64,000 nucleotides of DNA from Sipunculus nudus (lineage: Eukaryota; Annelida; Sipuncula; Golfingiida; Sipunculidae), in NCBI GenBank assembly GCA_026874595.1, contig CM049313.1, positions 80,406,659 through 80,470,658 on the forward strand, given 5' to 3'. Positions 1-64,000 of the stretch are shown here, in pieces (position 1 is the first letter of the stretch; each line of letters opens with the position of its first letter). A program made the position numbers and the translations under genes. The notes under the pieces were generated by a model. That model saw only the letters and a list, made by a program, of their open reading frames with translations. It searched no databases and had not been told where the DNA came from.

Positions 1-1275
1 CGGAATCAGAGATTTCGACAAGTATGTTGATCAGTTCCGTTTGTTTGTTTGTCTGTATGTCCCCCGCTCTACAGGCCACAATTTTGCACCAATCGTCCTG
101 AAACTTATAGATAGAGTGTATAATCGGTTCTTCTCGGAGCCTATTGTTTTTGGTCATGATCGGTCAAGGGTCAAGGTCAGGGTCACCAAAAAGCTCAAAA
201 ACGGTTTTTTCTTCATACCTTCGTCAAAAATAGCCGTAGGCACTTAATCTGTAGCCCGTTTTATTTGCCACTGCATGGCCACTTCCAACACTGCAAAATT
301 GCCTCATTTCGCTGTTACCATGGTTACGCAATTTTGGGGAGAAATCATGGAATTTCGTGATATTTTTCAAATTTGCAGCAATTTTACTGATTCTGAGATA
401 TTTTATGTAACATAAGAATATCTCGAAACGGGTTTTTCAGATTTTGGAAATGGCCGCCAGGGGGCGTTGCAGATGAAAAAACATGAAAATTTGTTTTGGT
501 GCTATACCTCCAGAACTATTAAACATTGGGCCATTTCCATCACAGCACCTTAAACTAGGGTCCATGGGCTTATTTTTGCGCATAGGTGCCGAAGTGCGCT
601 ATTGCCAGATTTCTCTATTTCTGGGGTAAAACCTTTGAAATTTGAAAATATGCAGTTTTTAGCTTCTAACTCTGTCAGTTTTTATGCTAGAGAGGTCAAA
701 ATTTTTGCATCTTGTAGCCCTTGGTGAGTTCTCGGTGATCCAACCAAAAATCTTGCAAAATCTCGCACCGTTTCTCGTCGAATGAGATTTCGCGATTTCA
801 CGGTGACATGCCCTATAGGCCACAGATATGCAGGCATCCGTTTGAAACTGATACATGTTACGTCATACACTAATATCTCGAAAGCAATTGTTCAGTTTCT
901 GGAAAATTACCGCAAGGGGGCGCTGCACTGCAACCCCGTACCTACTATCATTGTTTAAGCATATCTCCGAAACTACACATTTTAGGTACATAAACTGCAC
1001 ACCATATAAATTGGCGTTTCATGGCCTTTCTGCCCATGACCTCTTTTGTTTAATCATACACGGTCCCCACAGATTTTAGCAACTTTGTAAAAATTAAAAC
1101 CCGCATGCACAAATACATATGCCATCACGCATGCATTCACGCGTTTTAGTATGAAAGACAGACACGCTTTCCCGTGACTGCAAAAATTATTGCGTTCGCC
1201 GTATAAAATAAGTGACCACAGGCACTCTTTGCGGGCCGGTTTGCCATTTCTGTCGCGTTATAGTTTATTGCTTGC
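1..1275 (+). repeat. Satellite unit 1, one-base insertion
   Basis: Differs from the standard unit by a fifth C in the C-run at 61-65. It otherwise reads as standard, with G at the offset-952 site (position 953 here because of the insertion). Confidence 0.9.
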
Positions 1276-2551
1276 CGGAATCAGAGATTTCGACAAGTAT
1301 GTTGATCAGTTCCGTTTGTTTGTTTGTCTGTATGTCCCCGCTCTACAGGCCACAATTTTGCACCAATCGTCCTGAAACTTATAGATAGAGTGTATAATCG
1401 GTTCTTCTCGGAGCCTATTGTTTTTTGGTCATGATCGGTCAAGGGTCAAGGTCAGGGTCACCAAAAAGCTCAAAAACGGTTTTTTCTTCATACCTTCGTC
1501 AAAAATAGCCGTAGGCACTTAATCTGTAGCCCGTTTTATTTGCCACTGCATGGCCACTTCCAACACTGCAAAATTGCCTCATTTCGCTGTTACCATGGTT
1601 ACGCAATTTTGGGGAGAAATCATGGAATTTCGTGATATTTTTCAAATTTGCAGCAATTTTACTGATTCTGAGATATTTTATGTAACATAAGAATATCTCG
1701 AAACGGGTTTTTCAGATTTTGGAAATGGCCGCCAGGGGGCGTTGCAGATGAAAAAACATGAAAATTTGTTTTGGTGCTATACCTCCAGAACTATTAAACA
1801 TTGGGCCATTTCCATCACAGCACCTTAAACTAGGGTCCATGGGCTTATTTTTGCGCATAGGTGCCGAAGTGCGCTATTGCCAAGATTTCTCTATTTCTGG
1901 GGTAAAACCTTTGAAATTTGAAAATATGCAGTTTTTAGCTTCTAACTCTGTCAGTTTTTATGCTAGAGAGGTCAAAATTTTTGCATCTTGTAGCCCTTGG
2001 TGAGTTCTCGGTGATCCAACCAAAAATCTTGCAAAATCTCGCACCGTTTCTCGTCGAATGAGATTTCGCGATTTCACGGTGACATGCCCTATAGGCCACA
2101 GATATGCAGGCATCCGTTTGAAACTGATACATGTTACGTCATACACTAATATCTCGAAAGCAATTGTTCAGTTTCTGGAAAATTACCGCAAGGGGGCGCT
2201 GCACTGCAACCCCGTACCTACTATCATTGTTTAAGCATATCTCCGAAACTACACATTTTAGGTACATAAACTGCACACCATATAAATTGGCGTTTCATGG
2301 CCTTTCTGCCCATGACCTCTTTTGTTTAATCATACACGGTCCCCACAGATTTTAGCAACTTTGTAAAAATTAAAACCCGCATGCACAAATACATATGCCA
2401 TCACGCATGCATTCACGCGTTTTAGTATGAAAGACAGACACGCTTTCCCGTGACTGCAAAAATTATTGCGTTCGCCGTATAAAATAAGTGACCACAGGCA
2501 CTCTTTGCGGGCCGGTTTGCCATTTCTGTCGCGTTATAGTTTATTGCTTGC
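1276..2551 (+). repeat. Satellite unit 2, two one-base insertions
   Basis: Carries an extra T in the T-run at 1421-1426 and an extra A at 1882-1883. The second insertion opens a spurious 81-codon frame at 1758-2003. Both are homopolymer-type changes near the window edge. Confidence 0.9.
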
Positions 2552-2590
2552 CGGAATCAGAGATTTCGACAAGTATGTTGATCAGTTCCG

Positions 2591-2612
2591 TTTGTTTGTT
2601 TGTCTGTATGTC
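2591..2612. repeat. TGTT/TGTC tetranucleotide microsatellite remnant in each unit
   Basis: A short tetranucleotide run (TTTG twice, then TGTC, TGTA, TGTC) sits about 40 bp into each unit. In the diverged flank copy the same place is taken by a longer (CTGT)n tract at 61353-61374, directly followed by the matching ctctacaggccaca block. It is therefore probably the decayed remainder of a microsatellite that belongs to the ancestral element. Confidence 0.7.
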
Positions 2613-2710
2613 CCCGCTCTACAGGCCACAATTTTGCACCAATCGTCCTGAAACTTATAGATAGAGTGTATAATCGGTTCTTCTCGGAGCCTATTGTTTT
2701 TGGTCATGAT

Positions 2711-2735
2711 CGGTCAAGGGTCAAGGTCAGGGTCA
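2711..2735 (+). promoter_or_regulatory. Triple nuclear-receptor half-site cluster (DR0), one per unit
   Basis: The sequence reads CGGTCA, one base, then GGGTCA, AGGTCA and GGGTCA with no spacer. It contains TCAAGGTCA, the extended half-site known for the monomeric SF-1/FTZ-F1 and ERR nuclear receptors; directly abutted half-sites are the type bound by GCNF. The cluster is in every unit (161-185 in unit 1). In the diverged flank copy (61491-61515) it is closer to consensus, with three perfect AGGTCA in a row. Binding is inferred from motif match only. Confidence 0.35.
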
Positions 2736-2863
2736 CCAAAAAGCTCAAAAACGGTTTTTTCTTCATACCTTCGTCAAAAATAGCCGTAGGCACTTAATCT
2801 GTAGCCCGTTTTATTTGCCACTGCATGGCCACTTCCAACACTGCAAAATTGCCTCATTTCGCT

Positions 2864-2877
2864 GTTACCATGGTTAC
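2864..2877. promoter_or_regulatory. RFX X-box-like near-palindrome, one per unit
   Basis: GTTACCATGGTTAC fits the RFX X-box pattern (GTNRCC, spacer, RGYAAC) with one mismatch in the right half. The diverged flank copy carries the perfect 14-bp palindrome GTTACCATGGTAAC at 62093-62106 and a one-mismatch version at 61647-61660. It is present in every satellite unit that I read. Function is inferred from the motif only. Confidence 0.35.
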
Positions 2878-2966
2878 GCAATTTTGGGGAGAAATCATGG
2901 AATTTCGTGATATTTTTCAAATTTGCAGCAATTTTACTGATTCTGAGATATTTTATGTAACATAAG

Positions 2967-3021
2967 AATATCTCGAAACGGGTTTTTCAGATTTTGGAAA
3001 TGGCCGCCAGGGGGCGTTGCA
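2967..3021 (+). repeat. Internal duplicated block, copy 1 (first CTCF-like block)
   Basis: The block starts AATATCTCGAAA, continues with a TTCAG...TTTGGAAA stretch and ends in CCAGGGGGCGTTGCA. The same order of elements recurs about 455 bp later at 3422-3477, with substitutions. The two blocks are therefore diverged duplicates inside the unit. The spacing is close to three times the ~150-bp subrepeat seen in the flank. Confidence 0.75.
3004..3017 (+). promoter_or_regulatory. CTCF-like core motif 1, one per unit
   Basis: CCGCCAGGGGGCGT matches the CTCF core (CCACYAGRGGGCGC) except at the third and last positions. It lies in every complete unit; in unit 46 one G of the G5 run is missing. CTCF is known in bilaterians including molluscs, but occupancy here is not shown by the sequence. 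Confidence 0.4.
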
Positions 3022-3307
3022 GATGAAAAAACATGAAAATTTGTTTTGGTGCTATACCTCCAGAACTATTAAACATTGGGCCATTTCCATCACAGCACCT
3101 TAAACTAGGGTCCATGGGCTTATTTTTGCGCATAGGTGCCGAAGTGCGCTATTGCCAGATTTCTCTATTTCTGGGGTAAAACCTTTGAAATTTGAAAATA
3201 TGCAGTTTTTAGCTTCTAACTCTGTCAGTTTTTATGCTAGAGAGGTCAAAATTTTTGCATCTTGTAGCCCTTGGTGAGTTCTCGGTGATCCAACCAAAAA
3301 TCTTGCA

Positions 3308-3340
3308 AAATCTCGCACCGTTTCTCGTCGAATGAGATTT
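3308..3340. repeat. Short inverted repeat AAATCTC/GAGATTT
   Basis: Seven-base arms AAATCTC (3308-3314) and GAGATTT (3334-3340) enclose a 19-base loop. The same structural motif, TCTCG...CGAGA around a GTCAAACGAGA-like core, recurs in the right flank near 61787-61835, 62239-62296, 62388-62441 and 62535-62580. It therefore marks the ~150-bp subrepeat from which the unit was built. Confidence 0.55.
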
Positions 3341-3421
3341 CGCGATTTCACGGTGACATGCCCTATAGGCCACAGATATGCAGGCATCCGTTTGAAACTG
3401 ATACATGTTACGTCATACACT

Positions 3422-3477
3422 AATATCTCGAAAGCAATTGTTCAGTTTCTGGAAAATTACCGCAAGGGGGCGCTGCA
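3422..3477 (+). repeat. Internal duplicated block, copy 2 (second CTCF-like block)
   Basis: This is the diverged duplicate of 2967-3021. It shares AATATCTCGAAA, TTCAG, TGGAAA and AGGGGGCG in the same order and same orientation. It is followed by its own downstream stretch (GCATATCTCCGAAACTAC), which carries a further weak echo of the TATCTCGAAA element. Confidence 0.75.
3460..3473 (+). promoter_or_regulatory. CTCF-like core motif 2, one per unit
   Basis: CCGCAAGGGGGCGC matches the CTCF core except at positions three and five. It has the same orientation as the first site and lies 456 bp downstream of it. It is the weaker of the two matches; no binding evidence is available. Confidence 0.35.
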
Positions 3478-3751
3478 CTGCAACCCCGTACCTACTATCA
3501 TTGTTTAAGCATATCTCCGAAACTACACATTTTAGGTACATAAACTGCACACCATATAAATTGGCGTTTCATGGCCTTTCTGCCCATGACCTCTTTTGTT
3601 TAATCATACACGGTCCCCACAGATTTTAGCAACTTTGTAAAAATTAAAACCCGCATGCACAAATACATATGCCATCACGCATGCATTCACGCGTTTTAGT
3701 ATGAAAGACAGACACGCTTTCCCGTGACTGCAAAAATTATTGCGTTCGCCG

Positions 3752-3759
3752 TATAAAAT
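3752..3759 (+). promoter_or_regulatory. TATA-like string in the unit tail
   Basis: TATAAAAT occurs once near the end of each unit, about 75 bp before the next unit begins. It could serve as a core promoter for satellite transcripts. A TATA-like string is, however, frequent by chance in AT-rich DNA, and no initiator or downstream gene supports it. Confidence 0.12.
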
Positions 3760-6700
3760 AAGTGACCACAGGCACTCTTTGCGGGCCGGTTTGCCATTTC
3801 TGTCGCGTTATAGTTTATTGCTTGCCGGAATCAGAGATTTCGACAAGTATGTTGATCAGTTCCGTTTGTTTGTTTGTCTGTATGTCCCCGCTCTACAGGC
3901 CACAATTTTGCACCAATCGTCCTGAAACTTATAGATAGAGTGTATAATCGGTTCTTCTCGGAGCCTATTGTTTTTGGTCATGATCGGTCAAGGGTCAAGG
4001 TCAGGGTCACCAAAAAGCTCAAAAACGGTTTTTTCTTCATACCTTCGTCAAAAATAGCCGTAGGCACTTAATCTGTAGCCCGTTTTATTTGCCACTGCAT
4101 GGCCACTTCCAACACTGCAAAATTGCCTCATTTCGCTGTTACCATGGTTACGCAATTTTGGGGAGAAATCATGGAATTTCGTGATATTTTTCAAATTTGC
4201 AGCAATTTTACTGATTCTGAGATATTTTATGTAACATAAGAATATCTCGAAACGGGTTTTTCAGATTTTGGAAATGGCCGCCAGGGGGCGTTGCAGATGA
4301 AAAAACATGAAAATTTGTTTTGGTGCTATACCTCCAGAACTATTAAACATTGGGCCATTTCCATCACAGCACCTTAAACTAGGGTCCATGGGCTTATTTT
4401 TGCGCATAGGTGCCGAAGTGCGCTATTGCCAGATTTCTCTATTTCTGGGGTAAAACCTTTGAAATTTGAAAATATGCAGTTTTTAGCTTCTAACTCTGTC
4501 AGTTTTTATGCTAGAGAGGTCAAAATTTTTGCATCTTGTAGCCCTTGGTGAGTTCTCGGTGATCCAACCAAAAATCTTGCAAAATCTCGCACCGTTTCTC
4601 GTCGAATGAGATTTCGCGATTTCACGGTGACATGCCCTATAGGCCACAGATATGCAGGCATCCGTTTGAAACTGATACATGTTACGTCATACACTAATAT
4701 CTCGAAAGCAATTGTTCAGTTTCTGGAAAATTACCGCAAGGGGGCGCTGCACTGCAACCCCGTACCTACTATCATTGTTTAAGCATATCTCCGAAACTAC
4801 ACATTTTAGGTACATAAACTGCACACCATATAAATTGGCGTTTCATGGCCTTTCTGCCCATGACCTCTTTTGTTTAATCATACACGGTCCCCACAGATTT
4901 TAGCAACTTTGTAAAAATTAAAACCCGCATGCACAAATACATATGCCATCACGCATGCATTCACGCGTTTTAGTATGAAAGACAGACACGCTTTCCCGTG
5001 ACTGCAAAAATTATTGCGTTCGCCGTATAAAATAAGTGACCACAGGCACTCTTTGCGGGCCGGTTTGCCATTTCTGTCGCGTTATAGTTTATTGCTTGCC
5101 GGAATCAGAGATTTCGACAAGTATGTTGATCAGTTCCGTTTGTTTGTTTGTCTGTATGTCCCCGCTCTACAGGCCACAATTTTGCACCAATCGTCCTGAA
5201 ACTTATAGATAGAGTGTATAATCGGTTCTTCTCGGAGCCTATTGTTTTTGGTCATGATCGGTCAAGGGTCAAGGTCAGGGTCACCAAAAAGCTCAAAAAC
5301 GGTTTTTTCTTCATACCTTCGTCAAAAATAGCCGTAGGCACTTAATCTGTAGCCCGTTTTATTTGCCACTGCATGGCCACTTCCAACACTGCAAAATTGC
5401 CTCATTTCGCTGTTACCATGGTTACGCAATTTTGGGGAGAAATCATGGAATTTCGTGATATTTTTCAAATTTGCAGCAATTTTACTGATTCTGAGATATT
5501 TTATGTAACATAAGAATATCTCGAAACGGGTTTTTCAGATTTTGGAAATGGCCGCCAGGGGGCGTTGCAGATGAAAAAACATGAAAATTTGTTTTGGTGC
5601 TATACCTCCAGAACTATTAAACATTGGGCCATTTCCATCACAGCACCTTAAACTAGGGTCCATGGGCTTATTTTTGCGCATAGGTGCCGAAGTGCGCTAT
5701 TGCCAGATTTCTCTATTTCTGGGGTAAAACCTTTGAAATTTGAAAATATGCAGTTTTTAGCTTCTAACTCTGTCAGTTTTTATGCTAGAGAGGTCAAAAT
5801 TTTTGCATCTTGTAGCCCTTGGTGAGTTCTCGGTGATCCAACCAAAAATCTTGCAAAATCTCGCACCGTTTCTCGTCGAATGAGATTTCGCGATTTCACG
5901 GTGACATGCCCTATAGGCCACAGATATGCAGGCATCCGTTTGAAACTGATACATGTTACGTCATACACTAATATCTCGAAAGCAATTGTTCAGTTTCTGG
6001 AAAATTACCGCAAGGGGGCGCTGCACTGCAACCCCGTACCTACTATCATTGTTTAAGCATATCTCCGAAACTACACATTTTAGGTACATAAACTGCACAC
6101 CATATAAATTGGCGTTTCATGGCCTTTCTGCCCATGACCTCTTTTGTTTAATCATACACGGTCCCCACAGATTTTAGCAACTTTGTAAAAATTAAAACCC
6201 GCATGCACAAATACATATGCCATCACGCATGCATTCACGCGTTTTAGTATGAAAGACAGACACGCTTTCCCGTGACTGCAAAAATTATTGCGTTCGCCGT
6301 ATAAAATAAGTGACCACAGGCACTCTTTGCGGGCCGGTTTGCCATTTCTGTCGCGTTATAGTTTATTGCTTGCCGGAATCAGAGATTTCGACAAGTATGT
6401 TGATCAGTTCCGTTTGTTTGTTTGTCTGTATGTCCCCGCTCTACAGGCCACAATTTTGCACCAATCGTCCTGAAACTTATAGATAGAGTGTATAATCGGT
6501 TCTTCTCGGAGCCTATTGTTTTTGGTCATGATCGGTCAAGGGTCAAGGTCAGGGTCACCAAAAAGCTCAAAAACGGTTTTTTCTTCATACCTTCGTCAAA
6601 AATAGCCGTAGGCACTTAATCTGTAGCCCGTTTTATTTGCCACTGCATGGCCACTTCCAACACTGCAAAATTGCCTCATTTCGCTGTTACCATGGTTACG

Positions 6701-9700
6701 CAATTTTGGGGAGAAATCATGGAATTTCGTGATATTTTTCAAATTTGCAGCAATTTTACTGATTCTGAGATATTTTATGTAACATAAGAATATCTCGAAA
6801 CGGGTTTTTCAGATTTTGGAAATGGCCGCCAGGGGGCGTTGCAGATGAAAAAACATGAAAATTTGTTTTGGTGCTATACCTCCAGAACTATTAAACATTG
6901 GGCCATTTCCATCACAGCACCTTAAACTAGGGTCCATGGGCTTATTTTTGCGCATAGGTGCCGAAGTGCGCTATTGCCAGATTTCTCTATTTCTGGGGTA
7001 AAACCTTTGAAATTTGAAAATATGCAGTTTTTAGCTTCTAACTCTGTCAGTTTTTATGCTAGAGAGGTCAAAATTTTTGCATCTTGTAGCCCTTGGTGAG
7101 TTCTCGGTGATCCAACCAAAAATCTTGCAAAATCTCGCACCGTTTCTCGTCGAATGAGATTTCGCGATTTCACGGTGACATGCCCTATAGGCCACAGATA
7201 TGCAGGCATCCGTTTGAAACTGATACATGTTACGTCATACACTAATATCTCGAAAGCAATTGTTCAGTTTCTGGAAAATTACCGCAAGGGGGCGCTGCAC
7301 TGCAACCCCGTACCTACTATCATTGTTTAAGCATATCTCCGAAACTACACATTTTAGGTACATAAACTGCACACCATATAAATTGGCGTTTCATGGCCTT
7401 TCTGCCCATGACCTCTTTTGTTTAATCATACACGGTCCCCACAGATTTTAGCAACTTTGTAAAAATTAAAACCCGCATGCACAAATACATATGCCATCAC
7501 GCATGCATTCACGCGTTTTAGTATGAAAGACAGACACGCTTTCCCGTGACTGCAAAAATTATTGCGTTCGCCGTATAAAATAAGTGACCACAGGCACTCT
7601 TTGCGGGCCGGTTTGCCATTTCTGTCGCGTTATAGTTTATTGCTTGCCGGAATCAGAGATTTCGACAAGTATGTTGATCAGTTCCGTTTGTTTGTTTGTC
7701 TGTATGTCCCCGCTCTACAGGCCACAATTTTGCACCAATCGTCCTGAAACTTATAGATAGAGTGTATAATCGGTTCTTCTCGGAGCCTATTGTTTTTGGT
7801 CATGATCGGTCAAGGGTCAAGGTCAGGGTCACCAAAAAGCTCAAAAACGGTTTTTTCTTCATACCTTCGTCAAAAATAGCCGTAGGCACTTAATCTGTAG
7901 CCCGTTTTATTTGCCACTGCATGGCCACTTCCAACACTGCAAAATTGCCTCATTTCGCTGTTACCATGGTTACGCAATTTTGGGGAGAAATCATGGAATT
8001 TCGTGATATTTTTCAAATTTGCAGCAATTTTACTGATTCTGAGATATTTTATGTAACATAAGAATATCTCGAAACGGGTTTTTCAGATTTTGGAAATGGC
8101 CGCCAGGGGGCGTTGCAGATGAAAAAACATGAAAATTTGTTTTGGTGCTATACCTCCAGAACTATTAAACATTGGGCCATTTCCATCACAGCACCTTAAA
8201 CTAGGGTCCATGGGCTTATTTTTGCGCATAGGTGCCGAAGTGCGCTATTGCCAGATTTCTCTATTTCTGGGGTAAAACCTTTGAAATTTGAAAATATGCA
8301 GTTTTTAGCTTCTAACTCTGTCAGTTTTTATGCTAGAGAGGTCAAAATTTTTGCATCTTGTAGCCCTTGGTGAGTTCTCGGTGATCCAACCAAAAATCTT
8401 GCAAAATCTCGCACCGTTTCTCGTCGAATGAGATTTCGCGATTTCACGGTGACATGCCCTATAGGCCACAGATATGCAGGCATCCGTTTGAAACTGATAC
8501 ATGTTACGTCATACACTAATATCTCGAAAGCAATTGTTCAGTTTCTGGAAAATTACCGCAAGGGGGCGCTGCACTGCAACCCCGTACCTACTATCATTGT
8601 TTAAGCATATCTCCGAAACTACACATTTTAGGTACATAAACTGCACACCATATAAATTGGCGTTTCATGGCCTTTCTGCCCATGACCTCTTTTGTTTAAT
8701 CATACACGGTCCCCACAGATTTTAGCAACTTTGTAAAAATTAAAACCCGCATGCACAAATACATATGCCATCACGCATGCATTCACGCGTTTTAGTATGA
8801 AAGACAGACACGCTTTCCCGTGACTGCAAAAATTATTGCGTTCGCCGTATAAAATAAGTGACCACAGGCACTCTTTGCGGGCCGGTTTGCCATTTCTGTC
8901 GCGTTATAGTTTATTGCTTGCCGGAATCAGAGATTTCGACAAGTATGTTGATCAGTTCCGTTTGTTTGTTTGTCTGTATGTCCCCGCTCTACAGGCCACA
9001 ATTTTGCACCAATCGTCCTGAAACTTATAGATAGAGTGTATAATCGGTTCTTCTCGGAGCCTATTGTTTTTGGTCATGATCGGTCAAGGGTCAAGGTCAG
9101 GGTCACCAAAAAGCTCAAAAACGGTTTTTTCTTCATACCTTCGTCAAAAATAGCCGTAGGCACTTAATCTGTAGCCCGTTTTATTTGCCACTGCATGGCC
9201 ACTTCCAACACTGCAAAATTGCCTCATTTCGCTGTTACCATGGTTACGCAATTTTGGGGAGAAATCATGGAATTTCGTGATATTTTTCAAATTTGCAGCA
9301 ATTTTACTGATTCTGAGATATTTTATGTAACATAAGAATATCTCGAAACGGGTTTTTCAGATTTTGGAAATGGCCGCCAGGGGGCGTTGCAGATGAAAAA
9401 ACATGAAAATTTGTTTTGGTGCTATACCTCCAGAACTATTAAACATTGGGCCATTTCCATCACAGCACCTTAAACTAGGGTCCATGGGCTTATTTTTGCG
9501 CATAGGTGCCGAAGTGCGCTATTGCCAGATTTCTCTATTTCTGGGGTAAAACCTTTGAAATTTGAAAATATGCAGTTTTTAGCTTCTAACTCTGTCAGTT
9601 TTTATGCTAGAGAGGTCAAAATTTTTGCATCTTGTAGCCCTTGGTGAGTTCTCGGTGATCCAACCAAAAATCTTGCAAAATCTCGCACCGTTTCTCGTCG

Positions 9701-10195
9701 AATGAGATTTCGCGATTTCACGGTGACATGCCCTATAGGCCACAGATATGCAGGCATCCGTTTGAAACTGATACATGTTACGTCATACACTAATATCTCG
9801 AAAGCAATTGTTCAGTTTCTGGAAAATTACCGCAAGGGGGCGCTGCACTGCAACCCCGTACCTACTATCATTGTTTAAGCATATCTCCGAAACTACACAT
9901 TTTAGGTACATAAACTGCACACCATATAAATTGGCGTTTCATGGCCTTTCTGCCCATGACCTCTTTTGTTTAATCATACACGGTCCCCACAGATTTTAGC
10001 AACTTTGTAAAAATTAAAACCCGCATGCACAAATACATATGCCATCACGCATGCATTCACGCGTTTTAGTATGAAAGACAGACACGCTTTCCCGTGACTG
10101 CAAAAATTATTGCGTTCGCCGTATAAAATAAGTGACCACAGGCACTCTTTGCGGGCCGGTTTGCCATTTCTGTCGCGTTATAGTTTATTGCTTGC

Positions 10196-11469
10196 CGGAA
10201 TCAGAGATTTCGACAAGTATGTTGATCAGTTCCGTTTGTTTGTTTGTCTGTATGTCCCCGCTCTACAGGCCACAATTTTGCACCAATCGTCCTGAAACTT
10301 ATAGATAGAGTGTATAATCGGTTCTTCTCGGAGCCTATTGTTTTTGGTCATGATCGGTCAAGGGTCAAGGTCAGGGTCACCAAAAAGCTCAAAAACGGTT
10401 TTTTCTTCATACCTTCGTCAAAAATAGCCGTAGGCACTTAATCTGTAGCCCGTTTTATTTGCCACTGCATGGCCACTTCCAACACTGCAAAATTGCCTCA
10501 TTTCGCTGTTACCATGGTTACGCAATTTTGGGGAGAAATCATGGAATTTCGTGATATTTTTCAAATTTGCAGCAATTTTACTGATTCTGAGATATTTTAT
10601 GTAACATAAGAATATCTCGAAACGGGTTTTTCAGATTTTGGAAATGGCCGCCAGGGGGCGTTGCAGATGAAAAAACATGAAAATTTGTTTTGGTGCTATA
10701 CCTCCAGAACTATTAAACATTGGGCCATTTCCATCACAGCACCTTAAACTAGGGTCCATGGGCTTATTTTTGCGCATAGGTGCCGAAGTGCGCTATTGCC
10801 AGATTTCTCTATTTCTGGGGTAAAACCTTTGAAATTTGAAAATATGCAGTTTTTAGCTTCTAACTCTGTCAGTTTTTATGCTAGAGAGGTCAAAATTTTT
10901 GCATCTTGTAGCCCTTGGTGAGTTCTCGGTGATCCAGCCAAAAATCTTGCAAAATCTCGCACCGTTTCTCGTCGAATGAGATTTCGCGATTTCACGGTGA
11001 CATGCCCTATAGGCCACAGATATGCAGGCATCCGTTTGAAACTGATACATGTTACGTCATACACTAATATCTCGAAAGCAATTGTTCAGTTTCTGGAAAA
11101 TTACCGCAAGGGGGCGCTGCACTGCAACCCCGTACCTACTATCATTGTTTAAGCATATCTCCGAAACTACACATTTTAGGTACATAAACTGCACACCATA
11201 TAAATTGGCGTTTCATGGCCTTTCTGCCCATGACCTCTTTTGTTTAATCATACACGGTCCCCACAGATTTTAGCAACTTTGTAAAAATTAAAACCCGCAT
11301 GCACAAATACATATGCCATCACGCATGCATTCACGCGTTTTAGTATGAAAGACAGACACGCTTTCCCGTGACTGCAAAAATTATTGCGTTCGCCGTATAA
11401 AATAAGTGACCACAGGCACTCTTTGCGGGCCGGTTTGCCATTTCTGTCGCGTTATAGTTTATTGCTTGC
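10196..11469 (+). repeat. Satellite unit 9, variant A742G
   Basis: The only change found is A to G at 10937 (unit offset 742), shared only with unit 18, exactly nine units later. Confidence 0.9.
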
Positions 11470-12743
11470 CGGAATCAGAGATTTCGACAAGTATGTTGAT
11501 CAGTTCCGTTTGTTTGTTTGTCTGTATGTCCCCGCTCTACAGGCCACAATTTTGCACCAATCGTCCTGAAACTTATAGATAGAGTGTATAATCGGTTCTT
11601 CTCGGAGCCTATTGTTTTTGGTCATGATCGGTCAAGGGTCAAGGTCAGGGTCACCAAAAAGCTCAAAAACGGTTTTTTCTTCATACCTTCGTCAAAAATA
11701 GCCGTAGGCACTTAATCTGTAGCCCGTTTTATTTGCCACTGCATGGCCACTTCCAACACTGCAAAATTGCCTCATTTCGCTGTTACCATGGTTACGCAAT
11801 TTTGGGGAGAAATCATGGAATTTCGTGATATTTTTCAAATTTGCAGCAATTTTACTGATTCTGAGATATTTTATGTAACATAAGAATATCTCGAAACGGG
11901 TTTTTCAGATTTTGGAAATGGCCGCCAGGGGGCGTTGCAGATGAAAAAACATGAAAATTTGTTTTGGTGCTATACCTCCAGAACTATTAAACATTGGGCC
12001 ATTTCCATCACAGCACCTTAAACTAGGGTCCATGGGCTTATTTTTGCGCATAGGTGCCGAAGTGCGCTATTGCCAGATTTCTCTATTTCTGGGGTAAAAC
12101 CTTTGAAATTTGAAAATATGCAGTTTTTAGCTTCTAACTCTGTCAGTTTTTATGCTAGAGAGGTCAAAATTTTTGCATCTTGTAGCCCTTGGTGAGTTCT
12201 CGGTGATCCAACCAAAAATCTTGCAAAATCTCGCACCGTTTCTCGTCGAATGAGATTTCGCGATTTCACGGTGACATGCCCTATAGGCCACAGATATGCA
12301 GGCATCCGTTTGAAACTGATACATGTTACGTCATACACTAATATCTCGAAAGCAATTGTTCAGTTTCTGGAAAATTACCGCAAGGGGGCGCTGCACTGCA
12401 ACCCCGTACCTACTATCATTGTTTAAGCATATCTCCGAAACTACACATTTTAGGTACATAAACTGCACACCATATAAATTGGCGTTTCATGGCCTTTCTG
12501 CCCATGACCTCTTTTGTTTAATCATACACGGTCCCCACAGATTTTAGCAACTTTGTAAAAATTAAAACCCGCATGCACAAATACATATGCCATCACGCAT
12601 GCATTCACGCGTTTTAGTATGAAAGACAGACACGCTTTCCCGTGACTGCAAAAATTATTGCGTTCGCCGTATAAAATAAGTGACCACAGGCACTCTTTGC
12701 GGGCCGGTTTGCCATTTCTGTCGCGTTATAGTTTATTGCTTGC

Positions 12744-14017
12744 CGGAATCAGAGATTTCGACAAGTATGTTGATCAGTTCCGTTTGTTTGTTTGTCTGTA
12801 TGTCCCCGCTCTACAGGCCACAATTTTGCACCAATCGTCCTGAAACTTATAGATAGAGTGTATAATCGGTTCTTCTCGGAGCCTATTGTTTTTGGTCATG
12901 ATCGGTCAAGGGTCAAGGTCAGGGTCACCAAAAAGCTCAAAAACGGTTTTTTCTTCATACCTTCGTCAAAAATAGCCGTAGGCACTTAATCTGTAGCCCG
13001 TTTTATTTGCCACTGCATGGCCACTTCCAACACTGCAAAATTGCCTCATTTCGCTGTTACCATGGTTACGCAATTTTGGGGAGAAATCATGGAATTTCGT
13101 GATATTTTTCAAATTTGCAGCAATTTTACTGATTCTGAGATATTTTATGTAACATAAGAATATCTCGAAACGGGTTTTTCAGATTTTGGAAATGGCCGCC
13201 AGGGGGCGTTGCAGATGAAAAAACATGAAAATTTGTTTTGGTGCTATACCTCCAGAACTATTAAACATTGGGCCATTTCCATCACAGCACCTTAAACTAG
13301 GGTCCATGGGCTTATTTTTGCGCATAGGTGCCGAAGTGCGCTATTGCCAGATTTCTCTATTTCTGGGGTAAAACCTTTGAAATTTGAAAATATGCAGTTT
13401 TTAGCTTCTAACTCTGTCAGTTTTTATGCTAGAGAGGTCAAAATTTTTGCATCTTGTAGCCCTTGGTGAGTTCTCGGTGATCCAACCAAAAATCTTGCAA
13501 AATCTCGCACCGTTTCTCGTCGAATGAGATTTCGCGATTTCACGGTGACATGCCCTATAGGCCACAGATATGCAGGCATCCGTTTGAAACTGATACATGT
13601 TACGTCATACACTAATATCTCGAAAGCAATTGTTCAGTTTCTGGAAAATTACCGCAAGGGGGCGCTGCACTGCAACCCCGTACCTACTATCATTGTTTAA
13701 GCATATCTCCGAAACTACACATTTTAGGTACATAAACTGCACACCATATAAATTGGCGTTTCATGGCCTTTCTGCCCATGACCTCTTTTGTTTAATCATA
13801 CACGGTCCCCACAGATTTTAGCAATTTTGTAAAAATTAAAACCCGCATGCACAAATACATATGCCATCACGCATGCATTCACGCGTTTTAGTATGAAAGA
13901 CAGACACGCTTTCCCGTGACTGCAAAAATTATTGCGTTCGCCGTATAAAATAAGTGACCACAGGCACTCTTTGCGGGCCGGTTTGCCATTTCTGTCGCGT
14001 TATAGTTTATTGCTTGC
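12744..14017 (+). repeat. Satellite unit 11, variant C1082T
   Basis: C to T at 13825 (offset 1082), with G at offset 952. The same change is found in units 20, 27 and 37. Confidence 0.9.
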
Positions 14018-15291
14018 CGGAATCAGAGATTTCGACAAGTATGTTGATCAGTTCCGTTTGTTTGTTTGTCTGTATGTCCCCGCTCTACAGGCCACAATTT
14101 TGCACCAATCGTCCTGAAACTTATAGATAGAGTGTATAATCGGTTCTTCTCGGAGCCTATTGTTTTTGGTCATGATCGGTCAAGGGTCAAGGTCAGGGTC
14201 ACCAAAAAGCTCAAAAACGGTTTTTTCTTCATACCTTCGTCAAAAATAGCCGTAGGCACTTAATCTGTAGCCCGTTTTATTTGCCACTGCATGGCCACTT
14301 CCAACACTGCAAAATTGCCTCATTTCGCTGTTACCATGGTTACGCAATTTTGGGGAGAAATCATGGAATTTCGTGATATTTTTCAAATTTGCAGCAATTT
14401 TACTGATTCTGAGATATTTTATGTAACATAAGAATATCTCGAAACGGGTTTTTCAGATTTTGGAAATGGCCGCCAGGGGGCGTTGCAGATGAAAAAACAT
14501 GAAAATTTGTTTTGGTGCTATACCTCCAGAACTATTAAACATTGGGCCATTTCCATCACAGCACCTTAAACTAGGGTCCATGGGCTTATTTTTGCGCATA
14601 GGTGCCGAAGTGCGCTATTGCCAGATTTCTCTATTTCTGGGGTAAAACCTTTGAAATTTGAAAATATGCAGTTTTTAGCTTCTAACTCTGTCAGTTTTTA
14701 TGCTAGAGAGGTCAAAATTTTTGCATCTTGTAGCCCTTGGTGAGTTCTCGGTGATCCAACCAAAAATCTTGCAAAATCTCGCACCGTTTCTCGTCGAATG
14801 AGATTTCGCGATTTCACGGTGACATGCCCTATAGGCCACAGATATGCAGGCATCCGTTTGAAACTGATACATGTTACGTCATACACTAATATCTCGAAAG
14901 CAATTGTTCAGTTTCTGGAAAATTACCGCAAGGGGGCGCTGCACTGCAACCCCGTACCTACTATCATTCTTTAAGCATATCTCCGAAACTACACATTTTA
15001 GGTACATAAACTGCACACCATATAAATTGGCGTTTCATGGCCTTTCTGCCCATGACCTCTTTTGTTTAATCATACACGGTCCCCACAGATTTTAGCAACT
15101 TTGTAAAAATTAAAACCCGCATGCACAAATACATATGCCATCACGCATGCATTCACGCGTTTTAGTATGAAAGACAGACACGCTTTCCCGTGACTGCAAA
15201 AATTATTGCGTTCGCCGTATAAAATAAGTGACCACAGGCACTCTTTGCGGGCCGGTTTGCCATTTCTGTCGCGTTATAGTTTATTGCTTGC
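14018..15291 (+). repeat. Satellite unit 12, first unit with G952C
   Basis: Position 14969 (offset 952) is C instead of G. This is the leftmost unit with the C allele. C is then found in units 15, 21, 23-25, 27-30, 32-36 and 38-46. Confidence 0.9.
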
Positions 15292-18200
15292 CGGAATCAG
15301 AGATTTCGACAAGTATGTTGATCAGTTCCGTTTGTTTGTTTGTCTGTATGTCCCCGCTCTACAGGCCACAATTTTGCACCAATCGTCCTGAAACTTATAG
15401 ATAGAGTGTATAATCGGTTCTTCTCGGAGCCTATTGTTTTTGGTCATGATCGGTCAAGGGTCAAGGTCAGGGTCACCAAAAAGCTCAAAAACGGTTTTTT
15501 CTTCATACCTTCGTCAAAAATAGCCGTAGGCACTTAATCTGTAGCCCGTTTTATTTGCCACTGCATGGCCACTTCCAACACTGCAAAATTGCCTCATTTC
15601 GCTGTTACCATGGTTACGCAATTTTGGGGAGAAATCATGGAATTTCGTGATATTTTTCAAATTTGCAGCAATTTTACTGATTCTGAGATATTTTATGTAA
15701 CATAAGAATATCTCGAAACGGGTTTTTCAGATTTTGGAAATGGCCGCCAGGGGGCGTTGCAGATGAAAAAACATGAAAATTTGTTTTGGTGCTATACCTC
15801 CAGAACTATTAAACATTGGGCCATTTCCATCACAGCACCTTAAACTAGGGTCCATGGGCTTATTTTTGCGCATAGGTGCCGAAGTGCGCTATTGCCAGAT
15901 TTCTCTATTTCTGGGGTAAAACCTTTGAAATTTGAAAATATGCAGTTTTTAGCTTCTAACTCTGTCAGTTTTTATGCTAGAGAGGTCAAAATTTTTGCAT
16001 CTTGTAGCCCTTGGTGAGTTCTCGGTGATCCAACCAAAAATCTTGCAAAATCTCGCACCGTTTCTCGTCGAATGAGATTTCGCGATTTCACGGTGACATG
16101 CCCTATAGGCCACAGATATGCAGGCATCCGTTTGAAACTGATACATGTTACGTCATACACTAATATCTCGAAAGCAATTGTTCAGTTTCTGGAAAATTAC
16201 CGCAAGGGGGCGCTGCACTGCAACCCCGTACCTACTATCATTGTTTAAGCATATCTCCGAAACTACACATTTTAGGTACATAAACTGCACACCATATAAA
16301 TTGGCGTTTCATGGCCTTTCTGCCCATGACCTCTTTTGTTTAATCATACACGGTCCCCACAGATTTTAGCAACTTTGTAAAAATTAAAACCCGCATGCAC
16401 AAATACATATGCCATCACGCATGCATTCACGCGTTTTAGTATGAAAGACAGACACGCTTTCCCGTGACTGCAAAAATTATTGCGTTCGCCGTATAAAATA
16501 AGTGACCACAGGCACTCTTTGCGGGCCGGTTTGCCATTTCTGTCGCGTTATAGTTTATTGCTTGCCGGAATCAGAGATTTCGACAAGTATGTTGATCAGT
16601 TCCGTTTGTTTGTTTGTCTGTATGTCCCCGCTCTACAGGCCACAATTTTGCACCAATCGTCCTGAAACTTATAGATAGAGTGTATAATCGGTTCTTCTCG
16701 GAGCCTATTGTTTTTGGTCATGATCGGTCAAGGGTCAAGGTCAGGGTCACCAAAAAGCTCAAAAACGGTTTTTTCTTCATACCTTCGTCAAAAATAGCCG
16801 TAGGCACTTAATCTGTAGCCCGTTTTATTTGCCACTGCATGGCCACTTCCAACACTGCAAAATTGCCTCATTTCGCTGTTACCATGGTTACGCAATTTTG
16901 GGGAGAAATCATGGAATTTCGTGATATTTTTCAAATTTGCAGCAATTTTACTGATTCTGAGATATTTTATGTAACATAAGAATATCTCGAAACGGGTTTT
17001 TCAGATTTTGGAAATGGCCGCCAGGGGGCGTTGCAGATGAAAAAACATGAAAATTTGTTTTGGTGCTATACCTCCAGAACTATTAAACATTGGGCCATTT
17101 CCATCACAGCACCTTAAACTAGGGTCCATGGGCTTATTTTTGCGCATAGGTGCCGAAGTGCGCTATTGCCAGATTTCTCTATTTCTGGGGTAAAACCTTT
17201 GAAATTTGAAAATATGCAGTTTTTAGCTTCTAACTCTGTCAGTTTTTATGCTAGAGAGGTCAAAATTTTTGCATCTTGTAGCCCTTGGTGAGTTCTCGGT
17301 GATCCAACCAAAAATCTTGCAAAATCTCGCACCGTTTCTCGTCGAATGAGATTTCGCGATTTCACGGTGACATGCCCTATAGGCCACAGATATGCAGGCA
17401 TCCGTTTGAAACTGATACATGTTACGTCATACACTAATATCTCGAAAGCAATTGTTCAGTTTCTGGAAAATTACCGCAAGGGGGCGCTGCACTGCAACCC
17501 CGTACCTACTATCATTGTTTAAGCATATCTCCGAAACTACACATTTTAGGTACATAAACTGCACACCATATAAATTGGCGTTTCATGGCCTTTCTGCCCA
17601 TGACCTCTTTTGTTTAATCATACACGGTCCCCACAGATTTTAGCAACTTTGTAAAAATTAAAACCCGCATGCACAAATACATATGCCATCACGCATGCAT
17701 TCACGCGTTTTAGTATGAAAGACAGACACGCTTTCCCGTGACTGCAAAAATTATTGCGTTCGCCGTATAAAATAAGTGACCACAGGCACTCTTTGCGGGC
17801 CGGTTTGCCATTTCTGTCGCGTTATAGTTTATTGCTTGCCGGAATCAGAGATTTCGACAAGTATGTTGATCAGTTCCGTTTGTTTGTTTGTCTGTATGTC
17901 CCCGCTCTACAGGCCACAATTTTGCACCAATCGTCCTGAAACTTATAGATAGAGTGTATAATCGGTTCTTCTCGGAGCCTATTGTTTTTGGTCATGATCG
18001 GTCAAGGGTCAAGGTCAGGGTCACCAAAAAGCTCAAAAACGGTTTTTTCTTCATACCTTCGTCAAAAATAGCCGTAGGCACTTAATCTGTAGCCCGTTTT
18101 ATTTGCCACTGCATGGCCACTTCCAACACTGCAAAATTGCCTCATTTCGCTGTTACCATGGTTACGCAATTTTGGGGAGAAATCATGGAATTTCGTGATA

Positions 18201-20387
18201 TTTTTCAAATTTGCAGCAATTTTACTGATTCTGAGATATTTTATGTAACATAAGAATATCTCGAAACGGGTTTTTCAGATTTTGGAAATGGCCGCCAGGG
18301 GGCGTTGCAGATGAAAAAACATGAAAATTTGTTTTGGTGCTATACCTCCAGAACTATTAAACATTGGGCCATTTCCATCACAGCACCTTAAACTAGGGTC
18401 CATGGGCTTATTTTTGCGCATAGGTGCCGAAGTGCGCTATTGCCAGATTTCTCTATTTCTGGGGTAAAACCTTTGAAATTTGAAAATATGCAGTTTTTAG
18501 CTTCTAACTCTGTCAGTTTTTATGCTAGAGAGGTCAAAATTTTTGCATCTTGTAGCCCTTGGTGAGTTCTCGGTGATCCAACCAAAAATCTTGCAAAATC
18601 TCGCACCGTTTCTCGTCGAATGAGATTTCGCGATTTCACGGTGACATGCCCTATAGGCCACAGATATGCAGGCATCCGTTTGAAACTGATACATGTTACG
18701 TCATACACTAATATCTCGAAAGCAATTGTTCAGTTTCTGGAAAATTACCGCAAGGGGGCGCTGCACTGCAACCCCGTACCTACTATCATTCTTTAAGCAT
18801 ATCTCCGAAACTACACATTTTAGGTACATAAACTGCACACCATATAAATTGGCGTTTCATGGCCTTTCTGCCCATGACCTCTTTTGTTTAATCATACACG
18901 GTCCCCACAGATTTTAGCAACTTTGTAAAAATTAAAACCCGCATGCACAAATACATATGCCATCACGCATGCATTCACGCGTTTTAGTATGAAAGACAGA
19001 CACGCTTTCCCGTGACTGCAAAAATTATTGCGTTCGCCGTATAAAATAAGTGACCACAGGCACTCTTTGCGGGCCGGTTTGCCATTTCTGTCGCGTTATA
19101 GTTTATTGCTTGCCGGAATCAGAGATTTCGACAAGTATGTTGATCAGTTCCGTTTGTTTGTTTGTCTGTATGTCCCCGCTCTACAGGCCACAATTTTGCA
19201 CCAATCGTCCTGAAACTTATAGATAGAGTGTATAATCGGTTCTTCTCGGAGCCTATTGTTTTTGGTCATGATCGGTCAAGGGTCAAGGTCAGGGTCACCA
19301 AAAAGCTCAAAAACGGTTTTTTCTTCATACCTTCGTCAAAAATAGCCGTAGGCACTTAATCTGTAGCCCGTTTTATTTGCCACTGCATGGCCACTTCCAA
19401 CACTGCAAAATTGCCTCATTTCGCTGTTACCATGGTTACGCAATTTTGGGGAGAAATCATGGAATTTCGTGATATTTTTCAAATTTGCAGCAATTTTACT
19501 GATTCTGAGATATTTTATGTAACATAAGAATATCTCGAAACGGGTTTTTCAGATTTTGGAAATGGCCGCCAGGGGGCGTTGCAGATGAAAAAACATGAAA
19601 ATTTGTTTTGGTGCTATACCTCCAGAACTATTAAACATTGGGCCATTTCCATCACAGCACCTTAAACTAGGGTCCATGGGCTTATTTTTGCGCATAGGTG
19701 CCGAAGTGCGCTATTGCCAGATTTCTCTATTTCTGGGGTAAAACCTTTGAAATTTGAAAATATGCAGTTTTTAGCTTCTAACTCTGTCAGTTTTTATGCT
19801 AGAGAGGTCAAAATTTTTGCATCTTGTAGCCCTTGGTGAGTTCTCGGTGATCCAACCAAAAATCTTGCAAAATCTCGCACCGTTTCTCGTCGAATGAGAT
19901 TTCGCGATTTCACGGTGACATGCCCTATAGGCCACAGATATGCAGGCATCCGTTTGAAACTGATACATGTTACGTCATACACTAATATCTCGAAAGCAAT
20001 TGTTCAGTTTCTGGAAAATTACCGCAAGGGGGCGCTGCACTGCAACCCCGTACCTACTATCATTGTTTAAGCATATCTCCGAAACTACACATTTTAGGTA
20101 CATAAACTGCACACCATATAAATTGGCGTTTCATGGCCTTTCTGCCCATGACCTCTTTTGTTTAATCATACACGGTCCCCACAGATTTTAGCAACTTTGT
20201 AAAAATTAAAACCCGCATGCACAAATACATATGCCATCACGCATGCATTCACGCGTTTTAGTATGAAAGACAGACACGCTTTCCCGTGACTGCAAAAATT
20301 ATTGCGTTCGCCGTATAAAATAAGTGACCACAGGCACTCTTTGCGGGCCGGTTTGCCATTTCTGTCGCGTTATAGTTTATTGCTTGC

Positions 20388-21661
20388 CGGAATCAGAGAT
20401 TTCGACAAGTATGTTGATCAGTTCCGTTTGTTTGTTTGTCTGTATGTCCCCGCTCTACAGGCCACAATTTTGCACCAATCGTCCTGAAACTTATAGATAG
20501 AGTGTATAATCGGTTCTTCTCGGAGCCTATTGTTTTTGGTCATGATCGGTCAAGGGTCAAGGTCAGGGTCACCAAAAAGCTCAAAAACGGTTTTTTCTTC
20601 ATACCTTCGTCAAAAATAGCCGTAGGCACTTAATCTGTAGCCCGTTTTATTTGCCACTGCATGGCCACTTCCAACACTGCAAAATTGCCTCATTTCGCTG
20701 TTACCATGGTTACGCAATTTTGGGGAGAAATCATGGAATTTCGTGATATTTTTCAAATTTGCAGCAATTTTACTGATTCTGAGATATTTTATGTAACATA
20801 AGAATATCTCGAAACGGGTTTTTCAGATTTTGGAAATGGCCGCCAGGGGGCGTTGCAGATGAAAAAACATGAAAATTTGTTTTGGTGCTATACCTCCAGA
20901 ACTATTAAACATTGGGCCATTTCCATCACAGCACCTTAAACTAGGGTCCATGGGCTTATTTTTGCGCATAGGTGCCGAAGTGCGCTATTGCCAGATTTCT
21001 CTATTTCTGGGGTAAAACCTTTGAAATTTGAAAATATGCAGTTTTTAGCTTCTAACTCTGTCAGTTTTTATCCTAGAGAGGTCAAAATTTTTGCATCTTG
21101 TAGCCCTTGGTGAGTTCTCGGTGATCCAACCAAAAATCTTGCAAAATCTCGCACCGTTTCTCGTCGAATGAGATTTCGCGATTTCACGGTGACATGCCCT
21201 ATAGGCCACAGATATGCAGGCATCCGTTTGAAACTGATACATGTTACGTCATACACTAATATCTCGAAAGCAATTGTTCAGTTTCTGGAAAATTACCGCA
21301 AGGGGGCGCTGCACTGCAACCCCGTACCTACTATCATTGTTTAAGCATATCTCCGAAACTACACATTTTAGGTACATAAACTGCACACCATATAAATTGG
21401 CGTTTCATGGCCTTTCTGCCCATGACCTCTTTTGTTTAATCATACACGGTCCCCACAGATTTTAGCAACTTTGTAAAAATTAAAACCCGCATGCACAAAT
21501 ACATATGCCATCACGCATGCATTCACGCGTTTTAGTATGAAAGACAGACACGCTTTCCCGTGACTGCAAAAATTATTGCGTTCGCCGTATAAAATAAGTG
21601 ACCACAGGCACTCTTTGCGGGCCGGTTTGCCATTTCTGTCGCGTTATAGTTTATTGCTTGC
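20388..21661 (+). repeat. Satellite unit 17, singleton G685C
   Basis: G to C at 21072 (offset 685). Not seen in any other unit. Confidence 0.85.
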
Positions 21662-22935
21662 CGGAATCAGAGATTTCGACAAGTATGTTGATCAGTTCCG
21701 TTTGTTTGTTTGTCTGTATGTCCCCGCTCTACAGGCCACAATTTTGCACCAATCGTCCTGAAACTTATAGATAGAGTGTATAATCGGTTCTTCTCGGAGC
21801 CTATTGTTTTTGGTCATGATCGGTCAAGGGTCAAGGTCAGGGTCACCAAAAAGCTCAAAAACGGTTTTTTCTTCATACCTTCGTCAAAAATAGCCGTAGG
21901 CACTTAATCTGTAGCCCGTTTTATTTGCCACTGCATGGCCACTTCCAACACTGCAAAATTGCCTCATTTCGCTGTTACCATGGTTACGCAATTTTGGGGA
22001 GAAATCATGGAATTTCGTGATATTTTTCAAATTTGCAGCAATTTTACTGATTCTGAGATATTTTATGTAACATAAGAATATCTCGAAACGGGTTTTTCAG
22101 ATTTTGGAAATGGCCGCCAGGGGGCGTTGCAGATGAAAAAACATGAAAATTTGTTTTGGTGCTATACCTCCAGAACTATTAAACATTGGGCCATTTCCAT
22201 CACAGCACCTTAAACTAGGGTCCATGGGCTTATTTTTGCGCATAGGTGCCGAAGTGCGCTATTGCCAGATTTCTCTATTTCTGGGGTAAAACCTTTGAAA
22301 TTTGAAAATATGCAGTTTTTAGCTTCTAACTCTGTCAGTTTTTATGCTAGAGAGGTCAAAATTTTTGCATCTTGTAGCCCTTGGTGAGTTCTCGGTGATC
22401 CAGCCAAAAATCTTGCAAAATCTCGCACCGTTTCTCGTCGAATGAGATTTCGCGATTTCACGGTGACATGCCCTATAGGCCACAGATATGCAGGCATCCG
22501 TTTGAAACTGATACATGTTACGTCATACACTAATATCTCGAAAGCAATTGTTCAGTTTCTGGAAAATTACCGCAAGGGGGCGCTGCACTGCAACCCCGTA
22601 CCTACTATCATTGTTTAAGCATATCTCCGAAACTACACATTTTAGGTACATAAACTGCACACCATATAAATTGGCGTTTCATGGCCTTTCTGCCCATGAC
22701 CTCTTTTGTTTAATCATACACGGTCCCCACAGATTTTAGCAACTTTGTAAAAATTAAAACCCGCATGCACAAATACATATGCCATCACGCATGCATTCAC
22801 GCGTTTTAGTATGAAAGACAGACACGCTTTCCCGTGACTGCAAAAATTATTGCGTTCGCCGTATAAAATAAGTGACCACAGGCACTCTTTGCGGGCCGGT
22901 TTGCCATTTCTGTCGCGTTATAGTTTATTGCTTGC
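21662..22935 (+). repeat. Satellite unit 18, variant A742G
   Basis: A to G at 22403 (offset 742), the only partner of the change in unit 9. Confidence 0.9.
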
Positions 22936-24209
22936 CGGAATCAGAGATTTCGACAAGTATGTTGATCAGTTCCGTTTGTTTGTTTGTCTGTATGTCCCCG
23001 CTCTACAGGCCACAATTTTGCACCAATCGTCCTGAAACTTATAGATAGAGTGTATAATCGGTTCTTCTCGGAGCCTATTGTTTTTGGTCATGATCGGTCA
23101 AGGGTCAAGGTCAGGGTCACCAAAAAGCTCAAAAACGGTTTTTTCTTCATACCTTCGTCAAAAATAGCCGTAGGCACTTAATCTGTAGCCCGTTTTATTT
23201 GCCACTGCATGGCCACTTCCAACACTGCAAAATTGCCTCATTTCGCTGTTACCATGGTTACGCAATTTTGGGGAGAAATCATGGAATTTCGTGATATTTT
23301 TCAAATTTGCAGCAATTTTACTGATTCTGAGATATTTTATGTAACATAAGAATATCTCGAAACGGGTTTTTCAGATTTTGGAAATGGCCGCCAGGGGGCG
23401 TTGCAGATGAAAAAACATGAAAATTTGTTTTGGTGCTATACCTCCAGAACTATTAAACATTGGGCCATTTCCATCACAGCACCTTAAACTAGGGTCCATG
23501 GGCTTATTTTTGCGCATAGGTGCCGAAGTGCGCTATTGCCAGATTTCTCTATTTCTGGGGTAAAACCTTTGAAATTTGAAAATATGCAGTTTTTAGCTTC
23601 TAACTCTGTCAGTTTTTATGCTAGAGAGGTCAAAATTTTTGCATCTTGTAGCCCTTGGTGAGTTCTCGGTGATCCAACCAAAAATCTTGCAAAATCTCGC
23701 ACCGTTTCTCGTCGAATGAGATTTCGCGATTTCACGGTGACATGCCCTATAGGCCACAGATATGCAGGCATCCGTTTGAAACTGATACATGTTACGTCAT
23801 ACACTAATATCTCGAAAGCAATTGTTCAGTTTCTGGAAAATTACCGCAAGGGGGCGCTGCACTGCAACCCCGTACCTACTATCATTGTTTAAGCATATCT
23901 CCGAAACTACACATTTTAGGTACATAAACTGCACACCATATAAATTGGCGTTTCATGGCCTTTCTGCCCATGACCTCTTTTGTTTAATCATACACGGTCC
24001 CCACAGATTTTAGCAACTTTGTAAAAATTAAAACCCGCATGCACAAATACATATGCCATCACGCATGCATTCACGCGTTTTAGTATGAAAGACAGACACG
24101 CTTTCCCGTGACTGCAAAAATTATTGCGTTCGCCGTATAAAATAAGTGACCACAGGCACTCTTTGCGGGCCGGTTTGCCATTTCTGTCGCGTTATAGTTT
24201 ATTGCTTGC

Positions 24210-25483
24210 CGGAATCAGAGATTTCGACAAGTATGTTGATCAGTTCCGTTTGTTTGTTTGTCTGTATGTCCCCGCTCTACAGGCCACAATTTTGCACCAA
24301 TCGTCCTGAAACTTATAGATAGAGTGTATAATCGGTTCTTCTCGGAGCCTATTGTTTTTGGTCATGATCGGTCAAGGGTCAAGGTCAGGGTCACCAAAAA
24401 GCTCAAAAACGGTTTTTTCTTCATACCTTCGTCAAAAATAGCCGTAGGCACTTAATCTGTAGCCCGTTTTATTTGCCACTGCATGGCCACTTCCAACACT
24501 GCAAAATTGCCTCATTTCGCTGTTACCATGGTTACGCAATTTTGGGGAGAAATCATGGAATTTCGTGATATTTTTCAAATTTGCAGCAATTTTACTGATT
24601 CTGAGATATTTTATGTAACATAAGAATATCTCGAAACGGGTTTTTCAGATTTTGGAAATGGCCGCCAGGGGGCGTTGCAGATGAAAAAACATGAAAATTT
24701 GTTTTGGTGCTATACCTCCAGAACTATTAAACATTGGGCCATTTCCATCACAGCACCTTAAACTAGGGTCCATGGGCTTATTTTTGCGCATAGGTGCCGA
24801 AGTGCGCTATTGCCAGATTTCTCTATTTCTGGGGTAAAACCTTTGAAATTTGAAAATATGCAGTTTTTAGCTTCTAACTCTGTCAGTTTTTATGCTAGAG
24901 AGGTCAAAATTTTTGCATCTTGTAGCCCTTGGTGAGTTCTCGGTGATCCAACCAAAAATCTTGCAAAATCTCGCACCGTTTCTCGTCGAATGAGATTTCG
25001 CGATTTCACGGTGACATGCCCTATAGGCCACAGATATGCAGGCATCCGTTTGAAACTGATACATGTTACGTCATACACTAATATCTCGAAAGCAATTGTT
25101 CAGTTTCTGGAAAATTACCGCAAGGGGGCGCTGCACTGCAACCCCGTACCTACTATCATTGTTTAAGCATATCTCCGAAACTACACATTTTAGGTACATA
25201 AACTGCACACCATATAAATTGGCGTTTCATGGCCTTTCTGCCCATGACCTCTTTTGTTTAATCATACACGGTCCCCACAGATTTTAGCAATTTTGTAAAA
25301 ATTAAAACCCGCATGCACAAATACATATGCCATCACGCATGCATTCACGCGTTTTAGTATGAAAGACAGACACGCTTTCCCGTGACTGCAAAAATTATTG
25401 CGTTCGCCGTATAAAATAAGTGACCACAGGCACTCTTTGCGGGCCGGTTTGCCATTTCTGTCGCGTTATAGTTTATTGCTTGC
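24210..25483 (+). repeat. Satellite unit 20, variant C1082T
   Basis: C to T at 25291 (offset 1082) on the G952 background. It lies nine units after the same change in unit 11. Confidence 0.9.
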
Positions 25484-26757
25484 CGGAATCAGAGATTTCG
25501 ACAAGTATGTTGATCAGTTCCGTTTGTTTGTTTGTCTGTATGTCCCCGCTCTACAGGCCACAATTTTGCACCAATCGTCCTGAAACTTATAGATAGAGTG
25601 TATAATCGGTTCTTCTCGGAGCCTATTGTTTTTGGTCATGATCGGTCAAGGGTCAAGGTCAGGGTCACCAAAAAGCTCAAAAACGGTTTTTTCTTCATAC
25701 CTTCGTCAAAAATAGCCGTAGGCACTTAATCTGTAGCCCGTTTTATTTGCCACTGCATGGCCACTTCCAACACTGCAAAATTGCCTCATTTCGCTGTTAC
25801 CATGGTTACGCAATTTTGGGGAGAAATCATGGAATTTCGTGATATTTTTCAAATTTGCAGCAATTTTACTGATTCTGAGATATTTTATGTAACATAAGAA
25901 TATCTCGAAACGGGTTTTTCAGATTTTGGAAATGGCCGCCAGGGGGCGTTGCAGATGAAAAAACATGAAAATTTGTTTTGGTGCTATACCTCCAGAACTA
26001 TTAAACATTGGGCCATTTCCATCACAGCACCTTAAACTAGGGTCCATGGGCTTATTTTTGCGCATAGGTGCCGAAGTGCGCTATTGCCAGATTTCTCTAT
26101 TTCTGGGGTAAAACCTTTGAAATTTGAAAATATGCAGTTTTTAGCTTCTAACTCTGTCAGTTTTTATGCTAGAGAGGTCAAAATTTTTGCATCTTGTAGC
26201 CCTTGGTGAGTTCTCGGTGATCCAACCAAAAATCTGGCAAAATCTCGCACCGTTTCTCGTCGAATGAGATTTCGCGATTTCACGGTGACATGCCCTATAG
26301 GCCACAGATATGCAGGCATCCGTTTGAAACTGATACATGTTACGTCATACACTAATATCTCGAAAGCAATTGTTCAGTTTCTGGAAAATTACCGCAAGGG
26401 GGCGCTGCACTGCAACCCCGTACCTACTATCATTCTTTAAGCATATCTCCGAAACTACACATTTTAGGTACATAAACTGCACACCATATAAATTGGCGTT
26501 TCATGGCCTTTCTGCCCATGACCTCTTTTGTTTAATCATACACGGTCCCCACAGATTTTAGCAACTTTGTAAAAATTAAAACCCGCATGCACAAATACAT
26601 ATGCCATCACGCATGCATTCACGCGTTTTAGTATGAAAGACAGACACGCTTTCCCGTGACTGCAAAAATTATTGCGTTCGCCGTATAAAATAAGTGACCA
26701 CAGGCACTCTTTGCGGGCCGGTTTGCCATTTCTGTCGCGTTATAGTTTATTGCTTGC
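25484..26757 (+). repeat. Satellite unit 21, G952C plus singleton T753G
   Basis: Has the C allele at offset 952, as unit 12 does nine units earlier. It also has a private T to G at 26236 (offset 753). Confidence 0.9.
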
Positions 26758-29700
26758 CGGAATCAGAGATTTCGACAAGTATGTTGATCAGTTCCGTTTG
26801 TTTGTTTGTCTGTATGTCCCCGCTCTACAGGCCACAATTTTGCACCAATCGTCCTGAAACTTATAGATAGAGTGTATAATCGGTTCTTCTCGGAGCCTAT
26901 TGTTTTTGGTCATGATCGGTCAAGGGTCAAGGTCAGGGTCACCAAAAAGCTCAAAAACGGTTTTTTCTTCATACCTTCGTCAAAAATAGCCGTAGGCACT
27001 TAATCTGTAGCCCGTTTTATTTGCCACTGCATGGCCACTTCCAACACTGCAAAATTGCCTCATTTCGCTGTTACCATGGTTACGCAATTTTGGGGAGAAA
27101 TCATGGAATTTCGTGATATTTTTCAAATTTGCAGCAATTTTACTGATTCTGAGATATTTTATGTAACATAAGAATATCTCGAAACGGGTTTTTCAGATTT
27201 TGGAAATGGCCGCCAGGGGGCGTTGCAGATGAAAAAACATGAAAATTTGTTTTGGTGCTATACCTCCAGAACTATTAAACATTGGGCCATTTCCATCACA
27301 GCACCTTAAACTAGGGTCCATGGGCTTATTTTTGCGCATAGGTGCCGAAGTGCGCTATTGCCAGATTTCTCTATTTCTGGGGTAAAACCTTTGAAATTTG
27401 AAAATATGCAGTTTTTAGCTTCTAACTCTGTCAGTTTTTATGCTAGAGAGGTCAAAATTTTTGCATCTTGTAGCCCTTGGTGAGTTCTCGGTGATCCAAC
27501 CAAAAATCTTGCAAAATCTCGCACCGTTTCTCGTCGAATGAGATTTCGCGATTTCACGGTGACATGCCCTATAGGCCACAGATATGCAGGCATCCGTTTG
27601 AAACTGATACATGTTACGTCATACACTAATATCTCGAAAGCAATTGTTCAGTTTCTGGAAAATTACCGCAAGGGGGCGCTGCACTGCAACCCCGTACCTA
27701 CTATCATTGTTTAAGCATATCTCCGAAACTACACATTTTAGGTACATAAACTGCACACCATATAAATTGGCGTTTCATGGCCTTTCTGCCCATGACCTCT
27801 TTTGTTTAATCATACACGGTCCCCACAGATTTTAGCAACTTTGTAAAAATTAAAACCCGCATGCACAAATACATATGCCATCACGCATGCATTCACGCGT
27901 TTTAGTATGAAAGACAGACACGCTTTCCCGTGACTGCAAAAATTATTGCGTTCGCCGTATAAAATAAGTGACCACAGGCACTCTTTGCGGGCCGGTTTGC
28001 CATTTCTGTCGCGTTATAGTTTATTGCTTGCCGGAATCAGAGATTTCGACAAGTATGTTGATCAGTTCCGTTTGTTTGTTTGTCTGTATGTCCCCGCTCT
28101 ACAGGCCACAATTTTGCACCAATCGTCCTGAAACTTATAGATAGAGTGTATAATCGGTTCTTCTCGGAGCCTATTGTTTTTGGTCATGATCGGTCAAGGG
28201 TCAAGGTCAGGGTCACCAAAAAGCTCAAAAACGGTTTTTTCTTCATACCTTCGTCAAAAATAGCCGTAGGCACTTAATCTGTAGCCCGTTTTATTTGCCA
28301 CTGCATGGCCACTTCCAACACTGCAAAATTGCCTCATTTCGCTGTTACCATGGTTACGCAATTTTGGGGAGAAATCATGGAATTTCGTGATATTTTTCAA
28401 ATTTGCAGCAATTTTACTGATTCTGAGATATTTTATGTAACATAAGAATATCTCGAAACGGGTTTTTCAGATTTTGGAAATGGCCGCCAGGGGGCGTTGC
28501 AGATGAAAAAACATGAAAATTTGTTTTGGTGCTATACCTCCAGAACTATTAAACATTGGGCCATTTCCATCACAGCACCTTAAACTAGGGTCCATGGGCT
28601 TATTTTTGCGCATAGGTGCCGAAGTGCGCTATTGCCAGATTTCTCTATTTCTGGGGTAAAACCTTTGAAATTTGAAAATATGCAGTTTTTAGCTTCTAAC
28701 TCTGTCAGTTTTTATGCTAGAGAGGTCAAAATTTTTGCATCTTGTAGCCCTTGGTGAGTTCTCGGTGATCCAACCAAAAATCTTGCAAAATCTCGCACCG
28801 TTTCTCGTCGAATGAGATTTCGCGATTTCACGGTGACATGCCCTATAGGCCACAGATATGCAGGCATCCGTTTGAAACTGATACATGTTACGTCATACAC
28901 TAATATCTCGAAAGCAATTGTTCAGTTTCTGGAAAATTACCGCAAGGGGGCGCTGCACTGCAACCCCGTACCTACTATCATTCTTTAAGCATATCTCCGA
29001 AACTACACATTTTAGGTACATAAACTGCACACCATATAAATTGGCGTTTCATGGCCTTTCTGCCCATGACCTCTTTTGTTTAATCATACACGGTCCCCAC
29101 AGATTTTAGCAACTTTGTAAAAATTAAAACCCGCATGCACAAATACATATGCCATCACGCATGCATTCACGCGTTTTAGTATGAAAGACAGACACGCTTT
29201 CCCGTGACTGCAAAAATTATTGCGTTCGCCGTATAAAATAAGTGACCACAGGCACTCTTTGCGGGCCGGTTTGCCATTTCTGTCGCGTTATAGTTTATTG
29301 CTTGCCGGAATCAGAGATTTCGACAAGTATGTTGATCAGTTCCGTTTGTTTGTTTGTCTGTATGTCCCCGCTCTACAGGCCACAATTTTGCACCAATCGT
29401 CCTGAAACTTATAGATAGAGTGTATAATCGGTTCTTCTCGGAGCCTATTGTTTTTGGTCATGATCGGTCAAGGGTCAAGGTCAGGGTCACCAAAAAGCTC
29501 AAAAACGGTTTTTTCTTCATACCTTCGTCAAAAATAGCCGTAGGCACTTAATCTGTAGCCCGTTTTATTTGCCACTGCATGGCCACTTCCAACACTGCAA
29601 AATTGCCTCATTTCGCTGTTACCATGGTTACGCAATTTTGGGGAGAAATCATGGAATTTCGTGATATTTTTCAAATTTGCAGCAATTTTACTGATTCTGA

Positions 29701-32700
29701 GATATTTTATGTAACATAAGAATATCTCGAAACGGGTTTTTCAGATTTTGGAAATGGCCGCCAGGGGGCGTTGCAGATGAAAAAACATGAAAATTTGTTT
29801 TGGTGCTATACCTCCAGAACTATTAAACATTGGGCCATTTCCATCACAGCACCTTAAACTAGGGTCCATGGGCTTATTTTTGCGCATAGGTGCCGAAGTG
29901 CGCTATTGCCAGATTTCTCTATTTCTGGGGTAAAACCTTTGAAATTTGAAAATATGCAGTTTTTAGCTTCTAACTCTGTCAGTTTTTATGCTAGAGAGGT
30001 CAAAATTTTTGCATCTTGTAGCCCTTGGTGAGTTCTCGGTGATCCAACCAAAAATCTTGCAAAATCTCGCACCGTTTCTCGTCGAATGAGATTTCGCGAT
30101 TTCACGGTGACATGCCCTATAGGCCACAGATATGCAGGCATCCGTTTGAAACTGATACATGTTACGTCATACACTAATATCTCGAAAGCAATTGTTCAGT
30201 TTCTGGAAAATTACCGCAAGGGGGCGCTGCACTGCAACCCCGTACCTACTATCATTCTTTAAGCATATCTCCGAAACTACACATTTTAGGTACATAAACT
30301 GCACACCATATAAATTGGCGTTTCATGGCCTTTCTGCCCATGACCTCTTTTGTTTAATCATACACGGTCCCCACAGATTTTAGCAACTTTGTAAAAATTA
30401 AAACCCGCATGCACAAATACATATGCCATCACGCATGCATTCACGCGTTTTAGTATGAAAGACAGACACGCTTTCCCGTGACTGCAAAAATTATTGCGTT
30501 CGCCGTATAAAATAAGTGACCACAGGCACTCTTTGCGGGCCGGTTTGCCATTTCTGTCGCGTTATAGTTTATTGCTTGCCGGAATCAGAGATTTCGACAA
30601 GTATGTTGATCAGTTCCGTTTGTTTGTTTGTCTGTATGTCCCCGCTCTACAGGCCACAATTTTGCACCAATCGTCCTGAAACTTATAGATAGAGTGTATA
30701 ATCGGTTCTTCTCGGAGCCTATTGTTTTTGGTCATGATCGGTCAAGGGTCAAGGTCAGGGTCACCAAAAAGCTCAAAAACGGTTTTTTCTTCATACCTTC
30801 GTCAAAAATAGCCGTAGGCACTTAATCTGTAGCCCGTTTTATTTGCCACTGCATGGCCACTTCCAACACTGCAAAATTGCCTCATTTCGCTGTTACCATG
30901 GTTACGCAATTTTGGGGAGAAATCATGGAATTTCGTGATATTTTTCAAATTTGCAGCAATTTTACTGATTCTGAGATATTTTATGTAACATAAGAATATC
31001 TCGAAACGGGTTTTTCAGATTTTGGAAATGGCCGCCAGGGGGCGTTGCAGATGAAAAAACATGAAAATTTGTTTTGGTGCTATACCTCCAGAACTATTAA
31101 ACATTGGGCCATTTCCATCACAGCACCTTAAACTAGGGTCCATGGGCTTATTTTTGCGCATAGGTGCCGAAGTGCGCTATTGCCAGATTTCTCTATTTCT
31201 GGGGTAAAACCTTTGAAATTTGAAAATATGCAGTTTTTAGCTTCTAACTCTGTCAGTTTTTATGCTAGAGAGGTCAAAATTTTTGCATCTTGTAGCCCTT
31301 GGTGAGTTCTCGGTGATCCAACCAAAAATCTTGCAAAATCTCGCACCGTTTCTCGTCGAATGAGATTTCGCGATTTCACGGTGACATGCCCTATAGGCCA
31401 CAGATATGCAGGCATCCGTTTGAAACTGATACATGTTACGTCATACACTAATATCTCGAAAGCAATTGTTCAGTTTCTGGAAAATTACCGCAAGGGGGCG
31501 CTGCACTGCAACCCCGTACCTACTATCATTCTTTAAGCATATCTCCGAAACTACACATTTTAGGTACATAAACTGCACACCATATAAATTGGCGTTTCAT
31601 GGCCTTTCTGCCCATGACCTCTTTTGTTTAATCATACACGGTCCCCACAGATTTTAGCAACTTTGTAAAAATTAAAACCCGCATGCACAAATACATATGC
31701 CATCACGCATGCATTCACGCGTTTTAGTATGAAAGACAGACACGCTTTCCCGTGACTGCAAAAATTATTGCGTTCGCCGTATAAAATAAGTGACCACAGG
31801 CACTCTTTGCGGGCCGGTTTGCCATTTCTGTCGCGTTATAGTTTATTGCTTGCCGGAATCAGAGATTTCGACAAGTATGTTGATCAGTTCCGTTTGTTTG
31901 TTTGTCTGTATGTCCCCGCTCTACAGGCCACAATTTTGCACCAATCGTCCTGAAACTTATAGATAGAGTGTATAATCGGTTCTTCTCGGAGCCTATTGTT
32001 TTTGGTCATGATCGGTCAAGGGTCAAGGTCAGGGTCACCAAAAAGCTCAAAAACGGTTTTTTCTTCATACCTTCGTCAAAAATAGCCGTAGGCACTTAAT
32101 CTGTAGCCCGTTTTATTTGCCACTGCATGGCCACTTCCAACACTGCAAAATTGCCTCATTTCGCTGTTACCATGGTTACGCAATTTTGGGGAGAAATCAT
32201 GGAATTTCGTGATATTTTTCAAATTTGCAGCAATTTTACTGATTCTGAGATATTTTATGTAACATAAGAATATCTCGAAACGGGTTTTTCAGATTTTGGA
32301 AATGGCCGCCAGGGGGCGTTGCAGATGAAAAAACATGAAAATTTGTTTTGGTGCTATACCTCCAGAACTATTAAACATTGGGCCATTTCCATCACAGCAC
32401 CTTAAACTAGGGTCCATGGGCTTATTTTTGCGCATAGGTGCCGAAGTGCGCTATTGCCAGATTTCTCTATTTCTGGGGTAAAACCTTTGAAATTTGAAAA
32501 TATGCAGTTTTTAGCTTCTAACTCTGTCAGTTTTTATGCTAGAGAGGTCAAAATTTTTGCATCTTGTAGCCCTTGGTGAGTTCTCGGTGATCCAACCAAA
32601 AATCTTGCAAAATCTCGCACCGTTTCTCGTCGAATGAGATTTCGCGATTTCACGGTGACATGCCCTATAGGCCACAGATATGCAGGCATCCGTTTGAAAC

Positions 32701-33127
32701 TGATACATGTTACGTCATACACTAATATCTCGAAAGCAATTGTTCAGTTTCTGGAAAATTACCGCAAGGGGGCGCTGCACTGCAACCCCGTACCTACTAT
32801 CATTGTTTAAGCATATCTCCGAAACTACACATTTTAGGTACATAAACTGCACACCATATAAATTGGCGTTTCATGGCCTTTCTGCCCATGACCTCTTTTG
32901 TTTAATCATACACGGTCCCCACAGATTTTAGCAACTTTGTAAAAATTAAAACCCGCATGCACAAATACATATGCCATCACGCATGCATTCACGCGTTTTA
33001 GTATGAAAGACAGACACGCTTTCCCGTGACTGCAAAAATTATTGCGTTCGCCGTATAAAATAAGTGACCACAGGCACTCTTTGCGGGCCGGTTTGCCATT
33101 TCTGTCGCGTTATAGTTTATTGCTTGC

Positions 33128-34401
33128 CGGAATCAGAGATTTCGACAAGTATGTTGATCAGTTCCGTTTGTTTGTTTGTCTGTATGTCCCCGCTCTACAG
33201 GCCACAATTTTGCACCAATCGTCCTGAAACTTATAGATAGAGTGTATAATCGGTTCTTCTCGGAGCCTATTGTTTTTGGTCATGATCGGTCAAGGGTCAA
33301 GGTCAGGGTCACCAAAAAGCTCAAAAACGGTTTTTTCTTCATACCTTCGTCAAAAATAGCCGTAGGCACTTAATCTGTAGCCCGTTTTATTTGCCACTGC
33401 ATGGCCACTTCCAACACTGCAAAATTGCCTCATTTCGCTGTTACCATGGTTACGCAATTTTGGGGAGAAATCATGGAATTTCGTGATATTTTTCAAATTT
33501 GCAGCAATTTTACTGATTCTGAGATATTTTATGTAACATAAGAATATCTCGAAACGGGTTTTTCAGATTTTGGAAATGGCCGCCAGGGGGCGTTGCAGAT
33601 GAAAAAACATGAAAATTTGTTTTGGTGCTATACCTCCAGAACTATTAAACATTGGGCCATTTCCATCACAGCACCTTAAACTAGGGTCCATGGGCTTATT
33701 TTTGCGCATAGGTGCCGAAGTGCGCTATTGCCAGATTTCTCTATTTCTGGGGTAAAACCTTTGAAATTTGAAAATATGCAGTTTTTAGCTTCTAACTCTG
33801 TCAGTTTTTATGCTAGAGAGGTCAAAATTTTTGCATCTTGTAGCCCTTGGTGAGTTCTCGGTGATCCAACCAAAAATCTTGCAAAATCTCGCACCGTTTC
33901 TCGTCGAATGAGATTTCGCGATTTCACGGTGACATGCCCTATAGGCCACAGATATGCAGGCATCCGTTTGAAACTGATACATGTTACGTCATACACTAAT
34001 ATCTCGAAAGCAATTGTTCAGTTTCTGGAAAATTACCGCAAGGGGGCGCTGCACTGCAACCCCGTACCTACTATCATTCTTTAAGCATATCTCCGAAACT
34101 ACACATTTTAGGTACATAAACTGCACACCATATAAATTGGCGTTTCATGGCCTTTCTGCCCATGACCTCTTTTGTTTAATCATACACGGTCCCCACAGAT
34201 TTTAGCAATTTTGTAAAAATTAAAACCCGCATGCACAAATACATATGCCATCACGCATGCATTCACGCGTTTTAGTATGAAAGACAGACACGCTTTCCCG
34301 TGACTGCAAAAATTATTGCGTTCGCCGTATAAAATAAGTGACCACAGGCACTCTTTGCGGGCCGGTTTGCCATTTCTGTCGCGTTATAGTTTATTGCTTG
34401 C
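33128..34401 (+). repeat. Satellite unit 27, recombinant C952 + T1082
   Basis: Carries C at offset 952 and T at offset 1082 (34209). The other three T1082 units have G at 952, so this unit has a combination found nowhere else in the array. Confidence 0.9.
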
Positions 34402-37400
34402 CGGAATCAGAGATTTCGACAAGTATGTTGATCAGTTCCGTTTGTTTGTTTGTCTGTATGTCCCCGCTCTACAGGCCACAATTTTGCACCAATCGTCCTG
34501 AAACTTATAGATAGAGTGTATAATCGGTTCTTCTCGGAGCCTATTGTTTTTGGTCATGATCGGTCAAGGGTCAAGGTCAGGGTCACCAAAAAGCTCAAAA
34601 ACGGTTTTTTCTTCATACCTTCGTCAAAAATAGCCGTAGGCACTTAATCTGTAGCCCGTTTTATTTGCCACTGCATGGCCACTTCCAACACTGCAAAATT
34701 GCCTCATTTCGCTGTTACCATGGTTACGCAATTTTGGGGAGAAATCATGGAATTTCGTGATATTTTTCAAATTTGCAGCAATTTTACTGATTCTGAGATA
34801 TTTTATGTAACATAAGAATATCTCGAAACGGGTTTTTCAGATTTTGGAAATGGCCGCCAGGGGGCGTTGCAGATGAAAAAACATGAAAATTTGTTTTGGT
34901 GCTATACCTCCAGAACTATTAAACATTGGGCCATTTCCATCACAGCACCTTAAACTAGGGTCCATGGGCTTATTTTTGCGCATAGGTGCCGAAGTGCGCT
35001 ATTGCCAGATTTCTCTATTTCTGGGGTAAAACCTTTGAAATTTGAAAATATGCAGTTTTTAGCTTCTAACTCTGTCAGTTTTTATGCTAGAGAGGTCAAA
35101 ATTTTTGCATCTTGTAGCCCTTGGTGAGTTCTCGGTGATCCAACCAAAAATCTTGCAAAATCTCGCACCGTTTCTCGTCGAATGAGATTTCGCGATTTCA
35201 CGGTGACATGCCCTATAGGCCACAGATATGCAGGCATCCGTTTGAAACTGATACATGTTACGTCATACACTAATATCTCGAAAGCAATTGTTCAGTTTCT
35301 GGAAAATTACCGCAAGGGGGCGCTGCACTGCAACCCCGTACCTACTATCATTCTTTAAGCATATCTCCGAAACTACACATTTTAGGTACATAAACTGCAC
35401 ACCATATAAATTGGCGTTTCATGGCCTTTCTGCCCATGACCTCTTTTGTTTAATCATACACGGTCCCCACAGATTTTAGCAACTTTGTAAAAATTAAAAC
35501 CCGCATGCACAAATACATATGCCATCACGCATGCATTCACGCGTTTTAGTATGAAAGACAGACACGCTTTCCCGTGACTGCAAAAATTATTGCGTTCGCC
35601 GTATAAAATAAGTGACCACAGGCACTCTTTGCGGGCCGGTTTGCCATTTCTGTCGCGTTATAGTTTATTGCTTGCCGGAATCAGAGATTTCGACAAGTAT
35701 GTTGATCAGTTCCGTTTGTTTGTTTGTCTGTATGTCCCCGCTCTACAGGCCACAATTTTGCACCAATCGTCCTGAAACTTATAGATAGAGTGTATAATCG
35801 GTTCTTCTCGGAGCCTATTGTTTTTGGTCATGATCGGTCAAGGGTCAAGGTCAGGGTCACCAAAAAGCTCAAAAACGGTTTTTTCTTCATACCTTCGTCA
35901 AAAATAGCCGTAGGCACTTAATCTGTAGCCCGTTTTATTTGCCACTGCATGGCCACTTCCAACACTGCAAAATTGCCTCATTTCGCTGTTACCATGGTTA
36001 CGCAATTTTGGGGAGAAATCATGGAATTTCGTGATATTTTTCAAATTTGCAGCAATTTTACTGATTCTGAGATATTTTATGTAACATAAGAATATCTCGA
36101 AACGGGTTTTTCAGATTTTGGAAATGGCCGCCAGGGGGCGTTGCAGATGAAAAAACATGAAAATTTGTTTTGGTGCTATACCTCCAGAACTATTAAACAT
36201 TGGGCCATTTCCATCACAGCACCTTAAACTAGGGTCCATGGGCTTATTTTTGCGCATAGGTGCCGAAGTGCGCTATTGCCAGATTTCTCTATTTCTGGGG
36301 TAAAACCTTTGAAATTTGAAAATATGCAGTTTTTAGCTTCTAACTCTGTCAGTTTTTATGCTAGAGAGGTCAAAATTTTTGCATCTTGTAGCCCTTGGTG
36401 AGTTCTCGGTGATCCAACCAAAAATCTTGCAAAATCTCGCACCGTTTCTCGTCGAATGAGATTTCGCGATTTCACGGTGACATGCCCTATAGGCCACAGA
36501 TATGCAGGCATCCGTTTGAAACTGATACATGTTACGTCATACACTAATATCTCGAAAGCAATTGTTCAGTTTCTGGAAAATTACCGCAAGGGGGCGCTGC
36601 ACTGCAACCCCGTACCTACTATCATTCTTTAAGCATATCTCCGAAACTACACATTTTAGGTACATAAACTGCACACCATATAAATTGGCGTTTCATGGCC
36701 TTTCTGCCCATGACCTCTTTTGTTTAATCATACACGGTCCCCACAGATTTTAGCAACTTTGTAAAAATTAAAACCCGCATGCACAAATACATATGCCATC
36801 ACGCATGCATTCACGCGTTTTAGTATGAAAGACAGACACGCTTTCCCGTGACTGCAAAAATTATTGCGTTCGCCGTATAAAATAAGTGACCACAGGCACT
36901 CTTTGCGGGCCGGTTTGCCATTTCTGTCGCGTTATAGTTTATTGCTTGCCGGAATCAGAGATTTCGACAAGTATGTTGATCAGTTCCGTTTGTTTGTTTG
37001 TCTGTATGTCCCCGCTCTACAGGCCACAATTTTGCACCAATCGTCCTGAAACTTATAGATAGAGTGTATAATCGGTTCTTCTCGGAGCCTATTGTTTTTG
37101 GTCATGATCGGTCAAGGGTCAAGGTCAGGGTCACCAAAAAGCTCAAAAACGGTTTTTTCTTCATACCTTCGTCAAAAATAGCCGTAGGCACTTAATCTGT
37201 AGCCCGTTTTATTTGCCACTGCATGGCCACTTCCAACACTGCAAAATTGCCTCATTTCGCTGTTACCATGGTTACGCAATTTTGGGGAGAAATCATGGAA
37301 TTTCGTGATATTTTTCAAATTTGCAGCAATTTTACTGATTCTGAGATATTTTATGTAACATAAGAATATCTCGAAACGGGTTTTTCAGATTTTGGAAATG

Positions 37401-40400
37401 GCCGCCAGGGGGCGTTGCAGATGAAAAAACATGAAAATTTGTTTTGGTGCTATACCTCCAGAACTATTAAACATTGGGCCATTTCCATCACAGCACCTTA
37501 AACTAGGGTCCATGGGCTTATTTTTGCGCATAGGTGCCGAAGTGCGCTATTGCCAGATTTCTCTATTTCTGGGGTAAAACCTTTGAAATTTGAAAATATG
37601 CAGTTTTTAGCTTCTAACTCTGTCAGTTTTTATGCTAGAGAGGTCAAAATTTTTGCATCTTGTAGCCCTTGGTGAGTTCTCGGTGATCCAACCAAAAATC
37701 TTGCAAAATCTCGCACCGTTTCTCGTCGAATGAGATTTCGCGATTTCACGGTGACATGCCCTATAGGCCACAGATATGCAGGCATCCGTTTGAAACTGAT
37801 ACATGTTACGTCATACACTAATATCTCGAAAGCAATTGTTCAGTTTCTGGAAAATTACCGCAAGGGGGCGCTGCACTGCAACCCCGTACCTACTATCATT
37901 CTTTAAGCATATCTCCGAAACTACACATTTTAGGTACATAAACTGCACACCATATAAATTGGCGTTTCATGGCCTTTCTGCCCATGACCTCTTTTGTTTA
38001 ATCATACACGGTCCCCACAGATTTTAGCAACTTTGTAAAAATTAAAACCCGCATGCACAAATACATATGCCATCACGCATGCATTCACGCGTTTTAGTAT
38101 GAAAGACAGACACGCTTTCCCGTGACTGCAAAAATTATTGCGTTCGCCGTATAAAATAAGTGACCACAGGCACTCTTTGCGGGCCGGTTTGCCATTTCTG
38201 TCGCGTTATAGTTTATTGCTTGCCGGAATCAGAGATTTCGACAAGTATGTTGATCAGTTCCGTTTGTTTGTTTGTCTGTATGTCCCCGCTCTACAGGCCA
38301 CAATTTTGCACCAATCGTCCTGAAACTTATAGATAGAGTGTATAATCGGTTCTTCTCGGAGCCTATTGTTTTTGGTCATGATCGGTCAAGGGTCAAGGTC
38401 AGGGTCACCAAAAAGCTCAAAAACGGTTTTTTCTTCATACCTTCGTCAAAAATAGCCGTAGGCACTTAATCTGTAGCCCGTTTTATTTGCCACTGCATGG
38501 CCACTTCCAACACTGCAAAATTGCCTCATTTCGCTGTTACCATGGTTACGCAATTTTGGGGAGAAATCATGGAATTTCGTGATATTTTTCAAATTTGCAG
38601 CAATTTTACTGATTCTGAGATATTTTATGTAACATAAGAATATCTCGAAACGGGTTTTTCAGATTTTGGAAATGGCCGCCAGGGGGCGTTGCAGATGAAA
38701 AAACATGAAAATTTGTTTTGGTGCTATACCTCCAGAACTATTAAACATTGGGCCATTTCCATCACAGCACCTTAAACTAGGGTCCATGGGCTTATTTTTG
38801 CGCATAGGTGCCGAAGTGCGCTATTGCCAGATTTCTCTATTTCTGGGGTAAAACCTTTGAAATTTGAAAATATGCAGTTTTTAGCTTCTAACTCTGTCAG
38901 TTTTTATGCTAGAGAGGTCAAAATTTTTGCATCTTGTAGCCCTTGGTGAGTTCTCGGTGATCCAACCAAAAATCTTGCAAAATCTCGCACCGTTTCTCGT
39001 CGAATGAGATTTCGCGATTTCACGGTGACATGCCCTATAGGCCACAGATATGCAGGCATCCGTTTGAAACTGATACATGTTACGTCATACACTAATATCT
39101 CGAAAGCAATTGTTCAGTTTCTGGAAAATTACCGCAAGGGGGCGCTGCACTGCAACCCCGTACCTACTATCATTGTTTAAGCATATCTCCGAAACTACAC
39201 ATTTTAGGTACATAAACTGCACACCATATAAATTGGCGTTTCATGGCCTTTCTGCCCATGACCTCTTTTGTTTAATCATACACGGTCCCCACAGATTTTA
39301 GCAACTTTGTAAAAATTAAAACCCGCATGCACAAATACATATGCCATCACGCATGCATTCACGCGTTTTAGTATGAAAGACAGACACGCTTTCCCGTGAC
39401 TGCAAAAATTATTGCGTTCGCCGTATAAAATAAGTGACCACAGGCACTCTTTGCGGGCCGGTTTGCCATTTCTGTCGCGTTATAGTTTATTGCTTGCCGG
39501 AATCAGAGATTTCGACAAGTATGTTGATCAGTTCCGTTTGTTTGTTTGTCTGTATGTCCCCGCTCTACAGGCCACAATTTTGCACCAATCGTCCTGAAAC
39601 TTATAGATAGAGTGTATAATCGGTTCTTCTCGGAGCCTATTGTTTTTGGTCATGATCGGTCAAGGGTCAAGGTCAGGGTCACCAAAAAGCTCAAAAACGG
39701 TTTTTTCTTCATACCTTCGTCAAAAATAGCCGTAGGCACTTAATCTGTAGCCCGTTTTATTTGCCACTGCATGGCCACTTCCAACACTGCAAAATTGCCT
39801 CATTTCGCTGTTACCATGGTTACGCAATTTTGGGGAGAAATCATGGAATTTCGTGATATTTTTCAAATTTGCAGCAATTTTACTGATTCTGAGATATTTT
39901 ATGTAACATAAGAATATCTCGAAACGGGTTTTTCAGATTTTGGAAATGGCCGCCAGGGGGCGTTGCAGATGAAAAAACATGAAAATTTGTTTTGGTGCTA
40001 TACCTCCAGAACTATTAAACATTGGGCCATTTCCATCACAGCACCTTAAACTAGGGTCCATGGGCTTATTTTTGCGCATAGGTGCCGAAGTGCGCTATTG
40101 CCAGATTTCTCTATTTCTGGGGTAAAACCTTTGAAATTTGAAAATATGCAGTTTTTAGCTTCTAACTCTGTCAGTTTTTATGCTAGAGAGGTCAAAATTT
40201 TTGCATCTTGTAGCCCTTGGTGAGTTCTCGGTGATCCAACCAAAAATCTTGCAAAATCTCGCACCGTTTCTCGTCGAATGAGATTTCGCGATTTCACGGT
40301 GACATGCCCTATAGGCCACAGATATGCAGGCATCCGTTTGAAACTGATACATGTTACGTCATACACTAATATCTCGAAAGCAATTGTTCAGTTTCTGGAA

Positions 40401-42045
40401 AATTACCGCAAGGGGGCGCTGCACTGCAACCCCGTACCTACTATCATTCTTTAAGCATATCTCCGAAACTACACATTTTAGGTACATAAACTGCACACCA
40501 TATAAATTGGCGTTTCATGGCCTTTCTGCCCATGACCTCTTTTGTTTAATCATACACGGTCCCCACAGATTTTAGCAACTTTGTAAAAATTAAAACCCGC
40601 ATGCACAAATACATATGCCATCACGCATGCATTCACGCGTTTTAGTATGAAAGACAGACACGCTTTCCCGTGACTGCAAAAATTATTGCGTTCGCCGTAT
40701 AAAATAAGTGACCACAGGCACTCTTTGCGGGCCGGTTTGCCATTTCTGTCGCGTTATAGTTTATTGCTTGCCGGAATCAGAGATTTCGACAAGTATGTTG
40801 ATCAGTTCCGTTTGTTTGTTTGTCTGTATGTCCCCGCTCTACAGGCCACAATTTTGCACCAATCGTCCTGAAACTTATAGATAGAGTGTATAATCGGTTC
40901 TTCTCGGAGCCTATTGTTTTTGGTCATGATCGGTCAAGGGTCAAGGTCAGGGTCACCAAAAAGCTCAAAAACGGTTTTTTCTTCATACCTTCGTCAAAAA
41001 TAGCCGTAGGCACTTAATCTGTAGCCCGTTTTATTTGCCACTGCATGGCCACTTCCAACACTGCAAAATTGCCTCATTTCGCTGTTACCATGGTTACGCA
41101 ATTTTGGGGAGAAATCATGGAATTTCGTGATATTTTTCAAATTTGCAGCAATTTTACTGATTCTGAGATATTTTATGTAACATAAGAATATCTCGAAACG
41201 GGTTTTTCAGATTTTGGAAATGGCCGCCAGGGGGCGTTGCAGATGAAAAAACATGAAAATTTGTTTTGGTGCTATACCTCCAGAACTATTAAACATTGGG
41301 CCATTTCCATCACAGCACCTTAAACTAGGGTCCATGGGCTTATTTTTGCGCATAGGTGCCGAAGTGCGCTATTGCCAGATTTCTCTATTTCTGGGGTAAA
41401 ACCTTTGAAATTTGAAAATATGCAGTTTTTAGCTTCTAACTCTGTCAGTTTTTATGCTAGAGAGGTCAAAATTTTTGCATCTTGTAGCCCTTGGTGAGTT
41501 CTCGGTGATCCAACCAAAAATCTTGCAAAATCTCGCACCGTTTCTCGTCGAATGAGATTTCGCGATTTCACGGTGACATGCCCTATAGGCCACAGATATG
41601 CAGGCATCCGTTTGAAACTGATACATGTTACGTCATACACTAATATCTCGAAAGCAATTGTTCAGTTTCTGGAAAATTACCGCAAGGGGGCGCTGCACTG
41701 CAACCCCGTACCTACTATCATTCTTTAAGCATATCTCCGAAACTACACATTTTAGGTACATAAACTGCACACCATATAAATTGGCGTTTCATGGCCTTTC
41801 TGCCCATGACCTCTTTTGTTTAATCATACACGGTCCCCACAGATTTTAGCAACTTTGTAAAAATTAAAACCCGCATGCACAAATACATATGCCATCACGC
41901 ATGCATTCACGCGTTTTAGTATGAAAGACAGACACGCTTTCCCGTGACTGCAAAAATTATTGCGTTCGCCGTATAAAATAAGTGACCACAGGCACTCTTT
42001 GCGGGCCGGTTTGCCATTTCTGTCGCGTTATAGTTTATTGCTTGC

Positions 42046-43319
42046 CGGAATCAGAGATTTCGACAAGTATGTTGATCAGTTCCGTTTGTTTGTTTGTCTG
42101 TATGTCCCCGCTCTACAGGCCACAATTTTGCACCAATCGTCCTGAAACTTATAGATAGAGTGTATAATCGGTTCTTCTCGGAGCCTATTGTTTTTGGTCA
42201 TGATCGGTCAAGGGTCAAGGTCAGGGTCACCAAAAAGCTCAAAAACGGTTTTTTCTTCATACCTTCGTCAAAAATAGCCGTAGGCACTTAATCTGTAGCC
42301 CGTTTTATTTGCCACTGCATGGCCACTTCCAACACTGCAAAATTGCCTCATTTCGCTGTTACCATGGTTACGCAATTTTGGGGAGAAATCATGGAATTTC
42401 GTGATATTTTTCAAATTTGCAGCAATTTTACTGATTCTGAGATATTTTATGTAACATAAGAATATCTCGAAACGGGTTTTTCAGATTTTGGAAATGGCCG
42501 CCAGGGGGCGTTGCAGATGAAAAAACATGAAAATTTGTTTTGGTGCTATACCTCCAGAACTATTAAACATTGGGCCATTTCCATCACAGCACCTTAAACT
42601 AGGGTCCATGGGCTTATTTTTGCGCATAGGTGCCGAAGTGCGCTATTGCCAGATTTCTCTATTTCTGGGGTAAAACCTTTGAAATTTGAAAATATGCAGT
42701 TTTTAGCTTCTAACTCTGTCAGTTTTTATGCTAGAAAGGTCAAAATTTTTGCATCTTGTAGCCCTTGGTGAGTTCTCGGTGATCCAACCAAAAATCTTGC
42801 AAAATCTCGCACCGTTTCTCGTCGAATGAGATTTCGCGATTTCACGGTGACATGCCCTATAGGCCACAGATATGCAGGCATCCGTTTGAAACTGATACAT
42901 GTTACGTCATACACTAATATCTCGAAAGCAATTGTTCAGTTTCTGGAAAATTACCGCAAGGGGGCGCTGCACTGCAACCCCGTACCTACTATCATTCTTT
43001 AAGCATATCTCCGAAACTACACATTTTAGGTACATAAACTGCACACCATATAAATTGGCGTTTCATGGCCTTTCTGCCCATGACCTCTTTTGTTTAATCA
43101 TACACGGTCCCCACAGATTTTAGCAACTTTGTAAAAATTAAAACCCGCATGCACAAATACATATGCCATCACGCATGCATTCACGCGTTTTAGTATGAAA
43201 GACAGACACGCTTTCCCGTGACTGCAAAAATTATTGCGTTCGCCGTATAAAATAAGTGACCACAGGCACTCTTTGCGGGCCGGTTTGCCATTTCTGTCGC
43301 GTTATAGTTTATTGCTTGC
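42046..43319 (+). repeat. Satellite unit 34, singleton G691A
   Basis: G to A at 42736 (offset 691), on the C952 background. Not seen elsewhere. Confidence 0.85.
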
Positions 43320-45867
43320 CGGAATCAGAGATTTCGACAAGTATGTTGATCAGTTCCGTTTGTTTGTTTGTCTGTATGTCCCCGCTCTACAGGCCACAAT
43401 TTTGCACCAATCGTCCTGAAACTTATAGATAGAGTGTATAATCGGTTCTTCTCGGAGCCTATTGTTTTTGGTCATGATCGGTCAAGGGTCAAGGTCAGGG
43501 TCACCAAAAAGCTCAAAAACGGTTTTTTCTTCATACCTTCGTCAAAAATAGCCGTAGGCACTTAATCTGTAGCCCGTTTTATTTGCCACTGCATGGCCAC
43601 TTCCAACACTGCAAAATTGCCTCATTTCGCTGTTACCATGGTTACGCAATTTTGGGGAGAAATCATGGAATTTCGTGATATTTTTCAAATTTGCAGCAAT
43701 TTTACTGATTCTGAGATATTTTATGTAACATAAGAATATCTCGAAACGGGTTTTTCAGATTTTGGAAATGGCCGCCAGGGGGCGTTGCAGATGAAAAAAC
43801 ATGAAAATTTGTTTTGGTGCTATACCTCCAGAACTATTAAACATTGGGCCATTTCCATCACAGCACCTTAAACTAGGGTCCATGGGCTTATTTTTGCGCA
43901 TAGGTGCCGAAGTGCGCTATTGCCAGATTTCTCTATTTCTGGGGTAAAACCTTTGAAATTTGAAAATATGCAGTTTTTAGCTTCTAACTCTGTCAGTTTT
44001 TATGCTAGAGAGGTCAAAATTTTTGCATCTTGTAGCCCTTGGTGAGTTCTCGGTGATCCAACCAAAAATCTTGCAAAATCTCGCACCGTTTCTCGTCGAA
44101 TGAGATTTCGCGATTTCACGGTGACATGCCCTATAGGCCACAGATATGCAGGCATCCGTTTGAAACTGATACATGTTACGTCATACACTAATATCTCGAA
44201 AGCAATTGTTCAGTTTCTGGAAAATTACCGCAAGGGGGCGCTGCACTGCAACCCCGTACCTACTATCATTCTTTAAGCATATCTCCGAAACTACACATTT
44301 TAGGTACATAAACTGCACACCATATAAATTGGCGTTTCATGGCCTTTCTGCCCATGACCTCTTTTGTTTAATCATACACGGTCCCCACAGATTTTAGCAA
44401 CTTTGTAAAAATTAAAACCCGCATGCACAAATACATATGCCATCACGCATGCATTCACGCGTTTTAGTATGAAAGACAGACACGCTTTCCCGTGACTGCA
44501 AAAATTATTGCGTTCGCCGTATAAAATAAGTGACCACAGGCACTCTTTGCGGGCCGGTTTGCCATTTCTGTCGCGTTATAGTTTATTGCTTGCCGGAATC
44601 AGAGATTTCGACAAGTATGTTGATCAGTTCCGTTTGTTTGTTTGTCTGTATGTCCCCGCTCTACAGGCCACAATTTTGCACCAATCGTCCTGAAACTTAT
44701 AGATAGAGTGTATAATCGGTTCTTCTCGGAGCCTATTGTTTTTGGTCATGATCGGTCAAGGGTCAAGGTCAGGGTCACCAAAAAGCTCAAAAACGGTTTT
44801 TTCTTCATACCTTCGTCAAAAATAGCCGTAGGCACTTAATCTGTAGCCCGTTTTATTTGCCACTGCATGGCCACTTCCAACACTGCAAAATTGCCTCATT
44901 TCGCTGTTACCATGGTTACGCAATTTTGGGGAGAAATCATGGAATTTCGTGATATTTTTCAAATTTGCAGCAATTTTACTGATTCTGAGATATTTTATGT
45001 AACATAAGAATATCTCGAAACGGGTTTTTCAGATTTTGGAAATGGCCGCCAGGGGGCGTTGCAGATGAAAAAACATGAAAATTTGTTTTGGTGCTATACC
45101 TCCAGAACTATTAAACATTGGGCCATTTCCATCACAGCACCTTAAACTAGGGTCCATGGGCTTATTTTTGCGCATAGGTGCCGAAGTGCGCTATTGCCAG
45201 ATTTCTCTATTTCTGGGGTAAAACCTTTGAAATTTGAAAATATGCAGTTTTTAGCTTCTAACTCTGTCAGTTTTTATGCTAGAGAGGTCAAAATTTTTGC
45301 ATCTTGTAGCCCTTGGTGAGTTCTCGGTGATCCAACCAAAAATCTTGCAAAATCTCGCACCGTTTCTCGTCGAATGAGATTTCGCGATTTCACGGTGACA
45401 TGCCCTATAGGCCACAGATATGCAGGCATCCGTTTGAAACTGATACATGTTACGTCATACACTAATATCTCGAAAGCAATTGTTCAGTTTCTGGAAAATT
45501 ACCGCAAGGGGGCGCTGCACTGCAACCCCGTACCTACTATCATTCTTTAAGCATATCTCCGAAACTACACATTTTAGGTACATAAACTGCACACCATATA
45601 AATTGGCGTTTCATGGCCTTTCTGCCCATGACCTCTTTTGTTTAATCATACACGGTCCCCACAGATTTTAGCAACTTTGTAAAAATTAAAACCCGCATGC
45701 ACAAATACATATGCCATCACGCATGCATTCACGCGTTTTAGTATGAAAGACAGACACGCTTTCCCGTGACTGCAAAAATTATTGCGTTCGCCGTATAAAA
45801 TAAGTGACCACAGGCACTCTTTGCGGGCCGGTTTGCCATTTCTGTCGCGTTATAGTTTATTGCTTGC

Positions 45868-47141
45868 CGGAATCAGAGATTTCGACAAGTATGTTGATCA
45901 GTTCCGTTTGTTTGTTTGTCTGTATGTCCCCGCTCTACAGGCCACAATTTTGCACCAATCGTCCTGAAACTTATAGATAGAGTGTATAATCGGTTCTTCT
46001 CGGAGCCTATTGTTTTTGGTCATGATCGGTCAAGGGTCAAGGTCAGGGTCACCAAAAAGCTCAAAAACGGTTTTTTCTTCATACCTTCGTCAAAAATAGC
46101 CGTAGGCACTTAATCTGTAGCCCGTTTTATTTGCCACTGCATGGCCACTTCCAACACTGCAAAATTGCCTCATTTCGCTGTTACCATGGTTACGCAATTT
46201 TGGGGAGAAATCATGGAATTTCGTGATATTTTTCAAATTTGCAGCAATTTTACTGATTCTGAGATATTTTATGTAACATAAGAATATCTCGAAACGGGTT
46301 TTTCAGATTTTGGAAATGGCCGCCAGGGGGCGTTGCAGATGAAAAAACATGAAAATTTGTTTTGGTGCTATACCTCCAGAACTATTAAACATTGGGCCAT
46401 TTCCATCACAGCACCTTAAACTAGGGTCCATGGGCTTATTTTTGCGCATAGGTGCCGAAGTGCGCTATTGCCAGATTTCTCTATTTCTGGGGTAAAACCT
46501 TTGAAATTTGAAAATATGCAGTTTTTAGCTTCTAACTCTGTCAGTTTTTATGCTAGAGAGGTCAAAATTTTTGCATCTTGTAGCCCTTGGTGAGTTCTCG
46601 GTGATCCAACCAAAAATCTTGCAAAATCTCGCACCGTTTCTCGTCGAATGAGATTTCGCGATTTCACGGTGACATGCCCTATAGGCCACAGATATGCAGG
46701 CATCCGTTTGAAACTGATACATGTTACGTCATACACTAATATCTCGAAAGCAATTGTTCAGTTTCTGGAAAATTACCGCAAGGGGGCGCTGCACTGCAAC
46801 CCCGTACCTACTATCATTGTTTAAGCATATCTCCGAAACTACACATTTTAGGTACATAAACTGCACACCATATAAATTGGCGTTTCATGGCCTTTCTGCC
46901 CATGACCTCTTTTGTTTAATCATACACGGTCCCCACAGATTTTAGCAATTTTGTAAAAATTAAAACCCGCATGCACAAATACATATGCCATCACGCATGC
47001 ATTCACGCGTTTTAGTATGAAAGACAGACACGCTTTCCCGTGACTGCAAAAATTATTGCGTTCGCCGTATAAAATAAGTGACCACAGGCACTCTTTGCGG
47101 GCCGGTTTGCCATTTCTGTCGCGTTATAGTTTATTGCTTGC
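45868..47141 (+). repeat. Satellite unit 37, G952 + T1082 island
   Basis: T at 46949 (offset 1082) with G at offset 952. It is a lone G952 unit inside a stretch where all neighbours (32-36 and 38-46) carry C952, and it has the same haplotype as units 11 and 20. Confidence 0.9.
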
Positions 47142-50100
47142 CGGAATCAGAGATTTCGACAAGTATGTTGATCAGTTCCGTTTGTTTGTTTGTCTGTATG
47201 TCCCCGCTCTACAGGCCACAATTTTGCACCAATCGTCCTGAAACTTATAGATAGAGTGTATAATCGGTTCTTCTCGGAGCCTATTGTTTTTGGTCATGAT
47301 CGGTCAAGGGTCAAGGTCAGGGTCACCAAAAAGCTCAAAAACGGTTTTTTCTTCATACCTTCGTCAAAAATAGCCGTAGGCACTTAATCTGTAGCCCGTT
47401 TTATTTGCCACTGCATGGCCACTTCCAACACTGCAAAATTGCCTCATTTCGCTGTTACCATGGTTACGCAATTTTGGGGAGAAATCATGGAATTTCGTGA
47501 TATTTTTCAAATTTGCAGCAATTTTACTGATTCTGAGATATTTTATGTAACATAAGAATATCTCGAAACGGGTTTTTCAGATTTTGGAAATGGCCGCCAG
47601 GGGGCGTTGCAGATGAAAAAACATGAAAATTTGTTTTGGTGCTATACCTCCAGAACTATTAAACATTGGGCCATTTCCATCACAGCACCTTAAACTAGGG
47701 TCCATGGGCTTATTTTTGCGCATAGGTGCCGAAGTGCGCTATTGCCAGATTTCTCTATTTCTGGGGTAAAACCTTTGAAATTTGAAAATATGCAGTTTTT
47801 AGCTTCTAACTCTGTCAGTTTTTATGCTAGAGAGGTCAAAATTTTTGCATCTTGTAGCCCTTGGTGAGTTCTCGGTGATCCAACCAAAAATCTTGCAAAA
47901 TCTCGCACCGTTTCTCGTCGAATGAGATTTCGCGATTTCACGGTGACATGCCCTATAGGCCACAGATATGCAGGCATCCGTTTGAAACTGATACATGTTA
48001 CGTCATACACTAATATCTCGAAAGCAATTGTTCAGTTTCTGGAAAATTACCGCAAGGGGGCGCTGCACTGCAACCCCGTACCTACTATCATTCTTTAAGC
48101 ATATCTCCGAAACTACACATTTTAGGTACATAAACTGCACACCATATAAATTGGCGTTTCATGGCCTTTCTGCCCATGACCTCTTTTGTTTAATCATACA
48201 CGGTCCCCACAGATTTTAGCAACTTTGTAAAAATTAAAACCCGCATGCACAAATACATATGCCATCACGCATGCATTCACGCGTTTTAGTATGAAAGACA
48301 GACACGCTTTCCCGTGACTGCAAAAATTATTGCGTTCGCCGTATAAAATAAGTGACCACAGGCACTCTTTGCGGGCCGGTTTGCCATTTCTGTCGCGTTA
48401 TAGTTTATTGCTTGCCGGAATCAGAGATTTCGACAAGTATGTTGATCAGTTCCGTTTGTTTGTTTGTCTGTATGTCCCCGCTCTACAGGCCACAATTTTG
48501 CACCAATCGTCCTGAAACTTATAGATAGAGTGTATAATCGGTTCTTCTCGGAGCCTATTGTTTTTGGTCATGATCGGTCAAGGGTCAAGGTCAGGGTCAC
48601 CAAAAAGCTCAAAAACGGTTTTTTCTTCATACCTTCGTCAAAAATAGCCGTAGGCACTTAATCTGTAGCCCGTTTTATTTGCCACTGCATGGCCACTTCC
48701 AACACTGCAAAATTGCCTCATTTCGCTGTTACCATGGTTACGCAATTTTGGGGAGAAATCATGGAATTTCGTGATATTTTTCAAATTTGCAGCAATTTTA
48801 CTGATTCTGAGATATTTTATGTAACATAAGAATATCTCGAAACGGGTTTTTCAGATTTTGGAAATGGCCGCCAGGGGGCGTTGCAGATGAAAAAACATGA
48901 AAATTTGTTTTGGTGCTATACCTCCAGAACTATTAAACATTGGGCCATTTCCATCACAGCACCTTAAACTAGGGTCCATGGGCTTATTTTTGCGCATAGG
49001 TGCCGAAGTGCGCTATTGCCAGATTTCTCTATTTCTGGGGTAAAACCTTTGAAATTTGAAAATATGCAGTTTTTAGCTTCTAACTCTGTCAGTTTTTATG
49101 CTAGAGAGGTCAAAATTTTTGCATCTTGTAGCCCTTGGTGAGTTCTCGGTGATCCAACCAAAAATCTTGCAAAATCTCGCACCGTTTCTCGTCGAATGAG
49201 ATTTCGCGATTTCACGGTGACATGCCCTATAGGCCACAGATATGCAGGCATCCGTTTGAAACTGATACATGTTACGTCATACACTAATATCTCGAAAGCA
49301 ATTGTTCAGTTTCTGGAAAATTACCGCAAGGGGGCGCTGCACTGCAACCCCGTACCTACTATCATTCTTTAAGCATATCTCCGAAACTACACATTTTAGG
49401 TACATAAACTGCACACCATATAAATTGGCGTTTCATGGCCTTTCTGCCCATGACCTCTTTTGTTTAATCATACACGGTCCCCACAGATTTTAGCAACTTT
49501 GTAAAAATTAAAACCCGCATGCACAAATACATATGCCATCACGCATGCATTCACGCGTTTTAGTATGAAAGACAGACACGCTTTCCCGTGACTGCAAAAA
49601 TTATTGCGTTCGCCGTATAAAATAAGTGACCACAGGCACTCTTTGCGGGCCGGTTTGCCATTTCTGTCGCGTTATAGTTTATTGCTTGCCGGAATCAGAG
49701 ATTTCGACAAGTATGTTGATCAGTTCCGTTTGTTTGTTTGTCTGTATGTCCCCGCTCTACAGGCCACAATTTTGCACCAATCGTCCTGAAACTTATAGAT
49801 AGAGTGTATAATCGGTTCTTCTCGGAGCCTATTGTTTTTGGTCATGATCGGTCAAGGGTCAAGGTCAGGGTCACCAAAAAGCTCAAAAACGGTTTTTTCT
49901 TCATACCTTCGTCAAAAATAGCCGTAGGCACTTAATCTGTAGCCCGTTTTATTTGCCACTGCATGGCCACTTCCAACACTGCAAAATTGCCTCATTTCGC
50001 TGTTACCATGGTTACGCAATTTTGGGGAGAAATCATGGAATTTCGTGATATTTTTCAAATTTGCAGCAATTTTACTGATTCTGAGATATTTTATGTAACA

Positions 50101-53100
50101 TAAGAATATCTCGAAACGGGTTTTTCAGATTTTGGAAATGGCCGCCAGGGGGCGTTGCAGATGAAAAAACATGAAAATTTGTTTTGGTGCTATACCTCCA
50201 GAACTATTAAACATTGGGCCATTTCCATCACAGCACCTTAAACTAGGGTCCATGGGCTTATTTTTGCGCATAGGTGCCGAAGTGCGCTATTGCCAGATTT
50301 CTCTATTTCTGGGGTAAAACCTTTGAAATTTGAAAATATGCAGTTTTTAGCTTCTAACTCTGTCAGTTTTTATGCTAGAGAGGTCAAAATTTTTGCATCT
50401 TGTAGCCCTTGGTGAGTTCTCGGTGATCCAACCAAAAATCTTGCAAAATCTCGCACCGTTTCTCGTCGAATGAGATTTCGCGATTTCACGGTGACATGCC
50501 CTATAGGCCACAGATATGCAGGCATCCGTTTGAAACTGATACATGTTACGTCATACACTAATATCTCGAAAGCAATTGTTCAGTTTCTGGAAAATTACCG
50601 CAAGGGGGCGCTGCACTGCAACCCCGTACCTACTATCATTCTTTAAGCATATCTCCGAAACTACACATTTTAGGTACATAAACTGCACACCATATAAATT
50701 GGCGTTTCATGGCCTTTCTGCCCATGACCTCTTTTGTTTAATCATACACGGTCCCCACAGATTTTAGCAACTTTGTAAAAATTAAAACCCGCATGCACAA
50801 ATACATATGCCATCACGCATGCATTCACGCGTTTTAGTATGAAAGACAGACACGCTTTCCCGTGACTGCAAAAATTATTGCGTTCGCCGTATAAAATAAG
50901 TGACCACAGGCACTCTTTGCGGGCCGGTTTGCCATTTCTGTCGCGTTATAGTTTATTGCTTGCCGGAATCAGAGATTTCGACAAGTATGTTGATCAGTTC
51001 CGTTTGTTTGTTTGTCTGTATGTCCCCGCTCTACAGGCCACAATTTTGCACCAATCGTCCTGAAACTTATAGATAGAGTGTATAATCGGTTCTTCTCGGA
51101 GCCTATTGTTTTTGGTCATGATCGGTCAAGGGTCAAGGTCAGGGTCACCAAAAAGCTCAAAAACGGTTTTTTCTTCATACCTTCGTCAAAAATAGCCGTA
51201 GGCACTTAATCTGTAGCCCGTTTTATTTGCCACTGCATGGCCACTTCCAACACTGCAAAATTGCCTCATTTCGCTGTTACCATGGTTACGCAATTTTGGG
51301 GAGAAATCATGGAATTTCGTGATATTTTTCAAATTTGCAGCAATTTTACTGATTCTGAGATATTTTATGTAACATAAGAATATCTCGAAACGGGTTTTTC
51401 AGATTTTGGAAATGGCCGCCAGGGGGCGTTGCAGATGAAAAAACATGAAAATTTGTTTTGGTGCTATACCTCCAGAACTATTAAACATTGGGCCATTTCC
51501 ATCACAGCACCTTAAACTAGGGTCCATGGGCTTATTTTTGCGCATAGGTGCCGAAGTGCGCTATTGCCAGATTTCTCTATTTCTGGGGTAAAACCTTTGA
51601 AATTTGAAAATATGCAGTTTTTAGCTTCTAACTCTGTCAGTTTTTATGCTAGAGAGGTCAAAATTTTTGCATCTTGTAGCCCTTGGTGAGTTCTCGGTGA
51701 TCCAACCAAAAATCTTGCAAAATCTCGCACCGTTTCTCGTCGAATGAGATTTCGCGATTTCACGGTGACATGCCCTATAGGCCACAGATATGCAGGCATC
51801 CGTTTGAAACTGATACATGTTACGTCATACACTAATATCTCGAAAGCAATTGTTCAGTTTCTGGAAAATTACCGCAAGGGGGCGCTGCACTGCAACCCCG
51901 TACCTACTATCATTCTTTAAGCATATCTCCGAAACTACACATTTTAGGTACATAAACTGCACACCATATAAATTGGCGTTTCATGGCCTTTCTGCCCATG
52001 ACCTCTTTTGTTTAATCATACACGGTCCCCACAGATTTTAGCAACTTTGTAAAAATTAAAACCCGCATGCACAAATACATATGCCATCACGCATGCATTC
52101 ACGCGTTTTAGTATGAAAGACAGACACGCTTTCCCGTGACTGCAAAAATTATTGCGTTCGCCGTATAAAATAAGTGACCACAGGCACTCTTTGCGGGCCG
52201 GTTTGCCATTTCTGTCGCGTTATAGTTTATTGCTTGCCGGAATCAGAGATTTCGACAAGTATGTTGATCAGTTCCGTTTGTTTGTTTGTCTGTATGTCCC
52301 CGCTCTACAGGCCACAATTTTGCACCAATCGTCCTGAAACTTATAGATAGAGTGTATAATCGGTTCTTCTCGGAGCCTATTGTTTTTGGTCATGATCGGT
52401 CAAGGGTCAAGGTCAGGGTCACCAAAAAGCTCAAAAACGGTTTTTTCTTCATACCTTCGTCAAAAATAGCCGTAGGCACTTAATCTGTAGCCCGTTTTAT
52501 TTGCCACTGCATGGCCACTTCCAACACTGCAAAATTGCCTCATTTCGCTGTTACCATGGTTACGCAATTTTGGGGAGAAATCATGGAATTTCGTGATATT
52601 TTTCAAATTTGCAGCAATTTTACTGATTCTGAGATATTTTATGTAACATAAGAATATCTCGAAACGGGTTTTTCAGATTTTGGAAATGGCCGCCAGGGGG
52701 CGTTGCAGATGAAAAAACATGAAAATTTGTTTTGGTGCTATACCTCCAGAACTATTAAACATTGGGCCATTTCCATCACAGCACCTTAAACTAGGGTCCA
52801 TGGGCTTATTTTTGCGCATAGGTGCCGAAGTGCGCTATTGCCAGATTTCTCTATTTCTGGGGTAAAACCTTTGAAATTTGAAAATATGCAGTTTTTAGCT
52901 TCTAACTCTGTCAGTTTTTATGCTAGAGAGGTCAAAATTTTTGCATCTTGTAGCCCTTGGTGAGTTCTCGGTGATCCAACCAAAAATCTTGCAAAATCTC
53001 GCACCGTTTCTCGTCGAATGAGATTTCGCGATTTCACGGTGACATGCCCTATAGGCCACAGATATGCAGGCATCCGTTTGAAACTGATACATGTTACGTC

Positions 53101-56100
53101 ATACACTAATATCTCGAAAGCAATTGTTCAGTTTCTGGAAAATTACCGCAAGGGGGCGCTGCACTGCAACCCCGTACCTACTATCATTCTTTAAGCATAT
53201 CTCCGAAACTACACATTTTAGGTACATAAACTGCACACCATATAAATTGGCGTTTCATGGCCTTTCTGCCCATGACCTCTTTTGTTTAATCATACACGGT
53301 CCCCACAGATTTTAGCAACTTTGTAAAAATTAAAACCCGCATGCACAAATACATATGCCATCACGCATGCATTCACGCGTTTTAGTATGAAAGACAGACA
53401 CGCTTTCCCGTGACTGCAAAAATTATTGCGTTCGCCGTATAAAATAAGTGACCACAGGCACTCTTTGCGGGCCGGTTTGCCATTTCTGTCGCGTTATAGT
53501 TTATTGCTTGCCGGAATCAGAGATTTCGACAAGTATGTTGATCAGTTCCGTTTGTTTGTTTGTCTGTATGTCCCCGCTCTACAGGCCACAATTTTGCACC
53601 AATCGTCCTGAAACTTATAGATAGAGTGTATAATCGGTTCTTCTCGGAGCCTATTGTTTTTGGTCATGATCGGTCAAGGGTCAAGGTCAGGGTCACCAAA
53701 AAGCTCAAAAACGGTTTTTTCTTCATACCTTCGTCAAAAATAGCCGTAGGCACTTAATCTGTAGCCCGTTTTATTTGCCACTGCATGGCCACTTCCAACA
53801 CTGCAAAATTGCCTCATTTCGCTGTTACCATGGTTACGCAATTTTGGGGAGAAATCATGGAATTTCGTGATATTTTTCAAATTTGCAGCAATTTTACTGA
53901 TTCTGAGATATTTTATGTAACATAAGAATATCTCGAAACGGGTTTTTCAGATTTTGGAAATGGCCGCCAGGGGGCGTTGCAGATGAAAAAACATGAAAAT
54001 TTGTTTTGGTGCTATACCTCCAGAACTATTAAACATTGGGCCATTTCCATCACAGCACCTTAAACTAGGGTCCATGGGCTTATTTTTGCGCATAGGTGCC
54101 GAAGTGCGCTATTGCCAGATTTCTCTATTTCTGGGGTAAAACCTTTGAAATTTGAAAATATGCAGTTTTTAGCTTCTAACTCTGTCAGTTTTTATGCTAG
54201 AGAGGTCAAAATTTTTGCATCTTGTAGCCCTTGGTGAGTTCTCGGTGATCCAACCAAAAATCTTGCAAAATCTCGCACCGTTTCTCGTCGAATGAGATTT
54301 CGCGATTTCACGGTGACATGCCCTATAGGCCACAGATATGCAGGCATCCGTTTGAAACTGATACATGTTACGTCATACACTAATATCTCGAAAGCAATTG
54401 TTCAGTTTCTGGAAAATTACCGCAAGGGGGCGCTGCACTGCAACCCCGTACCTACTATCATTCTTTAAGCATATCTCCGAAACTACACATTTTAGGTACA
54501 TAAACTGCACACCATATAAATTGGCGTTTCATGGCCTTTCTGCCCATGACCTCTTTTGTTTAATCATACACGGTCCCCACAGATTTTAGCAACTTTGTAA
54601 AAATTAAAACCCGCATGCACAAATACATATGCCATCACGCATGCATTCACGCGTTTTAGTATGAAAGACAGACACGCTTTCCCGTGACTGCAAAAATTAT
54701 TGCGTTCGCCGTATAAAATAAGTGACCACAGGCACTCTTTGCGGGCCGGTTTGCCATTTCTGTCGCGTTATAGTTTATTGCTTGCCGGAATCAGAGATTT
54801 CGACAAGTATGTTGATCAGTTCCGTTTGTTTGTTTGTCTGTATGTCCCCGCTCTACAGGCCACAATTTTGCACCAATCGTCCTGAAACTTATAGATAGAG
54901 TGTATAATCGGTTCTTCTCGGAGCCTATTGTTTTTGGTCATGATCGGTCAAGGGTCAAGGTCAGGGTCACCAAAAAGCTCAAAAACGGTTTTTTCTTCAT
55001 ACCTTCGTCAAAAATAGCCGTAGGCACTTAATCTGTAGCCCGTTTTATTTGCCACTGCATGGCCACTTCCAACACTGCAAAATTGCCTCATTTCGCTGTT
55101 ACCATGGTTACGCAATTTTGGGGAGAAATCATGGAATTTCGTGATATTTTTCAAATTTGCAGCAATTTTACTGATTCTGAGATATTTTATGTAACATAAG
55201 AATATCTCGAAACGGGTTTTTCAGATTTTGGAAATGGCCGCCAGGGGGCGTTGCAGATGAAAAAACATGAAAATTTGTTTTGGTGCTATACCTCCAGAAC
55301 TATTAAACATTGGGCCATTTCCATCACAGCACCTTAAACTAGGGTCCATGGGCTTATTTTTGCGCATAGGTGCCGAAGTGCGCTATTGCCAGATTTCTCT
55401 ATTTCTGGGGTAAAACCTTTGAAATTTGAAAATATGCAGTTTTTAGCTTCTAACTCTGTCAGTTTTTATGCTAGAGAGGTCAAAATTTTTGCATCTTGTA
55501 GCCCTTGGTGAGTTCTCGGTGATCCAACCAAAAATCTTGCAAAATCTCGCACCGTTTCTCGTCGAATGAGATTTCGCGATTTCACGGTGACATGCCCTAT
55601 AGGCCACAGATATGCAGGCATCCGTTTGAAACTGATACATGTTACGTCATACACTAATATCTCGAAAGCAATTGTTCAGTTTCTGGAAAATTACCGCAAG
55701 GGGGCGCTGCACTGCAACCCCGTACCTACTATCATTCTTTAAGCATATCTCCGAAACTACACATTTTAGGTACATAAACTGCACACCATATAAATTGGCG
55801 TTTCATGGCCTTTCTGCCCATGACCTCTTTTGTTTAATCATACACGGTCCCCACAGATTTTAGCAACTTTGTAAAAATTAAAACCCGCATGCACAAATAC
55901 ATATGCCATCACGCATGCATTCACGCGTTTTAGTATGAAAGACAGACACGCTTTCCCGTGACTGCAAAAATTATTGCGTTCGCCGTATAAAATAAGTGAC
56001 CACAGGCACTCTTTGCGGGCCGGTTTGCCATTTCTGTCGCGTTATAGTTTATTGCTTGCCGGAATCAGAGATTTCGACAAGTATGTTGATCAGTTCCGTT

Positions 56101-57333
56101 TGTTTGTTTGTCTGTATGTCCCCGCTCTACAGGCCACAATTTTGCACCAATCGTCCTGAAACTTATAGATAGAGTGTATAATCGGTTCTTCTCGGAGCCT
56201 ATTGTTTTTGGTCATGATCGGTCAAGGGTCAAGGTCAGGGTCACCAAAAAGCTCAAAAACGGTTTTTTCTTCATACCTTCGTCAAAAATAGCCGTAGGCA
56301 CTTAATCTGTAGCCCGTTTTATTTGCCACTGCATGGCCACTTCCAACACTGCAAAATTGCCTCATTTCGCTGTTACCATGGTTACGCAATTTTGGGGAGA
56401 AATCATGGAATTTCGTGATATTTTTCAAATTTGCAGCAATTTTACTGATTCTGAGATATTTTATGTAACATAAGAATATCTCGAAACGGGTTTTTCAGAT
56501 TTTGGAAATGGCCGCCAGGGGGCGTTGCAGATGAAAAAACATGAAAATTTGTTTTGGTGCTATACCTCCAGAACTATTAAACATTGGGCCATTTCCATCA
56601 CAGCACCTTAAACTAGGGTCCATGGGCTTATTTTTGCGCATAGGTGCCGAAGTGCGCTATTGCCAGATTTCTCTATTTCTGGGGTAAAACCTTTGAAATT
56701 TGAAAATATGCAGTTTTTAGCTTCTAACTCTGTCAGTTTTTATGCTAGAGAGGTCAAAATTTTTGCATCTTGTAGCCCTTGGTGAGTTCTCGGTGATCCA
56801 ACCAAAAATCTTGCAAAATCTCGCACCGTTTCTCGTCGAATGAGATTTCGCGATTTCACGGTGACATGCCCTATAGGCCACAGATATGCAGGCATCCGTT
56901 TGAAACTGATACATGTTACGTCATACACTAATATCTCGAAAGCAATTGTTCAGTTTCTGGAAAATTACCGCAAGGGGGCGCTGCACTGCAACCCCGTACC
57001 TACTATCATTCTTTAAGCATATCTCCGAAACTACACATTTTAGGTACATAAACTGCACACCATATAAATTGGCGTTTCATGGCCTTTCTGCCCATGACCT
57101 CTTTTGTTTAATCATACACGGTCCCCACAGATTTTAGCAACTTTGTAAAAATTAAAACCCGCATGCACAAATACATATGCCATCACGCATGCATTCACGC
57201 GTTTTAGTATGAAAGACAGACACGCTTTCCCGTGACTGCAAAAATTATTGCGTTCGCCGTATAAAATAAGTGACCACAGGCACTCTTTGCGGGCCGGTTT
57301 GCCATTTCTGTCGCGTTATAGTTTATTGCTTGC

Positions 57334-58605
57334 CGGAATCAGAGATTTCGACAAGTATGTTGATCAGTTCCGTTTGTTTGTTTGTCTGTATGTCCCCGCT
57401 CTACAGGCCACAATTTTGCACCAATCGTCCTGAAACTTATAGATAGAGTGTATAATCGGTTCTTCTCGGAGCCTATTGTTTTTGGTCATGATCGGTCAAG
57501 GGTCAAGGTCAGGGTCACCAAAAAGCTCAAAAACGGTTTTTTCTTCATACCTTCGTCAAAAATAGCCGTAGGCACTTAATCTGTAGCCCGTTTTATTTGC
57601 CACTGCATGGCCACTTCCAACACTGCAAAATTGCCTCATTTCGCTGTTACCATGGTTACGCAATTTTGGGGAGAAATCATGGAATTTCGTGATATTTTTC
57701 AAATTTGCAGCAATTTTACTGATTCTGAGATATTTTATGTAACATAAGAATATCTCGAAACGGGTTTTTCAGATTTTGGAAATGGCCGCCAGGGGCGTTG
57801 CAGATGAAAAAACATGAAAATTTGTTTGGTGCTATACCTCCAGAACTATTAAACATTGGGCCATTTCCATCACAGCACCTTAAACTAGGGTCCATGGGCT
57901 TATTTTTGCGCATAGGTGCCGAAGTGCGCTATTGCCAGATTTCTCTATTTCTGGGGTAAAACCTTTGAAATTTGAAAATATGCAGTTTTTAGCTTCTAAC
58001 TCTGTCAGTTTTTATGCTAGAGAGGTCAAAATTTTTGCATCTTGTAGCCCTTGGTGAGTTCTCGGTGATCCAACCAAAAATCTTGCAAAATCTCGCACCG
58101 TTTCTCGTCGAATGAGATTTCGCGATTTCACGGTGACATGCCCTATAGGCCACAGATATGCAGGCATCCGTTTGAAACTGATACATGTTACGTCATACAC
58201 TAATATCTCGAAAGCAATTGTTCAGTTTCTGGAAAATTACCGCAAGGGGGCGCTGCACTGCAACCCCGTACCTACTATCATTCTTTAAGCATATCTCCGA
58301 AACTACACATTTTAGGTACATAAACTGCACACCATATAAATTGGCGTTTCATGGCCTTTCTGCCCATGACCTCTTTTGTTTAATCATACACGGTCCCCAC
58401 AGATTTTAGCAACTTTGTAAAAATTAAAACCCGCATGCACAAATACATATGCCATCACGCATGCATTCACGCGTTTTAGTATGAAAGACAGACACGCTTT
58501 CCCGTGACTGCAAAAATTATTGCGTTCGCCGTATAAAATAAGTGACCACAGGCACTCTTTGCGGGCCGGTTTGCCATTTCTGTCGCGTTATAGTTTATTG
58601 CTTGC
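57334..58605 (+). repeat. Satellite unit 46, two one-base deletions
   Basis: The unit is 1272 bp. One G is missing from the G5 run of the first CTCF-like core (near 57791-57796), and one T is missing from a T-run near 57823. The losses open a spurious minus-strand frame (57716-57913). This is the last complete unit before the gap. Confidence 0.9.
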
Positions 58606-58953
58606 CGGAATCAGAGATTTCGACAAGTATGTTGATCAGTTCCGTTTGTTTGTTTGTCTGTATGTCCCCGCTCTACAGGCCACAATTTTGCACCAATCGT
58701 CCTGAAACTTATAGATAGAGTGTATAATCGGTTCTTCTCGGAGGCCTATTGTTTTTGGTCATGATCGGTCAAGGGTCAAGGTCAGGGTCACCAAAAAGCT
58801 CAAAAACGGTTTTTTTCTTCATACCTTCGTCAAAAATAGCCGTAGGCACTTAATCTGTAGCCCGTTTTATTTGCCACTGCATGGCCACTTCCAACACTGC
58901 AAAATTGCCTCATTTCGCTGTTACCATGGTTACGCAATTTTGGGGAGAAATCA
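58606..58953 (+). repeat. Satellite unit 47, truncated by the assembly gap
   Basis: Only the first 348 bases are present. There is an extra G at about 58743 and an extra T in the T-run around 58810-58816. It ends inside the X-box block, before the first CTCF-like core. Confidence 0.95.
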
Positions 58954-59453
58954 NNNNNNNNNNNNNNNNNNNNNNNNNNNNNNNNNNNNNNNNNNNNNNN
59001 NNNNNNNNNNNNNNNNNNNNNNNNNNNNNNNNNNNNNNNNNNNNNNNNNNNNNNNNNNNNNNNNNNNNNNNNNNNNNNNNNNNNNNNNNNNNNNNNNNNN
59101 NNNNNNNNNNNNNNNNNNNNNNNNNNNNNNNNNNNNNNNNNNNNNNNNNNNNNNNNNNNNNNNNNNNNNNNNNNNNNNNNNNNNNNNNNNNNNNNNNNNN
59201 NNNNNNNNNNNNNNNNNNNNNNNNNNNNNNNNNNNNNNNNNNNNNNNNNNNNNNNNNNNNNNNNNNNNNNNNNNNNNNNNNNNNNNNNNNNNNNNNNNNN
59301 NNNNNNNNNNNNNNNNNNNNNNNNNNNNNNNNNNNNNNNNNNNNNNNNNNNNNNNNNNNNNNNNNNNNNNNNNNNNNNNNNNNNNNNNNNNNNNNNNNNN
59401 NNNNNNNNNNNNNNNNNNNNNNNNNNNNNNNNNNNNNNNNNNNNNNNNNNNNN
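58954..59453. other. Assembly gap of exactly 500 N
   Basis: Five hundred consecutive N. A round number indicates a placeholder join between contigs and not a measured distance. The sequence to the right is not satellite, so an unknown number of units and the array boundary are missing here. Frames that appear to cross the gap are meaningless. Confidence 0.99.
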
Positions 59454-59486
59454 CGTTAAAAAAAAAACCAAGCAATAATGACCCTA

Positions 59487-59640
59487 TTTTTTCAATCATT
59501 CCACCACTCTTTTCGAGCGTTCATCGAATAAGAAAGAGCCCGTCCCACCGCATTTCCTGCGAGGGTTCGTTTCTTCAGAGTCCAAACAATCCTACAGGGG
59601 CGGGGTTTAGTCCATCTCGTCTTAAATTTGTGTCCGGGGC
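59487..59640 (+). repeat. Diverged dispersed repeat, copy 1
   Basis: Shares TTCAATC, CTCTT, GCGTTC, AAAGAGCCCGTCCCA (59533-59547) and CTTAAATTT with 60322-60478, in the same order and at similar spacing. Copies are old and gapped, and the family is not recognised. Confidence 0.45.
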
Positions 59641-59651
59641 ACGGCAAACAT

Positions 59652-59720
59652 TATGAAAGCGGACAAAAACTTTCATACGGCTGGTAAATGCGTTTATATG
59701 TAAACGCGGGGAATTCCCGG
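59652..59720. repeat. Cluster of three inverted repeats
   Basis: TATGAAAG (59652-59659) pairs with CTTTCATA (59670-59677). GCGTTTA (59690-59696) pairs with TAAACGC (59701-59707) across four bases. GGGAATTCCC (59709-59718) is a perfect palindrome and also fits the NF-kB site pattern. The three lie within 70 bp. They could be the terminus of a small DNA element or chance; no second terminus was found. Confidence 0.4.
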
Positions 59721-60232
59721 ACAATTCACGGAGAGATTTTATATGCAATGATACTTTTAATTACACGTTAAAATCATTTAAAATCTACCACTATATTACT
59801 CTAAAGACATTTATTCACTGTTAAATTACCGAAATAATAACCAGCGCAAACAATGTGGGGACTGCCACTAACACCAATCTGGATCACCAGCTAACATTGA
59901 CTACCGATCTTACATCAGACGAAAACGCTAAACACTATATATTTTTTCAACAGTTTACTGTGCAAACCGTAACAAAACCATGCAGGATATCAAATTTACA
60001 GGTTCTTAAGGGAATATGATACAAAACATAAATTGTACCTTTGCTCACATTTAATAATATCATCATGATGAATTCTCCCCGAATTCTCCAGCTGTCCGCG
60101 TTATAGATGTATATGTATTTATTAATGACAAAAATTGACATACAATTTTATGGATACCCGTATAATTGCGGTTTTCTGGACCGTCCCAGCCCACAGGTAG
60201 GATAATATGGATTCCCGACAATATTCTAATGA

Positions 60233-60253
60233 CCGTTCCCTGAGCTGGAACGG
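60233..60253. repeat. Short hairpin CCGTTCC/GGAACGG
   Basis: Perfect seven-base arms with a seven-base loop. No adjacent gene gives it a role. Confidence 0.4.
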
Positions 60254-60321
60254 GCTAAGAAGGGTCCCTGTCATTTTTTTTAATTGTCAATTCCCAGGTT
60301 TTTCGGATAAAAAAATGGCCC

Positions 60322-60478
60322 AATCCTTCATTCAATCTCCAGCCTCTTCTGGCGTTCCGGGTTTAAAAAAGAGCCCGTCCCATGCCTATTTCAGCTAGGA
60401 CTGCAAACTCTGGGGTCAAAACAACTCAACTACGGCTTGGGATTACTACCTTTCCTCTTAAATTTCCATCGCGCCCGT
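60322..60478 (+). repeat. Diverged dispersed repeat, copy 2
   Basis: The partner of 59487-59640, including the shared 15-base AAAGAGCCCGTCCCA at 60368-60382 and the CTTAAATTT element. Same orientation, about 835 bp downstream. Confidence 0.45.
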
Positions 60479-60705
60479 GTCAAGTGTACCGTTTTATTCA
60501 CAAACGTGCGGCAGGCGCCAAAAAATTTGACAGCACCCCTCTCTCATCCCAGAATATATTTTTATATATGAAGTCCTAACCCACCACGGAACTAGGGCCT
60601 CAAATTTTTTTATCTTATTACTTACCACTTCAGACTCCTTAAAAGTCTCTCCTTTTTTAACCAAAGATTCCCAATTTTTAAAATATATTAAATTTCACAT
60701 TACAG

Positions 60706-61089
60706 ATAACCTACACCAAGGGGACATTACAGTTAATCCGTGATGGGCAGGACTTCTTGGAATTTTATAATTCCCGGACGCAGGCTGACCGACTGCCTTT
60801 TTTCTTCAAGGACAGCCCTAATTTAAGCCATCCATCAGACTTGAAGATGTCCTCAGGCCGACCTATTTGTCCAGGAATGAAAGGTCACGTCTCCCTTACC
60901 CAGAGGTCGGGTCTCTGTCTAACACGAACGCGGCTTCGCTTGCATTTCGGCATTCTGGACGTTCAACTCTTCAAGTTTCATTTTCAGTGCTTTTCTTATT
61001 TCCAGCACTCAAGAATAGGAGAACTGCCAAGGATTCAGTTGGACTTCCTTTATTTTTATTTCTGTCCAAAAATGGATTATCCTGTGTAG
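60706..61089 (+). CDS. Possible 3'-terminal coding exon, unrecognised product
   Basis: A frame stays open from about 60682 to a TAG at 61087-61089. Immediately after a CACATTACAG string at 60696-60705, which could act as a 3' splice site, the frame reads ITYTKGTLQLIRDGQDFLEF and onward for about 127 residues. The stretch is visibly richer in G and C than the DNA before it. There is no in-frame ATG at the start, so if coding it would be an internal or last exon. The residues suggest no family to me: no signal peptide, no repeated motif, and a phenylalanine-rich tail (LFKFHFQCFSYFQH). The polypyrimidine tract before the AG is weak and no poly(A) signal closely follows. A second frame over the same region (60867-61100) is equally open, which argues against coding. 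A chance open frame or the remnant of a mobile element is at least as likely. Confidence 0.18.
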   Translation: MTYTKGTLQLIRDGQDFLEFYNSRTQADRLPFFFKDSPNLSHPSDLKMSSGRPICPGMKGHVSLTQRSGLCLTRTRLRLHFGILDVQLFKFHFQCFSYFQHSRIGELPRIQLDFLYFYFCPKMDYPV

Positions 61090-61128
61090 ATGGCTACTAA
61101 TAACAACACTATTAATGTCTCTCTATCC

Positions 61129-61171
61129 GTCTGTCTGTCTGTCCTGTCTGTCTGTCTCTCTGTCTACTCCT
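61129..61171 (+). repeat. (CTGT)n microsatellite, imperfect
   Basis: CTGT repeats interrupted by CCTGT and a CTCT unit. It lies upstream of a second tract of the same tetranucleotide at 61353. Confidence 0.9.
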
Positions 61172-61352
61172 CTTTGACTTTTGAAATCAGCAAGACCTTA
61201 TTCATATGTGCTACTGTTTTCCCCATGATAGAGGTTTTTCATTTGATCAGATCCAAATGTTCCCTGTCTGTCTGCCTAGTAACTGTCCATCTATTTCGCT
61301 GTCTTATTTCCGGTCACTTCCGGCAAGCGTTCGACCTCAGGTCGTCTAGTTT
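61172..61352. other. Spacer between two CTGT tracts
   Basis: Roughly 180 bp with a further short CTGTCTGTCTG at about 61265-61274. The rest, including TTCCGGTCACTTCCGG near 61308-61323, shows nothing that I recognise. Confidence 0.5.
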
Positions 61353-61374
61353 GTCTGTCTGTCTGTCTGTCTGT
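61353..61374 (+). repeat. (GTCT)n microsatellite heading the diverged satellite relative
   Basis: About five perfect tetranucleotide copies, followed by TGTTTATTTGTCTGTATGTA and then the ctctacaggccaca block. This is the same order as at the start of each 1274-bp unit. Confidence 0.9.
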
Positions 61375-61490
61375 TTATTTGTCTGTATGTACACGCTCTA
61401 CAGGCCACAGTTTTTTAAGCAATCGCTCTGAAACTTATGCATTAGGTGTAAGATTGGTTCTCCTCGGAGCCTATTGTTTTTGGTCATGAT

Positions 61491-61515
61491 CGGTCAAAGG
61501 TCAAGGTCAAGGTCA
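61491..61515 (+). promoter_or_regulatory. Triple AGGTCA DR0 cluster in the diverged copy
   Basis: CGGTCA is followed by AGGTCA three times without spacing (61498-61503, 61504-61509, 61510-61515). It includes two overlapping TCAAGGTCA extended half-sites. It corresponds to 2711-2735 in the satellite unit and is closer to nuclear-receptor consensus. Confidence 0.4.
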
Positions 61516-61646
61516 CCAAAAAAACTAACATTTTTACTTTCTTCATATCTTTGTCAATAATATAATCGTAGCCGCATAATCTGTAGCTCATTTTATTCCT
61601 CTTAATGTTAGCTTTCCCAAGTGCTAGCAAATTTTTCTGGTCGATT

Positions 61647-61660
61647 GTTACCATCGTAAC
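61647..61660. promoter_or_regulatory. X-box-like element, one mismatch
   Basis: GTTACCATCGTAAC differs from the perfect palindrome at 62093 by one base. It occupies the place of the satellite unit's X-box-like element. Confidence 0.35.
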
Positions 61661-61944
61661 GTATTTTTGGGGGAAAATCAGAAAATTCGAAAATTTCACT
61701 CAAAATTTTTCATTTTTTAAGTTAGAGAGGTCTAGTTTTTTGCATTGTGTAGCATTTAATATGCTCTATGGAAAATTAACGGGAGTCTCGCAAAATCTCG
61801 TGCCATTTGTCGTCAAATGAGACTTTTCGAGATTCATTAAAAACGATTTAGAGTTGGCAGTTTTACAGCTAATGTTCTAAAAGTGACATATTTTTCTGTT
61901 TTTCTGTATTATCTCGAACTTGTTTTTTCATTTTTTGAAATTAG

Positions 61945-61958
61945 CCACCAGGGGGCGT
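61945..61958 (+). promoter_or_regulatory. Strong CTCF-like core in the diverged copy
   Basis: CCACCAGGGGGCGT matches the CTCF core at all but the last position, better than either site in the array unit. It lies in the block homologous to the first CTCF-like block of the unit. Confidence 0.45.
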
Positions 61959-62092
61959 GGTACTGGAAACACTGCAACTTACCATTTTTCTGCAATACCA
62001 AAAAAAAATATTAAACGTGGCACAATGTTTACTGTCTTATCTGAAACTAGGATCGTCGGCTTATTCCTGCGTACATGTAGCTTTGCGCTGCT

Positions 62093-62106
62093 GTTACCAT
62101 GGTAAC
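62093..62106. promoter_or_regulatory. Perfect 14-bp palindrome, RFX X-box pattern
   Basis: GTTACCATGGTAAC is fully self-complementary and matches both X-box half-sites (GTTACC, GGTAAC) with a two-base spacer. The array unit has GATTTCTC-like sequence at the equivalent place and has lost it there. Confidence 0.45.
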
Positions 62107-62156
62107 CAAATTTTGGGGTAAAACTTGGCAATCTGAAAATAATAACTTTTTTGCTT

Positions 62157-62745
62157 CTATCTCTGTTAATATTTATACTACAAGTGTCTAGTTTTCTGCA
62201 TGAGGTAGCATTCCCTTGCCACTAATGCAGTTAATTGCAAGTCTCGTAGAATCTCGCTCTGTTTTCCGTCAAACGAGAAATTACGAGATTTCACAGAAAT
62301 GCATATAACTTGGTCACCTTTTCGGCTAAAGAGGAGTAGTTTTCAGCATTTTGTTGCGTTTTGGGAGCTTAACAAGATAATAAACTTATATCTCGCCACA
62401 TCTCGTACCATCTCCCGCCAAACGAGAATATTCGAGAATTCGAACAAATGTCTATATCTCTGTCATTTGAATGCCAGAGATTTTATTTTTCTATTGTTCA
62501 AGATTCACTTGACTAGTTTGAAGTGACAAAATTGAATATCTCGTCATATCTCGCATCATTTCTTGTCAAACGAGAACATGGGACCATTCAAAGATACGCC
62601 TATAATTCTGTTATTTTAATGCTGAAGACCTTTAGTTTTCAGCATTCGATAGCGTCTAACACTCTCGGTCACATTAATATGTTTATATTGTAAGTTTCGT
62701 CAAATCTGGGATCGTTTTTTCTTCAAATAAAAAAGTACATCCTAT
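62157..62745 (+). repeat. Ladder of about four ~148-bp subrepeats
   Basis: Two landmarks alternate at regular spacing. One is a TCTCTGTTA/TCTCTGTCATTT...AGTTTTC(T/A)GCAT element near 62157, 62305, 62450 and 62600. The other is a TCTCG...CGTCAAACGAGA element near 62239, 62388, 62535 and 62690. Spacing is about 146-155 bp. Copies are strongly diverged. The same elements occur once in each satellite unit (about 3228-3345) and once at 61710-61835, so this is the basic building block. Confidence 0.75.
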
Positions 62746-63121
62746 TGCCGTGACCATAAGTGGCGGCAGTATGTGATAGTAAATGTCGGCAGGAGCATTA
62801 CACTTGACAGTTGGAGCCGTGTTCTATGGGTGTGCGATGGCCCATGAAGAAGACTTCTATTGTGTTGTTATCGTCTTCCTTTGATTGCTGCTTCGTAAGC
62901 TTCACAGACCAGCGCCAACCACCTGGTTGCCATGTGTCCTCAATGTAAACAACCTTTGCTGTTTTCCTTTCCCTAAGATATGTATGGTAGCCTGTTCACT
63001 TGTCCTTAGATTGTTTATTGTTGGTGTATTGAAGTAAAATAAAATGCCAGGTTTTCCTGCAAATTGATTGTAAATTGAATAAAATCATACAAGAACCAAC
63101 CAATGTTCTATGACCACTATT
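62746..63121. other. Single-copy stretch with two AATAAA signals
   Basis: No similarity to either satellite. AATAAA at 63038-63043 and 63078-63083 would suit the 3' end of a plus-strand transcript. However, no convincing coding frame lies just upstream and no downstream GT-rich element stands out. It may be a 3' UTR or nothing. Confidence 0.3.
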
Positions 63122-64000
63122 TCAGATTTGAGATCAGAACAATTGATTTCTGCATAAACCACTATGACCAGATTTGATAAACTTTAAAGTGGTCTATATT
63201 TTTTTCTGAAGAAGTTGAGCTATATGCTTGGAGATGCCAGCCAGTGGGTGTGAATGGATTGCAATGAAACCCAAGCCAGGTGTTTGTGAAGAGTCTGGTG
63301 GAGATGAAGGGGGCCAAAACCTATTTGACTGTGTATAAGCATAAACTGGCCTGAAATCAGGTTTCTGGGGGCATGAAATTTTTGTTTGTGGGAACAGGGT
63401 AATATTTTCTTGTTTCCCTGTATATACACCCTAAACTGGGCCTAATGACACCAAAACCAGGTTTGTGGGACCATCAGTACAGATTTGAGGGGGGAAAATG
63501 GATTTTATCTGTATATCACTATGTTCACTGTGTCCAGATTTGGAAATTCAAACTGGTCCTAATTTTTTTTCTGATGGAGTTGAGCCAAATGCTTTGAGAT
63601 ACCAGCCAGTGGGTGTAAATGGATTGCAATGATACCAAACCAGGTGTGTGTGTTGAGTTTTGTGGAGATGAGGGGGGCCAGAACCTATCTGACTGTGTAT
63701 AAGCATAAACTGGCCTGAAATCAGGTTTCTGGGGGCTTGAAATTCTTGTTTGTGTCAACAGGGTAATATTATCTTGTTTCCCTGTATATACACCTTGAAT
63801 TGGGCCTAATGACACCTAAACCATGTTTTAGGGACCATCATTACAGATTTGAGGGAAAAAAAAATGGATTTTCCCTGTATATCACTATGTTCACTGTGTC
63901 CAGATTTGGAAATTCAAACTGGCCCTAATTTTTTTTCTGAGGGAGTTGAGCCAAATGCTTGGTGATGCCAGCCAGTGGGTGTAAATGGATTGCAATGATA
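63122..64000 (+). repeat. Second tandem repeat, ~366-bp unit, running off the window end
   Basis: The AGTTGAGC landmark occurs at 63213, 63579 and 63944, giving periods of 366 and 365 bp. Between landmarks each copy has GCCAGTGGGTGT, GGGGGCCA, CTGGCCTGAAATCAGG, GGGTAATATT, CCCTGTATATACACC and a T-tract before the next copy. A degraded partial copy precedes the first full one (about 63122-63212), and the third copy is cut at 64000. Copies differ by many substitutions and a few indels, unlike the near-identical 1274-bp array. Minus-strand frames of 69 and 96 codons inside it follow the repeat and are not taken as genes. Confidence 0.93.

Follow-up and report, generated by a model that had tools for sequence, protein, structure and literature searches.

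The window analysed here, a stretch of 64,000 nucleotides (C8:80406659-80470658), lies on a contig of 80.87 Mb, some 0.4 Mb short of its end, in a genome assembly of 1.43 Gb and 153 contigs. It contains a tandem array with a unit of 1274 bp, and the same contig carries this array on for another 1922 bp beyond the left edge of the window. The sequence contig that runs from gap to gap measures 60,875 bp (60.9 kb) and consists solely of this array. Units were delimited by cutting the window at a unit anchor, and positions within a unit are given below as offsets. The features of the locus are as follows (window coordinates unless the contig is named).

C8:80404237-80404736, left assembly gap of 500 N, upstream of the window
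1..58953, + strand, 1274-bp satellite array of 46 full units and a 348-bp partial 47th unit, ending at a 500-N gap
952..58283, + strand, polymorphic site at offset 952 of each unit, with G (ancestral) in 22 units and C (derived) in 24
952..13695, + strand, units 1-11, all G at offset 952 (as are two units upstream of the window)
10196..28031, + strand, possible segmental duplication of nine units, units 9-13 and 18-22, with 742G, 1082T and 952C in the same order
14969..46819, + strand, mixed zone, units 12-37
46949..46949, + strand, 1082T in unit 37, the sole G unit among units 32-46
48093..58283, + strand, units 38-46, all C at offset 952
58954..59453, no strand, right assembly gap of 500 N

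All full units are 1274 bp long, except units 1 (1275 bp), 2 (1276 bp) and 46 (1272 bp). No open frame of at least 90 amino acids is present in the unit, which is therefore regarded as a non-coding satellite; near-identical, non-coding units that follow each other head to tail in a long array are what is expected of this class of repeat. The array was missed by Tandem Repeats Finder because of a period limit of 500, and no published satellite of 1274 bp was found in the literature searched. Among the 46 full units, substitutions are found at six sites, and the only other variation is a small number of homopolymer-type indels. The minor substitutions occur at offset 742 (units 9 and 18) and offset 1082 (units 11, 20, 27 and 37), with singletons at 685 (unit 17), 691 (unit 34) and 753 (unit 21), and offset 952 is the sole site with a common minor allele. 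Each unit also carries two CTCF-like motifs on the same strand, CCGCCAGGGGGCG and CCGCAAGGGGGCG, at offsets 453 and 909, which sit within a pair of internal repeats of about 80 bp that are 74% identical.

To the right of the gap (59477-64000 of the window and beyond) lies a tandem repeat of 6.24 kb with 99.5% identity between copies, in which a diverged form of the 1274-bp unit and an inner array of 5.8 copies of 364 bp are found. The same 6.24-kb repeat is found in inverted orientation in the contig before the left gap, which places the satellite contig between mirrored repeats as scaffolded. On contig C9, the satellite meets the 6.24-kb repeat without a gap.

At offset 952, units 1-46 read GGGGGGGGGGGCGGCGGGGGCGCCCGCCCCGCCCCCGCCCCCCCCC, with C in units 12, 15, 21, 23-25, 27-30, 32-36 and 38-46. 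The count of 24 C and 22 G given in an earlier note on this DNA was reproduced exactly when the units were read again. The C-bearing part of the array had been placed at 14969-58271; the first C is indeed at 14969, whereas the last is at 58283, 12 bases further to the right. The earlier note also called for units beyond the window, and the two additional 952 sites in the upstream part of the contig are both G. The order of the two bases is non-random by the runs test that it proposed (14 runs against 24 expected, permutation p = 0.002). The trend along the array is strong (Spearman 0.71, p = 2.4e-8; Mann-Whitney p = 1.7e-6) and was matched in none of 200,000 permutations, so that a random order of G and C is rejected by the Spearman, Mann-Whitney, runs and permutation tests alike. 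A sticky Markov chain with equal correlation between neighbours reached the observed trend in 0.05% of trials.

A logistic cline describes the data better than a constant frequency of C by 27 AIC units. The cline (AIC 38.5) is barely separable from a model of two blocks with one step (41.3) or three blocks with two steps (41.0), and only a weak trend is left within the mixed zone (p about 0.03-0.06), so that two blocks that meet in a mixed boundary describe the site as well as a gradient. An all-G block, a mixed zone and an all-C block are thus as good a description of offset 952 as a gradient is.

The polarity of the change follows from comparison with other arrays of the same satellite. In seven of these (two on C1, one each on C2, C6, C9 and C10, and one on C8 at 54.4 Mb) every full unit has G at offset 952; one degenerate edge unit on C6 has A. 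A word of 24 bases around the site, with either base allowed, has 1,731 matches in the 1.43-Gb genome, and the 24 matches to its C version are all inside the window array. Since the other arrays that were read carry G and C is private to the window array, G is ancestral and C derived. The past direction of the change, from G to C, is known from these other arrays and not from the cline. The G to C change arose in the window array, presumably once, and was then copied. That C was instead produced again and again by mutation of a hypermutable site has almost no chance of being correct: beyond the number of C units nothing speaks for it, whereas the change is a transversion and lies outside CpG context, C occurs in none of the approximately 1,700 other copies of the surrounding word and the order of G and C is strongly non-random. 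Recurrent mutation is rejected by the counts of the 24-base word across the genome.

Additional evidence for copying between units comes from similarity as a function of distance and from the linkage of rare variants. In the window array, units 1-3 apart differ at offset 952 in a fraction of 0.26 of the pairs, and units 31-47 apart in 0.90. Offsets 952 and 1082 are 130 bp apart and all four combinations (GC, CC, GT and CT) are seen, as recombination between units would leave them, although a second mutation recurring at 1082 could in principle have done so too. Unit 37 shares its G-T haplotype with units 11 and 20, which suggests that it is a copied haplotype and not a reversion. The units of the array are also marked by private bases at offsets 590, 620, 659, 952 and 1007, and share those at 913 and 958 only with the array C8b; at 958, G is confined to the window array and the small array that C8 carries at 54.4 Mb. 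Both the private bases and a tree of units show that units within an array are more alike than units of different arrays. The arrays C2 and C1a are each made of two lineages, and there this likeness holds by block and not always by array.

Similar to the window array, a gapless array of 51 units of the same satellite (C1:65815001-65885000) has neighbouring units that are more alike than distant ones, with 1.6 differences at 1-3 units and 5.9 at 31-50 units. A sharp front is present between units 34 and 35, where five sites change together or nearly so, and a block of 13 units appears to be duplicated, with several sites repeating at that offset. This array behaves like the window array, more clearly, and is the better system for measuring exchange. 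The arrays on C2 and on C1 at 84.3 Mb are also built of blocks, and ordered blocks in the C1 and C2 arrays indicate that spatially ordered variation is common in this satellite. The C2 locus (C2:47000-58778) consists of two adjacent arrays of different lineages about 51 bp apart, in which four units group with those of C9 and C10 and five with those of C6 and the window. Counted by the single 24-base word, copies of the satellite number at least 1,731, and its arrays are spread over many chromosomes; among the matches listed it is concentrated on C1 at 65.2-65.9 Mb, a location that is possibly pericentromeric.

The spread of a variant was simulated in 100-unit arrays by letting a single new variant drift under symmetric exchange, and stretches of 48 units with approximately half of the units derived were scored. 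Gene conversion with a mean reach of 2.5-5 units gave the observed trend together with 11-17 runs in about 1.5-4% of the intermediate-frequency states, and duplication and deletion of blocks with a mean size of 2-4 units gave the observed trend and runs in about 1.5-4% of states. A neutral model of local exchange can thus reproduce the statistics, although even the best models arrive at the exact joint statistic in no more than a few percent of the simulated states. Exchange between nearest neighbours only never produced the observed combination and left a sharp step with 2-3 runs and no mixed zone, by which it is ruled out as the main mode. Conversion across the whole array or with a mean reach of 20 units never did so either, the array-wide form leading to random order, and array-wide long-range exchange is ruled out as the main mode. 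Of the modes simulated, those that reach over a few units are the only ones to yield both the trend and the mixed zone.

We therefore consider it likely that unbiased local exchange spread C across neighbouring units, with the signal coming mostly from one common site. A G to C change at offset 952 would have arisen in one unit of the C8 array, and unbiased local recombination, by unequal sister-chromatid exchange, gene conversion or both, would then have copied it to neighbouring units, typically over distances of a few units (about 3-5 kb). The outcome would be the arrangement seen: one side of the resolved stretch has only C, the other side has none, and both bases occur in the part between.

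The route of exchange may be of more than one kind. That the order was formed mainly by duplication and deletion of multi-unit segments, through unequal crossing-over with large shifts of register, rather than by conversion of single units, is a possibility of some weight, though we doubt it. In the window array, 742G, 1082T and two 952C units recur at an offset of nine units, which is suggestive of a duplication joining units 9-13 and 18-22; taken by itself the match is weak, with P about 0.06, or about 0.3 (0.30) under another null. A strict higher-order repeat of nine units is rejected, as the pattern does not go on repeating after one copy and is weakly supported. The 13-unit duplication in the C1 array is clear over several sites, and duplication of small blocks fits the simulations as well as conversion does, whereas pure duplication with a mean size of nine rarely gives the trend (the observed combination in 0.03% of states). 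Segmental duplication and single-unit conversion probably both act.

The earlier note attributed the order to local unequal exchange and gene conversion, a reading that agrees with the decay of similarity with distance, the simulations and the derived, private state of C. Its further proposal, that the array has a readable direction of homogenisation, is not supported, since exchange that is symmetric and without bias, at a mean reach of about 2.5-4 units, suffices in simulation, and simulated states resembling the observed one, when run onward, fixed the derived base in only 29-47% of cases. With fixation no more frequent than this, a snapshot cannot tell an advancing C from a retreating one. 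A biased front in which the derived C wins exchanges with its neighbours and advances from the right is accordingly very improbable. C is derived, holds one side of the array and has reached half of the resolved units, as such a front would have it, but unbiased exchange gives an equal picture and makes the bias superfluous. Both G to C and C to G are strong-to-strong changes, so that GC-biased conversion would favour neither base. The order and orientation of sequence contigs across the 500-N gaps are presumably a scaffolding decision; direction relative to the chromosome is therefore not established.

Unbiased local exchange presupposes a contig that is faithful to the chromosome, which we infer it to be. 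The first rare variant lies 12.9 kb from the left end of the contig and the last 12.0 kb from its right end; identical units form their two longest runs near these ends, and homopolymer-type indels are confined to the outer units (-1 to 2, 46 and 47). Such ends would be expected of an assembly limited by read length, which comes to a halt once a stretch of identical units is longer than its reads. Beyond the contig, further units are probably all-G on the left and all-C on the right, in agreement with the continuation of the trend that the earlier note predicted, and the visible stretch is probably just the resolvable junction of a G block with a C block, selected by assembly. An assembly mosaic, in which the contig switches between an all-G and an all-C haplotype, or between such parts of a longer array, and in which a majority-vote consensus or mis-overlapping reads made the mixed zone, is unlikely, judging from the contig alone. 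The position of the contig wholly within the array between two 500-N gaps would allow such a mosaic, as would the restriction of indels to the outer units, and the assembly has no second copy of the window array elsewhere. On the other hand, units 3-45 are free of indels, which suggests an accurate consensus, the mixed zone contains consistently linked rare variants (G with 1082T in units 11, 20 and 37), and the gapless C1 array has a comparable spatial structure. Since a long-read assembler resolves only stretches that are still variable, block boundaries are over-represented in such contigs, and apparent clines in satellite contigs should be read as a selected view.

Regarding the nature of the unit, a possible resemblance to Helentrons was noted. 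In the oyster Crassostrea gigas, non-autonomous Helentrons (Cg_HINE) with GTCY microsatellites carry satellite arrays (PMC7492417). Similar to Cg_HINE, the satellite described here forms short and long arrays scattered over chromosomes, and its array flanks may recall the left end of such elements, where a subterminal inverted repeat and a hairpin precede a GTCY-type microsatellite. Folding of the unit junction TTGCTTGCCGGAATCAGAGATTTCGACAAG has a z of -3.0, and TTTG/TGTC repeats come after it; the flanks of the C9 array contain a stronger hairpin (z -4.3; TTGCTTGCCGGAAATCTTCGATTTTCGCAAGCA) and then TGTC/TTTG repeats. In a search for the 3' subterminal repeat and palindrome of the right end, two candidate stretches of the unit folded no better than shuffled sequences (z -0.9 and 0.7). 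Unlike the oyster satellite Cg170, which is about 170 bp by its name, the unit here is 1274 bp. As a lead only, the 1274-bp unit may be a whole non-autonomous Helentron-like element in tandem.

The window array catches a new variant midway through its spread in a tandem array, cleanly and with known polarity, and, read together with the fully resolved sister array on C1, it permits the reach of exchange to be roughly estimated, at a few units. The classical unequal crossing-over model of satellite homogenisation is reportedly that of Smith (1976); as in that model, random local exchange suffices in our simulations for homogeneous blocks with mixed boundaries, and no difference between the window array and the model was seen. 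In the histone array of Drosophila melanogaster, units of similar type lie together and homogenisation acts over local tracts (PMC12400953). The window array resembles this cluster in that unit types cluster, difference grows with distance and exchange tracts are local. Whereas the histone cluster has a 5-kb gene-cluster unit and was compared between strains, the array described here is a non-coding satellite in a single assembly, with a signal mostly from one site. The window array is a case of ordinary concerted evolution and a clear example of a known process.
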